A DNA stretch of 64,000 bases, taken from positions 153,779-217,778 of the forward strand of contig JASANG010000768.1 in NCBI GenBank assembly GCA_030248215.1. Direction: 5' to 3'. A program made the translations under genes and the position numbers. The stretch comes from Enoplolaimus lenunculus (Eukaryota; Nematoda; Enoplea; Enoplida; Thoracostomopsidae). Positions 1-64,000 of this stretch are shown piece after piece (position 1 is the first letter of the stretch; each line of letters begins with the position of its first letter). The notes under the pieces were generated by a model. That model worked only from the letters and a program-made list of their open reading frames with translations, was not told the DNA's origin and did not search any database.

Positions 1-189
1 ATTATTTATGTGTTGTAAGCTGAGGCTTATTCGAAGGTTAATACGCTTTAAATGCGTCATAAGTTCCTGGAAGTAAGTATTTAATGCTGACCCAGAACAG
101 TTGAGCTGGTTTTTGAAGCCTGCGAAGCATTTTGAAGTATACGTAAGATGTAATTTTACTCAAGTGAACTTATATTTCATCTTATTCTT

Positions 190-612
190 ATCTAATATTA
201 AAAAATTTACACAAAATCCTAAAATAAATTTCATAAAATCCTTAAATAAGTTACAAAAAATCCTAAAATAAATTACACAAAATCCCAAAATAAGTTACAA
301 AAAATCCTAAAATAAATTACAAAAAATCCTAAAATAAATTACAAAAAATCCTAAAATAAATTACAAAAAATCCTAAAATAAATTACAAAAAATCCTATAA
401 ATAAGTTACAAAAAATCCTAAAATAAGTTACAAAAAATCCTAAAATAAATTACAAAAAATCCTATAAATAAGTTACAAAAAATCCTAAAATAAGTTACAA
501 AAAATCCTAAAATAAGTTACAAAAAATCCTAAAACAAATTACAAAAAATCCTAAAATAAGTTACAAAAAAATCCTAAAATAAATTACAAAAAATCCTAGT
601 CTAAATAAATTA
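190..612. repeat. 22-bp minisatellite
   Basis: About 19 tandem copies of a unit close to TTACAAAAAATCCTAAAATAAA, with small variants such as ATAAG for AAAAT and one CCCAA. The array begins loosely near 190 and ends at the ATTACAACTTC sequence. No coding capacity is seen. The flanks (1-189 and 613-1239) show nothing recognisable except a run of G at about 1171-1183. Confidence 0.9.
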
Positions 613-1239
613 CAACTTCACTAGTAGGGGTGTTTTCAAAATAATTTAAAAAATATGAGTCGTACCTTATTAGCATATAGCGCTTTTCAATTCCTTATTT
701 CCATTGGCAATACAGATTTGAAAATATTGGGCTACAAACTAAGGTTCAAAATTAAAATTTTTTCAATTACCCAATTACCTTATTCCTATTTTGAACTTTT
801 TTAGTGTATTCCGGTATTACAGTGAAGCGAAAAACCAACTATTAAGGAACAGAATTTCAAAAACCTTAAGCTTTTCCGAAATTGATTGTAGATTTCAATT
901 CCAATATTTACTGATTCGGTTTTAGTTTTGAAAATCGAATATTTTGAATATGAGATTTATACCATTCGTTTGGTTCCACACCGTAAACGTGTCTGACTGT
1001 TGATGGTACATTACATAAAGCTGTAGATCGCACTTTGTTGATGTATGATTTGCCTTCCAAATCTGAGGTTAACAAACTTGGAAAGGGGTGATTATAACAG
1101 CGTTCAAACTTGAAGTGGAAATTGTGCAAGAAATCAAATTTTACATGGAGATTATACAAGATGTCAATCAGGGGGGGGGGGGGCAGATTATCCGCACAAT
1201 GTCATATTTATAGGAAAAATTCATAACAAATATTGACTG

Positions 1240-1605
1240 GGTTCCCAAAATCCTACTTTACGACTTAGTACTTAAATACGGGCTAAGTAATTGCTTAACT
1301 ATTTTGCTTTTTTAAAGCGTACTTAAATTAAGTAAATGCTTAAGTCGCTGGCTAAATTTGATACGCTACAAATTAACCGCTCAGACATAATAACCTTGGT
1401 CCACTTGAAACTGTAGACTCATGATGCATCCATAATATAAAGCAAAACTGTTAGTTTCTTGTCATGACAATGGCCGTTATTTGGCGTTTCTACTGGTTGT
1501 GCTCGAATATTTAAGTATTTACTTAAGTCGGCGACTTTAGTATTTACTTAAGTATATCTTAAGCAAAACTTAAGTAAGATTTCAGAAACACAGCCATTAT
1601 TTTCT
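1240..1605. mobile_element. ACTTAAGTA-rich MITE, copy 1
   Basis: An AT-rich block full of the palindrome ACTTAAGT. Its right side (TAAGATTTCAGAAACACAG) matches the reverse complement of the start of a second block at 25550-25880, so the two are copies in opposite orientation. Ends are not sharply defined and no ORF is present. It lies 65 bp upstream of the candidate peptide gene at 1670. Confidence 0.5.
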
Positions 1606-1669
1606 AACTTTTAATAATTGCAATTAGTTTTCAGCAAAAAACTTAGTAAACTTAAAACTGTAATTAAAA

Positions 1670-2453
1670 ATGCTATTGTGCGTTATCGTTGCGACTGTTA
1701 GTTTTGCGTCAGCGAGCAATCAAATTGGAGCAGATCCTGTGTATGCGAGCCAGCTGGGGTAAGCTTCAGGTTTATTGTAGGGTAATGATTTAAAGTAGGT
1801 TTAACTTTAGTAGTACCAGTGCTGAAGCCAAATGTTCTCCAATAAGATTTATTGAACCACAGTGAGCCCTGGTTCTTGTGACCCTAAAAATTAGGCTTTG
1901 GTTTAAGTTTAACTTTAGATATAAGCTAAAGCCCTATTCACACGTGCAAGTTTTTACTACGAGAACTTGCAACTGTAAATTGCACGCAGAACATGCATTT
2001 TTTCATCAGCGAATATAAAAAAGGATGTAATAAATTCATTGAACTTGCATGGTTTTTCACACCTGGGAACTAAATTCCTAGCTTTGATTTTTAATGAATT
2101 ATTTGCAGCTGCAAGTTTTTCGTACAGGATTCTGAACAAAACTTGCAAGTGTAAGTTGCAGCTGCAAGTTCTCGCAGCAAAAACATGCGCGTGTGAATAG
2201 GGCTTTAGGTTTCAATTTAAATTCATTGATTTATTTCAGCCAATGGGATTCGTTTTACCCGACTGCAAAACGCGACAATACCCAATCAGCGTATCCGCCA
2301 CGACCACAGCCACGTGTTATAATCCCGTTTTCTGGTATGATGGTTCACAGCTGGGTGTCCAGTCAGGCACTTCTACCACCCAAATCACGAAACAATTTAC
2401 GAAACGATATTAGTGAAAGCAAAAAACAAGGATACAGTTATTGGCTTGGCTAG
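1670..2453 (+). CDS. Candidate secreted neuropeptide-like precursor (2 exons)
   Basis: The model joins exon 1 (1670-1758) to exon 2 (2240-2453) across a phase-2 intron with donor GG|GTAAGC and acceptor TTTATTTCAG. It gives a 100-residue product. Residues 1-16 (MLLCVIVATVSFASAS) look like a signal peptide. A KR pair lies at residues 40-41 and a KK pair at 91-92. The last eight residues, QGYSYWLG, follow the KK pair and end in Gly just before the stop. Prohormone processing would release an N-terminal peptide and a C-terminal QGYSYWL-amide. The mature part has no cysteine. The intron is mostly a complete MITE. I do not recognise the family; the neuropeptide reading is inferred from the signal peptide, dibasic sites and terminal amidation glycine. 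It could instead be another small secreted protein or a chance ORF pair. Confidence 0.45.
1928..2206. mobile_element. TIR MITE (AAAGCCCTATTCACACG), copy 1
   Basis: The element begins AAAGCCCTATTCACACGTGC and ends with the reverse complement, GTGTGAATAGGGCTTT, giving imperfect inverted repeats of about 35 bp. The interior is rich in AACTTGCA and TGCAAGTT. It sits wholly inside the intron of the candidate peptide gene, 33 bp before the acceptor. A second copy lies at 8533-8848. Confidence 0.8.
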
Positions 2454-2544
2454 AACCTACGTCTCATTGCGGTTAAAGTGTAGCTGAATTTTAAGCCGTC
2501 CCACGAAACTGTATCAAATGCCTAAGCCTAAACCAAGGCCCGTA

Positions 2545-2730
2545 TTAAGTTTTGTAACTTTCGAACCAGTAAATGTTGAGGCTCAAAAATCAGCACATTT
2601 TTTGCATATGATTTGCTCTACTGCTGTACTAATTAGAATTAAGCAGCTGCAACAGATAGTGAGTTTGCAAAACCTGTTACTAAACTAATGGTAGTTGCTA
2701 TATACATTTGAGAATATGGTCCTAGAGCCT
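2545..2730. repeat. Short TIR repeat (CAAATGTGTATAGC family)
   Basis: A fragment containing TAACTTTCGAACCAGTAAAT at the left and ATACATTTGAGAATATGG at the right. It belongs to a family with copies near 24023, 45890 and 50150. The family ends in GTTCTCAAATGTGTATAGCA and its reverse complement. Confidence 0.55.
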
Positions 2731-3004
2731 AAACTAAAGCATGGAGGTTGTTAAAAATCAGGTTATCTTAAGCCTTAGAATAAGCATAAAGACTCAGCCA
2801 CGGCCTAAACTGCAATCTTAAAAATAAGCCACTATTAAGATTTTATCTTTGTTAATACCTAATAACTGCTTCAAATGTAAAATAAAAACTGTATATGATA
2901 TACTATAAACAAGCCACATATAAACTCTTCTACCATAAGCTTCAATCGTGACACCGGATATAGGGTGTAACTTTTTAGCTTTTCAGTATGAACGTTCCTG
3001 TATA
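2731..3004. other. No feature seen
   Basis: AT-rich sequence. I see no exon, RNA gene or clear repeat. Confidence 0.4.
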
Positions 3005-3075
3005 ATTAATTTCAAGCTTGGATTTGAACCCCGGACTCTCGGATGAGAGGCGTTTATCAGTACCAGTCGACTACT
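3005..3075 (-). repeat. tRNA-derived sequence (Glu/Gly-like)
   Basis: On the minus strand the segment has a box A-like TAGTCGACTGG, an anticodon-like CTCTCAT loop and a box B-like GGGTTCAAATCC. The acceptor and T stems pair poorly, so it is not a working tRNA. It resembles the tRNA-like body inside the TTAA-flanked MITEs at 12640, 30678 and 44640. Confidence 0.5.
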
Positions 3076-3249
3076 AAAAACTTTGCATTTGTACCCAAAA
3101 ACGCTACTCAGTGTATTGCAGAAATCAGGCCAATGTAAAGAACAGGGGCCTAACAGGAGTTCCAAGTGGGTGTACACGTCATGCGTTGATGACATAAAAA
3201 ATTAACTTGGTTATCTAAACAAGCACTGGTCAAAACGGTTACAATATTG

Positions 3250-3445
3250 GGTCAATGTAAAGAACAGGGACGGAACAGTATTATAAACATGTTCCTAAGC
3301 CTAAGCCTAAGCCTAAGCGTAAGAATGAGTATATTTGTAAGCCTAAGCCTAAAGCCTAAGGCAAGCAATAAAAGTAGTCTGAAGTTTAAGCTTACTCTAT
3401 TGCGTCCAACAGAAAAACGTTCCGCCCCTGATCTTTACATGGGCC
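3250..3445. mobile_element. Telomere-repeat-carrying MITE (subfamily A)
   Basis: Type copy of a short element with terminal inverted repeats GGTCAATGTAAAGAACAGGG and (right end, reverse-complemented) GGCCCATGTAAAGATCAGGG. It is flanked by a perfect 8-bp duplication, CAATATTG, at 3242-3249 and 3446-3453. The interior is an array of CCTAAG/TTAGGC variants (AAGCCTAAGCCT, GCGTAAGAATGAG) followed by a conserved tail, AAGCTTACTCTATTGCGTCC. No transposase is encoded. The 8-bp duplication suggests mobilisation by a hAT-type transposase; that assignment is inference. Confidence 0.85.
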
Positions 3446-3494
3446 CAATATTGGCAGAACCAATAAAACATTGCAATACAAAAACGCTTAGCGT

Positions 3495-3725
3495 AGCGCA
3501 GTTTCGTTCGTCGACATACGTCACCGTCCATCACCATACGGTATCGTATGTCAGTGATTTGTGCACGATTCCGCATGGTGACGCACGGCGACGGATGTGT
3601 GACGGACGGCGCCGTACGACTGATGGACGACGACGGACGGCTCCGTACGGATGACGGACTGTGACGGACGGCGTCGTGCGCGTGACGAGCGGGACCGGAC
3701 TTTATCAAAAATATAGCGCCACCCT
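3495..3725. repeat. GACGG-rich repeat element, copy 1
   Basis: A GC-rich island in AT-rich DNA, made of GACGGACGGCGCCGTACG variants and ending in TATCAAAAATATAGCGCCACC. Related copies lie at 25130, 33085, 37240 and 50590. ORFs through it are arginine- and aspartate-rich and look like chance translations. The next 330 bases, to 4057, show nothing else. Confidence 0.65.
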
Positions 3726-4065
3726 TAATCCCTCGCTTGTGATTTGACACTCGTTTACTTACATCTTGTGGAAATTCAGTTGTACATGAAGCATGTGTTA
3801 ATTGTTAAACACTGCGCATCGTGTTATTAATTGCATGTGCATAGTTTACAATTAGATGCTCGTAGTACACGATGTGCAGCAAAGGGTTAAGGCCTGAACA
3901 CCAACTCCATACCGCCCATATGGGGCCCATCCCAACGAAGGGCCCCCACTCTAAAAAAGTACTCGGTCCCCTGAATATTGGGGACCGTACCCTAGCCGGC
4001 TCCGGCATTGAATATACATTAAATTTGTTCGATGCGATTATAGCTCAAATTTCTTTAAAGAAATT

Positions 4066-4256
4066 GGGCAATGTAAAGAACATGAGCGGAACTCTATTAT
4101 AAGCATAATCCAAAGCCTAAGCCTTAGCGTAAAAATGAGCATATTCCTAAACCTAAAGGTGAAGCCTAAAGTCAAGCAAAAAATTAGTCTAAAGCTTAAG
4201 CTCATTCTATACTGGTTTCCCAAAAAAACGTTTCGCCCCTAATCTCTACATGGGTC
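4066..4256. mobile_element. Telomere-repeat-carrying MITE (subfamily A)
   Basis: Same family as the copy at 3250. The inverted ends are GGGCAATGTAAAGAACATG and GACCCATGTAGAGAT. Flanks AAGAAATT (4058-4065) and AAGATATT (4257-4264) match at 7 of 8 bases. The telomere-like core is short and degenerate. Confidence 0.8.
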
Positions 4257-5040
4257 AAGATATTTTATATTTTACAGTAGTTGCGATACTGATCGTTTGG
4301 TAATCACGAATTTACGCTGATTTTATATTCATTTGAGGTATAAAGTTTACCAAAAGTCAAACAGTCTACAAGATACGGTGCCCTCAATTGTGGATATTCG
4401 GAGAGAATTTGTACTAAATTGAAATTTTAAGAATATTTTTTAAAATTTCAAAAAGGTTGGGTTGCTTTCAGTCTACAAGTGTCCTAAACATGCCTTAATA
4501 CTTGAGGCGATAACTGCATCAAAAACATGCACTCGATTAATTTATCATAGTTTCTTTTTCAAAGTGTTCCACACTTGCAAACATTATTTTACTGGGACCC
4601 GTACCCAGATGGGAGTAGCACGTGAGCTCAGAGCCACTAGCAAATGTTTGACCCACACTAGAAAAGTTTCAACCTTGCTTGTAAGTCATTGGAACCTCTT
4701 TTACGCCCCGACTACAAATTGTCGGCCGCTTAGCAAAGCTGAGCTGGTAACGAGTCGAAATTTTCTATAGCCAGTTGTGAATTTATTGAGACATTGAAAA
4801 TATATTAGAATATTTTCGATTATTGCAACAATTTCTACTAAAGATAACCTGTTTTCCATGAAATTCATAGAAACAATAACGGGCGGCTGTGAAAAAATAC
4901 CGAAAACGATATTTCTTGTTATTTTGCGTATTATTAGTTTAATGCAAAAAAATAACCTCAGGGCCAAACGCTGCAGAATAACTCAATTTCTAAAAAGACT
5001 TTATTCAAAACTAATTTCTAAGGATTAAATTATACTTCTT
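4257..5040. other. No feature seen
   Basis: AT-rich sequence. The short ORFs on both strands show no signal peptide, domain or splice-consistent structure. Confidence 0.4.
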
Positions 5041-5068
5041 TGTACGATTACTCACAATAACAAAAATT

Positions 5069-5377
5069 CGCCCGTGTAAAAGATCAGGGTCGGAACGTTT
5101 TTCTGTGCGCATAGAAAAGAGTAAGCTTAAGCTTTAGACCAATTGTTTGGTTGGCTTAAAGTCACAATAACAAAAATTCGCCCGTGTAAAGATCAGGGTC
5201 GGAACGTTTTTCTGTGGACCTAGAAAAGAGTAAGCTTAAGCTTTAGACCAATTTTTTGCTTGGCTTGGGCTTGGCTTAGGGTTAGGCGTAAGAATATGCA
5301 CATTCTTACACTAGGCTTAGGCTTAGGCATAGGAATATGCTAATAATACTGTTCCGCCCCTGTTCTTTATATTGGCC
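5069..5377. mobile_element. Telomere-repeat-carrying MITE with partial duplication
   Basis: The left end (CGCCCGTGTAAAAGATCAGG) occurs twice, at 5069 and 5179, each time preceded by the same ACAATAACAAAAATT. About 110 bp of flank plus left end is therefore tandemly duplicated. The right end is TTCTTTATATTGGCC at 5377. The flanks CAAAAATT and TAAAAAGT share 6 of 8 bases. A TTAGGC-type array fills the middle. Confidence 0.75.
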
Positions 5378-5754
5378 TAAAAAGTTTAGGCGTGGGCAGG
5401 AACATACACAAGTGTAATAGGGAAATATAACTGAACGTTAATTTATACGAAAAAACACTAAAATCACTTTTAAAGGCTGTAGAATAAGCTGCAGAAGTAA
5501 AGAAAATAATTTTCTTGCTCGCTACGCTAGCTCGCACCAAACTTACAAGGTTAACAGTTTCTGACCAAATATTATGCGCTGGTTTTAGATACTATGCTCG
5601 TTTGAAAATACGGCCTTAAAATTAAAACTTTCAAATTTGGCTTTCCTGTGTATACTTCGAATAGATGGATTTAATATTATTGGAAAACAATAATTATATT
5701 AATCAACAGCAAATATTGTACCATATGTGCTAATTCCCTAAAGATCTTTTGCGG

Positions 5755-5830
5755 TGTGACTCAAACCTACGGTCTACGGCTTACCGTTCCGCTGCTTGCT
5801 AACGTTGGACTATAGCAATGCTGGGCACCG
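5755..5830 (-). repeat. tRNA-like fragment
   Basis: On the minus strand, TATAGTCCAACGTTAGC resembles a box A and GTAGGTTTGAGTC a box B. The stems do not pair well enough for a tRNA gene, so it is probably a SINE head or tRNA pseudogene. The surrounding bases 5378-6164 show no gene. Confidence 0.35.
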
Positions 5831-6164
5831 GAAAAAACCAACGGAAAGAACGGATTTTGAGAATTTTTTGTCTTTTCGAACGAGTGGAAAAAACACAAAA
5901 AACGAAAAAAAAACTTTTTTATAAAAATAAACTGAAATTTTACAAAAATAATCCATGAAATAAGTTTTTAGTTAAAAACTGGCCACATTTAAAGCTTTTA
6001 AAGACTGACTTGAAGTTTTACAACCTCATTGTCATCACAAATTTGAAGAGGTGGACAGAAAAAATTACACGATTGTACTGAAGGTTTGTGGGATTTTAAG
6101 TAAAATTTACCCGCAGAACCAAAACTTTTTCAGAAAAAAATATATTTTTTCTTTAGTATTCGTT

Positions 6165-6460
6165 GTATCAAGAGTGCATGATACAAGAGTGTGCAACTCT
6201 TTGGGCTCCACATGGTACAAAATGTACCACCGGGTGTTGCGTTCTTGGCCGCTCCACGCTTTGTTTAGACGGGGGTCGCTGTCACATGCAATAACACTAA
6301 ATTAAATTATATGCAGAGCAATTTGTTGCCGGATAGATAAAGTGTCATGGTTCGCATAGGTTGTACCTCCTCTAAATAAAGGGTGGTGGGCCAAAAAACG
6401 CAACACGTGCCGGGTACATTATTTTCTGCACAGAATGTACCCAGTTGCAATCTCTTGTTA
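6165..6460. repeat. CACTCTTGTA / GGGTACATTCT repeat, copy 1
   Basis: Contains GAGTGTGCAACT, GTACAAAATGTACCACCGGG, GTTGCGTTCTTGGCC and a mirrored half with CGCAACACGTGCCGGG and ACAGAATGTACCC. The same arrangement recurs at 19180, 43915, 52100, and in both arms of the palindrome at 58900 and 63230. It is probably a family of non-autonomous elements. Confidence 0.6.
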
Positions 6461-6634
6461 TGCGGCGTTCACGTGATAACTGGGGCATCCCGGAACACGT
6501 TTTGTCCCATGTTGATTCGACGTCAAAATAAAATTTTGTGATCTGAATAGCGGTTTGGTGACAAAATGTAACCCGCTATTGTAATAGGGACAAAACGTGT
6601 TTCAGGCTGCCCCAGTTATAATGGAAACCCCGCA
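6461..6634. mobile_element. Harbinger-like MITE (TGCGGGGTT ends), copy 1
   Basis: The ends are TGCGGCGTTCACGTGATAAC and the inverted CCAGTTATAATGGAAACCCC-GCA. A subterminal inverted repeat includes ACAAAACGTGTTTC. The second copy at 30364-30677 is flanked by TTA on both sides, which fits the 3-bp TWA target of PIF/Harbinger elements. Here the flanks are TTA and GTA. Confidence 0.6.
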
Positions 6635-8532
6635 GTAGTATACATCATCCACACTTGGTTTTATTGAGAGAAAACTTGCAAAAATTGCAACAAAACATAT
6701 TAACGCCGAGTGCAGTCTTAAGCTTATTGAAATCGTGCAATATTCAGTGTTTCTAAGCTTATTTTGTACGGAAACTGTGTTAGTTTGTTGCTGTACACTG
6801 TTTTAGCTTTTTTTGTCAATTCCTTAAACACTCAGTCTATGAGGTTTAGAGCTAACCTCTTTACATATATTCTTAAATGTGTGTAGCACTTATTCCCAGT
6901 TTTGTCAGCATTGTTATAACTTTCGAACCAGACTTGTGACCAGCTCATCGTACTAGGAAAGCTAAAAATTTTTCAGGCGGAACATACAAGGGTTTTTGAT
7001 GACTTTAACATGCAAGGTTAACAATTCTTCAGGTGGGGCTAAAATTCATGCAAAGGGTGAGCTTCGTATGGCCACCCTCTGGCGACGGGTTCGTTTCAAA
7101 CCAAAGAACGGTAAAGTTTGAAATGTTATTGAAATTATTTGTGCTTGATTCGCCCTACATCTATGCAAATTTTGAAACTTGTAGCTGTCGCTGTTTGCTG
7201 GTTTGAAAATCAATTCTTAACTGGAAAAAGGTGCTATATGCAGCGAAGAATACGGCTCCTAGACTCGTGCTGTTTTTAGCTGTTGTCTCTTTGACAGGTT
7301 CAGGAATACGTAAAGTAACTGGTTTAGATTCTTAATTCTGTATTCGAATTGTTTTTCTTTTAATAAGTATAGAAAATAGCTTTTAACTACGGATATTAAC
7401 AGGTTACAATCTTACGTTTTGCTAGGCCTGGCACAGCAAATTAGCTTGTCTCACAAATGTTTGCACAGGTTTGATACTTTGTAGGCAGGAGCGATATTTG
7501 GAACCCGAAAAACATAACTTTGGCAAAATACTTTTATATACACCAATTATTTTTGAGCATTTGCAGTACCTTTTTGAAAATATATTGGTAAAATTTTTTG
7601 CAAATTTAACAATCTCGTGTTAGACTCTTTTGTTGATTATTTCACACCAAAATTTGAATTTTGAAAAATTCGATTTTTGAAATTGTATAAAGTCGCGTTT
7701 TGAAACGGAAAAATTTTTTGTGAAATTTTAATATTTACATATAAAAGCAATTAAACTTTCGGAACCAGTCCATTATTCTATTATATATTCCGACAGAAAT
7801 TGTTCAATTTTGACAACTTATTTCAAGATTAAGGTTTGCAGAAGAAAATTGAGTTTGCTCAAACAATATATGAACCACATTCTTTGCTTGGTTTGATTAT
7901 ATAAAATTAAATTAATTTCGGTTGTATGAACAGACTATTTCTATTTTGCTTCGAACAATTCATAGAGTTAATATAGTGATTTTATAAATTTCGCATAATA
8001 TTTTCAAAGTACTGCTTAGTAAGTTCTAGTAATGTAGCAGACACAAAGACAAAGGAACCGTCGGATCCATGACCCGTCTAACAGGGATCGAAACGAAAAT
8101 TCTGTACAAGATTTAGTGATAAATTGCGTTTGGTTTATCGCTCGCTTCGACTGCATTTTTTACTATTATTTATCGCGCAGCTTCCGTCAATAATTTCTCA
8201 ATCCGCAAATGAATATTTACCCACAAAACTTCCAGATTCAAAACCTTCCCCCCGAGCGGTTATTTTACACTTTTCATTCTCGGGTTTCTCATACTCGATT
8301 CGAAATTTTAAACGGGATACAACGTATAACAGGTCCGACAGAAACTCAATTTCCGGTTCCGGTAGAATTTTTGTATCAGATTCTCTTAAAATTTGTTAAC
8401 TAATTTTTTTTCGTCTTTAACATATGTTTTACCCTTCGCTAAGGTGTGTCACTTTGAGGTGATTTTAGAACTTTTTATAGTCAACATGTTTTCAAAAACC
8501 TTCAAACTAAGACACTAAATAACATCATTCCT
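6635..8532. other. Mostly anonymous AT-rich DNA with repeat fragments
   Basis: Fragments of other repeat families occur at about 6870-6950 (CAGTTTTGTCAGC...TTTCGAACCAG) and 6955-7080 (CAGGCGGAACATACAAGGG). At 8124-8403 two overlapping frames stay open for 64-91 codons. One, from a TTG codon, has a hydrophobic stretch (HFLLLFIAQLPSIIS), but there is no ATG in frame and no clear splice site. I do not call a gene there. Confidence 0.4.
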
Positions 8533-8848
8533 AAAGTCCTATTCACATGTGCAGGTTTTTGCAGCAATAACTTGCATGTGCAAATTCGGTCACAAAACAG
8601 CTTTGTAATTCTTGCAACTACAAACTATTCGTTAGTGTTCATGCTATTAAATTCGTACGTGTAGATGCAGTTGCAAGTCACTTAAATTTCATGCACCTGT
8701 ATTTGATTGGTCAATCGGAATCTGTGCTGCTGAGCGCTTCTGAATTAATTGAGACCATGCGAATTTATTGCTTGCAGCTACAAGAAACTTTCGTAAGTTA
8801 CAGCTGCGAGTTTTCGCTACAAAAACTTGCACGTGTGAATAGGGATTT
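8533..8848. mobile_element. TIR MITE (AAAGCCCTATTCACACG), copy 2
   Basis: Same family as 1928-2206. The left end is TAAAGTCCTATTCACATGTG and the right end ACGTGTGAATAGGGATTT. The interior again has AACTTGCA and TGCAAGTT motifs. Its ends have diverged more than those of copy 1. Confidence 0.7.
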
Positions 8849-9600
8849 GTTTTTTACTCTGAAAACTATTTTGAGTTTCTCATAAATTTTTTAAATTTAA
8901 ACACTGAAAGATTTTTGAATTTCAAAATATATGTGTTTATACTGACTTGACCAAACTACTCAATCGGTTCATTAGGAAACCTTTTCCTGGTTCGGTTGTT
9001 GATATAAACCTTATATCTGGTTAATACAGCTTTAGAAAGTATCACGTGACTAAAAAATAATGATTATAGGTTTTCTTCCCGGTTACTGTATTTTAGGGTT
9101 TTTTAAAAATGTGTTTTGCAAAGCTAACAAATTCGACAGTTACCTTGATGTGCCTTACATTTCTTCTAGCTACTCGTCAATAAATGTTCAAACGAGCATG
9201 GATTTGATTGGCTATTTTTAGGTTATAGCAGCAAAGCCTGTCTCCGGAACACAATTGTAGCTCCGGTTCTGCTTAGGCTGTGGCTGGACAGTGCACGTTC
9301 ATAAACGTGCGTTAAGGCAGGGTGACGGATGGCGCCGGACGGTGCCGGTAAAGTAACATTGGCCCTATGCCTTTTGAAATTATTTGGTTTATTGCCACAG
9401 GTAAAATTATTTAAGCAAATTTTGGTTGAATTTGAAATGGCCAAAAAATTTGCATCATGAGAAAATGTTCGTGAAATCAATTCGAGTAGGTCCTGCAGTA
9501 AGCATGTGAGACATGTTTGTCCGTTATGTGCTTATACAATGTGGTTTGCTGTGTGTATGCTTGCCGGCAGCATGCGTTTCGACGAATATAGTCGATTATA
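8849..9600. other. Anonymous, with small repeat fragments
   Basis: A short GACGG-type fragment (GGTGACGGATGGCGCCGGAC) lies near 9320. Part of the GAGACATG-TTGTCCGTTATGTG repeat lies near 9505-9560 and is shared with 19185-19260. No gene is seen. Confidence 0.4.
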
Positions 9601-9607
9601 AAAGCAG

Positions 9608-9690
9608 TAGGAAAGGCGAGCTACGTAGCGCAATAGTAGAGCGTTCACTTAAGGATCCGTAGGCTGAAAATTCGAGCAACCCCTGTATGC
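9608..9690 (+). repeat. tRNA-derived fragment (Lys-like)
   Basis: CGTAGCGCAATAGTAGAGCG resembles the D arm and box A of a tRNA. It is followed by an anticodon-like CACTTAAGG and a weak box B (AAAATTCGAGC). The T stem is broken, so it is probably a SINE or pseudogene. Confidence 0.4.
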
Positions 9691-9699
9691 CTTCCAGCT

Positions 9700-10659
9700 G
9701 CTTAGTAAAAGGTCTGAATTTCCGGTTCCTATTTAGACTGACAAGACGGGCTTGGATCTAAAAGTACAGAAAGATGCCAATCATGCTACCCACGTACTCC
9801 CAGGCAAGCTTTCACCCCTGAAATTCTATCTTTGACCATTATTACTAAAATGGGGCTTAATCTATAAACATTAGCTATTTTCTAATATCATTGACGCGTT
9901 TTAGAGCAGACATTAAGTTCATTTTGCGAGTCGTAGCAAAAATTCTCTCGTTTAGGAAGCAATTACTAAATTGTAGGTCGGCGCATCACACACTACGGTG
10001 TCAAATTACTTAAATTTGTCCAAAGTCTCTTGGTGTGCTTCATTTAGATTCATACCGACAGGGGGGACTGAGCGTGCCGCCGCCCCTCTCTGAGTTAAGT
10101 TTTGCTGGACACTGCCTTGTTGAGTAATCGTTAATGATTGGCCAATTCTATTTTTACAAAACCAATATATTAGACGGCTGTTTTTAGCTTCAGGTTACCC
10201 AAATCCAAATAATTTGTACGTCACTGTTTGATTGCAGTGTCGGACGAATCATCCTAAACCTTCTTATCTGGGAACGTCCCCTAAGAGGTTCCATTTAAAC
10301 AAATTAATTTTTTCGTGGACTACAAAGTTATGGAGTTTTGACACATTTTACAGGGTCCCCTCTCGGACCTGTTTGCGGAGCCGACTATCCTAAAACGCCG
10401 ACCCTTCTGATTGGTCGACTATATTGTGGTTGTTGTTTCATGGCTTATAGTTTATGATGGAAAAACGTGTACTGAATAAATACGCTCGCAACAAAATATT
10501 TGCGCTTGAAGTTTGATTTTAACCGAAGTGAGCATTTTACTTAAGTTTTGTAGCTTTAACATAAGTTGAAAATTTTTTTCTAAAATTATAAGCTTATCTG
10601 CATAATGAATGGCGGTAAAAGATTTTGAGATAGCGTTTAGTAAAACTCTTGTAATCTCA
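9700..10659. other. No feature seen
   Basis: No exon, RNA gene or clear repeat could be recognised. Confidence 0.35.
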
Positions 10660-10965
10660 TTTCAAAGTTGTCTCGCTTCCGTTGAATTAAACTTTTGTCT
10701 TGTATCAAAAGCTTGAGCAATAATGCAAGGTTATACTTAGTAATGTACTTTCAAAAATTAAGTATACTTTAAAGCTTGGAACAAGCTTTATTTCAGCGTG
10801 GAGCTATTTATACACTACAATTAGGGACAATTAACATTTATGGAGTCTAATTACGGTTTAGGGATTCTGTCCGCTTACGCACTCTTGTTAGGAATAACGG
10901 ACTCATGTTGTTTGAGACTCAAAATGGGGGAAACTCTATCATTCGGGTTACTACAGTATGAATCT
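10660..10965. repeat. Dispersed repeat (CATTCGGGTTACTACAGTA), copy 1
   Basis: Shares ATGCAAGGTTATACTT, ATTGACATTTATG-like and GACTCAAAATGGGG blocks, and the ending CGGGTTACTACAGTA, with 28860-29180. A shorter piece lies at 29745-29850. It has no inverted ends that I can see. A 69-codon ORF across it is shared only as repeat sequence. Confidence 0.6.
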
Positions 10966-11659
10966 AACAGAACATTAAATAAGTCGAACATTTGCTGGCT
11001 TGTGCAACTATTTTGCAACATTTTTCTAATTATCAATATATCTTCATAATATTAATTATACTGTAAATTTCAATAAATTCAAATGTAATCGCAAACTATA
11101 AACAAAGGTTGAACCAAACCATAAAGCAGCCTTGAAAGGGGCTTCAATTTCGTTTATTTTTTTCTTCGAAACTAATTTTTCAATAATTCTTGTCGGGGGT
11201 TTTCGAATCTAAAACCAAATTCGAAATTGTTTACTTGAGAAAATGTTTCAATTTCTGCAATGTTTTCGCAAAAATTATACTGCAATGAATTAAATTTTAT
11301 AACAAACTTTGCGGTAAATTTTTCATTTGTTCCTAAAGAAAATAAGATGTAATCTGCTTATATTTCAACGTTCGTATGTATGCTTTTTGCCGCCTTCGGG
11401 CAATCAAAAGTATATCCAACACAAATAATAAATTGTTGTTTATTTCCGACAAATATTACCTTCTTAAGCAGCTTATGTAGTGAAATAATTCATTTTAGGT
11501 GATCATAGGCTATGCTTGAATCTAGCAGGTCATTAGGGCAATGAACGCTTGCCGGGGGGGGGCGAATTTAACACCCTTTTTTTATAAAATTTCAAACAGA
11601 AACTTTAGAAAAATGTGCATTTTTAATTCTAAATTTTATTTTCAAATTAGTAAATTTGT
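10966..11659. other. No feature seen
   Basis: AT-rich; a run of G occurs near 11552. No gene or repeat was recognised. Confidence 0.35.
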
Positions 11660-11777
11660 ACTAACCTAATTGTAAGCCTAAGCCTATAAGCCAAGCAAAA
11701 AAATTAGTCTAAAGCTTAAGCTAACTCTATTGCAGTCCCACAGAAAAACGTTCCGCCCCTGATCTTTACATGGGTCC
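11660..11777. mobile_element. Truncated telomere-repeat MITE
   Basis: The right half of the family described at 3250: a short GCCTAAGCC core, TAGTCTAAAGCTTAAGCTAA, then the right end CTGATCTTTACATGGGTCC. The left TIR is missing. Confidence 0.7.
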
Positions 11778-12639
11778 CCGTAAAAGTGGGGCTTAGGAAA
11801 ACTTCAGTCACTGCAACTTTAGATTGTCTTCTCAAATGTTTCAATCTCGCTTGTGTGTCATCTGAAAACGTTGAATGCCCGTCGTGAAATATTTGTCACC
11901 GCCCCATCGCTTGATTGCTCTCGCTACTGGCTTAGGAATCAGTGATCATGAATGTTGGAATTAACAATTTCTGTTCCTACAGGGGTGTTACACTATATTG
12001 CGCGCAGTGTATTTTTTTCATAATCGAACCCGGGTCCATCCTGCATCCAGGCGAGTTTTTAGTCCGGTTCCAAGGTCTATGCGTCCTTGCAATTAACTTC
12101 GGTTGGTTATCCTGAACTAGCGAAAAGTTTATGTTAGCGTACTGAGTCCACAGTGCGTCAAACTGAGTTTGTTTTGCGTCCCGTTGAGAACATTGAGAGT
12201 CCAGACTCACTCATGGAGTCAAACACCACTTGATTGTTGGTGATGCAAAACAATCCATATTTTTAAGTGGGGTTAATATGATTCCACCGTTTAACAGTAT
12301 TTTATAAAAACAAAATGTTAAAACTAATATATGAGATTTCCTACTAACAAGCAATAACCAATAATTCTTCGGCCCAAAACTACCACAAATCTTCAAAAGT
12401 AAAAATGTCAATTTTCAGCTTTAAAACTTTGTTACTTAAAAGCGTTTCTGGTTTTTTTTTGCTTAAAATTTAATTTTAACAAAACCAGTCTAAGAACATT
12501 GATTGAAATTCAATTATTCGTTGTCTCAGGTTCATTTACAAACCCACTTTTTTTGAACAAACAACCAATACGACTGTTTTTGGTTTAATTTTATGTAATT
12601 TAGATTAAAATACGATTAGCTTACAGTTCAGACTTGTCT
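11778..12639. other. No feature seen
   Basis: Short minus-strand ORFs at 11977-12411 lack introns, signal peptides or recognisable domains. Confidence 0.35.
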
Positions 12640-13084
12640 TTAACCCTTTCTCACATGAATATTTTCTATTTCAAAAACATCTCGTTTTAAGTCACTTGAA
12701 TCGCAGTCTGACGGTTGGCAGGCGTTTACCATCACCAGACAGCTCTATTAGCTTGAAACCGAGCGGGTCCGATGTCCATGTCACGTATTGTAGAGGTTCT
12801 GTACTGTGTATACGCGTAATCTGTATATTAAAGCTGGAACTCCCCACATACGTATTTTGCGCAACTCTCCAGATTACTTTCCTTACAATTAATTCTTAAA
12901 ACATAAACGTAATTGTTCTGTGAACAGAACATATGCGTGGATATGTTTGTGTACTCTTGTAACTTTTGCGCATTGCACAAAACCGGCTGCCTAGTAATTG
13001 TTAAAGACAGCACACTGCTTAATAATTGACGTATACGTTTGCGCTGAAGTCGCTCACAGTGTACGCTATGTGAGAAAGGGTTAT
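12640..13084. mobile_element. TTAA-flanked MITE with tRNA-like body, copy 1
   Basis: Begins TTAACCCTTTCTCACATGAA and ends with the inverted GCTATGTGAGAAAGGGTTAT. The TTAA/TTAT flank and CCCTTT ends fit the piggyBac superfamily. On the minus strand at about 12695-12760 lies a tRNA-Gly(GCC)-like segment (AAACGCCTGCCAACC, then TGCGATTCAAG as box B). The distal part, from about 12818, is a repeat shared with 29383-29600 (TGTATATTAAAGCTGGAA). No transposase is present. Confidence 0.75.
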
Positions 13085-13490
13085 AATCAGGAAACATACT
13101 CTGAACCGCTCTAAAGAAAGTGCCTGTTTCACCTAAACCTGACCCTTCGAATCTTATATCAGACCACTGGACTCTGGGTGGGCCTGCTACGAATACAATA
13201 ATACTTCTCGCCTACAAAAATTTCACCGGCACCATAAAGCGCTACGGGTACCCAGAGCAGGATCATTACCCACGGGTAACGTTTAGTCTTACATATGGCA
13301 AAATGCCAACTATGATTCGTTAGTTAAATGCCCTCAAACTGCGAGGAAAAACAAACCCTGATCGTCCAATCAGTGCCGACTCAGGTATCACAATTGCTGA
13401 AATGAATTGAAGGAGTGTTGCCCATTGCAAATAGGTCACCTGATGAACTTAGACACGGCCACACTTAATAGATCCAGGATTAGGTTTATG

Positions 13491-13687
13491 GGCCCATGTA
13501 TAGAACAGGGCCGGAACAGTAGTATAAGCATATTCCTAAGCTTAATCCTAAGCCTAAGCATATAGATGAGCCTATTCCTCAGCCTAAGCCTATGCCTACG
13601 CCTAAGCAAAAAAATTAGTCTAAAGCTTAAACTGACTCTATTATAGCCCATCCGGAAAACGATCCGGCCCTGTTCAATACATGGGCC
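13491..13687. mobile_element. Telomere-repeat-carrying MITE (subfamily B)
   Basis: Type copy of subfamily B. The ends are GGCCCATGTATAGAACAGGG and (reverse-complemented) GGCCCATGTATTGAACAGGG. Flanks GGTTTATG (13483-13490) and GGTCTATG (13688-13695) agree at 7 of 8 bases. The core has CCTAAGCCTAAGC and related hexamers, then TTAGTCTAAAGCTTAAACTG. B differs from A mainly in CCGGAAAACGATCCGG replacing the A-type right subterminal sequence. Confidence 0.85.
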
Positions 13688-15980
13688 GGTCTATGCATGG
13701 GTTTAGGCTTAGGCTTAGCTAAATTGTCCATATTCTCATAGATTCACACGACCCACATTAGGCGTTTTGAATTCAATTGGCCAACCGTTAGCAACGGATA
13801 AAGTCCACAATTTCCACCGTTGCGATCGTCTCAAATATCGACCATAAATCCCACTAATAATAGTTTAATTTGTGCTGATTAGCTGAATTCCAGCTTACAC
13901 CGCGAGAATTGAATTCAATTTTCACGGCCATCCCGACAGTTATTAATGTTGTACTTTGCAGTTTGAGTTGGGGTTCGAAACAACTCCCAAAATGCTCGTT
14001 TTATATCTGCAATTGTTTTCGTGTCAGCTGACTCAGATGCCGGCCGAGACTGGGGGGAGGCAAGGGTCCACCCATTCGAAAATTATTACGATCAGGTGAA
14101 AGCAGCATCTTATTGACACTGCAATTCTATCTATTAAACTAATATTTTAGTCGTTTTTCAGCCACTCCCCTGTTCAATTTAAAATTGCTTGCTATGCTTA
14201 CTGGGTATAGGCTATAGGAACGCATAATTCTAAGCTGTATGGAGTTGGCCTTATCCTCAAGTTTAATCTGTAATCGCCATGGGACGTACTTGCACATGCT
14301 TATTAATTGATCTTATCTTATATGTTAGTAATATATAATATATTTTATATACATACTATATAATATATTATATACATAATACATATAATATATTATATAT
14401 AATATATATTGGATATCATATTAATATGATACGTGGCCATCCATAAGTGTACGGAAACGGGGCATAGACATGAAAGCTTTAGGGCCCCCTGTTTGCAAAT
14501 TTTGGCAGTGATTTTCGAATATTTTTCAAATATTAATGTAAACTTTGAAAATTATTTTCACAGAACGTAATTCCATTAGTAAATTTTGAATGAATTCCTG
14601 TGTTCGAGGTATATTTTGGCACAATGGAGTGGAGTTAAAAATCATTTGTCTAAGACGTTGAATTGAACGAAAATATTTCAACTGAATGACGAGTTTTTTT
14701 TGCAAAATTTTGGTTTCTGTTCAATGTTTTGTCAGTAATTCGCAACTGTTTTCGTAAATGTTTATAAAAATAAACTTTTTTTAAATATCCAAATTTAGGG
14801 ATGTCAGGTATTCAAGCAGCCGTTTCAGGTTTAGGTTTCGATTCATGATTGGGCCAACATTTCATGATAGGTTTAAGGTAAACGTGGACCGAATTTTTTT
14901 GATAAATTTTTGATATTTTTTATCTTTCTTTTTAGGGTGGTAATTTTATTGTCCTGAGTATAGTGAAAACATGTCACTTCGCAATGTAGTAGCTATTTTA
15001 ATGACTTAAATTACTTAAATTCTTGACTCGAAGTTTTATAAAACTATTCTGACCATTTTGAAACGAGTGTAATAACTTGAAAAAAATCAAAAAATCACAC
15101 GCTGAGCTATAGAATTTAAGTTCTTTTTTGGTTCAAATATTTTTGCTAAATTTCATTACAAATTTGGTTCTTTTTAAATTATTTAACTTTAGAAGCTAAA
15201 ATATAACTTTTCAGAAGGCTTCATTTTAAGTAAAAAATTGAAATTAAGAAAAATGATTAAGTTTCATTTATTACTCCGTAGGAAGTCTATGCGATGAGGC
15301 TACTAAGTTTTGGGGGACATAGAACGATGACAAGCGAGGACTGAGATGACAATGGCTCACAGTGTCTGGTTCACACGTGGGTGGGGAACCAATGAGACCA
15401 CGTGCGACCCACGACTCATGACCCAACGTAACATAATTGGTCGGTTCGGATTTTGTGCTGTTAAGCGTTTGTTCATTTCAAATTCGTATTCATTAACATG
15501 TGTAGCGAACATCGGAGCAAGCCAGGGTTGTGGTTCCCCAAAATTCAGGGGTCAAGGCCCCTTGCGATGATCAAAATATTTTCATTTTTTTGTTTCAAAT
15601 TTTGTTAGGGTACGGGCCCGTCTTTGGGTCGCCTCCCCCCAAATGTGGGGTATGGGGAGTGGTTGCTGCGATCCTGTGTGTAGCATTAGTTTAGCAATAG
15701 GCTTTCAACCAGAATATGTTTTAGCATTCTTAAACTTGTCCAATTATTTGCTCCAGACTCGAAACTTTGTTGAGTGCAGCTTGTTTTGATTGGCTGGATT
15801 GCTAATGTTCAAAATCTGGTGATAAATGGAACGGACCAATTGAAAATTTACAACATAAAAATTAATTTAATTTTTTTTAATTTTTAATTTAAATTTTTTC
15901 CGCTTGAACATTTTTTATCTCATTTAAGAAATAAATTTCACACTAACGGCGATTGCCATCATCGTTCGGGCCCGTAGTCA
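13688..15980. other. Anonymous AT-rich DNA; TA-rich palindrome at 14310-14430
   Basis: From 14310 to 14430 the sequence is almost pure TA (TATATAATATATTATATAC) and ends in the palindrome ATATCATATTAATATGATA, so it could extrude a cruciform. The rest shows no gene. Confidence 0.5.
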
Positions 15981-16095
15981 AAGGGAAATCCTAGAAAATT
16001 TTCATCTTTAGCTTGTAAGTCATCGAAAACCGTTGTATGCCATTGGTGAAAAATGTTTTAGCACCTAATATCCCGGTGGCCTGACAACGGGCCTA
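15981..16095. repeat. GGCCCGTAG...CAACCTTGCTTGTAA repeat fragment
   Basis: A fragment of a common family: GGGCCCGTAGTC at the left, then GAAAATTTTCATCTTTAGCTTGTAAGTCATCGAAAACC and an inverted end near ACAACGGGCC, each given in part. Better copies lie at 21019, 44252, 47570 and 55905. Confidence 0.55.
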
Positions 16096-16439
16096 TCAAC
16101 TTTCTTCCACGCGCACACCAGAAATTAACAGCACCAGCGTAGAAAAATAACTCAAATTTTGAAAAAAGAAATAGAAATTAAATTTGAATTTCTAAATTCA
16201 GAAAATCATACAAAACCCATCATTTCAAGGAACTTCAACGGAAACATGCGAAATTTACATAAAATTATAGAAAATGTCACAAAAGGCTTTGGGAAATTGA
16301 CAACTTTTTGCATTAAAATGCGAAGAAATTATCGATAGTTTGGTGGATTTTGCAATCAGCGTTTGCGTTAAAAACTGAAATTTACCAATAAACGTACTTC
16401 CTGCTTTTGTACACTTTCCCCTGCACGCCTCTGGGTTCA

Positions 16440-16560
16440 GGCTCAGGATTATGCAACGCTTAGGTTTAAGAATAAGCTTAACTAATCTTAAACCTAAGTT
16501 TTTTACTAAAATCTTTCCCCATGACTACCAGTCAGGCCTAAGCCTAAGCTTAAACCTTAA
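16440..16560. repeat. Degenerate TTAGGC-type array
   Basis: Imperfect TTAGGTTTAAG and CCTAAGCCTAAGC runs with no clear inverted ends. Similar loose arrays lie at 19005-19070 and 21650-21725. They are probably remnants of telomere-repeat MITEs. Confidence 0.5.
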
Positions 16561-16689
16561 TACGTGTGTATTACCTTCAACTGTCAGTGTGTCTTGCATG
16601 CTTCACTTTAGTACGTTTTTCAAAATTAATTTTAACGGATAGAGGGGGAATATCTTAAACTTTACCGCCGCCGTTGGCTTCGTTTGAAA

Positions 16690-17040
16690 ACTTATTACTA
16701 AACTGACAATTTGATGCCATACACATTTGAGAATACAGATCCTGAGAGCATAAACCAGCTCGTCGTGTCTTTTATGTTTAAAATCATTGGTTGTTTAGAC
16801 AGACGAAACGTCAAATACATTTATAGGAAATGTGACCTACACGCTTTGATGTCAGACTGAAAGCTAAATAATTAATTAGTTAAATGTTTGGTATAATTAA
16901 ATTCCTAAGACTATATACGAGGATAGGAAGCATGTCTGATGGTTTAACGGACGACTTAGTATCTTTTCTGTAGAATACTATTCTCAAATGTGTGTAGCAC
17001 CTGTCATCAGTTAGTGACAGATTTTTGAACGGACAAGAAT
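16690..17040. repeat. Two fragments of the CAAATGTGTATAGC repeat
   Basis: At 16690-16745 the text reads ACACATTTGAGAATACAGATCC. At 16976-17040 the opposite end (TTCTCAAATGTGTGTAGCAC) is followed by CTGTCATCAGTTAGTGACAG, itself a small palindrome. They may be the two ends of one interrupted element. Confidence 0.5.
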
Positions 17041-17271
17041 TTACAGAACAGGCAATGGTCATGGTATGTTAGAATTTTTTTGACGTCGAATTTTAACAAA
17101 AACGGCATTATTTTGAAAAATATTTTGGATATTTTTTGCTTCTGTTGACATCCCGTGATTATTCGATTTCCAAATTTAGAATATTGAAAGTTTAGATTTT
17201 TTTAAACATCCAATATCTCTCGAAACCCGAAAGCTTGGCTGTTCTGTGGTTCTCAGTGTTGCTTGTCAGCG

Positions 17272-17400
17272 GGACCATTGTAAAGATCAGCAGCCGACCG
17301 TTTTTCTGTGGGACTGCAATAGAATAAGCTTAACTTTTGACTAATTTCTCGCTTAGGTTTATGCTTAAGCTTGGATTCATGATTAGTTATAAGGTACCAA
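17272..17400. mobile_element. Truncated telomere-repeat MITE (left half)
   Basis: Starts GGACCATTGTAAAGATCAGC and continues TTTTTCTGTGGGACTGCAAT as in subfamily A, with a short TTAGGTTTATGCTTAAGC run. The right TIR is missing. Confidence 0.65.
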
Positions 17401-17457
17401 GAAAGCGATTAAAAAAGGTTTGACCAGTATTTTATTCCGAAATGCACAACCTCATTT

Positions 17458-17647
17458 GGCCCATGTAAAGATCAGGGGCGGAACGTTTTTCTGTGGGACT
17501 AGAAAAGAGCAATCTTAAGCTTTAGACTAAGTTTTTTTCTAGGATTAGGCTTAGGCTTAGGCTTAAGAATAAACTCATTCTTACGCTTACGCTTAGGCTT
17601 AGGAATGTGCGTACAATACTGTTTCGCCCCTGTTCTTTACATTAGCC
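17458..17647. mobile_element. Telomere-repeat-carrying MITE (subfamily A), perfect TSD
   Basis: Flanked by a perfect 8-bp duplication CCTCATTT (17450-17457 and 17648-17655). The ends are GGCCCATGTAAAGATCAGGG and (reverse-complemented) GGCTAATGTAAAGAACAGGG. The core has four or more exact TTAGGC units. It is one of the best copies for defining the family. Confidence 0.9.
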
Positions 17648-17899
17648 CCTCATTTAAACTGCTTAAGTCGAGCTACTGGTACGCTTAAGGCGAGTGACTT
17701 AAAAATAGAAATATTTTCTTAATTTTAAGTAACTATAAAACTAATAATCCATTTTTGATTAAGTTTATAAAAACTTTTTTGTAAAACTTTCTTCATTTTT
17801 ATAAGATTATCTTAAATTGCTTATAGAACAGTATATAAGGCGAGCAATAAGACTCAGTTTGATAATCTAAACGTTTACTCTTATTTTGAGTATTATTGT

Positions 17900-18030
17900 A
17901 TCAGAACCACCACAGACTCGAGCTCGAGCCGTCATCGCCGAGTGGTTAACGGTAAACGCCTTCCACCCGTAAGAGCAGTATTCAAATACTGTTTGTGCTA
18001 AAATAGAAAATATTCATGCAGAAAAGGGTT
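17900..18030. mobile_element. TTAA-type MITE with tRNA-like body, reverse copy
   Basis: Reads GCCGAGTGGTTAACGG (box A-like), AAACGCCTTCCACCCG and AGTATTCAAATACTG (weak box B), then AAATATTCATGCAGAAAAGGGTT. This is the opposite orientation of the element at 12640. The left end is not recognisable. Confidence 0.6.
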
Positions 18031-18454
18031 GAATTGAGTACAGTAGAACGAATGTTGCCATACAACTAAAAATAAATTGCATACTCTTTATACACATATA
18101 CACACATATACATATATACATATTGATGTAAAAGCTGTGATTTTGAAATCTCACGGAAATTAAATTAGTTTTATACAGTTTCGGTAGTGCCGGTGGTAGC
18201 TGTGAAAAGCCTAAGGCTCGCGCCGAGCGGACGCACAAAAGCATCTTTTAAGCTGCCGATAGTTCCAGTGGTTGTAACATTCGACAGTTTTTCAATTAAG
18301 CTTGATTATTTCGTTTGCTACCGAAGGAAAACTAGGGCTTGCTTCTGGAGGACACACCTAACCCCACCGGCAAATAAATGTATATGGTGCCCCAAACCAC
18401 TAGGCATCGTTTGGTTGTGTTGGAACTGTACGGTCTGAACGAAACCCTGTTTAA

Positions 18455-18525
18455 AGTTTTGGCCAAAATTGAAGATTGTGCCTGGAATCGAACCTCGGAC
18501 TTGTTGCACTCGAGTTAAGCATGAT
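18455..18525 (-). repeat. tRNA-derived sequence with intact box B
   Basis: On the minus strand GAGGTTCGATTCCAGGCAC holds a perfect box B (GGTTCGATTCC). The upstream GGGCTGGATTGGGTATCATGC resembles a D arm. The anticodon stem does not fold cleanly, so a tRNA pseudogene or SINE is likelier than an active tRNA. Confidence 0.4.
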
Positions 18526-18620
18526 ACCCAATCCAGCCCGCGAATATTTCAACAACTTGCAATACCGGTAACGTACACAAGTATGGCAATCATTTGCTTT
18601 ACATACACTTACCATGTACA

Positions 18621-18751
18621 TGCTCATGTAACAATTAGTGGCGGAACTGCAATACAATTAGCATAATCTTTAGACTATTTTTGCTCAAACTAAAACTTAG
18701 GCTTACGAATGAGCTTATACTGCTCTTACGGACCTGTTCTATACATTGGCC
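18621..18751. mobile_element. Degenerate telomere-repeat MITE
   Basis: Flanked by CATGTACA on both sides (18613-18620 and 18752-18759). It keeps GTGGCGGAAC, a few TTAGGCTTACG hexamers and the right end CTGTTCTATACATTGGCC. Confidence 0.65.
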
Positions 18752-19004
18752 CATGTACATAAGCCGGCAATGTTTATAGTGATACATCAAACAGTTTAAG
18801 AAACATAACTCTAAGCTGTTGAGAATTAACAATGATCCGATCGAAATTTACGGGAATTTGAAATATTTCAGATCTGAATTTTTGAAATTCTTAAAAGGCT
18901 GTCAACTTTTAAAATCTTCGTTATACACCGATTTCTATGAAAAAAACGTTGTAAAGTGAAGCTTGCAAGACACACTGACAGTTGAAGAGAATACACACGT
19001 ATTA

Positions 19005-19625
19005 AGGTTTAAGCTTAGGCTTAAGACTGGCTTGCAGTCATGAGAAAAGGCTTAAGTAAAAAGTTTAGGTTTAGCGTGCGAGTCGAATTCTACTGGATAT
19101 ACCCGGTTTCTCATTTGTAGGCTTTTCTGAAACGTATTCCAACTCTGTAAAATTGACGAAACCTATTCCCATACAGTAAGCAAATGAGACATGCTTGTCC
19201 GTTATGTGCTCATACAATATAATGCAATGCGCTATATGTATACCAGTCGGCAGCTTACTTTCGCCGTATAGTCCACGGTAGAACCAAGAGTGGATGATCA
19301 CTCTTTATAACAAGAGTGTGCAACTGGGTTCTTTTTGTGTATTAAAGAATGTACCCGGCACGTGTTGCGTTTTTGGCCTAGCCAACCCTTGTTTAGGGGG
19401 TCTGTATGCAGTTTTATATCGTAGTAATGCTAGGAGCAAATTGTAACCCCCTTGTTTAAGGGGGGTAGGTGTACTGAAGCATACTTTATTGTTAATCTTT
19501 TGCTCAAACCCACCCCCTGACTGAGGGTGGGGTCGAACAAAAATGCAACGCGTGCTGGTACATTTAGTACCATGCACAGCCCAAGCAGTTGCGCACTCTT
19601 CTGCAAGGTGGACATCATCCACTGT
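19005..19625. repeat. TTAGGC remnant plus CACTCTTGTA repeat, copy 2
   Basis: A loose TTAGGC run at 19005-19070 is followed from about 19180 by GAGACATGCTTGTCCGTTATG. From 19300 come the paired blocks also seen at 6165: GAATGTACCCGGCACGTG, GTTGCGTTTTTGGCC and, mirrored, ATGCAACGCGTGC. Several overlapping ORFs here translate the repeat. Confidence 0.55.
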
Positions 19626-19999
19626 TGATAGAACCAATTGGAAAGGTGAGCAGAGAGTGTTTGCTGAAAAATTCGAATGTTGCTAATACGAAACTATCCG
19701 TAACTTGCTTTTCCAGCTGCTTAGTTAAAAGATCCAAAGATCCGCTTAGATTGACACATACGTTCCTTGCCCCTGTTTGCTTAATCTACCAACTGCTGCA
19801 AGGCCGATATCACAAGTCCTAAATATGTCACCTTTTCAAACCGCGCGTTATAATTAGAATTTATAATTACCACTGGTTTAAATTAATTATTTAGTAAAAC
19901 GTCTAAGTGATGTTTAGTTTACGTCCATTATTTAGCAATATATTTTTGTTTTCAATTCTAATATCTTCAAATTTAGCTTGGTTTGTCCCGTTTTGAAGG

Positions 20000-20285
20000 G
20001 GGGACTGTTTAGCAGGCCCCTAGCCAGTGCACTGTGCTTGGGGGGTGGGACTAAAAAATTTTCAGGAGGGCCATACAAAAGGTTTCGTTGACTAATACAA
20101 GCAATGTTGAAAATTTTCTAAGGGAAGACAAAATTTTTTCAGGGGGGGGGGGGCAAAATTTTTTCAGGGGGGGGCTGAGCAACCCAGGCTCTCGTTTCGC
20201 TGTGGGCTCTATAACGTGGTTTCATTTTCCTCGAAAAATGAAATCCGACGAATCGCCACGAGGGGGGGCGTGAGAAGTAATCCCC
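20000..20285. repeat. GGGGCATACAAGG...CAAGCAATG repeat
   Basis: Contains ATTTTCAGGAGGGCCATAC, GTTGACTAATACAAGCAATG and two G-runs (near 20140 and 20167). It is the reverse orientation of the CAACCTTGCTTGTAACTCA family at 21019 and 47570. Confidence 0.55.
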
Positions 20286-20520
20286 TCGAAAAATATTTTC
20301 TAAACTCAAAAAGTATTGGGTCAGCTAAACCTCGTTACAAAGAATGGCGTATGCTGGAAATTGTATGTCGCTTCTAAACTTTTGAACAGGCTGCGAATCT
20401 GCGAACTTGAGTTAGACTCAATTTGCTCAAGACACACTCGCCGGCACGTTCGCTTCCCTTTGCAGTAGACGACCATATTTATTGCGGTATCATAATTCGT
20501 CTCCCCCACAACTCGTCCCT

Positions 20521-20658
20521 CGACAACTTGTAATCAGAAATATCATCGACTCGACAATTCATCGCCACTCATTAGGCTTTAGGTTCAGGATAACGGTTAG
20601 GATTATGCTTGAATTTATTCATAGGTTTTATAACACTGTTAGGCGACAAGTTGTCGTA
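20521..20658. mobile_element. CGACAACTTGT-ended element with TTAGGC-like core, copy 1
   Basis: The left end is CGACAACTTGTAATCAGAAA with GACTCGACAATTCATCGCC inside; the right end is GGCGACAAGTTGTCG. Between them are ATTAGGCTTTAGG and GGTTAGGATTATGC hexamer variants. Copies at 41655 and 58001 share these ends and a telomere-like core, but the ends are unrelated to those of the 3250 family. Confidence 0.6.
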
Positions 20659-21018
20659 GGTTCATGTGCCGGAACAATGGGAGCTATAGACGTTTATAAA
20701 GTACACTGCAGGACGGGATTGCAGAAAACAATTATTAAGAGGGGGGTATCCTGTTAAACCCCCTTTACAATTATAATCTTGAGTTACGTCTCTGATTACG
20801 ATCTTTAGTTCACTTAATCAGCTGTCGATTGTGTGTTTTAAGTATTGCTTGTCATGCGTGAGACTCGGGGTTTTATATAAGCAATGCGTGCTTTGAACGT
20901 GATCATATATGTGAGAAAAAATATAGCTAATTTGCCGTGTTCTTTATAAGTATTTGACGTTTAGTTTATAGGTTTTGTGTTGTTTATCTATTTAGAAACT
21001 ATTATTTTGTATTCATAG

Positions 21019-21155
21019 CGGCCTCGTAGCCAATAGCGGGCCAGGGGAACTCAACCCCTCCCACGGAAAAATTTTGGCCCTCGTAGAAAATTTTCAACCT
21101 TGCTTGTAACTCATTGAAAACCCGTGAACGCAACTCCTAGCTGGCTACGGGTCTG
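21019..21155. mobile_element. CGTAGCCAGC-ended MITE
   Basis: The inverted ends are CGGCCTCGTAGCC and AGCTGGCTACGGGTCTG (reverse-complement related). The interior is GAAAATTTTCAACCTTGCTT followed by GTAACTCATTGAAAACC. Copies or pieces occur at 24485, 26580, 32632, 44252, 47570, 50810 and 55905. Confidence 0.65.
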
Positions 21156-21198
21156 ATTTATAGCATCATGTATTTAGTAGCAGAACCATTCCAGTTCC

Positions 21199-21415
21199 TC
21201 TAGTGAGTTGGTTATTTTTTAAATAATATCAGTCATCATCAACTCACTCTTAATTAGGTTGATTCTTACTCTCAGTTGAGTTGACTCTGGGTGAGTTGAT
21301 TGATTAGCTTAGAATGAATTGAATCAACTCAAAATTCTGAATTCTGATAGTCCTAACTCAGACTGAGTGGTTCAACTCATTCTGAGTTAAGTTCAACTCA
21401 CTGAAATTTACAGTG
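21199..21415. mobile_element. GAGTTGA-rich MITE, copy 1
   Basis: A palindromic element ending CACTGAAATTTACAGTG. It is filled with AACTCA, GAGTTGATT and GAATTCTGATAG blocks in mirrored order. Copies lie at 51475, 52670 and 57068. Complementary halves would fold into one long hairpin. Confidence 0.7.
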
Positions 21416-21649
21416 TTTCTGAACCAGATAACCTCGTCTAAAAGTTTTTTATGGTGTACGGTGCTTCGAAATATATTTTGAACTCATCAGTACTTATACA
21501 CCCTGTAATAGTGCTTGTGTTCCAGTCTTTGTGAAAACATTTCGGATCGGAGCACACTAGGTGTTGAGTTCATGAGATATATACCTTTTAAAACCTACAA
21601 TCCTTAACGATATTCAAAGTTTATCGGCCATCTAATCATTCCCAATTAA

Positions 21650-22204
21650 GAATGTTTAGGCTTTAGGCAAAAAACTTGGCTTTAGGCATCGATAAGCCTC
21701 TACCTAAACTTAAACCTAAACTGAATAGTCTTGGTGCGTCGAAGGAAAGTGTGCAAGAGACAGATTTTTAATTAGGCTCAAACTGCAACACTTTTTAAAC
21801 GACCACATATTTATCTACGAAGGCACACTGTGAGCTTCTGATAAACCATTTTCATCGCAAAATTTTCAGCAAAATACGACTGGTTAAGAATGACATTCCT
21901 TTTGATGACTGTCACGGCAGGATACGTTGGTGACACTTGACCGAATGGGGTTTGATTTGTGCTTTTTGGTTGTGATTGACAATTTTTCACTACAAACTGC
22001 TTTCTCTCAAAAAACACAACTTCGTATCAGGGTCTGCCATGTTAACTGTCACGTTTTACCGGAGGTTTTGTTTACCATGTAAAGTTAAAAATTGACTTCC
22101 GGTATAAAATAGTACAACCGGAAATAGATATATAGTACAAAGATTTAAGAGGCAACGTTGAATTCAGACGACGAAATATATATATGCATATGGGTTTGTG
22201 GGAT
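21650..22204. other. TTAGGC remnant, otherwise anonymous
   Basis: A loose array of TTTAGGCAAAAAACTTGGC type lies at 21650-21725. The rest shows no gene. Confidence 0.4.
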
Positions 22205-22420
22205 AAAATAAAACAAAAATTAAATGAAAAGTTGAATATAAGCTGAAAGATGGAAAAGAAATAAGTGGGTTAAAGTATAACTAAAATTAAGTAAAAAGTT
22301 GAATTTAAGTTGAGAAATAATAGAAATGAAATACGTGGTTTAAAGTATAACTTAAATTAAATAAAAAGTTAAATTTAACTTTAAAAATGATGAAAAAAAA
22401 TAAACTTATGTCTAAAAACC
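22205..22420. repeat. AT-rich tandem repeat, about 75-bp unit
   Basis: Roughly three diverged copies of AAATTAAGTAAAAAGTTGAA followed by GTGGTTTAAAGTATAACT. No coding signal. Confidence 0.6.
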
Positions 22421-22740
22421 AATTCAAACTCCCAGAGGTATTTTGAAAATTTTTAACGTTACATATAAATTGAAATTAAACTAAACACACTCCGCATGAA
22501 TATTTCCCATTTCATTACAAGGAAAGTGGAAAGTTTAAACTTAAAAAAATATATACAAAAAAATTTAATTTAAAGAAAAATAATGAAAAATGAATGAAGA
22601 GACATTTTTATTTTAGGAGCCATATAAGTCAGTTTAAATGAGTTACAAATAAATTATAATCCAAACCCGAAATGTTATTAACCAGTCGTAGTGGGACTAC
22701 ATTTATTGAGCGAATCTCAAACACACGTAAGCAATTAAGG

Positions 22741-23640
22741 TAATATGCAAATTAGTTATTAGCTAACTATTCATTTATCGGTTTTGGAGGTTTGTAAGCA
22801 ATTTCCTCAGATTCCTCGCACCCAAAAACCCTTCAGCCACCTTATAATTTATGGAATAATTTAAAAAGTCCTAATTTTGTCTTGTCAATTAAGCTAATAT
22901 GCAAATTAACTTTAGCTAACTATCCAATTATCGGTGTTGGAGGTTGGTAAACAACTTATTCATATTCCTCGCACCCAAAAATCTTCAGTGAACCCTAAAA
23001 ATTTTTGAAATAATTTAAAAAGTCATAGTTTTGCCTTGTTAATTAAGCTAATATGCAAATTAGGTATTAGCTAACTATTCAATTATCGGTTTTGGATGTT
23101 TGTAAACTATTTATTCAAATTCCATGCACCTAAAAACCCTTTAGTGCTGAAATTATATTGCTTTTAACCTTAATAATTAGTGAAATATTGTAAAAAGTCC
23201 TAATTTAGGCTTATAACCTATACTAATATGCAAACTACCTATTAGCTAACTGCTCAATCATCGGTTTTGGAGGTTTGTAAACAGTGTACGCAGATTCCTC
23301 GCACCCAAAAACCCTTTAATGCTAAAATTAGATTGCTTCTAAGTGTAATAATTAGCGAAATATTATGGAAAGTCCTAATTTAGGCTATATTAATTATGCA
23401 AATTAGCCTGTAGCTACTAAACGGCTTGCAATTTTAAAACCCCAATGCGAGGTTAACACCCCAGGATAATTGGCTTTCAAACAAAAAAGTTTATTAAAAT
23501 CGGTTCAGCCGTTCCTGAGATTCTTTTCGGACGGACAGACTGACAGACGGACAGACGGACGGACGGACATCCACCTATCGACACCCAAGTACAAAACATA
23601 AAACGCTTCGCGAAACTCCGAGCTTCGCTCGGAGTTTCGT
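22741..23640. mobile_element. Helentron/HINE-like block: tandem repeats, GACG run and hairpin
   Basis: Four tandem units of about 154-175 bp begin TAATATGCAAATTAG at 22741, 22895, 23049 and 23224, with a partial fifth near 23391. Each has TAGCTAACTATTCA, TATCGGTTTTGGAGG and TCCTCGCACCCAAAAA. They are followed by AAAATCGGTTCAGCCGTTCC (about 23496), a GACGGACG run (about 23530-23570) and a 13-bp perfect hairpin, CGAAACTCCGAGC-TTC-GCTCGGAGTTTCG, at 23611-23639. Tandem repeats before a 3' hairpin fit non-autonomous Helentrons, but no conserved Helitron terminus was confirmed. Confidence 0.45.
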
Positions 23641-24022
23641 TACGCTCAATAAATATATTTGGTTAAATTGGTCCTGATCCAAAGCCTTTACTTGCCGCTC
23701 TGGTTAATTTTCAAAATATGCTACTGGATTTACAAAACATCCTTTGAATTCAATCTCAAAATATTAGACTTACCTTAAAAATTTTAAATTTTAAATTGAA
23801 CATAATTTCAATACCCATCAAATTTTTATATCACTTCCGATTGTATAAATATATAAAGCATATTGGTTGAACAAACTGTATACTTGTCTAGCAATATGTC
23901 TAGAAATGATACGCTAAATATAATTTCTAGAACATCAAAAAGGGGGGCGCTCTGGAATACTGCAAACCTTTTCGTTAGTTAATTTCCTACAACCTACTAT
24001 GTCATTTGGCTTTTGGGCCGAT

Positions 24023-24204
24023 GTTCTCAAATGCGTATAGCATCTATCATCAGTTAGCGATAGGTTTTCAAACTAACGAACATCTGCAAAGTGCAAACCA
24101 AAACGCGAACTATGTGTTGAATATCGAACCTCACCATGCTCTGGTCCCTAAGACACAGGACCTATTACCAAGTGGTAATAGGTACTACACACATTTGAGA
24201 ATAC
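24023..24204. mobile_element. CAAATGTGTATAGC TIR element, best copy
   Basis: The left end GTTCTCAAATGCGTATAGCA mirrors the right end CTACACACATTTGAGAATAC. Subterminal ATCTATCATCAGTTAGCGATAG and ACCTATTACCAAGTGGTAAT are also roughly inverted. Other copies or halves lie at 2545, 16690, 31915, 38395, 45890, 47510, 50150 and 51735. Confidence 0.65.
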
Positions 24205-24484
24205 GGGTTCTTGTTATAGCTAATTTGTTACTTATAGCCATTTACTAAAGTATTACACCCCTTGAATATTTTCACATATATCACAATATTTGATTGAAGT
24301 CTGACATATTGTGAATATAAAATTTGAAGTATACTTGAAATTAAAGTATGAATTTGTTAAATATATTTATTTGAGTTGAAATACGGATTGAATTTATGAT
24401 ATTTTGAATTCGAAGGGTCTTCCACCTGGAGGATACTGTGTGCAAGACGAGATTTAGAAGTAAGGTTACATTGTAGTACCTTAG

Positions 24485-24790
24485 GCTCGTATCCAGCTAA
24501 CCTTGGAAGGAGGGAGGGGCATAATTTTTAGAGGGCTGAGCTTCGTTGATCTTGGCTATGGATCCGTATCGGTCTAAAATTGCAACGGTACTCTCTAAAA
24601 ACTTTAAACAAATTTTGATCGAAGTTTAAGCTAATCTAGCTTTATTAAACTAAAATTACGCTTAAACTTACTTGAAATCTAGCATAAAGGCTAAAATATT
24701 TTCAAGAGGGGCATACAAGGGTTTTCGTTGACTTACAAGCAATGTAGAAATTTTTCAGTGGAAGCTGATCTCCTGGCCCGCCCCTTAGTT
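24485..24790. repeat. CGTAGCCAGC-type repeat, rearranged copy
   Basis: CTCGTATCCAGCTAACC lies at the left and ATTTTCAAGAGGGGCATAC, GTTGACTTACAAGCAATG at the right. A degenerate TTAAAC/TTAGGC-like stretch near 24620-24690 lies between them. Confidence 0.5.
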
Positions 24791-25129
24791 ATGGACCGGA
24801 TTTATTTCCAAAATTTTTGTTTTAAACCACTGCAAAGATTATTTACCTCGGCACCAAATAATACCATCGTAACTGGGAAAAGTAAATATACACGACACCA
24901 GCTTCAAACCTAAATACACTTGTGATTCAATCTCATTGGCTTAAAATTCAAAAGCAAATTTGAAAAAGTTTTCGGAAAAAGATTTTGGAAAGAACGATGA
25001 TTGAGTGAGAAAAGAACTTTGTTAGAAACAGATATGCTGTTTCCGTTACTATGTCCTTCTAATAAAACGGCAGTTTTCAACTGTGTGTACCACCTATTGC
25101 TAGTTTTTTTGACGGCTATTCGGAAGTCA

Positions 25130-25390
25130 AGTAAGGGGGACGCTATACGTGTCTTGCGGTATTGCCCGGTACGTTCCGGTGCCGTGCGTCACTGTTCGTC
25201 ACTATACGGTATCATACGTGTGCAATTTGTTTACAATACCGCGCGGTGACGGACGACACCGGATGGCGACGGACGTGCCGTACGGGTGACAGACGGGGAT
25301 GGACGGTACCATACAGTGGACGGACGGGACGGCGCCGTACGGGTGACAGACGGCACCGGACGTCATCAAAAGTATAGCGTCATCCTTATG
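25130..25390. repeat. GACGG-rich repeat element, copy 2
   Basis: Begins GGGGGACGCTATACG and ends GTCATCAAAAGTATAGCGTC, giving inverted ends around TATAGCGTC. The interior is CGGTGACGGACGACACCGG and similar. It is the most complete copy of the family first seen at 3495. Confidence 0.7.
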
Positions 25391-25549
25391 ATCTGCCCTG
25401 ATTAACAAATTTTCCACCGTCCTCTGATTTTAAAGATTTGTATAATTTTTAGCAATAATAATGTCAACGAAAATATGAGTTCCCTCTCAAATTTTTTACG
25501 CTTATTTAAAACGTTTAATGTAAATGTTTTCTTCAGATTCATTTAAAAG

Positions 25550-25880
25550 ATTTTGGCTTGGTTTCTGAAATTTTACTTAAGTATTTGCATAAATGATACT
25601 GAAGTAATTACTTAAGTCACTGAGTTTAAGTAAATACTTAAATGTTTGAACTAAAACAAAAATGCCATAATTGAGGCTTTTTAGCATAAGAAAGAAGTTA
25701 AAAGTTTAGTTTACGCTAAAGAGGCAACACCATGAGTCTACAATTTCAATTGTACAATGTTTAATAGCCACAGCTGTTGGTCTGCAACACACCAAATTCG
25801 GTCTTTACAGTTAACTATTAAGTTAACTTAAGTACGCTTTTAAAAACGATGAATGAATTAAGTAATTTCAAACCACGTAA
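25550..25880. mobile_element. ACTTAAGTA-rich MITE, copy 2
   Basis: Opposite orientation to 1240-1605. Begins GGTTTCTGAAATTTTACTTA and ends TTAACTTAAGTACGCTTTTA. Shared inner blocks include CATGAGTCTACAATTTCAA. Confidence 0.55.
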
Positions 25881-25919
25881 GTTCAGGATTAGCCGCTGTA
25901 CTCGAAGGTTCATATGGCA

Positions 25920-26115
25920 GGCCCATGTATTGAACCGGGCCGGATCGCTTTTCAGAGAGGCTATAATAGAGTCAGTTTAAGTTTTAGACTAATTTTTTGC
26001 ATAGGCTTAGGCTTAGGCTTAGGAATAGGCTCATTCATACACTTAGGCTTAGGTTTAGGCTTAGGTTTGGGAATATGTTTATACTACCGTTCCGGCCCTG
26101 TTCTATGCATGGGCC
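25920..26115. mobile_element. Telomere-repeat-carrying MITE (subfamily B), perfect TSD
   Basis: Flanked by a perfect 8-bp duplication ATATGGCA (25912-25919 and 26116-26123). The ends are GGCCCATGTATTGAACCGGG and (reverse-complemented) GGCCCATGCATAGAACAGGG. The core has TTAGGC units in the plus orientation. It ends 267 bp upstream of the Dpr-like gene start codon. Confidence 0.9.
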
Positions 26116-26382
26116 ATATGGCATAAGCGACTGTTGTGTTTCATAAATTCTGCCAGTAGCCTTCACAGTAATGCACATATTTTACGTTTAAATTATAATT
26201 CAAACGTACATTTTAGACCGCTTACAACGCTTCATAATTGAGTTGAATTAATAATTTAGTCAAAAAATGTTGTATAAAATGTTTTCAAATTCCAAAAAAC
26301 TGACATTTTGCCCGAAATTTCATAGGTCCCAGCGTAGTAATTTTGTTTAATATTCGTCAGTGGCATGGAAAAATAGTCTAAA

Positions 26383-29300
26383 ATGCGTCTAAACGTCAAT
26401 TTCTGGATCGCAATTATTCAGGTTCAAACAACGTCGATGCTATGCTTGTTTACCGGTAAGCTTAATAAATCGTATAACCTGGCTGCAATTATTTTAAGAA
26501 TTTTACAAATATTTTAAAATTAAATGTTGCCAAACTTGTATGCTGTATTAGCAATGAATCTTACACCTTTTTTAATTTTAATCTGCTCCCTCGAAAACAC
26601 TTCCCCCCGGGAAATTTTCAACTTTGCTTGTACGTCAACAAAAGTCCTTGTATGATGATCCTAAACAATTTTAGTTCCCCAGCAAGATGAGTGGGCTACG
26701 GGTATGATTTTGACCCTCGGTTTAACTTCACACACTGTTGTAAGGGACGAGATTCCATTACAGTATCTCGTTAATCATAAACCATAAATACGGAAATTTG
26801 GCTTCAAGTACTGGTATCCGCTCGATAAATCCGAAATACATCCAACTGATTTTTCGACTTGAGTTGAAAGAATACATTTATAAATGTGTCTATTTTCGCT
26901 TCGCTCTCCAATATTCAATTTCATGCTGTGATTCATTAGAGTTTACTCGCTCGATCCGAAAAAATTGAAGACTCTAAACAAAACCTCAACGATTGGCCTG
27001 AGGGTGGAAACCAACTCGGGGACGACGGAGGGGTCAAAAAGCATCGCAGATTCCCCGAGCAAAAACTCTTGTCGGGTTGGACAGCGCTTGGGGGGCATTG
27101 GGCACGGAACTGCTGAACGTGGAAAAAGTTTGCAAAATTTTTAAAATTTCAATTAAAATTAATGTAAAAATAATTAATATTACAATAAGGAAATTAAAAT
27201 TGAGCACTAGAATTTGTTACCTGAAAAGATTTATTAAATTATCACCCGATACAGTCGTTTATCAACTGTAAAACTTAAAAAGTTTGTTCAATATTTTTAA
27301 ATTATTGACGGAATAAATTTTCAATACTGAAAGAAAACATTTTATCTCGAACAAGTTTCAAAACAACTCCAGTGGCCTGTTTAAATTTGGAGCAGTTATT
27401 CTTAATATATATTTTAAGAAATAAAGTGACTTGTATATTTATATCTATTTATGAATTTAACTTTTGTCATTTTAGGTCTCATACGAATCCCTGCTTCTAA
27501 GGGGTCGGCGGAACCCTTGAGACTTCACCCTAAGGGCCAGAATGAATCCCATCATTTTTGGCAATACCCTCAGCTTGAAATTGCGCCGCAACTTGGGACA
27601 AAGCCAAGAAGGCACCAACGCGCTGTTGATACCGTCTCAGAAGCCGGAGTAAACAAATCAAGATCAAGGGTATGTGTTTTACAATGCACCGTTTGTAATA
27701 ATTGTCTATAATGCCATATAACTGTGAGGGGGGTACGTATACCCCACCGTCAGAATTTTTTGTGATAAAATGTTAAAGTTCCTACTTTACAATTTTCTCC
27801 TGAGAAAATGTTTTACAAAAAATGTTAATGTTTCTTCCTACGTTACAATTTTTCGCCGTTAATGACATTAATTGCAAACAGTAAAGTTGCGTTTGTTAAC
27901 ATTTGCCAGAACATCCCAGTCAAAAATTTTGGATCCGCTGCAGTCGGCGAGTTTATTTTAACGCCTGTAGCAAAAAATTTCCTCTTTTTACAGAAATTCC
28001 GTGAGTCGATATAAGACGGTTTGTATCGCTTACATGCATTTTGTACTGTAATGCAAATTAAGTATATTCAACGTTCTTAAATTTTTTTAAATTTTTTAAA
28101 ATTTTTTAAACTTTTTTAAATTTTTAAAAAAAAAATTTTAAAAACTTTTTCCTGAATTTTTCTCAATTTTTTACTAAATTTTTTAAAATATTTTCTTAAA
28201 CTTTTTTTATATTTTTAGCAACCTCAATTTCGGCGACGATTTCATCGGCCACGAATACTGACCACAAACGCTCATACGGAGTTCAAAGTGCCGCTCGACA
28301 GTCCAGTGTATATGCATTGCATAATTAAATTTAATCATATTCTTAAACGTGAAGTAAGTAATGTTTGCATTGAATTCCAAAGCGAATCCGTAATCGGTAT
28401 TCTGAAAATCATTATTGCCGCTATTGCTATACAATAATATTTGTTTTGCAAGCGGACAAATTACTGCAGTTTTAGATGTTCACCAATATATCTCGAGTCA
28501 CCTTGCTAGAAGGGCTAAAAAATTTTTTCAGGAGGTGCATACAAGGGTTTACTGTACAAACGCCGAGAACGCAATTATGGTTTCAGGTGGCTTGGATGCG
28601 TAACAGCGACGGACGGTTACTGACAGTGAATCGAGATACATTTTCGTCAGATGGACGTTATGTGTTGTCATATCGCAAGAATATTAATGACGATTACCGC
28701 ATTGATGATTATTGCCTTATTATAAGGTAGTCATTGTTGTATTCTGTATGGGGGTGACTGATATTTATTTGGCCTCTACAGAGGGAACCGCCTTGTTATT
28801 CGGTTACGGACTGGTATTTATTTTCAACCAGCCTTCCGCCACTCTACCTTACTGATATATATCCGGTATTGCAACTATCAGTTGAATTAAACGTTTTTTG
28901 CCTTTCATCAAAAGCTGGAGAGATATGCAAGGTTATACTTTGGAATGTTTGCTTTCAAAACTTAAGTGCACTTTAAAATTTCGAACTCAAGATTATTTGG
29001 TCCTGGAGTCATTTTTTGCGCTTCAATTTGGGATAATTGACATTTATGTACTCTCATTAGGGTTTAGGATCTCTATTCGTTTACGGACTCTTATTACGGA
29101 TACGGACTCCTATTTGACTAGGACTCAAAATGGGGATCCCGTCTTATTTTCCCCTACCTTATTCGGGTCACTACAGTAGACGTTAATTGCAGCGGCACGT
29201 TTTATTTCACTTAAAGTTTTTTGGCTTTATGTTGCCCAATTTTTAATATATTTTGGTTTTGCTTTCAATATCTCAGATATGTTCGACACGAAGACAGTGG

Positions 29301-32161
29301 ATTCTATACGTGTGCGCTTGGAACAGAACCACCTCAAACGTTTCAAGTTCACCTTTCTGTTATTGGTAAGGTTGTTTTTTATAAATCTATATATTAAAAC
29401 TGGAAAGCCCCACATGCGTATTTTAGACAACTTTGCAGCATTACTTTGTTTACAATAATTTGTTAGGAAATACACGTGATTGTTCTATGAAAAGAAAATG
29501 TGCAAGTAAATTTTAATGGTTTCGCTAACGTTTCTGCATTACGCAAAGCTGGTAGACTAGTTTTAAATATTTCTAAACTGCTGTATAAATAGCAAACTTT
29601 AAAAGTCTTTTGATTCAACAAATGTAAACTTATGGGTTTTTCAAATATTTTCAATCAAATGTGTCCAGGCCCGTAGACAGCTGCTAGGAGATATAAAAAC
29701 ATTCAGGAGTTGCGCGGATCCATGCAGCACCGTGGGATGACAAACGACGCCCCTGTTCTCGGCGAAAAGGGGGAGCCCTTTGGAAAGACAGAATAAATAT
29801 CAGTCACTCTCTTATTCGGGTCACTACAGTACATTACAAACTCGTCGCAGTATTTTGGAAATTGTATAGTGAAAGTTGCGTTTACGTATTGTTGTTTTAG
29901 AATTTGATGCAAAAATTACAGGGCCTGAAGTGGTATGGGTGGGAGGTACAATAGTGTTACGTTGTGATATTTATCTGGATTCCGCAAATGTCGCCAAAGA
30001 TTCGATCAAAAGTGTTAAAGGATCTACAAAGGTGGTCAACGATAACAAGCCGCCACATATCCGATGGTATCATAATAAACGTGCCATGCTTCTTGAAGGA
30101 AAACGTAAGTTGGGGTTTGCACATCAACTACAGAAACAGCATCGGAACCAGAAATTTTAGACGGGGGGATCAGGCTGGCAAAAGTTTGGAAACGCAATTT
30201 TCACAGTATTCGATATATTTGACAATTTTCTTAGAAGAAAAAAATTGACAGGTACAGGGACCTTGTCATTTTATCACAAAAAATTTTTGACGGGGGTCGT
30301 ACACCTCCGCTTCCTTTCTGAATCCGCTAGTGTACAAGAAAACCCATTTCTACGTTTTATATTATGCGGGGTTATCGTTATAACCGGGGCAGGCGGGACA
30401 CGGTTTGTCCGATGTTGATTCGACGTCAACGTTAAAATTTGGGCTCTTATATCGGGTCAACAGACAAAACTCGAATGTCATATGGCATTAGCTTACAAAC
30501 CACCGCTCTCAAATGTTTAATGTGTACAAGAGTCGGTATGTCACATGATAACGAATATCATATAATATTCAGCGGGACTGTGAAATCTTCGCGTGCTTAT
30601 GCAGACAAAATGTTACCCAATAGTCTAATAATACAAACCGTGTCCCAGGTTGTCCCGGTTAGAACGTGAACCCCGCATTAACCCTTTCTCCCATCAATTA
30701 TTTTCAATTTCATATGAGGATAAATTTCGACGTAAGATTCTATCCCCGGTCTCACGGGTGGGAGGCGTTTACGATGACCACTGAGCTATAGGAGCTTGAC
30801 GCTCGAGCCCGAGTAGGCTCTCACGTCTTGCGGAGGTTTTGCACTGCGCATATATGTTATAAATGTGAACTGTGCTCACAGTGTCTGTATTGCTCATACA
30901 TTATGGTATTTAGTTGTTCATAGTATACTCTATGAGTGAGAGGGTTAATCGATGCATTAAAATGTTTGTTATAATTTCACCGCATTACAATATTTGCTGT
31001 GTTTGCATTTATTGCAATTATAATTCAAAGCTAACACGAGCCATGTTTAAAACCTCTGAGCAAAAAATAATAGGAGCGTTGGAATCGTGGATCCGCCACT
31101 GCTGTATTAAATGGAACATTTCAGGTCATTCTGCCGGTGAAGTTAACTTTATCGATGGGAACAAAACTGCGTATGCAACGCTAACGATCACTGGTGTTAT
31201 TGCTGAAGACGCTGGTTTGTACGGCTGCGCAGCGCCTGGCATTACACCTAAGACCATCAGAGTTAAGGTGGACGGTAAGATTGTATTTTGATCTTGTGCA
31301 TATTTTTGGCCCATGTATACAACAAGGTCGAAACAGTAGTATAAGCATATTCCTAATCCTAACCCTAAGCCTAAGCTTAAGCATAAGGATGAGCCTATTC
31401 CTATTCCGAAACCTAAGCCTAAGCATAAAGATAAGCCTATTCCTATTCGTATGCCTAAGCCCAAGCCTAAGCAAAAAAGTAAGTCTAAAGCTTTAAACTG
31501 ACTCTATTACAGCCTGGCCGGAAAACGATCCGGCCCGCTTCTATACATGGGCCATATTTTTAAGGTTTTTGGGCGCTTTTTTCCGTATTTAAGGTTTACG
31601 CTTTACACTTAGGCTTACACTCCGGATTAGACTTTTGACTGAAGACTTGTGCAAAGCCTTGATTTTGACAAGCCTTTGCCTAAGTCTAAGCCTGGACCTA
31701 CGTATTAGGCAAAGCTTAAGGCGGGGAAGTGTACAAGAGTCTATCAAAACATGAACAAATCTTAGATTCCTACTTTTACGGCTAAACCTGAACCTAAGCC
31801 TAAATGTACCATTAAAACTATAACACTGCCGTCTCAAAAAATTGCACGTTTAATAACATTTTTGCAATTGTTTTGCTTGCAAAATGTTATTCTAATGATT
31901 AAACCGAAATAAAATGGCCACAAATGTGATGCGTTACTTAGTTAGTAATAGGTTTTCAAACAAGCAAACATGAATGCGGTACATTTCAAATGTACACAAA
32001 TCGGTTCGCAAATAAATGAAAATAGAGTTCTTTCAGGTGCAAACACTGCTGCAATGACCAAATCTGACGATGCAACTTCTGCCGTATTTCGACCCAGGGC
32101 GACTCCGCTTTTGATTACTCTCATAATCCTATTCCTCGCCTCTACCATGCCCCATTCCTAG
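26383..32161 (+). CDS. Dpr/ZIG-8-like two-Ig cell-surface protein, 8 exons
   Basis: The exons are 26383-26455, 27476-27669, 28219-28353, 28587-28726, 29277-29365, 29901-30104, 31125-31274 and 32037-32161. Every junction is GT-AG with matching phase, giving 369 residues. Residues 1-25 are a signal peptide (NFWIAIIQV). Residues 26-100 are a basic linker with RRHQR. Ig1 (about 105-210) has C123, W137 in VAWMRNSDGRLLTV and DSGFYTC (C193). Ig2 (about 212-328) has C232, W266 and EDAGLYGC (C313). A hydrophobic tail, TPLLITLIILFLAS, ends the protein and suggests a GPI anchor. The WxR...LLTV...TFxSD pattern of Ig1 and the Ig2 end are typical of insect Dpr proteins and nematode ZIG-8, which bind DIP/RIG-5-type Ig partners at neuron surfaces. 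Ig2 carries about 20 extra residues (239-260) between its first Cys and its Trp. Introns hold many MITEs. Confidence 0.85.
26580..26710. repeat. CGTAGCCAGC-type repeat in intron 1
   Basis: CCTCGAAAACACTTCCCCCC, GGAAATTTTCAACTTTGCTT and GTGGGCTACGGGTATG mark a partial copy of the family at 21019. It lies 125 bp after the first exon of the Dpr-like gene. Confidence 0.5.
27725..27960. repeat. ATTTTTTGTGA/CAAAAAATTTT repeat in intron 2
   Basis: Begins GTGAGGGGGGTACGTATACC with CAGAATTTTTTGTGATAAAATG. It is related in reverse orientation to 30165-30325, 38190-38385 and 49025-49405. Confidence 0.45.
28075..28218. repeat. A/T homopolymer-rich stretch before exon 3
   Basis: Repeated AAATTTTTTTAAATTTTTT runs up to the acceptor ATTTTTAG at 28218. 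Confidence 0.7.
28860..29180. repeat. Dispersed repeat (CATTCGGGTTACTACAGTA), copy 2, in intron 4
   Basis: Matches 10660-10965 through ATGCAAGGTTATACTT, ATTGACATTTATG, GACTCAAAATGGGG and TTATTCGGGTCACTACAGTA. A piece of the same repeat recurs at 29745-29850 in the next intron. Confidence 0.65.
29383..29600. repeat. TATATTAAAACTGGAAAGCC repeat in intron 5
   Basis: Shared with the distal part of the TTAA MITE at 12818-13020: CCCCACATGCGTATTTT, TTGTTCTATGAAA and GCATTACGCAAAGC-type blocks in the same order. It starts 17 bp after the donor of exon 5. Confidence 0.6.
30165..30325. repeat. CACAAAAAATTTTTGACGGG repeat in intron 6
   Basis: Contains GATCAGGCTGGCAAAAGTTT and TTATCACAAAAAATTTTTGA, and is shared with 38190-38385 and 49025-49405. 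Confidence 0.55.
30364..30677. mobile_element. Harbinger-like MITE (TGCGGGGTT ends), copy 2
   Basis: Flanked by TTA on both sides. The ends are TGCGGGGTTATCGTTATAAC and (reverse-complemented) TGCGGGGTTCACGTTCTAAC. Subterminal GACACGGTTTGTCC is mirrored by ACAAACCGTGTC. It abuts the TTAA MITE that follows. Confidence 0.7.
30678..30948. mobile_element. TTAA-flanked MITE with tRNA-like body, copy 2
   Basis: Perfect TTAA at both ends (30678-30681, 30945-30948) with CCCTTTCTCCCATCAA and the inverted ACTCTATGAGTGAGAGGG. On the minus strand at about 30735-30800 is a tRNA-like body: TATAGCTCAGTGGTCATCG as box A, CCTCCCACCC as anticodon region and GGGATAGAATC as box B. Confidence 0.8.
31308..31553. 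mobile_element. Telomere-repeat-carrying MITE (subfamily B), perfect TSD, in intron 7
   Basis: Flanked by ATATTTTT (31300-31307 and 31554-31561). The ends are GGCCCATGTATACAACAAGG and (reverse-complemented) GGCCCATGTATAGAAGCGGG. The core alternates CCTAAGCCTAAGC with GATGAGCCTATTCC. It begins 34 bp after the donor of exon 7. Confidence 0.9.
31590..31810. repeat. Degenerate TTAGGC-type array
   Basis: TTTACACTTAGGCTTACAC and CCTAAGTCTAAGCC runs in both orientations with no recognisable ends. It lies in the last intron of the Dpr-like gene. Confidence 0.5.
31915..31990. repeat. CAAATGTGTATAGC-family fragment
   Basis: Reads CCACAAATGTGATGCG, then TTAGTTAGTAATAGGTTTTC. It lies about 50 bp before the last acceptor of the Dpr-like gene. 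Confidence 0.45.
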
Positions 32162-32631
32162 CGTGTTTTCCGCTCGCTATCTTCAAAGTTCCTGCCACAG
32201 GAAACTAGCAAAAAAGTTAGCAAGGAATGATTTTGAGTTGACGAAAATCAATTTTGCTGACACAGAATACTTCGAACTTTGTCAAAAGATGTTTGGCTCA
32301 AAATGCGAAGACCAATCACAGCGAAGAGCAAAGAACTTTGTTTAACGCAATTTGTATGGTCAAAATTTGCCACATATGATAGCAATATTATCACAATTTG
32401 GATAGTTTTCGGGGCCAAACATGACGGTGACAAAATGATAAAGCACATTTAAAAGTGTCAATTTTGAGACACATTTTGTCCATTCGGCTATCGAAACGGT
32501 GAAATACTTGTAAACAACATCGTCACGGAATTCAAATGCTGAAGTATTGTTCAATTTGGAGTCGAACTATGCGAGCGCTACTAAAAAGACAGATCAAAAT
32601 ATGACTAATTTAATGCTGACACCGATAGCGA

Positions 32632-32810
32632 TTCAGGCTCGTAGCCAGGTCGGAAGCGAAACATTTTTCAAGAGAAGCATACAAGAGTTTTTGATGACTT
32701 TCAAGCAAGTTTGAAAATTTTCTAAAGGTTCAAACGGGTTCCAGTTAAATCTGAGCACTCCCACTGGACCCCTCTGGATATGGGTCCGCGGCGGATCTAA
32801 GGACGGCTCA
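32632..32810. repeat. CGTAGCCAGC-type repeat
   Basis: CAGGCTCGTAGCCAGGTCGG begins a reverse-type copy with ATTTTTCAAGAGAAGCATAC and GACTTTCAAGCAAG. It follows the Dpr-like gene by about 470 bp; the bases 32162-32631 between show no feature. Confidence 0.55.
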
Positions 32811-33084
32811 TTCAGGACTGAGTCCTTAACAAGAATCAAAACCAAAATTTGGTATTAAGATTAATCAAACTTGTGTTCTAAAACTCGCTTCGTTTGCCAG
32901 ATTTTATTATCATTTGACGCTCTGTCGTCGTTTTTGGATACGTCCCTGGCTGAATTATTTTGAGATCGGCGTTTCGTACCTAAAATGTCTCCAGGTCCAT
33001 TCATAGTGCAGAGCGGAGACAAAATCAGACGGCTGAATAAAGCCTAAACCAACGCCTAAGCCATGCCGTTGTGATCCAGATGGA

Positions 33085-33280
33085 CGCGAAACATAAGTGT
33101 TCCAATTAGGGCGGCGTTAAACTTGCCATGTGGCGTCGTCTGGCGTCGCACGTCGAAAAATTTTGGTTTACAGCGGATATGCTGTCCCATACGGTATTGC
33201 AAGCGCGTTGTGATATGGTGCCGAAAGGAACCGGACGGTGCCAAAGGTCATCAAAAGTATAGCGGCACCATCCTCAATTA
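33085..33280. repeat. GACGG-type element, diverged copy
   Basis: ACGGTGCCAAAGGTCATC and AAAAGTATAGCGGCACCATCC mark the right end shared with 25390. The interior is GTCGTCTGGCGTCGCACGTC. Confidence 0.55.
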
Positions 33281-33380
33281 GAACGGTTGCTTAGATTTGT
33301 ATAAATGTGTGACAAACTTTCTCTTATGGTAACCCATCAAATGGACGGGTTCAAACGCATGATTTAGCGTTAGCAAACTC

Positions 33381-33650
33381 ATCCAATGTAAAGAACAGCG
33401 GCAGAACAGTATTATAAGCATATTACTAAGTTTAGCCTAAGCGTAAGAATGAGCGTATTCTTAGTCTAAGCCTAAGCCTAAACGTAAGCGTAAGAATGAG
33501 CGTATTCTTAAGTCTAAGCCTAAGCCTAAGCCTAAGCGTAAGAATGAGCATATTCCTAAGCCTATGCCAAGCAAAAAATAGTCTAAACCTTAAGCTTACT
33601 CTTTTCTAGTCCCACAGAAAAAAGTTCCGCCCCTGATCTTTACATGGGCT
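33381..33650. mobile_element. Telomere-repeat-carrying MITE (subfamily A), long core
   Basis: The ends are ATCCAATGTAAAGAACAGCG and (reverse-complemented) AGCCCATGTAAAGATCAGGG. Flanks GCAAACTC and GAAATCTC share 6 of 8 bases. The core repeats a roughly 60-bp module, CCTAAGCCTAAGCGTAAGAA followed by TGAGCGTATTC, three times. The core has thus grown by module duplication. Confidence 0.8.
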
Positions 33651-33839
33651 GAAATCTCAAAGCGTTCGTATGGCGAAACACACTCACTGCAGTAGTTAAT
33701 TGATCAAATGTGGTGTGTAAAACTGCTACTAAAATAACACCCCTACATGGCCAGGGAGGGAGTACTGTGGGACAGCGGAATACTTCCAAAAAACATATAT
33801 TAATATATATGAAGTGTCACGCTTATATACTTATTTTGT

Positions 33840-33955
33840 AGCTTTGGTTTTGGTTTAGTTATAGGCTTATCTTGTCGGTGAGAATATGTTTAGACTTAGA
33901 TTTAGGCTTGGGAGTATGCTGATACTACTGCTACACTCCTAAAAGTAACATTGGC
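33840..33955. repeat. TTAGGC remnant with AAAGTAACATTGGCC end
   Basis: Loose TTAGGC hexamers end in CTCCTAAAAGTAACATTGGCC-type sequence, like the right end of the variant element at 49474. The left end is not recognisable. Confidence 0.4.
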
Positions 33956-34169
33956 CGTTACTGTTTAATGACGATTTAAATTTTGTAGTTTTCATTTTGC
34001 AATTAAAATTGCTTCTTAGAGAAAGAATTAATTTTGAAATTTATATTAAAGTCGGTTTGGGAATTGATGAAAATAATGTAATGCAGTTTGCAAACTGCCT
34101 TTGAATAAATTGCAGAATTAACTCTGTCTAAAGCAAAAAATGAATTCTAACTAGAAAAACACCGTTCCT

Positions 34170-34530
34170 GAGAAAAACACAAAATAGATTGTCTCATATT
34201 CAAGAAATATTGTCTGAAATTTGAGACAATGTCTAAATACAGACTCCAGACATATGTAACTTAAATTCCAGACTTTTATTGCTTAAATTTTTCAAAAGAT
34301 GAGTCTGGAATTTTTCAGACTTAAAAGTCTGAAATTTAAGACTATGTTTCATGAACGATTAAAACAAATATTTCTGAAATATAAGACAAATGTGTCTGAA
34401 ATATATAACAAATATTTCTGAAATATAAGACAAATATGTCTGAAATATATAACAAATATTTCTGAAATATTAGACAAATATGTCTGAAATACAAGACAAA
34501 GATATACCGGGGAAACCTACACCAAAATTG
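34170..34530. repeat. GTCTGAAAT / ATAAGACAAAT tandem repeat
   Basis: Alternating TCTGAAATATATAACAAATA and TCTGAAATATAAGACAAAT units of about 21 bp (paired as 42 bp) occupy 34375-34500. Looser AGACAATGTCTAAAT and CAGACTT motifs occur from 34190. AGAC and GTCT are complementary, so strands can self-pair. The following 34531-35420 shows nothing else. Confidence 0.6.
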
Positions 34531-35420
34531 ATGGCTAAACCTCAATCAACTACCCAAATTTTACAACCTAAGATAAGTCCGAGACGTAAACTTCAGTGGA
34601 GGGAGCCTGAGTTCAACCCGTAATATCGTTGAAATTCGATTATTTATGTACACTCTTAAGAATTTAAACTGAGCAACTTTTTACGTACATAAAAATCAGA
34701 ATATGTCTTATAAATTGGCAACAGTAATCTTTTGAATATAAGACATTTATGTTTTATCTATTTCAGACGCGAATTTCTGAGCCGTTTTAAGCTATTAATA
34801 TCTGAAATACCAGACATTTATGTGTTGAAAATTTAACAAAGTTTGAGCACTGAAACTTAAAGGAAATTTGTTTTATGTGCAACCCGTCGCATTTTATTAT
34901 AGACAACGTATTTGGTAGCGTTTCAAATTTGACAGAGTTATACAAGATTTTCGCACAGTTTTCGGACTCGCCAAAACTTTTCCAAGTCACCCAAATTTTT
35001 AGGAGGCGGACAGTGGCCTGAAACCCTGCGACTCGTCTTGGTTACGAGTTAACGCGGAATTCGCATACTGCGTTTCACTTGAAATTCAAACTTTTTTACA
35101 GAAAATACTCGACACTTAATACCAAACTAAATCCGACATTATACCAATTGATATTGAAGAAGTCTATGGTATACTGACCGTACTGTCTGATCTTGGTGTA
35201 CTTCGCTATAATATGCTTCGAAACAGTATATTTTCTGGTCCAGATATTGCAGCGAATAGACGCTAAATTCAACGTCAATTGCTTACAAGCAATGAATTAT
35301 ATTACTGAACATTATATGCTCGATTATCACAAATTGTTCAAAAACTATTTTAACAATCATTTAAAGACAAAAATTTGATTGTTGTAAAAAATTTTAAGCC
35401 AACTTTTTCACTAATTTAAG

Positions 35421-36252
35421 GTCCTTGTTATGCCAGCGATATAACGATGCTACACGTGTCGCACAATGATTCGCTCAATTCCGTGAATGTGATATGTGGA
35501 TTGTGATTGGCAATATTTCTGAACCGTCTCATGTACTGCGAACGCGAAACGACCTATTAAACAGCCTGTTTATGTATTTAGGTCATGAACAATACAACAA
35601 CAGGTACGCAACGTTTAGACCTGCGACACATTCTGAACTGCACGTTAGCGTTGTGCACTTCAAAGACTTGCCGCTCGGTCATAAATGTTTAGAATGTAAT
35701 TCGACGCAATTGCAATTATTTCAATCGTATACGCCTGATGTATGTTAGGTTGAAAAATCGCTACTTTATGATTTAGCAAAGTTTACCTGTTACTGCTGGC
35801 CACTTTTTAAATTAATGAATCCTGATTTTTATCAAATGCCTTCACAAACGCCATGTTCTCGTCAAACTTTAAGCATCTTTAGCTTAAGTTGTGATCAAAA
35901 TATTGGACTGTGTTCTATGGAACAAGGCGTTCCACCGAAAACCGCCCAACAAGAATGCCTGCCTGAATGCAAACGCTGGGAATATGCAATCAGCTATAGA
36001 TTATCAATTGATGTGCCGACATTTGTTCGTAATCCGAACGATATAAGCTTATATTTGGTACATTCGAGCAAAACGTATACGTCAATGGTTGAAGTTGAAA
36101 CGCTGACGTGGACGGATTATTTGAGTTTGGTTGGCGGATTGTGGGGACTTTGGCTTGGCTCGAGTTTAATTACATTTATTCATATTGCAGTTACGTGTAC
36201 ATGCAGTTTGTTTAGAAGTAATAAAAAGACACTGCAACACAGTGGTGTTTAA
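35421..36252 (+). pseudogene. DEG/ENaC channel, C-terminal region with two in-frame stops
   Basis: One frame from 35422 to the TAA at 36250-36252 encodes the distal half of a DEG/ENaC (degenerin) sodium channel. It starts after a plausible acceptor (CTAATTTAAG). Supporting features are LPLGHKCLEC...FQSYTPDVC, then CYCWP, several spaced Cys, ECLPECKRWEY, and the pore and second membrane segment GGLWGLWLGSSLITFIHI near 36125-36180. The GSS triplet matches the family G/S-x-S filter. The frame is broken by TGA at 35467-35469 and TAG at 35746-35748. A 33-nt intron (35744-35776) could remove the TAG in frame but would lose a conserved Cys codon; nothing simple removes the TGA. No upstream exons with the first membrane segment were found. 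A decayed copy is the simplest reading; sequence error is the alternative. Confidence 0.7.
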
Positions 36253-37230
36253 CCTTTCCATTGTGGACCCAGGGTCGCACGAAGAAACGATTCCAACAAC
36301 CTCTGTGACTCTCTCAAATTTTATTCGTTTCTATCTGGCTAATATTGGGCTTTATTGAATCGTCGTTGTCAATTTGGCTACGTTTATGTCAAGAATTGCT
36401 AAACTACACTCAAAGTTTGCATCTTTTTTGGTAAAAAATCAACCTACAGTTACTGTACAATAATTTTGCCTAAAATTTTAGCCAAAATCAAATTTAGGTT
36501 ATTTTTTAATGAATTATGATTGCAATTTTAAAGAATTCTAATAACGATAACTGTATGATCAGGTTTTATATAAAAATATTACAAGATTTTCAGATATTTT
36601 ATTGTCAAAGTTAACAAAAATTTTATCGTTCGAGATTGTGAACTTTTGACAAGTTTTGTTCTCTGCTGATTTACTGAAAACTGTAAAATAAAATCACTTT
36701 TTGTTGGAACAACTGAGGTGTGAAATGTTGTCAGATAGCTATGCAAACCATAAAGACTGCAGTGCTCGCAGCATAATATATATTATTAAATACATTTATT
36801 CCTTAATTGATTAATTCAATTTTTTCATTGATTTATTTCTTATTCAATTTTATTCATTGATTTATTCACTATTTGTTTTTATACTCAGTTATTTATTTTT
36901 TATCCATTTCTTTGCTTATATATTCATTATTTATTTTGGTTTTTATTAATTTAGCGTATTTATTAATTTGTTCAATGTCATTTGCGGTTATCCTTGCAAA
37001 CTTTTCGCAACACTAATATTGTTATGCATGTATTGTCGTTATATATTCGCCTAAAATAATTTAGATGAAAACCATATAAGCATTATGAAACCAGTTTGAT
37101 TGTTTTTCTTAGAAACTAAACATTGTTTACAGTTGAAATTATACGATTCCCATAAGATTTGAAATGAACTTAGTTAAAGTCAGTGTACTTGATGATATAT
37201 TCAGAAATGAATTGCGGTTTACGTACACTT
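36253..37230. other. AT-rich spacer, no gene
   Basis: From 36780 to 36970 the sequence is T-rich with repeated TTATTCATTGATTTATT. No exon was recognised. Confidence 0.4.
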
Positions 37231-37234
37231 TTCA

Positions 37235-37355
37235 GCGTTGCGCTATACTTTACAGTGCTCTGGACACCCCGCCGTGCCCGTCACACGCCGCTGCCGGTCG
37301 TCGTGCGTCGACAAAGGCCGACGCGCGTCGATGCAGTGGTTTAGAAAAATATAGC
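37235..37355. repeat. GC-rich CGTCGTGCGTCG element
   Basis: A short GC-rich island (GCCGCTGCCGGTCGTCGTGC) between TTGCGCTATACTTTACAG and GAAAAATATAGC. The inverted TATAGC ends relate it to the GACGG family. Confidence 0.5.
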
Positions 37356-37520
37356 AAAAATCTATTGGGTGGCGTACCTCAAAACTCTACAACTTATAGC
37401 TGTAGTCTATGTTAAATCTTAACGGTGTCCAATTTGTCTGAAGGATCTGATTGGTTGAATTATATTTTAATGAACCTAATGCGTCTTATGCGTATTCGCA
37501 ATTGAAGCATCGTTCAATAA

Positions 37521-37730
37521 GAATGAGCATATTCCTAAACCTAAGCCTAAACCTAAGCCAAGCAGAAAAAACTTAAGCTGACTCTTTTCTAGTCCCACAG
37601 AAAAGCGTCATGAGAATCCACTTCCATAATGAAATCCTGGCTACACCGTTGATGGTTAATCCTGTTTGTATACTGTTCATCTAAAGTATTAGGTTCAAAC
37701 CTAAACCTAAGCCTAATTTTTAGCCTGAGC
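37521..37730. mobile_element. Truncated telomere-repeat MITE and loose TTAGGC run
   Basis: At 37521-37610 the right half of subfamily A is present: CCTAAGCCTAAACCTAAGCC, AGCTGACTCTTTTCTAGTCC, CACAGAAAAGCG. A loose CCTAAACCTAAGCC run at 37690-37730 may be part of another copy. Confidence 0.6.
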
Positions 37731-38189
37731 CTTTAGCAACGCGAGCGCTCAAGTGTCACCCTCGTTTACTCCGACTGCTTGCTGCTTAACCCAAATTTCT
37801 GTACAGCTTAGAAGGATGTCTCGTACAAAACACGGTTCTTCGTATTCAAAGCTCAGGTGCAGTTGTGGCAAGGTTAAAACTAGAAGACTACCCAGCTAAC
37901 AAACAACCTAAACTGGTTATACTTTACCTATCTGGTTTAGTTGGACGTTTGTTTTGCTACAGTCGGTATTTTTTCAAGCGCAAGTCGCTAAAAACCATGT
38001 TGAATATAATTATTCCTCATTTTCTTGGATCCATCTGGCATGTAACTGTAGGGGGCGGAATGAGAAAAAATCCGGTTGCACCCTCGTTTGAAAAATTTAA
38101 ATCTATAATGGTCACAGTTGTCAGTATAGCGGCGAAGGGCCAATTGAACCATGTAGTGGCTGGGTCTATTTAAAGTTTTCTCATCTTTG

Positions 38190-38385
38190 ACCAGACAGCT
38201 GTGGATCGAAAAAATTGTGGCGGGGGCAGTCTGGCAAACGATGTGAAACACAATTTTTACTGCACGCCATATATGAGCCAATTTTCTGAGCGAGAAGTTG
38301 TAACGTAGGATCTTTACTTTTGTCACAAAAAATTTTCAACGGGGAGTGGGTGTTCGCCCCTTCCTTCTAGATCATCTAGTGCGGC
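38190..38385. repeat. CACAAAAAATTTTCAACGGG repeat
   Basis: Shares CGGGGGCAGTCTGGCAAACG and TTTTGTCACAAAAAATTTTC with 30165-30325 and the region after the 50-bp array at 49033. Confidence 0.55.
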
Positions 38386-38636
38386 CAGGATCAATATTTT
38401 CAATTATGTGTAGCATTTATCGCCAGTTAGTAATGATGTGAATCTTTGTGCAATAACAAACAAATAGGCATCCTTAAACTACGTTAAGTTTAGTTGCAGA
38501 ATTTTGGCAAAATTCTATCGGAGTCAAAGTCATTGAAAACGTCAGGTTGTACCTTGGTACTCAACGAAATCAGTATTTACACGACAAATCACCAATAACC
38601 TAAATTCGAATATAATCACAAGGCCATCACTTTGGC

Positions 38637-38892
38637 GGCCCATGTAAAGTTCAGGGGTGGAACGTTTTTCGATGGGACTGCAATAGAATAAACTTAAGCT
38701 TTAGACAAATTATTTTGTTTGGCTTAGGCTTACACTTAGGAATATGCTCATTCTTACGTTTAGGCTTAGGCCTAGGAATATGCTGAGTGTTACGCTTAGG
38801 CTTATGCTTAGGTTTAGGGTTAGGCTTATGCTTAGGTTTAGGTTTAGGAATATGCTTATAATAATGTTCCGCCTTTTTTGTTTACATTGGCC
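38637..38892. mobile_element. Telomere-repeat-carrying MITE (subfamily A), perfect TSD
   Basis: Flanked by a perfect 8-bp duplication ACTTTGGC (38629-38636 and 38893-38900). The ends are GGCCCATGTAAAGTTCAGGG and (reverse-complemented) GGCCAATGTAAACAAAAAAG. The long core has TTAGGC, TTACGC and TTATGC hexamers and three GGAATATGCT modules. Confidence 0.9.
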
Positions 38893-39132
38893 ACTTTGGC
38901 GAACTCAAACCTTTTTTAATTCTGAGTGATTTGAATAATCTTTTAAATTTCGGTCAGCTGAAAGAACCCTTTAGGCAAAAAAGTAGCCAGATCTTCTACT
39001 ATAAGGATGGCCAAAATCAATTGCGCATGGTACAAATAGTTACCATGTATTAATCAATTTCTCTCAACCAACATATATTACTGAAATTAGTTTTTTTGCC
39101 AAATTATTCGAGGGACACCATATTCCTATGCC

Positions 39133-39251
39133 CCTGGTCCCGGTTTTCGACCCTGAAGTATTTTGTGAGTATTATTATTATTATTATTGTTATTGTTATT
39201 ATTAATTCCTTTACCCCCTGGTCTCGGTTTTCGACCCTGAAGTATTTTGTG

Positions 39252-39311
<60 letters not shown>

Positions 39312-39759
39312 GTTATTGTTATTATTAATTCCTTTACCCCTCCGGTCTCGGTTTTCGACCCTGAAGTATTTTGTGATTATTATTATTATTATTAATTCCT
39401 TTACCCCCTGGTCTCGGTTTTCAACCCTGAAGTATTTTGTGAGTATTATTATTATTATTATTGTTATTATTATTAATTCCTTTACCCCCCCGGTCTCGGT
39501 TTTCGACCCTGAAGTATTTTGTGATTATTATTATTATTATTAATTCCTTTACCCCCTGGTCTCGGTTTTCAACCCTGAAGTATTTTGTGAGTATTATTAT
39601 TATTATTATTATTTTTATTTTTGTTATTATTATTATTAATTCCATTTACCCCCCCCCCCCAGTTCTCTTTTTTCGACCCTGAAGTATTTTATGATTATTA
39701 TTATTATTATTAATTCCTTTACCCCCTGGTCTCGGTTTTCAACCCTGAAGTATTTTGTG

Positions 39760-39798
<39 letters not shown>

Positions 39799-39940
39799 GT
39801 TGTTATTATTATTATTAATTCCTTTACCCCCCCCCCCCCGGTCTCGGTTTTCGACCCTGAAGTATTTTGTGATTATTATTATTATTATTATTAATTCCTT
39901 TACCCCCTGGTCTCGGTTTTCAACCCTGAAGTATTTTGTG

Positions 39941-39976
<36 letters not shown>

Positions 39977-40520
39977 GTTATTATTATTATTAATTCCTTT
40001 ACCCCCCCGGTCTCGGTTTTCGACCCTGAAGTATTTTGTGATTATTATTATTATTATTAATTCCTTTACCCCCTGGTCTCGGTTTTCAACCCTGAAGTAT
40101 TTTGTGAGTATTATTATTATTATTATTATTATTATTGTTATTATTATTATTAATTCCTTTACCCCCCCGGTCTCGGTTTTCGACCCTGAAGTATTTTGTG
40201 ATTATTATTATTATTATTAATTCCTTTACCCCCTGGTCTCGGTTTTCAACCCTGAAGTATTTTGTGAGTATTATTATTATTATTATTGTTATTATTATTA
40301 TTAATTCCTTTACCCCCCAGGTCTCGGTTTTCGACCCTGAAGTATTTTGTGATTATTATTATTATTATTATTCATTCCTTTACCCCTGGTCTCGGTTTTC
40401 GACCCTGAAGTATTTTGTGATTATTATTATTATTATTATTAATTCCTTTACCCCCTGGTCTCGGTTTTCAACCCTGAAGTATTTTGTGAGTATTATTATT
40501 ATTATTACTATTATTATTCA
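39133..40520. repeat. Compound satellite: conserved 45-bp blocks separated by (ATT)n
   Basis: About 17 copies of a block (TTCCTTTACCCCCTGGTCTC, GGTTTTCGACCCTGAAGTAT, TTTGTGA) are separated by pure ATT runs. From 39340 two versions alternate almost perfectly. One has CGACCC, ends GTGATT and is followed by a short ATT run. The other has CAACCC, ends GTGAGT and is followed by a long run. The higher-order unit is thus a dimer of about 150-170 bp. Poly-C tracts vary in length. ORFs here merely translate the repeat. Confidence 0.9.
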
Positions 40521-40529
40521 AATTTAATA

Positions 40530-41650
40530 AAGTTTGAAACGTTTTTTTCTTTTTGGAGCCACTTAAAGGGCACCTCTTGTCTGAATCGAGCCCGTGCCGG
40601 AATATGCGCCAAGGTATTTTTATGTTTTGTGGTGGGTAGAAAACTTTATGGATGTGTCTTTTTCGAGAACTTGTGTTTTTGTTGGTTTACCGGCCAACAT
40701 TTATGGTGAATATAGAGTGCGGTCAGCCCTACCGAGGTTACATTTTGCTGTTGTTGTTGATAAAATGTTCCGCATACAGAATCTGTACCGTCTTTGAATC
40801 GCTTTGATTTCCTTAAAAATGTCCCAAAAGTTATGAAAGTTTTGAAATTTTAAAATATTAATTCTATCGTTCAATTTTTGAGTTTCTACTTTGAACTTTA
40901 TTTTTTATTATGCATCTCAACTATGAGGGCGCTACGCGGTCATAGAAAAACGGAATTCAGTTTGAAATTAAGATTTTGAACAATTTTCGTTTTCAAGTAA
41001 TAATTGAAAAGGTTTGAATGCGTAGTCAGCAATGCTTTCACCAAGCGGAGGGGATATCTATCGACCCGGCGCCCCCTGTTTTCGCTATTGAAGCTTTGTT
41101 GCCTGGTGTCAAATTAGGTATAACCATGATGCGACTGGTATGTGCATTTTTACACCCAATCTGATCATCGTTTGGTATACAAAAACATAATGATAAATTA
41201 GTTTCCATTATCCATTGTTATGCTTTGATTCATATCAATTAATTTATTGATTAATTACTGAAATTATACTAAAAACACTTAATTAGCATTGCTACTGATC
41301 AGGCACGTAGTCACAATTTGAAATCTGTACGGATTCTCTTACCATGAATTGTTTTTTTAGCTGAGACAGAAAGATTTTACTTTATAGGTGGACAAAATTT
41401 CTAAACATAAAATTAATTATTGCTTCAAATAAAATTTTCTGTCAGGGTTATAATGAGCATTTTGGTACGAAGGGGCGACACCCCCCATCCCGTCGGTATG
41501 AGCCAATCATTCGATACAGCTATAAAAGTCTGGTAGAGTGTGCTTATATGCGGTAACAACTTGTCATGTCTCAATAAGTTGCTTCCTGGAACGTCAGGGA
41601 ACTCGAGCCTCAGGCCATTGATGTAAGCTCCTGGTCGACAATTTGCAATT
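40530..41650. other. No gene recognised
   Basis: A 67-codon plus-strand ORF at 40594-40797 has no signal peptide or known motif. The rest is AT-rich without clear repeats. Confidence 0.35.
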
Positions 41651-41654
41651 TGTA

Positions 41655-41836
41655 TATGAAAATTCGTTTTACGATCCAAGAATCTACAATTCGTCGGCCG
41701 GACAACCTGTCGCCCGAATCGCTTATCGCCCAGCAGCTGGTTAAGCCTAAACGTAACCTGAAAAATCCAAAGTCTATTCGCGATCACCAAATTGTCGAGT
41801 CGATGAGATTTCGGTTTTACAAATTATCGATTGACC
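41655..41836. mobile_element. CGACAACTTGT-ended element, copy 2
   Basis: GGCCGGACAACCTGTCGCCC and the inverted CCAAATTGTCGAGTCGATGA followed by TTTTACAAATTATCGA match the ends at 20521 and 58001. A very short TTAAGCCTAAACG core remains. It directly abuts the telomere-repeat MITE that begins at 41845. Confidence 0.5.
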
Positions 41837-41844
41837 AGTTGTTG

Positions 41845-42163
41845 AGCCCATGTAAAGAACAGGGCCGGAACAGTAGTATAAGCATATTCCTAAGCCTAAG
41901 CCTAAGCCTAAGCCTAGACCTAAGCCTAATCCTAAGCCTAAGCCTAAGCCAGCCTAAGCCAAAAGCCTAAGCCTAAGCCAGCCTAAGCCAAAAGCCTAAG
42001 CCTAAGCCAGCCTAAGCCAAAAGCCTAAGCCTAAGCCTAAGCGTATAAATGAGCCTATTCCAAAGCCTAAGCATAAGCCGATGCAAAAAATTAGTCTAAA
42101 GCTTAAACTGACTCTATTATGGCCCCTCTGGAAAACGATCCGGGCCCGTTCTATACATGGACC
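41845..42163. mobile_element. Telomere-repeat-carrying MITE, longest core
   Basis: The ends are AGCCCATGTAAAGAACAGGG (A-like) and (reverse-complemented) GGTCCATGTATAGAACGGGC (B-like). The flanks AGTTGTTG and AACTGCTG agree at 6 of 8 bases. The core has uninterrupted AAGCCTAAGCCTAAGCC runs and three tandem copies of a 30-bp module containing CCAGCCTAAGCCAAAAG. The hybrid ends suggest recombination between subfamilies. Confidence 0.8.
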
Positions 42164-43900
42164 AACTGCTGTGGTGCCAATATAAAAAGAGAATATTTTA
42201 CCTGTATTCTGGAAAGAAAATTTTTTAACAACAAACTTTACGTCTATTAACCTGTCTGTTCACATTTAAATGAGTCAAATCGGATGAAATCATTTATTAC
42301 TTGAGGTTAGCGGTCAATATTTTGTTATTCAAATTTTTCATCACGCAAATCACAATAAAGTTATTTTCGAAAAAGTTCACTAAACTGACAAAAGTGTCAA
42401 AATAATGTTTTCGCTATTTTGACGCATTTCAAGCTGATTTGGTTCACATTCGGGATATTTTCTTTAACTTTTAGTTGAATTTTTAATATCTGTCTTGCAT
42501 TACTTTTTTGTCGACTTACTGAACTTGACGTTTGCAAAAAATATTCGCTTAACTTAACAGTTGTAGTCAAAAAATTTTAAAAAACAAGCATATATACCAC
42601 GTATAGCTAAAAGTACAACGGGGGATAGGGGAGATAGGCGTATTTCCGTCGAAATTTCTAATGGAAATAAGAATAAAAGTATTTTTTGAACTTTTAGAAA
42701 GTTGAATTTTTGAATACTCAATTAAAAAAATCGGTTTTGAAAATCTATAACAATTCTTATAATTCAACTCAAGTTGCCGTTGAATTACGACTTTTAATTT
42801 GCTTAAATGAAAATTTCTAAATTGCAAAATTCACCACACCGTAGTTTTTATTGTAGCTGATGCATTGTTTCGAAATTTTAACAGTGTCATGCGAAAAATT
42901 TCTCAAAATGTTTACTGAATTTAAAATTTCATTATTTACTTTTAAATTGAAAACAATTTTCTAAAATATTTTCTAGATTTAAAACAGTTTTCTATTTAAA
43001 ATAAAATGTTTGCTAAAAGTTTGCAAAAAACATTTCTCAAAATATTTTCTATATTTAAATAAAAAAACATTATTAGCAATTTGCTAATTTTAACCAATTT
43101 TTACGAACATTTGTGGAAAACTTTGAAAATTTGCCACATAATGTCTAAAATCTAAAAATTTCTCTAAATATTTACAACAATTTAAACGTAACTTTTAACT
43201 TGTTTACAAAGTATAAACTAGTAAACACGTCCTTTGTGCCGGACACTATTCTTTCCAATTATTTATGGTTGCCCGCGCCATATAATTCCCTGTAATATTT
43301 AAATAGCTGACCTACAACACTGTAGTATTTATATTTACACTGTATATTTCCGCTAGAATAATTGTAATATAGCAGTGCAATTAGCTTTGTGGTTCATGGC
43401 ATAATGATATAGTCGTTTGCATATCTGTTGCTGGCTTTGCCCCTTGTAAAGATGAGGGTAAGAACGTTCTTACGGTAAAGGCAAGCTTTCAATTTTGGGC
43501 GTTTTAACGTTTGCCCCGCCGTCGACGAAATCTGGTGAGCGAACCGAACCAGATGCAGATGTCGTTTTACATTAAATGTCGTCGCAAAGGTTCAATTCAG
43601 AAATCCATTTATATATTTATATGCTGCAATTCTCGCGCTTTTCGGACATATAATGTGTCCTGGTGGACATATACACACACAGTCACTGTTAATGTGTTGC
43701 ACGAAAATTAGGCACATGTCATCTTAAAACGATATTTTGTATCATATTTAGTTGCAAATTATATTTAAGAATCGTTTAATATTTTCCCGTTTTTTCCATC
43801 TGGTCTACACCCCCGTTTATTTAGAACGAAGTACAAGCTGTGCCAACAATAACACTTTAAATATCTGGCATCAAAAATAGCGCCACGTTTAGTTTAATTT
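42164..43900. other. AT-rich, no gene recognised
   Basis: A 66-codon ORF at 43511-43711 begins MPRRRRNLVSEPNQMQMS but shows no domain. From 42840 to 43200 the sequence is A/T-rich with AAAATATTTTCTA repeats. Confidence 0.35.
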
Positions 43901-43914
43901 ATGGTTATTGCATA

Positions 43915-44045
43915 TGACAGCAACCCCCTAAACAATGGAGATCGGCTATATAACACAACGCCCGCCGGTACCTTTTGCGGCATGCGGAACCCCAAAAGTT
44001 GCACACTCTTGTATCATGCACTTTTGATGCTACACACATTTGAAA
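43915..44045. repeat. CACTCTTGTA repeat, partial copy
   Basis: Contains GACAGCAACCCCCTAAACAA, CGCCCGCCGGTACCTTTTGC and GTTGCACACTCTTGTATCAT, as in the palindrome arm at 59430-59560. Confidence 0.55.
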
Positions 44046-44251
44046 ATGAATGTCGTCATTAACCGGAAGTGTGCGCTTGCTCCAAGTTTAGAAGATAATT
44101 TAAAACCTGTACGCAACCGAATTTTGTTCCTTATAATTTCATTTCAAAGTTTGAAACCAAAGTTACATACTTTTTCAACAGGGCCGCTTTGCAGCTGTTT
44201 TGCTTAAAATAGATTTATTTTGATCATTAAACGAATGTAATTTCGAGGTAA

Positions 44252-44436
44252 CCCAAGCCAGGTCCATAGCCTGAAGTGGGGATGCGGGGTGGCTCAGCCC
44301 TCCCTGGAAGAATTTTATCCCTCTAGAAAATCTTTTTCCTTGTCTGTAAGTCATCGAAAACCTTTATATGCAATTTTTGAAATTCTGAAAAAAATTTTAG
44401 CCCCTGCTAGCAAGGTGCGCTGGCTATGAGCCTGGT
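44252..44436. mobile_element. CGTAGCCAGC-type MITE with clear inverted ends
   Basis: The left end is AGCCAGGTCCATAGCC and the right end GGCTATGAGCCTGGT, an inverted pair of about 15 bp. The interior is GGGGTGGCTCAGCCCTCCCT, then TCCTTGTCTGTAAGTCATC. Confidence 0.65.
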
Positions 44437-44639
44437 CAAGCCTAAGTCTGACAGTAAGTCTGAAGTTGATCCTAATATTGAACTAACTCCTAATTAAAAA
44501 CCAGAAAGAACTTTGCTTCGCAAAACAATGACCAGTTTTCTCATAGGTATTCCGTATCTATAAGATCATTGGTAATAGGTCTGATAAATTAAAGAAACTC
44601 GCGAACTATGAGTTTAGAAAGTTTACACACTTCATTTTC

Positions 44640-44909
44640 TTAACCCTTTCTCACATAAATATTTTCAATATCATATGAGATCTAATTTCAAGGAAAGATT
44701 CGATCCCCAGTCTCACGGGTGGGGTACGTTAACGACGACCACTGAGCACAAGAGCTTGAAGCTCGAGTCCGAGTAGGCTCTCACATCTTGTGTAGATTTT
44801 GCACTGCGCATAATGTTATAATTGCCAAACACTGCTCACAATGTCTGCTATTGCTCGTACATTATTGTATTTAGTTGCTCATAGTATACTCTATGAGTGA
44901 AAAGGTTAA
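44640..44909. mobile_element. TTAA-flanked MITE with tRNA-like body, copy 3
   Basis: TTAA at 44640-44643 and 44906-44909. The ends are CCCTTTCTCACATAAATA and the inverted CTCTATGAGTGAAAAGG. On the minus strand at about 44690-44755: TGCTCAGTGGTCGTCG (box A), CCCCACCC and GGGGATCGAATC (box B). It is about 85% alike to the copy at 30678 by eye. Confidence 0.8.
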
Positions 44910-45544
44910 ATTAAACTCAATTACTATTTCAATTTTCAAACCACCAGATGCCACAGTTTCCTAGTTTGAAAACATATAACTATTCAGATAGAAGCAGCGC
45001 ACAGTTGGGAAAAATTCCATTGTTGGAATATCCCAATCCATATATAACTGACTGCTATTTTAACAACGTTTAAATTTGTTGCATTCAAAACATTCCCGCT
45101 GTGAAACTGTTGTTAATCGGTATTATCATAAATATATACGATTGTTTTGCATAATTTTTTCATGTTCTTAAATTATAATAATATTTACCCCCGAGCATCG
45201 CAAAGTATGACTTGAACTCACTCAGGAGCCAGGACATTGTTTTCGCAGAACTATAATTGTTTACTTTTGAACTTTCGTTGCAGGTTTTATGCGTTCAATA
45301 TTAGCTAAAAACTCTTAATATAACAACATTGCGTAAACACGGCCGTGGTTTGGGTGCGATTAGCAGGCTGTCGAATTTCTATTCTGTTCGTCTATCCAGC
45401 CCGCAAAATGTTTACTAAATTTGACTAATTTCGTGGTTTTGTTAATCAATTTCGGGGCCTTTGTACACGTTTCGCCCCACATTTTCAGGTTTAGTCTCAC
45501 GCTTGGTAAACGCTGTGAGTAAGGCAAACTTTTTGTTAAACTCG

Positions 45545-45650
45545 AGCCTAGGCGCAGGCTTAGGTTTAAGAAAAGGTTTGCCTTTACTGACAGCCTTTGC
45601 CTAAGCTTTCGCCTAAACGTTACGCTAAGGCTTGACTTTAAATGTGGGGA
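45545..45650. repeat. Degenerate TTAGGC-type array
   Basis: GGCTTAGGTTTAAG and GCCTAAGCTTTCGCC runs in inverted order with no clear element ends. The surrounding 44910-45880 shows no gene. Confidence 0.5.
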
Positions 45651-45889
45651 AATTTTGAAATCGCGAAAAAATAAATTTTTAAACTAACAAGGAAGAATCT
45701 GCTTATGACGTTGATTTTAAAATACCCACGTCATTTTATAGAGTCCATCTTTGCAACACAGAATTCGCCGAATTGACTAATTTAATTTTTAAATTTTAAT
45801 GACTTTTTTTGCAAATGTGAAACTTTGGAACACAACGAATTTGAACACAACTTGTTTAGATTCTTGGGCTCATATTCTGAAATGTATCC

Positions 45890-46075
45890 ATCAACAGCTG
45901 GTGTTAGGTTATGTAACTTTCGAACCAGTGAATGCTGAGATTCAAATTTTGACACATTTTACGCATATAATTCGCTCTACTCGTGTACCGGATTTCAGTT
46001 TAACAACTGCAATAGTTAGTGAGTTTGAAAACCTATTACTCACTGATGATAAGTTCTATACACATATAAAATAAG
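45890..46075. repeat. CAAATGTGTATAGC-family copy
   Basis: TAACTTTCGAACCAGTGAATGCTGAG-type sequence is followed by TTGAAAACCTATTACTCACT and CTATACACATATAAAATAAG. The left end is diverged. Confidence 0.55.
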
Positions 46076-46698
46076 GACCCAGGAAGTAGCGGTGCCGTAC
46101 ACTTTCATGGAGACATGATATTTAGGCTCAGATCGACGTCAGACTTATACCCAGGCCAAGTTTGTGTAAAACCATATTTTTGATACGATCTGGAGTCCGT
46201 CTCTATTGAAACCAGTTTTGTGTTGTGGCGAACAAATTTTACCAAATTTCGTTGCAAGACATTTAGAAAATGAAAAACTGCGTTGAAGCTAAATTATAGC
46301 GACTCTGATTTAAGCTTAAATCATTTGTAAAAAATGTAAAAAATTTCCCAACAAAATCTAATCCAAGCATGACGTGAATAGTTCCTGTATGGCAATATAT
46401 TAATATTTCGAATCGTATATTCTCGCTGTGGTTTGAAATATTACAAAAATAACGAAAAAATACTGCTATAAATGCTTCGATCATGACTTTTTTCTCGCAT
46501 GCTAATAGTTTTTTTAATGTTAATGGATTTTAGACAGAAAAAAATACAGGGCCGATGTCTAAGCTAATTCATTTTACCTATGCGGATGGCTTCAGATATT
46601 TTTGCGTTCAGAAGCTGTGAAAAATTGCTAGAAATAAACGAATACCGCTGATGAATTTACTAAGCCTATATGACGTCATTATCGAAATTTCGCATGCA

Positions 46699-46880
46699 GG
46701 CCATTGTATGGGACAGTGCAGTAACAGTGGTTTAAGCATATTCATGAACCTAAACCAAAGCCTAATCGTAAGAATGAGTTATATCTGAGACTAATGACAA
46801 AGCAAATAATTTTAGTCAAAAGTTTAAGGTTACTCTATTGCAGTCCTGCAGAAAAACAATCCGCATCTGATCTTTGGATC
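46699..46880. mobile_element. Degenerate telomere-repeat MITE
   Basis: GGCCATTGTATGGGACAGTG at the left, CCTAAACCAAAGCCTAATCG in the core and CTATTGCAGTCCTGCAGAAA toward a decayed right end. The preceding 46076-46698 has no recognised feature. Confidence 0.6.
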
Positions 46881-47060
46881 AATTGCGGAACGTTTTAGCG
46901 ACCAGATCAGATATTTGAATCACTCGCTTATCAGGTTATATTTTGGAACTGGTTTACAGCGTCCACTTTATTTTAGCGTCTTGTTCTGTTTTAAGCAGAT
47001 CAAAACAATGATTGCTGCTGACTCTGCTACAGGCATTATAAGATACCTGTTTACATAATT

Positions 47061-47286
47061 GGAACCAAGTAAAGATCAGAGTCGAAACGTTTTTCTATGG
47101 GAATAGAAAAGAGTACGCTTAAGCTTTAGACTTATTTTTTGCTTCGTTTCGGCTTTGGCTTAGGCTTAGGCTTAGGAATATGCTCATTCGTACGCTTCGA
47201 CTTAGGCTTAGGCTTAGGAATATACTCATTGTTACACTTAGAAATATGCTTATAATACTGTTCCGCCCCTGTGGTTTACAATGGCC
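47061..47286. mobile_element. Telomere-repeat-carrying MITE (subfamily A)
   Basis: The ends are GGAACCAAGTAAAGATCAGA and (reverse-complemented) GGCCATTGTAAACCACAGGG. The flanks share only TAATT. The core has two TTAGGCTTAGGCTTAGG runs separated by AATATGCTCATTCGTACGC. Confidence 0.75.
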
Positions 47287-47509
47287 TATAATTATAACAA
47301 ACGTCCATTCTACTTGGGCTTAAAATTAATCAATAAGATAGAACAATTAATTAAAGTTTCAATTACAAAATAATATAAACAGGCGCAGGCTCTGTCATAA
47401 TGGAACCACCGAGTTATTTACTACTTTATAAATGCTTTCCCTAAGGCATAAGCTAATAATTATTGTTCTTTCCTTGTAAAATGATCGCTTTAGGGACCTT
47501 GCACGAAGG

Positions 47510-47720
47510 TTAAATGCCCATATCCTCAAGGGTGTAGCACCTATTGCAAGTTAGCGGTGAACCCGTCGCCAAGGGGGGCTAGGGGGGCTCAGCCCCCCCT
47601 TGGAAGTTTTTGCCCCCGTAGAAAGTTTTCAACCTTGCTTGTAACTCATTGAAAATCCTTGAATGCCCATCCTGAAAATTTTTTAGTCCCTCCCTCGAAC
47701 AAGGTGAGCTGGCAACGGGT
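47510..47720. repeat. CAAATG-family end fused to a CGTAGCCAGC-type MITE
   Basis: GGGTGTAGCACCTATTGCAA at 47520 is a half-element. From 47570 come GGGGGGCTCAGCCCCCCCTT, GTTTTCAACCTTGCTTGTAA and GAGCTGGCAACGGG at the right end. Confidence 0.6.
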
Positions 47721-47937
47721 ATCATATAAAAGATCTTGTAACAGTCATGGGTGCCTCAAAATTTAGCACGTTTTTTTCGGTTGATTTGTTCAAGGAGCAT
47801 AATTTGATATTGGGTACTACTGTAGTTTGCTTGTTTCAGAATTTATCACTAAGTTTTAATATGTGCTATCTACAGTTGACAAAGACGTCAGCAGGACCGT
47901 ACGAAGCTCAAAAATTAAAATGTTTGTTGAAAAATTT

Positions 47938-48131
47938 GGCCAATGTAATGAACAGGGGCTTATTAAAAGCTGATTTCTAAGCCTAAGCCTAAGCCAAAGT
48001 GTAATAATGAGCATATTCCTAAGTCTAAACCTAATCCTAAGCCTAAACAAAACAAAAAATAGTCTAAACCTTAAGCTTACTGTTTTCTAATCCCACAGAA
48101 AAACGTTCCTTCCCTGATCCTTACATGGGCC
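47938..48131. mobile_element. Telomere-repeat-carrying MITE (subfamily A)
   Basis: The ends are GGCCAATGTAATGAACAGGG and (reverse-complemented) GGCCCATGTAAGGATCAGGG. The core is CCTAAGCCTAAGCC and GTCTAAACCTAATCCTAAGC. The flanks are diverged. Confidence 0.75.
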
Positions 48132-48209
48132 AAACATCCAAATTTTAAGTGCAAAAGTATGTCCAGCAAAATTTTTTGCACTGTACCTTATTCTTGCTTC
48201 GCCAACAGT

Positions 48210-48350
48210 TTAACCCTTTCTCACATGAATATTTTCCTATTTCATCTGAGACACAAGCTTTGGATTAGAATCAGATTCTGTCGGATGGCAGGCGTGTCTA
48301 CCATCACCACTCAGGTATAGGAGCTTGTAGCTATGGGACAATGAGGTTAA
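48210..48350. mobile_element. TTAA-flanked MITE with tRNA-like body, short copy
   Basis: Between TTAA at 48210-48213 and 48347-48350. Contains CCCTTTCTCACATGAATATT and, on the minus strand, TACCTGAGTGGTGATGGTAG and TGCCATCCGACAG. The distal half of the element is missing. The following 48351-49024 shows no gene. Confidence 0.65.
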
Positions 48351-49032
48351 TACGTCGACAACGATGTCCAAATTACGCATCTTTGGCGGCCCAGAAAATT
48401 TTGGTTTCAGTTCCCTGCTCCGTTATTCAAAATGTTTTCAATGCTTAACGAACAAATATTATTTTTCTTAAAAATTTTAATTTTTAAAAGCAACATCCGT
48501 TTCAGCTTTGTTACACGAGTTAATGACCAATACTGCCGCTGTAACTTCCCCCCAAAATTCCGGTTCAGACTTCCGGTTTCCGAGTATATTAAATATACAA
48601 CATTTTGCTACTGCATTGATATATGCATAATTACGCTTAATTTGTTTCAGAATTTGAAATATATTAAGAAAACGGTTTTTGAATAGAAGCTTGGCAGGGG
48701 TGTGATTTTGAATACAGAAAAAAGCCATTTCAAACCCGGTCACATCTTAGAAGTCAAATGACAGGTGTACTGGTATGAATGGGCCTAACGGCTAAAGGGC
48801 TCCCATGAATATACTTGTGAAGGTAAACATGGTGCGATGTTTCATTTTTACCGATTTTTACCAATGTCTTGATAATTAATATTTTAGTCGTTTTTTTCTA
48901 AGTCGGCTCCCACTAAATTCTAATTTGTCGTAGCATCGCAGTAGATAACAACGGCGCTAGTAATTGTCACGGTCCTGCGTTACATACGGTATTGTGTTAG
49001 CTTATGGGCAGCTGGTTCGAAGCATGGCGCAT

Positions 49033-49282
49033 GTCACTGATGATCCAGAAATTTTGACCGGAGTTGGGCGGCGTGGGAAAAGTTCACTGATGATACAGAA
49101 ATTTTGACCGGGGTTGGGCGGCGTGGGAAAATTTCACTGATGATACAGAAATTTTGACCGGGGTTAGGCGGCGTGGGAAGAGTTCACCGACGATACAGAA
49201 ATTTTGACCGGGGTTGGGCGGCGTGGGAAAAGTTCACTGATGATCCAAAAATTTAGACCAAGGTTGGGCGGCGTGGGAAAAG
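49033..49282. repeat. 50-bp tandem array, five units
   Basis: Five units of exactly 50 bp begin CACTGATGATCCAGAAATTT and contain GGGTTGGGCGGCGTGGGAAA. The first and last units are the most diverged. After the array the sequence (to about 49405) joins the repeat seen at 30165 and 38190 (TTGAAATGCAATTTTTGCTG). Confidence 0.9.
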
Positions 49283-49473
49283 TTTTGAAATGCAATTTTT
49301 GCTGTATACTATATGTGTGTTATTTAGCAGCGAAAAATTACAACGTAGATGTACCGCATCATTTTGTAACAATTAATTTTCTGACGTGAGGGGCGTACGC
49401 TTCCAGTCCCGTTTAGGATCGGCTATTGTCTGTTACTTTTACGGCCGTAACTTATGCTAAGCATAGGTATTTC

Positions 49474-49711
49474 GGCCCACGTTACTTTAAGGGGCGTCCT
49501 GGTTTCTGGTGGGTTCATATAAGAGTAGGTTTACATTGTAGAATATATTTCTTAGCTTTGGCTTAGGCTTAGGCTTAGGGTTACGCTTAGGAACACATTT
49601 TTGCAACGCTTAGGTTTAGGCTTAGGCTTAGGAACACATTTTTGCAACGCTTAGGCTTAGGCTTAGGAATGCGCTTAATCTACTGTTACGCCCCTTAAAG
49701 TAACATTTGCC
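49474..49711. mobile_element. Telomere-repeat MITE with variant ends (subfamily C)
   Basis: The ends are GGCCCACGTTACTTTAAGGG and (reverse-complemented) GGCAAATGTTACTTTAAGGG. Flanks GGTATTTC and GATATTTC agree at 7 of 8 bases. The core has TTAGGCTTAGGCTTAGG runs and two exact GAACACATTTTTGCAACGC modules. The ends differ from A and B, but the 8-bp duplication and core type are the same. Confidence 0.8.
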
Positions 49712-50432
49712 GATATTTCTAAGCTTCAGCGTTAGGATAAGTATAAGAAAAAAGTCGTTTAGATGCATTTTTCGTTCCGGCTATCAACTTAGCAACAGCA
49801 CCGCGGATCTGGTTAAAACGGAAGAAATGTTCAGGCTGTGTGTGGCGACCCAAAAATTGCTTTCACGTTATCTTAAGCGGAAAAATACTCCATGGATTAT
49901 TTTTCAAGAAAAATGTTCGAAACAAGTAGCGGGTATCGGCCATCAGCCCCGAACAATAAGAGGGTTTGCACCTTGGGGTATCTAAAAATGGATGAGCTAT
50001 GATAGTTCAAGAAGCTTTGCGCGTATTAAGCAACCGCTTATTCAGGTTCATTTGCGTTCAGGCTCGCTTCGCTGCCGTAGTTTTACACCCCTGTAAATTT
50101 GGACGCCGCTCCTCTCTGGATCCGCTAGTGCACAGATGTGGCGTGGGCACGGATACCAGCGAATGCAAACATTTCAAATTAATACATTTTGTTACTCAAC
50201 AGTTGTCGTGCAGCTCGTTTCGTCTGCTTAAAAATCTAACACTAACTGGTGATAGGTGCTATACACATTTGAGAATACGATTTCATGAAAGCATTTTCAA
50301 ATAATTCAGGATGGCGTTATGTATTGATTAGCGCCGTTTGTCGCCATGCGGCAACGCACGTGAATTGCCGCAGGGCCGTGGGTAAAAATTTGGATTCAAA
50401 AATTTTTAACTTGCAACGCCGTCCAAGGTTAG
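49712..50432. other. Anonymous, with a CAAATGTGTATAGC-family half
   Basis: A 92-codon ORF at 49707-49985 has no recognised domain. At 50150-50285 the text TAACACTAACTGGTGATAGG and GCTATACACATTTGAGAATA is a half of the small TIR repeat. Confidence 0.4.
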
Positions 50433-50544
50433 GGCTTACGTAAAGATCATCGGCGAAACGTTTTTCTGTGGGACTGGAATAGAGTAACGTAAAGGTTCGG
50501 AATATGGTTATAATACTGTTCCGCCACCGTTCTTTACATTGGCC
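50433..50544. mobile_element. Minimal telomere-MITE without an array, perfect TSD
   Basis: Only 112 bp, flanked by a perfect AAGGTTAG duplication (50425-50432 and 50545-50552). The ends are GGCTTACGTAAAGATCATCG and (reverse-complemented) GGCCAATGTAAAGAACGGTG. It keeps both A-type subterminal regions, but the interior is essentially one GGAATATGG module with no TTAGGC repeats. Confidence 0.85.
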
Positions 50545-50589
50545 AAGGTTAGAAAACAAGTCCAAGAAAGCTTCAGAGACCATGAATAT

Positions 50590-50745
50590 GGGTTGCGCTA
50601 TACTTTTGCTAACTTGCGGCGTCGTCCGTCACCGTGCGGTATTGTACGCAATTAACTCACGTACGATAACGTATGGTGGCGGACGGGATAGACGGCGCCA
50701 GACGGCGCCGGGCGTCAAGTACAGCTCAACCCTATCTCTCGTAAA
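50590..50745. repeat. GACGG-rich repeat element, copy
   Basis: Begins TTGCGCTATACTTTTGC and contains GTCGTCCGTCACCGTGCGG and GACGGCGCCAGACGGCGCC. It relates to 25130-25390. Confidence 0.6.
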
Positions 50746-50809
50746 AGTAATTTTATTTTGAAGTTATGCGCTTCCGAAATAATATACTGTCTGAGCCGAA
50801 AAACTACAA

Positions 50810-50930
50810 GCTGGCCGAGACAGAATTCCCCCCCCTCCCTAGAGAATATTCAACCTTGCTTGTAACACATCGAAAACACTTGTATACCCCTTCTGACCAA
50901 TATGAGCTGGCTACAGGCCTGTAACTGTTG
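50810..50930. repeat. CGTAGCCAGC-type repeat
   Basis: Contains CCCCCCTCCCTAGAGAATATT, given in part, then CAACCTTGCTTGTAACACA and GAGCTGGCTACAGGCCTG. The next 540 bases, to 51474, show no gene. Confidence 0.55.
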
Positions 50931-51474
50931 CTCCTGATTTTCTGGCTGTGGCAGAAAATGATGAAATATGATTTATTTTCTACGAACATTTATTTTGCTG
51001 ATTCCAAAATTCCAAAATGGGTGTTGTGAGGTGTATAACAGTGAAACAAACTCTCGAGCAAAGCGAGCTAGAAGCCAAACACAATTTTAGTACTAAATCG
51101 TAAATACAAAATTTTGATTTTGATCCCTGTTGGAAGGTCATGGCGTATTAAGTATGGCTCATTGCTATTAGGTATATCCGCTAGCATCTACACACATATA
51201 AAAGCGTAGTACTGTAGAAATGTGGCGATTTTGATGGTGACAGTAGCATTTTGGTCTGAATACACTCGCGTGGTGTCGTATTACCTCGCCCGTTATTTCA
51301 CGTATGTATTTACTGTATCTGGAATCTGGTATTTTTTCTAATGAAGGTATCAGAAGTTCGAATCGGCACACGTTGATTAATCTCATACCAGCGTTCATAT
51401 CGAACCTGTGTTTAACTTTTATCATCAGTTGATTGGCTCCAGGGTACGCAAGTTTCGATACGGTCAATGAACTA

Positions 51475-51800
51475 CACTGTAAATTCCAATGAGTTGATTA
51501 ATCAATTGAGATAGCGAAGTAGTAAGTTCTGGTTATTTCTGAGTTAATAACAGCAAACATCAACTCGCTGTGAGCTGTACTTAATTCCATGTGAGTTGGT
51601 TAAATTAGCTCAGCATAAAGTTCAAACCAATTCAGAATTCTGAGTCCTGAAAGACCTAATTCAGAGCTCAGGCTTCTGAGTACATTCAACTCTATTCTGA
51701 GTTAAAATCAATTCACTCGAAATCTCGTCTAAGACGCTATATTTTGCTTTGTTTGAAAACCTATTACAAAGGTGTGATGCGTATACCAGACACATCTGAG
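51475..51800. mobile_element. GAGTTGA-rich MITE, copy 2, plus a CAAATG-family fragment
   Basis: CACTGTAAATTCCAATGAGT at the left and AATTCACTCGAAATCTC at the right bound the element (51475-51723). From 51735 GTTTGAAAACCTATTACAAA is a fragment of the small TIR repeat. Confidence 0.6.
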
Positions 51801-51890
51801 CTTGAAATTCAATGTTTTAATGATTAAAAAACATTCATTTTTGGTGCATTTTGACGGAAAATCCTTCATAAAGACGGTGCAATTTGATTG

Positions 51891-52099
51891 GGTCAATGTA
51901 TAGAACACGGTCGGCTCAGTAGTATAAGCATATTTCCTAAGCCTAAGCGTATGCCTAAGCCTAAGCGTAAAGATGAGCCTATTCCTAAGCCTAAAACTAA
52001 GCCTAAGCGTAAGCCTAAGCAAAAAAGTTAGTCTAAAGCTAAACTGACTCTATTACACCAACGCCGGAAAACGATCTGGCCCTGTTTTATACATGGGCC
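51891..52099. mobile_element. Telomere-repeat-carrying MITE (subfamily B)
   Basis: The ends are GGTCAATGTATAGAACACGG and (reverse-complemented) GGCCCATGTATAAAACAGGG. The core has CCTAAGCCTAAGCGTAAAGA modules and ends AACTGACTCTATTACACC. The flanks TTTGATTG and TTTGGCAA match weakly. Confidence 0.8.
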
Positions 52100-52668
52100 T
52101 TTGGCAACTGACGTGCTACTCTATGGCACAAAATGTACCACCGCGCGTTGCATTTTCGACTGACCCCCATATATATAAAGGTTGGCGAAAAACGCAAGAA
52201 TTGCTCAAGAATATAAGGTGGTCACTTATGTTAAAGCAAATTATCAATGGGTTTTCGTCAAATAAGCAAAACTTGACCCCCCTTAAATAAAGGGTGGGTA
52301 TGCCGAAAACACAACGTGCGCTGGGTACATTCTTTTCTACACAAAATGTAGCCAGTCGCACACTCTTGTATTAACGAGCAATCATTCACTTTTGATAGTA
52401 TTAAAAGTATATTATATAATAATAGACTGTGGCACTTCACCACAGTCTGCATTATATGCATGAAACGTCCCATGGTTCTAAAGGCAAGGTACCCCATTGA
52501 CTAAGGGGGCATTAGCCCATGCATAATGTATACAAACATTGGATCGAGATGTGGCATCTAAGTATTCATGCTTTGTACATATTATGCATGTGCTAATACC
52601 CCCTCAATCAAGAGGGTATTTAGCCTTTGGGACTGTGCGACTTTTCATGCATAATGCAGATTGTGGCG
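52100..52668. repeat. CACTCTTGTA repeat, copy 3
   Basis: Mirrored blocks GGCACAAAATGTACCACCGC and TTCTACACAAAATGTAGCC flank AAAGGTTGGCGAAAAACGC and GGGTGGGTATGCCG. The outer part has TGCATAATGTA and ACATTATGCAT pairs. Confidence 0.5.
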
Positions 52669-52669
52669 A

Positions 52670-52918
52670 CACCGTAAATTTCAGTGAGTTGATTTTAACT
52701 CAGAATCAATTCAATCACTCAGTCTGAGTTGCGACTATCAAAATTCAGAATTTTGAGTGATTCAATTCATTCTGAGTTAATCAACTCACCCAGAGTCTAC
52801 TCAACTCAGAGTGAGAATCAACACAATTCAGAGTGAGTTAATGTTTACTGATATTAGTTTAGAAATAACTAATACTCGCTAGCTGAATTGATTAATCAAA
52901 TCATTGAAATTTACACCG
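52670..52918. mobile_element. GAGTTGA-rich MITE, copy 3
   Basis: Inverted ends are CACCGTAAATTTCAGTGAGT and (reverse-complemented) ACGGTGTAAATTTCAATGAT. The interior is AGTTAATCAACTCACCC and similar. It ends 104 bp before the GPCR start codon and so may lie within its promoter region. Confidence 0.7.
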
Positions 52919-53022
52919 TACATGTCTTCATATGCGCCATCTGATTGAATGCGTTTAGAATATATATCATTCATAACTCGTAATATTCCATTATCCCAAT
53001 TAACCTTCGTACCATCAACATC

Positions 53023-55308
53023 ATGAATATGACCAACTCAACTCAAATCAACACCATATCCCCTGCGGATTTCATCGTTTTCGTCGTCTTGGAAACGTTG
53101 GGATTGTTTGGACTGTTAGGCAACTCATTACTGGTTATGCTAATTTGTAAATACGGACACATCGCTAAACCATCATTTATATTAATTGTTAGCTTAGCAG
53201 TTGCCGATTTAGTTCACAGCATAATCACTTCGTTCTATTTCCACCCGCCGATTTTGTTACGGTATAATCATTTAAGCTATGGAGCATACCGAGCCGCTAA
53301 CGTTATCGATTGGTCCGCGTGGGGAGTAACGTTAACGCATATGAGTGCAATATGCATTGATAGACTACTTGCAATTACCCTGCTGAACGCGTATTCAGAA
53401 GTAGTTACCGTAGTCAGATATGCTATATTTAGTCTATTAACATGGACAATATTTATAATTGCTAATTTATCATTAGCGCTTATAAATGCATGCTGCCCGA
53501 TTGTTCCGTTGCCCGAATATTATACGTTCGGATATGAAGAACCTCGATCAGAAAAATTCTACACCCTGTATCCGGTTATTAATACGACCGGAAGTGAGAC
53601 GGAAACGATTGAAGTAAACGTGGAAATGAGCAATTTTTCGTGGTCCGTATCGTATAGTAATATTTATCCGAATATTTATATACCGTTGGAAGTGATGACA
53701 ATGATAATATTGGCAGTTTGCACTCCTATCACCATCGTTCAACTATTTCAACGATATAAACGCAAAACTAATTTACGTACCGCCGGCGCTATGCTTGCCG
53801 GAATCGGAACCGGATTGGTTACCGTGCAAGCGGCAGCGTTTTTGAGATCAGCCAATCAAAATCGAGCTGACGACACGTCACAAATATCGCATAATGTTGT
53901 GAATAGGCAAAATGTCGCGTGCAACGGCACCGCAAGCGGTCACGTGTACCGTCAGCGGCGACATCAAAAATTTTTAACTCACGTTCAACAACGCTACAAA
54001 TCTGCTCCGAAGTCGCGAAAATCGCTCATCGCTTTTGATGCGGCGACTCGACGTGAGTTGAAAATTTTCGTTCAAATTATTACAGTTACGTTGATATTTT
54101 TTGCGTATATGGCAAATTATTATTTATTTTTCTACATAGTTGGTATGGTTGACAATAAATGGATAACAATGATGAACTCGCTGTTCTATTCGTTTACTCA
54201 CTGCATCAATCCAATTGTAATTCTTTCAATGAATCATCAAATGCGACGAAATTTAACTGATTTTTCCGTTCGAATTGTTCGAACTACCGTTCAACTGAAA
54301 CGAACTGTAACTCGAAACAAGAGTCGCAACAACTCTACTATGGTCCAACTTCAAACATCTCCCAATCTTGGTTCCGGTAGGCGACAAATACCCCACCCAC
54401 AGCCAGGTCAGCATCGAGAAATAAATGGCTTCGAACGCGACGAAGGTAGCGATACTAAAATACCTGGTTTACCCACGAAACCAAACAGAGATGGTGTCAA
54501 AAATTTAAACCAAAATTCTGGGGACCACCGCCAAAACAAGTCCGGGTATAAACCCTTAAAGACCACATCACCCAATGGCAGTGCTTGTGACAGTTCACCA
54601 ACGAGTTTAAACGGTGAACATTCGTCTCAGATTAATATTCATGTTCAATCGAACGATTGTCATCATTTGTCGACTGCGCAAGTCTTTGAATTCAGCGATC
54701 CGAGTTTTACGCACCGATGCACTTGCAATTGTAGTACAACAGAAACTGCATTAGCAACACATAGTAATAAATTGCAAAATATGTTGCGTCACAACAATAC
54801 GTACGTTCAGGATTCGAAATGCAAGTGCAATTGTGACTCACCTACAAGGATTCCAGGAGATCCACAATTTTCCTCTTGTATTCCGCCGTTCAAATTATCC
54901 GACACCTTAATTTCAAATTCAAATTTCAACTTGTGTTCACTTCAACATTCAGCAACCAATCCAACGCTGAGTACTTCATTTGCATATTGTCGAAAGTTGT
55001 CCGGGGGTTCAGTTGAAATTATTCGTCCCACAGGTCTACGACCCTCGCTTACACTGCAATCACTCGCCCCGTACATACATTATCGTTGTAATTCGAAGAC
55101 AAATTCTATAAACTGTCGAGATAATGCGTCAATTTTGTCAAATTTATCACAATTTTGCCATCCGGACACGTACAGACTGTTCTATGGTGGAGATACAGCG
55201 ATTGTTTACTATACAATTATCGAAGAACCGGAACCGGAAACGGGAAATGCGAAATTAATCAGTTTTAAGCCGTTGAAATTTGTCGCCGAAACAGATATTT
55301 TGCTGTGA
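53023..55308 (+). CDS. Class A (rhodopsin-like) orphan GPCR, single exon, 761 aa
   Basis: An uninterrupted ORF begins at an ATG followed by N-glycosylation sites (NMT, NST). Seven membrane segments are visible: about 17-42 (GLLGNSLLVMLI, N34), 50-72 (SLAVAD, D62), 93-118 (SAICIDRLLAI, DRL 113-115 in place of DRY), 130-155 (W141), 217-242, 347-374 and 380-402 (HCINPIVIL, NP at 396-397). This order and these motifs define class A. Departures from the consensus are DRL, no CWxP in segment six, NPxxI for NPxxY and no Cys at the top of segment three. The third intracellular loop is about 100 residues. The tail is about 355 residues, with Cys clusters (CTCNC, CKCNC near 575-625). The gene has no introns, unlike its neighbours. 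The ligand is unknown; I cannot place it in a named subfamily. Confidence 0.85.
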   Translation: MNMTNSTQINTISPADFIVFVVLETLGLFGLLGNSLLVMLICKYGHIAKPSFILIVSLAVADLVHSIITSFYFHPPILLRYNHLSYGAYRAANVIDWSAWGVTLTHMSAICIDRLLAITLLNAYSEVVTVVRYAIFSLLTWTIFIIANLSLALINACCPIVPLPEYYTFGYEEPRSEKFYTLYPVINTTGSETETIEVNVEMSNFSWSVSYSNIYPNIYIPLEVMTMIILAVCTPITIVQLFQRYKRKTNLRTAGAMLAGIGTGLVTVQAAAFLRSANQNRADDTSQISHNVVNRQNVACNGTASGHVYRQRRHQKFLTHVQQRYKSAPKSRKSLIAFDAATRRELKIFVQIITVTLIFFAYMANYYLFFYIVGMVDNKWITMMNSLFYSFTHCINPIVILSMNHQMRRNLTDFSVRIVRTTVQLKRTVTRNKSRNNSTMVQLQTSPNLGSGRRQIPHPQPGQHREINGFERDEGSDTKIPGLPTKPNRDGVKNLNQNSGDHRQNKSGYKPLKTTSPNGSACDSSPTSLNGEHSSQINIHVQSNDCHHLSTAQVFEFSDPSFTHRCTCNCSTTETALATHSNKLQNMLRHNNTYVQDSKCKCNCDSPTRIPGDPQFSSCIPPFKLSDTLISNSNFNLCSLQHSATNPTLSTSFAYCRKLSGGSVEIIRPTGLRPSLTLQSLAPYIHYRCNSKTNSINCRDNASILSNLSQFCHPDTYRLFYGGDTAIVYYTIIEEPEPETGNAKLISFKPLKFVAETDILL

Positions 55309-55544
55309 ATAGAAGTGATCCAAAACGTCAGGTTTCAAGTTTTTTGAGTGCTCTCAGTTGATTGCTAATAACCAGTGATGGATCCAGGTGTATTTGACGC
55401 AGCTTGAGCTGTATGTGTACACTACTTATAAGCTCTGGCGAACAAAGCGAGCGATAAGCGACCACCCTTTAGTCGGTGCAATACAACAGTAATGTTTTTA
55501 GTAGTTTTGTATTCATGTTCAAAGAGCGTTTGAATTAAATTAAA

Positions 55545-55650
55545 CCCAATGTAAAGAACAGGGACGGAACAGTATTATTGGCATATTCCTAAGCCTTACT
55601 CTTTTCTAATCCCACAGACAAATGTTCCGCCCCTGACCTTTACGTGGACC
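55545..55650. mobile_element. Minimal telomere-MITE with residual core
   Basis: 106 bp between AAATTAAA and AAATGAAA (7 of 8). The ends are CCCAATGTAAAGAACAGGGA and (reverse-complemented) GGTCCACGTAAAGGTCAGGG. Only one CCTAAGCCTTAC is left between the two A-type subterminal regions. Confidence 0.8.
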
Positions 55651-55904
55651 AAATGAAATCTATTAACTTTACGACTCGTGGTAAAAGGGTTTTGAGATAA
55701 TGAAAAAATTGGCTAAAATTTCCCTGTAAGTGACACTCAAGCGTGGTTTAACTCTATGTTAATCGTGGTCCAAATTTTGTGAGCCGTCTATCAAAGGTAA
55801 GAATTATAAAATTACAAAACCATATCTAAGACTGATTATGACCATTTACGTGCTTTTTATTGTATTCACAATTAAAAATATAAAAACATTAAGTCAAAGC
55901 CACC

Positions 55905-56075
55905 GGGCTCGTAGCCAAGGGAGACGCCAGGGTGGGCTCAGCCCCCTGAAATAATTTTGCCCCCCCTAGAAAGTTTTCAACCTCGCTTGTAACTCATTGA
56001 AAACGCTTGAATGCCTCTCCAGAACCATTTTAGTCCCCCCACTTTAGCAAGGCTAGCTGGCTACTGGCCTGAAAT
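55905..56075. mobile_element. CGTAGCCAGC-type MITE
   Basis: CCGGGCTCGTAGCCAAGGGA at the left and TAGCTGGCTACTGGCCTG at the right form inverted ends. GGGTGGGCTCAGCCCCCTGA and AACCTCGCTTGTAACTCATT lie inside. Confidence 0.7.
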
Positions 56076-56234
56076 CCACCGCAATCTGTTGTATTTCATT
56101 CTATTTTTCCAGTAAACGTCAAAACAATCAAAAACATTTTAATATCATCCGGTCGTAAAGCTCTGAGTCAAAAATCCTAATACCGTAATTGTACCACAAA
56201 AAGATGCGTAATATTGAAAAACCTTCGCAAATCC

Positions 56235-56408
56235 GGTCTGTGTATAGACAAGGAGCGGACCCTGTTTTTCCCGTGCACCTGCAATAGGCTAAGCTTAAGA
56301 TTTAGACCAATTTTAGGCTTAGGCTTAGGCTTATGTGTAAGCTAATCCTTGCGCTTAGGCTCAGGCTATGGTTATACTGTTGTTATGGCCCTGATCTATA
56401 CATTGACC
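56235..56408. mobile_element. Telomere-repeat-carrying MITE (subfamily B)
   Basis: The ends are GGTCTGTGTATAGACAAGGA and (reverse-complemented) GGTCAATGTATAGATCAGGG. Flanks GCAAATCC and GCAACTCG share 6 of 8. A short TTAGGCTTAGGCTTA core is present. The following 340 bases, to the Ig exon, show nothing. Confidence 0.75.
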
Positions 56409-56751
56409 GCAACTCGTAACCTGGCATTAATGCGATGATTCAAGCAAGGGTGTCCACATGAAGTATATAGTTCAGCTATTTTACTCTTAAAAACTGCTAT
56501 TTTTAATCTTAAAAAGGTTCAAAATGGACAGAAATTTTAAGAAAAATTAGCTGATCCCAAAATAAACTTGCACTTAAACAAAAACAACAACAAAAAAGTA
56601 CAAAAATGTAATATATTCTAGCTTTCCGAAGACTAAATATTAAAAAAAATTGAATAACCGTATAAAGAAATAAGTAAAAAAAAACATTTTATTGTATACG
56701 TTAACACAGGCAAAATGTCGCGCGGCTTGATTGGGCGTGTTTTGTTTCATT

Positions 56752-59700
56752 TTAATCGAATGACAAATTCAATGATTGGCTATTTGAACCTTCAGTGTTG
56801 CTGATAACACACGAGTATTTGCCTTCATCGGATTTTTGTGGACCCTTAAATTTGAATTTTCAAATTATTAATCTTTTAAGCGTTTGGCCGTACAATACAT
56901 AGCCCTTATTTCAAGTTATACTTGGTTTCTTAGCAAACATACGAACTACAGTAAAACTATTGATCTAAAAAATCTTCAATACTTCAGATTGAATCGGATA
57001 CGAAAAATGTGTTATAGTTCGAGGTTTTATAATTGAAAGTTTGATACAAAATCTGACCCCCCCCCAACACTGTAAATTCCGATGAGTTGATTAATCAATT
57101 CAGAGAGAGAATTAGTTATTTCTGGTTATTTCAAAATTAATAACAGTAAACATTAACTCACTCGGATCTGATTTAATTCTGGGTGAGTTGATTATGTAAC
57201 TCAGAATGAGTTCAATCATTTAAAACTTCTGAGTTCTCAAAGACCTTATTCAGAGTTGAAACCTTTAAGTGGATTCAACTCGTTCTGAGTTAAAATCTAA
57301 TCACTGAAATTTACAGTGAACTAGTTAGGAATGCAACATACAGATAAGATACAACTTTTAAATTTTTGCTGGAATATTTGGCTAAAAATAACAAATTCCT
57401 CGGTTAACAATTGAACAAAACATTGTCACTTACCTTAATATCGAGTCGAAATGCGTATTCTTTATCGTTTTCTTTACTTTTAACCATTGAAGCCTTGACT
57501 CGATCATCTTCTTTAACTGGTTTGTCATCTTTTGCCCACGCCGCTTTCGGTTCAGTCTTTGATGTGCAGGTTATTTTGATTCCAAGGCATGCGCCACCGT
57601 CTTTTTGGACGATTTTTGGTTTACCGACCATTTCAGGAGCGTCTGAAATATTAAATTACATATAATTTTAGTGTTTTTAACAAAAAGTGCTACCCTCATT
57701 ACAGAAAAAGTAGTTGGATCAAAAAATTTCTGTCCGCGGTTGGAAATAAAAAAACTCACGAAAATTATCTGCCTATTATTAATTACCCAATCAAAAAATG
57801 AAAATTTCATATACTTCCGTTGATCGTAATTAGTTGAAATACCAATAAATACACTGACGGTCATAGGCAAAAATTCATAAATCGTAATATAGCGATTTAA
57901 TAAGCAAAGTATACAATTAGAATAATTATACGGGGGTTTAATCAATTAACCCTCGCTACGGCAAGGCTTTGATGTAAAATCGAATCTACAACATTTCGTC
58001 GCCTGACAACTTGTCGCCCTACAGTGTCTGTGCATAAATTCTAAAGATAAATCTAAGCATAGCCCTAAGCGTAATAATTAGCTTAAGCCTAAGCCTAAGC
58101 ATAATGATCGGCGACAAATTGTCGAGTCAATGAAATTTCGAATTACAAGTTGTCGAGCGTCGAATTATCGTGATACCAAACATTCGTATGCTAATAAACA
58201 GATCAAAAAACAATAATAAATGCCGCCCATATTAATTATATGGACCTGCCCACTAGGAGACAGGAAGACTGGGAGATTTTGAAACTGGAAGGTTTATGCT
58301 TAGGTTTAGGCTTCGGTTATTATGCCACTTTATGTTTATGCTTACGCTTAGGCTTATGAATAGTATTCACGCCATCATGGAATATAAATGCAAATAATTT
58401 TTACCGCCTGCCGTAACAGTGAACGTTGCGGAAACTTCACCAGCGCTGTTCTTCAAGACAACTTTGTACAGGCCTGCTAACGGTTTGTCAAAATTCTAAA
58501 ATTTCATATTTTTAAATACAAAACTTTCTCAAACGTTTTTAACATTTTGAATTTGAATAAAAATTAAGGTACGAAAAATAGCTGAAATTGTATTCTCATT
58601 AATATCTATAAAAGTTACAAAGTGTCATCTGTCAATTTATCAGTTTTATTTGCTTAAAAGTATTTTTCACATCGATAAATCAGGGGAAGGCAGATCATAA
58701 CCTGACCGCTCCCAAAGGCCGGCTTCTATTTTAAAACTCCAAAAACCTTGATTTACGTGGTTCAAAATATATTTTCTCAGGCAAAATTTTTTATTTTTGA
58801 AACACTCGTAAGGCGTCACTTCAACGTGAGATCCCGGGCTTTACTAGATTCCATTATGATCCGTCTACGAAATTCATTGTATGCCACGGTAAGTATTACT
58901 AAGAGTGTATAATGGAGAGTATGACACTTTTCCATCTATACACATATATTGCGTGATATTACGCGGACTTTAATAGATGCTACCCCACCCTTGATTGAGG
59001 GGCGTCTTAACTACAGCTGCAAGTTAACACACTTACGCAAAATACATCTAAACTGCATGTTTAGTGCAGACCTCTTTTCATCTAATACGCAATTTTGTTG
59101 AATGCTAAGCCGTACAGACCCCCCTCAATCAAGAGGGGGTTTGGCAAAGTAGGGTCCGCGTGATACTACACCACGCTAATACGTGTTGTATGCATAGTGT
59201 CATACCTCCTATATTATACACTCTTGGTATTACCAAGAGTCGATAATGACTCTTTTATAAGAGTGTTCAACTGGGTGCATTCTGAGTAAAAAAGAATATA
59301 CCCAGCGCAAGTTGCGGTTTTAGCCCACACCCCCCTTGTTTAGAGTGGGGTACAACCTGTGCGAACTATGCCACTTTACGTATCCGGCATCAGAAATGCT
59401 CCACTTATAGTTTAATTTTGCATTACACCTGTGACAGCGACCCCCTCTAAATAAGTGGGATCGACCAAAAACGCAATGCCCGGTGGCACATTTTGCATCG
59501 AGCGGAAACCCAAAAGTTGCTCACTCTTGTATCATGCACTCTTGGTATTACTCATGAAAAAGATAAATAATTTATCGTTGCAACAATTTTTACCTATCAA
59601 AAATTTAGGTTATGCCACTCTTCAATTTGCATTTGTTAAAACAGAAGTCTTTTCGGTTATCCCCCCATCTTGCGTTTGTCGAGAAAAGGTTAGATTTGAA

Positions 59701-61428
59701 CAATTTTAGCATCTTTGAGCTCGTCATGACCTCCCGTGATAATTGCACGTCCACATACTTAAGATGCCAAAATGAGACCAGAAAATTGTTATCACATATT
59801 TCTCCTAGTGATAACTGCCGTGATTCTTGCATTGTAATAATGACGCTTATACCCGAGTGGGCTTTCGCGTATTATAGAGGTTCTTAACTACACTTACATG
59901 CATTAGTTGTATAAACACAGTGTAATTGTGTATTTATAGCATGTGCACAGTTTGTAATTATTTGCTCATAGTTTACTCTACGCGGTAAACGGTTAAGTAA
60001 TTGTTTTTTCAATAATTCCACCGAGAAGATTTTTCAAAAATTCCACCGAGAAGTTTTTCGAAAAATTCCACCGAGAAGTTTTTCGAAAAATTCCACCGAG
60101 AAGTTTTTCGAAAAATTCCACCGAGAAGTTTTTCGAAAAATTCCACCGAGAAGTTTTTCGAAAAATTCCACCGAGAAGTTTTTCATAAATTTTACCGAGT
60201 AGTTTTTCGAAAAATTTTACTGAGAAGTTTTTTAAAAACTTTACTGAGAAGTTTTTTAGAAAATTCCACCGAGAAGTTTTTCAAAAATTCCACCGAGAAG
60301 TTTTTCGAAAAATTCCACCGAGAAGTTTTTCATAAATTTTACCGAGTAGTTTTTCGAAAAATTTTACTGAGAAGTTTTTCAAAAATTCCACCGAGAAGTT
60401 TTTCGAAAAATTCCACCGAGAAGTTTTTCATAAATTTTACCGAGTAGTTTTTCGAAAAATTTTACTGAGAAGTTTTTAAAAAATTCCCGCAGAAGTTTCA
60501 AAATTCCACAAATTTTTTCATAAATTTTTCCGTAAGTAGTTTGAAAAATTTTCTGAGAAGTTTTTGGAAAATTTCCACCGAGAAGTTTTCGAAAAATTCC
60601 GCCAGAAGTTTTCATAAATTTTACCGAGTAGTTTTTCGAAAAATTTTCTGAAGTTTTCAAAAATTCCACAAATTTTTTCGAAAAATTCCACCGAGAAGTT
60701 TTTCATCAATTTCCCGATTTTGGTTTTTCGAAAAATTTACTGAAAGTTTTTCAAAAATTCCACAAAGTTTTTAAAAAATTCCACAAAGTTTTCATAAATT
60801 TTCATTAGTTTTTCGAAAAAATTTACTGAGAAGTTTTTCAAAAATTCCACAAAGTTTTCAAAAAATTCCCGCCGAGAATTTTTCATAAATTTTACCGAGT
60901 AGTTTTTCGAAAAAATTTTCTGAGAAGTTTTTCAAAAATTCCACCGAGAAGTTTTCGAAAAATTTTCGCCGAAAAGTTTTTTTTGAATTTTTACCGAGTA
61001 GTTTTTCGAAAAATTTTACTGAGAAGTTTTTCAAAAATTTCCACCGAGAAGCTTTCGGGAAAATTCCCGCCAGAAGTTTTTCATAAATTTTACCGAGTAG
61101 TTTTTCGAAAAATTTTACTGAGAAGTTTTTCAAAAATTCCACCGAGAAGTTTTTCGAAACATTCCAAAGAGAAGTTTTTCGAAAAATTGCACCGAGAAGT
61201 TTTTTCAAAAAACTAACCACAATTTCACAGTTGACCGTATGCTGACCAGGAGTTTTTCCTTCGATCGACATTTTATACTTGTCTCCTGCGTTAATTTCTT
61301 CATCCTCTTTGAGCCATTGGCTTCCGGTTCCAAATCCGCTTTGCAAACACAAGTGCACAGAACGTTCGCTCCTTGTTGTTTGATTTCCGGTTCGCCTTCA
61401 ATCGATGGTTGAGTTGGCATCGTTTCGG
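56752..61428 (-). CDS. I-set Ig repeat protein, last four exons (5' part not in window)
   Basis: Minus-strand exons in order: 61218-61428, 58405-58495, 57434-57642 and 56752-56844 (ends in TAA). Junction phases agree (0, 1, 0). The first two exons form one I-set Ig domain (PSIEGEPEIKQQGANVLC, QWLKEDEEINAGDKYKMS, then LAGLYKVVLKNSAGEVSATF). The last two form another (GKPKIVQKDGGACLGIKITC, AAWAKDDKPVKEDDRVKAS, SDEGKYSCVISNTEGSNS). The first domain lacks the second disulfide Cys, as in many muscle I-set domains. The style resembles twitchin, UNC-89 or DIM-1; I cannot choose. Exon 61218-61428 needs one extra base near 61315-61330 to keep frame and lies at the centre of a large palindrome, so it may carry a sequence error. 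The 5' part of the gene is not seen. Confidence 0.7.
57068..57318. mobile_element. GAGTTGA-rich MITE, copy 4, in last intron of the Ig gene
   Basis: The ends CACTGTAAATTCCGATGAGT and (reverse-complemented) CACTGTAAATTTCAGTGATT enclose mirrored GGGTGAGTTGATTATG and AGTGGATTCAACTCG blocks. It occupies much of the intron between the last two Ig exons. Confidence 0.75.
58001..58165. mobile_element. CGACAACTTGT-ended element with TTAGGC-like core, copy 3
   Basis: GCCTGACAACTTGTCGCCC at the left and GGCGACAAATTGTCGAGTCA, then ATTACAAGTTGTCGAG at the right. The core has AGCCTAAGCCTAAGC. The right-end order matches the left end at 20521 in reverse. It lies in an intron of the Ig gene. Confidence 0.65.
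60016..61200. repeat. 25-bp satellite array, left arm
   Basis: Tandem units of about 25 bp, TTCCACCGAGAAGTTTTTCG plus AAAAA, nearly perfect at 60016-60180 and increasingly mixed with a TTTTACCGAGTAGTTTTTCG variant. ORFs on the minus strand (NFSVEFLKNFS) are repeat translations. Confidence 0.9.
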
Positions 61429-61479
61429 CTGGTGGCGGTCAACTGTGAAATTGTGGTTAGTTTTTTGAAAAAACTTCTC

Positions 61480-62780
61480 AGTCAATTTTTGGACTTCTCT
61501 TTGGATGTTTTTTGTTCGAAATTATAAGTGATTTTGAAAAACTTCTCAGTTGAATTTTCGAAAAACTACTCGTAAAATTTATGGAAAAATTAATAAAAAA
61601 CTCGGAAAACTTCTCGGTGGAATTTTTGAAAAAACTTCTCAGTTAGAATTTTTGGAAAAAACTACTCGGTAAATTTGGAAAAAAAATATCATCAAATTTT
61701 CGAGACCGAATTTTTGAAAAACTTCTCGGTAAAACTCGATTCGGTAAAATTTATGGAAAAACTTCTCGGTGGAATTTTGAAACTATAAGTGATGGAAAAA
61801 ATTTCTCAGTAAAATTTTTCGAAAAACTACTCGGTAAAACTATGAAAAACTTCTCAGTCAAATTTTTCGAAAAATTTCTCAGTGGAATTTTTGAAAAACT
61901 TCTCAGAAAAATTTTTCGAAAAACTACTCGGGTAAATTTATAAAAAACTTATATAAAAAATGATTGGAAAATTTTCTCAGTAGAATTTTTGAAAAACTTC
62001 TCGGTGAAATTTTTCGAAAAACTACTCGGTAAAATTTATGAAAAACTTCTCGGTGAAAAAATTCGAAAAACTTCTCGGTGGAATTTTTGAAAAACTTCTC
62101 AGTAAAATTTTTCGAAAAATTACTCGGTAAAATTTATGAAAAACTTCTCGGTGGAACGAAATTTTCTAATTTATTATCAAAAAAATTTTTAAAAATTTTC
62201 TCAGTAAAATTTTTAGGAAAATTTGTCAGTAAAATTTATGAAAAACTTCTCAGTGAAATTTTTTGAAAAACTTCTCGGTGGAATTTTTGAAAAATTTCTG
62301 GCCTAAAAATTTTTAAAAAAAAAAACTTACTAGAGAAAATTTTCTGGAAAAAACTTCTCGTGGAATTTTTGGTTTAATTTCTCGGTGGAATTTTTGGAAA
62401 AACTTCTTCGGTAAAATTTTTCGAAAAACTACTGCGGTAAAAACTTATGGAAAACTTCTCGGTGGAATTTTTCGAAAAACTTCTCGGTGGAATTTTTGTA
62501 AAACGTGTCGGTTGAATTTTTCGAAAAACTACTCGGTAAAATTTATGAAAAACTCTCGGTGGAATTTTTCAAAAAACTTCTCAGTGGAATTTTTAGAAAA
62601 ACTTCTCGGTGGAATTTTTGGAAAAAACTTCTCAAGTGGAATTTTTGGAAAAAACAACTCGGTAGAATTTTTGGAAAAACTTCTCGGTGGAATTTTTAAA
62701 AAAATTTCTGGGTGTAATTTTTCTAAACACTTCTCGGTGGAATTTTTGAAAAATCTTCTCGGTGGAATTATCGAAAAAAC
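61480..62780. repeat. 25-bp satellite array, right arm (inverted)
   Basis: Reverse-complement units, CTTCTCGGTGGAATTTTTGA plus AAAA, more irregular in length than the left array, with many homopolymer-length changes. It mirrors 60016-61200 across the Ig exon. Confidence 0.9.
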
Positions 62781-64000
62781 AATTACTTAACCGTTTACCG
62801 CGTCAGAGTGGGTTTTTGTGAGCAAATAATTACAAACTGTGCACATATTATAAATACACAATTACACTGTGTTTATACAAGCTGATGCATGTAAGTGTCA
62901 TTAAGAACCTCTATGATACGCGAAAGCGGCTCGGGCATCACATTCATTATTACAATGCGAGCGGCAGTTACTCCAGAGGAGAAATATGTGATAACAATTT
63001 CTGGTCTCATTTTGGCATCTTAACATATATAAAACATAAGTTAAAAATTGTTAAAAATTGTTCAGACATTCTTTTCTCGACAAAGCGCCAAGTGGGGGAT
63101 AACGGAAAACTTTTGTTTTGAGCGAATGCAAATTGAAGATGGCATGAGGTACTAAATTTTTGAATAAGTTGTTGCCAACGATAAATTATTTATCTTTTTC
63201 ATGAGTAATCTAGGAAATACATAACTACGAGAGTGAGCGACTTTTGGGTTTCCACTCGATAAATGTGCCACCCGGCGTCTTTTTTGAACAATCCCGCTAT
63301 TTGAGGGGGTCTCCACAGGTGTGAAACGTATCATGGAGCGTTTATTGATGCCGGATACGGTAAAGTGGCGTGGCCACGGTTGTACCCCCGGCTCTAAATA
63401 GGCTAAAACGCAACTTGCGCTGGGTATTATTCTTTCCTCAGAATAGCCCCAGTTGAACACTGCTATAAAAGAGTCATTATCGACTCTTGGTAATACCAAG
63501 AGTGTATAATATAGGAGGTGTGACGTATCCGTGCGACACATTAGCGTGGTGTAGTATAGGACCCTACTTTGCGGAATTCCCCTCTTGATTGAGGGGGTCT
63601 GTACGGTTTAGCATTCAACAAAATTGCGTATTGTGAAAAAGTTAAACATGCAGTTTAGATGTATTTTTGCGTAAGTGTGTTAACTTGCAGTTTGTAGAGC
63701 GCCCTATAGAGGGTGGGGTAGCATCTATTAAAGTCCGCGTAATATCACGCAATATATATATAGATGGAAAAGTGTCATACTCTCCCATTATACACTCTTA
63801 GTTGATCTACCGTGGCGTATAAAATTTAATTAGACATGGGAATAATGGAATCTAGTAAAGCCAGACACGTTGAAGTGAGCGCCTTACAAGTGTTTCAAAA
63901 ATAAAAATTTTGCCTAAAATATATTTTGAACCACGTAAATCAAGGTTTTTGGAGTTTTAAATACAAAGCCGGCTTTTGCAAGCATAAGTTATGATCTGCC

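Follow-up and report, generated by a model that had tools for sequence, protein, structure and literature searches.

The repeat TTAGGC makes up most nematode telomeres (PMC9071541), and scattered, degenerate tracts of it are also found inside the chromosomes of Caenorhabditis. In that review of nematode chromosomes, which cites Frenk 2019, C. elegans is credited with 1,229 interstitial tracts, head-to-head fusion is regarded as an unlikely source of such tracts in Caenorhabditis, and it is said to remain "a mystery" why the arms of animal chromosomes hold so many interstitial telomere tracts. In primates, interstitial telomeric sequences have reportedly been attributed to the repair of chromosome breaks. 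Transposition by mobile elements appears in PMC6410037 only as a possible origin, for large heterochromatic interstitial telomeric blocks. That a small transposon can spread and expand an internal tandem repeat is illustrated by the (GTCY)n elements of Lepidoptera and the tandem-repeat MITEs of Xenopus (PMC6947457 and PMC9659126). Among the superfamilies to which such elements may belong, Merlin is marked by GG ends, inverted repeats of 24–462 bp and duplications of 8–9 bp (PMC8101967).

Here we describe a family of MITEs in the nematode Enoplolaimus lenunculus that carry the telomere-type hexamer as part of their body. Leaving the question of superfamily apart, we give a probability of about 0.85 to the reading that the TTAGGC array moves by transposition of this MITE, with duplication of 8 bp of target.

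Results

A family of elements with paired ends

The genome is a 296-Mb assembly of 3,185 contigs (GCA_030248215.1), and the window, by which we mean the whole 64,000-nucleotide stretch that was analysed, is C345:153779-217778 (contig JASANG010000768.1). The original prediction, made from the letters of the window, had recognised a family of insertions with inverted ends and TTAGGC inside, and such a family is present: under a strict rule, by which each of both ends must lie within 6 mismatches of 24, the window contains 16 paired copies of 107–319 bp, with inverted ends and, in nearly all, TTAGGC hexamers between them. When up to 3 mismatches are allowed, the end motif GGCCCATGTAAAGATC is found 31 times in the window against 0.33 expected from shuffles, and TTAGGCTTAGGC likewise has 31 window matches against 0.01 expected; genome-wide, the exact end motif occurs in 4,348 copies and its reversed control in none.

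Together with 34 copies from elsewhere in the assembly, the paired set numbers 50 (16 from the window, 26 from loci fetched by the end motif, 4 from array loci and 4 from other loci), and the 38 of these that are 140–260 bp long and contain TTAGGC supplied the profile and the consensus. Searching the window with this profile yields 27 merged element-derived stretches. Their density is 422 per Mb in the window, 367 per Mb in ten random 3-kb pieces and 82 per Mb around Merlin, hAT and telomerase loci, which suggests a copy number in the tens of thousands for the genome, profile matches to the array alone being counted in. Copies diverge from the consensus by a median of 8.5% (41 copies). The elements are short, non-coding, present in many copies, bounded by paired inverted ends and flanked by target duplications, and in all these respects are MITEs. 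An Rfam search of the window gave no match.

The consensus, 196 bp long in the 38 paired copies, opens with GGCCCATGTAAAGATCAGGGGCGGAAC, followed by about 60 bp of unique sequence, about four units of TTAGGC and a AATATGCTCATTCTTACG-type spacer; about four further TTAGGC units, AATATGCTTATAATACT and the second inverted end, which is GGCCAATGTAAAGAACAGGGGCGGAAC read from the outside in, complete it. The ends take the form GGCC(C/A)ATGTAAAGA, and GGCC is the consensus start of both across 47 oriented copies, the first base being G in 43 of 47 at one end and 42 of 47 at the other. The two can nevertheless be told apart, one being a GATC end and the other an AAC end, and the array reads away from the GATC end in every one of the 32 copies whose ends are distinguishable (16 of 48 are ambiguous). 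In a second subfamily the ends are of TATAGAAC type. The earlier description of the interior as built from TTAGGC/GCCTAA hexamers is thus right as to the blocks of about four TTAGGC, but it overlooked the spacers between them, and the copies at 50433 and 55544 have no TTAGGC.

The individual copies in the window (strands follow the reading direction of TTAGGC) range from intact to heavily reduced. Perfect 8-bp duplications flank the full elements at 3250..3445 (-; CAATATTG), 17458..17647 (+; CCTCATTT) and 25920..26115 (+; ATATGGCA), the elements with expanded interiors at 31308..31553 (-; ATATTTTT) and 38637..38892 (+; ACTTTGGC), and an internally deleted copy without TTAGGC at 50433..50544 (+; AAGGTTAG). 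These six duplications had been named in advance, and all prove to be perfect and to abut the element ends; a seventh, CATGTACA, can be added, around a shortened element at 18621..18751 (+) that was absent from the earlier list. The duplication agrees at seven of eight bases around the full elements at 4066..4256 (-) and 13491..13687 (-; the latter of the subfamily with the alternative ends), and at six of eight around the full elements at 5179..5377 (+; its first part also present in tandem at 5070-5158) and 47062..47286 (+) and an element at 33381..33650 (-) whose interior has expanded with a 48-bp period. Agreement is five of eight at 41845..42163 (-; an expanded interior with 17 GCCTAA units) and at the full element 47938..48131 (-), and four of eight at the full element 51891..52099 (-). 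A second internally deleted copy without TTAGGC, at 55544..55650 (-), was identified by its paired ends and the profile. Truncated copies with a single end lie at 11665..11776 (-; end motif and profile) and 17273..17381 (+; profile), and diverged copies at 46699..46875 (-; near-full, profile positions 10-196), 49474..49711 (+; expanded interior, two profile hits) and 56235..56408 (+; profile, outside the strict set of 16).

Expanded interiors in the window are higher-order repeats of 29–48 bp (29–54 bp overall), and at C5:156798-158373 nine spacer-linked tracts extend across 1.5 kb. On C4 (L029 1482-1822, and L030) a 153-bp tandem unit holds the element ends, as in a MITE turning into a satellite. 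The window also contains a compound array at 39131-40512, in which TAT runs are joined to a unit holding GGTCTCGGTTTTCGACCCTGAAGTATTTTGTG; two large minisatellites at 60005-62778 with a common 24–25/49-bp unit, one on each strand; an open frame of 774 residues for a rhodopsin-type receptor at 52984-55308; and the C-terminal part of a DEG/ENaC-type sodium channel at 35749-36252.

Evidence for transposition

When the two flanks of the 50 paired copies are compared, identity reaches 0.76 at a length of exactly 8 bp, against 0.24–0.36 at lengths of 4–7 and 9–13 bp. The duplications are 8/8 in 15 copies, 7/8 in 12, 6/8 in 7, 5/8 in 6, 4/8 in 4 and 2/8 in 6. Hence 27 of the 50 pairs agree at seven or eight positions, against 0.3% at 7/8 and none at 8/8 among 2,450 mispaired flanks, and for these 50 copies the tabulation of flanking 8-mers proposed alongside the original prediction gives matches well above chance; the other 23 pairs agree at six positions or fewer, six of them at just two. 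The 16 window copies divide into seven at 8/8, two at 7/8, three at 6/8, two at 5/8 and two at 4/8. By source, perfect and 7/8 duplications number 7 and 2 in the window, 5 and 9 at end-motif loci, 2 and 0 at array loci, and 1 and 1 at other loci.

A search for empty sites, also proposed at the outset, compared 26 joined flanks with the fetched DNA and the window and found one true case, a related site with a single copy of the target. The element at L084 has GAGATGCC on both sides, and a relative of the repeat around it at 51035..51134 of the window (+; 79% identity) has a single TAGAAGCC, one 8-bp target, and no element. Six joined flanks searched across the assembly for an insertion-free second allele gave half matches and no empty allele. 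A local span considered as the empty site of the copy at 13491 was dropped, being a match to TTAGGC.

The orientation of the array is fixed, its distance from the ends is fixed, the spacer is shared and the duplications lie outside the whole unit, all of which argues that a single ancestral array moved together with the ends.

The share of short tracts explained

It is informative to ask how much of the interstitial TTAGGC the element accounts for. The sample was 170.5 kb chosen independently of ends and arrays, consisting of the window, random pieces and the Merlin, hAT and telomerase loci, and a pure tract of at least two repeats was counted as near an element if a profile hit on the same strand, with an end region included, lay no more than 250 bp away. 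By this rule 30 of 35 pure tracts are in or near an element (22 of 25 in the window, five of six in the random pieces and three of four in the others). Under a stricter rule, by which the tract must fall wholly inside one profile hit, the count is 14 of 21 merged tracts in the window, and all four tracts of the random 30 kb pass as well; of the seven tracts missed in the window, two run across split copies. Most of the sampled short interstitial telomere-type tracts are therefore in or beside one small, very abundant mobile element.

The junctions of the tracts can also be followed genome-wide. Tracts with at least three repeats have 23,211 3′ ends in the assembly, and 5,298 of these continue exactly into the element's AATATGCTY, whereas the reversed control finds 75 tract ends. 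The next base is A in 86 of 100 tract ends among the matches listed; if free tracts end equally in A, G and T, these listed ends would make about 79% of tracts element-like. At least one A-ending tract among the matches listed, at C1:36750 (L031), is without element ends.

Because the carried unit is the nematode telomere hexamer, the MITE would create interstitial telomeric sequences. The hexamer could instead be an ordinary minisatellite that grew inside a MITE, its identity with the telomere repeat of nematodes being accidental. Element interiors do expand as higher-order repeats of the lengths given above, and MITEs with hitchhiking microsatellites are already known, reportedly from Coates 2011 and Hikosaka 2004. 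Yet the match to TTAGGC is exact among what we estimate to be some hundreds of possible hexamer classes, and pure arrays reach 78 units, so that we regard coincidence as unlikely.

Long pure arrays

The long arrays present a different picture. Among the matches listed, eight sites have at least 20 pure repeats, and four of these lie inside element ends, with pure TTAGGC runs of 78 units (L053), 21 (L097), 22 (L099) and 65 (L100) and duplications of 7/8, 8/8, 2/8 and 8/8, respectively. The other four (L094, L095, L096 and L098) are without element ends, a truncated element adjoining the array at L096. None of the four shorter array sites examined in addition (L031, L036, L048 and L052), from a listing with four more, is inside element ends, so that among the matches listed the tally for all long-array sites examined is 4 of 12 inside element ends and 8 of 12 without.

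With four of the eight arrays of at least 20 repeats outside elements, transposition is not the whole explanation. The original claim that transposition directly explains the interstitial repeats thus holds for most of the sampled short tracts and fails for most of the long-array sites examined; put otherwise, the short tracts mostly have element ends and the long pure arrays mostly lack them. Within elements, the badly diverged ends around 78 pure repeats at L053 suggest growth after insertion, and the perfect duplication around 65 pure repeats at L100 is compatible with either a young insertion carrying its array or later growth.

The sites without ends, together with the presence of a telomerase gene in the genome, speak for a reversed account, in which break repair, telomerase or chromosome fusion made each tract separately and elements were inserted into or next to them later. 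The constancy of the short tracts in orientation, distance and spacer, with duplications outside the unit, points to one ancestral array instead, and we attach very little credence to the reversed order of events.

The superfamily of the element

The original prediction called the family hAT-like, and duplications of 8 bp are indeed typical of hAT elements. The genome has 45 hAT dimerisation-domain matches, and CAGGGGCGG, which is found 15 bases inside each MITE end, resembles hAT ends. The ends of hAT elements begin C/T-A-x-x-G, and their duplications favour nTnnnnAn, with T at position 2 and A at position 7. The MITE duplications abut GGCC rather than CAGGG or any such hAT start, and the base preference is absent from them (T at 2 in 6 of 27, A at 7 in 6 of 27). 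The sole hAT delimited among the eight of 45 loci examined, L086 1165-2202, has CAGGG ends (CAGGGATG) with a perfect 8-bp GTGATGTG on both sides, and these eight loci contained no paired MITE-like ends besides MITE insertions and one unpaired end at L093. That end has 5 mismatches and, though it lies beside a hAT fragment, faces away from it; it was set aside. The suggested search for a hAT transposase with the same terminal repeats thus found none at the loci scanned, and a MITE mobilised by a hAT transposase now seems improbable.

Merlin fits better. Like Merlin elements, the MITE has inverted repeats that start with GG and an 8-bp duplication. This genome has 15 matches to the Merlin transposase (PF12762, DDE_Tnp_IS1595), and the Merlin elements at L065, L069 and L071 start GG(C/T)(G/A)AAGGTAC and are flanked by perfect 8-bp duplications; in two further ones the duplications are 7/8 or ambiguous in register. 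Of 15 bases, the AAC end of the MITE shares 11 with this genome's Merlin end (the better end having been picked) and the GATC end shares 9, and a match of 11/15 or better is found in 13 of 127,970 genomic 15-mers and in 10 of the 4,783 that start with GG. Among the Merlin elements, those at L065, L066, L069, L071 and L072 have GG(C/T)(G/A)AAGGTAC ends with inverted repeats that reach 417 bp, and L072 435-843 is a non-coding Merlin relative with a GG start and a perfect 8-bp duplication.

Around the 15 Merlin and 8 of the 45 hAT matches, about 1.5 kb to each side, there was no transposase gene with MITE ends; the inverted ends with target duplications at the scanned transposase loci were those of Merlin elements with other ends and of the one CAGGG hAT, and none was a partner. 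A weak end-like match at L074 and others at 7–8 mismatches of 24 were taken as noise. At eight loci where the end motif had no clear partner, we read the open frames by eye and recognised no transposase. Given that no autonomous partner with MITE ends was found in the flanks scanned, we label the element Merlin-type and do not treat it as a proven member of Merlin.

The same result, at the Merlin and hAT loci scanned, speaks for another superfamily with 8-bp duplications, such as P, or an extinct lineage with no transposase left in the genome, as mobiliser of the MITE; given the median divergence of 8.5% from the consensus (41 copies), the source may have died. The GG start shared with Merlin and the partial resemblance to Merlin ends of the same genome speak against this, as does the search for MULE transposases, with no PF10551 match in the genome (the control matched in 3 of 14 genomes). 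Such an origin is rather doubtful, and judging by its ends and duplications the MITE is probably of Merlin type, and likelier so than of hAT type.

Discussion

The element described here combines features of systems that have been known separately. With Merlin (IS1595/IS1016-like) elements and their MITEs it shares GG inverted ends, 8-bp duplications and a short non-coding body, and its ends agree in part with those of Merlin elements in this genome, at 11 of 15 bases on one side and 9 on the other; unlike them, it has two ends that differ from each other and a telomere-type array inside, and no transposase was found with its ends at the loci scanned. As in the lepidopteran and Xenopus elements, an internal tandem repeat is spread and expanded, but here the carried unit is the nematode telomere hexamer. 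The scattered, degenerate TTAGGC tracts recall those of Caenorhabditis as described in PMC9071541, from which this genome differs in having a transposon boundary on most sampled short tracts and in having tracts that are far more numerous, with the caveat that the counting rules differ. The internal arrays without element ends at L036, L094, L095 and L098 are similar to primate sequences reportedly ascribed to break repair, whereas the MITE-borne tracts differ from these in that they have a boundary in common and are flanked by target duplications.

The following sequence of events probably accounts for these observations. One ancestor element would have acquired or grown a telomere-type TTAGGC array, and this array-bearing version would then have been copied many times by a transposase supplied in trans, which most likely belonged to the Merlin (IS1595-like) superfamily. 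Once inserted, the array can grow in place, either as a higher-order repeat of 29–54 bp or into a pure stretch of TTAGGC that reaches 78 units. Most short interstitial tracts, and some long ones, would derive from transposition and subsequent expansion on the spot, and the long arrays without element ends would need a second, separate source.

One can go further and imagine that a transposon lineage took up the host telomere repeat and so became a mobile, self-spreading interstitial telomeric sequence, its arrays regrowing where they lie until they hold dozens of pure units, perhaps through telomerase or telomere-type recombination, and with many internal sites that might template the rescue of telomeres or be where chromosome fusions begin. 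We offer this wider picture only tentatively. The genome has 116 matches to the cuticle-collagen domain, which marks nematodes, and one match to the telomerase RNA-binding domain, in an open frame of 729 residues; we take it to be that of a nematode with telomerase. The telomerase reverse transcriptase gene, with long open frames, is at L101.

In the open-licence full-text papers searched we found no report of a MITE carrying TTAGGC. As far as these searches show, the present case is new: a countable instance of a telomere-type repeat as the cargo of a MITE, with the element's boundary on most of the sampled short tracts. The carrier, its boundaries, the target duplications and an empty site are all visible, and the share of tracts explained can be counted. 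A practical consequence is that internal TTAGGC should be checked for element ends before it is read as the scar of a chromosome fusion.
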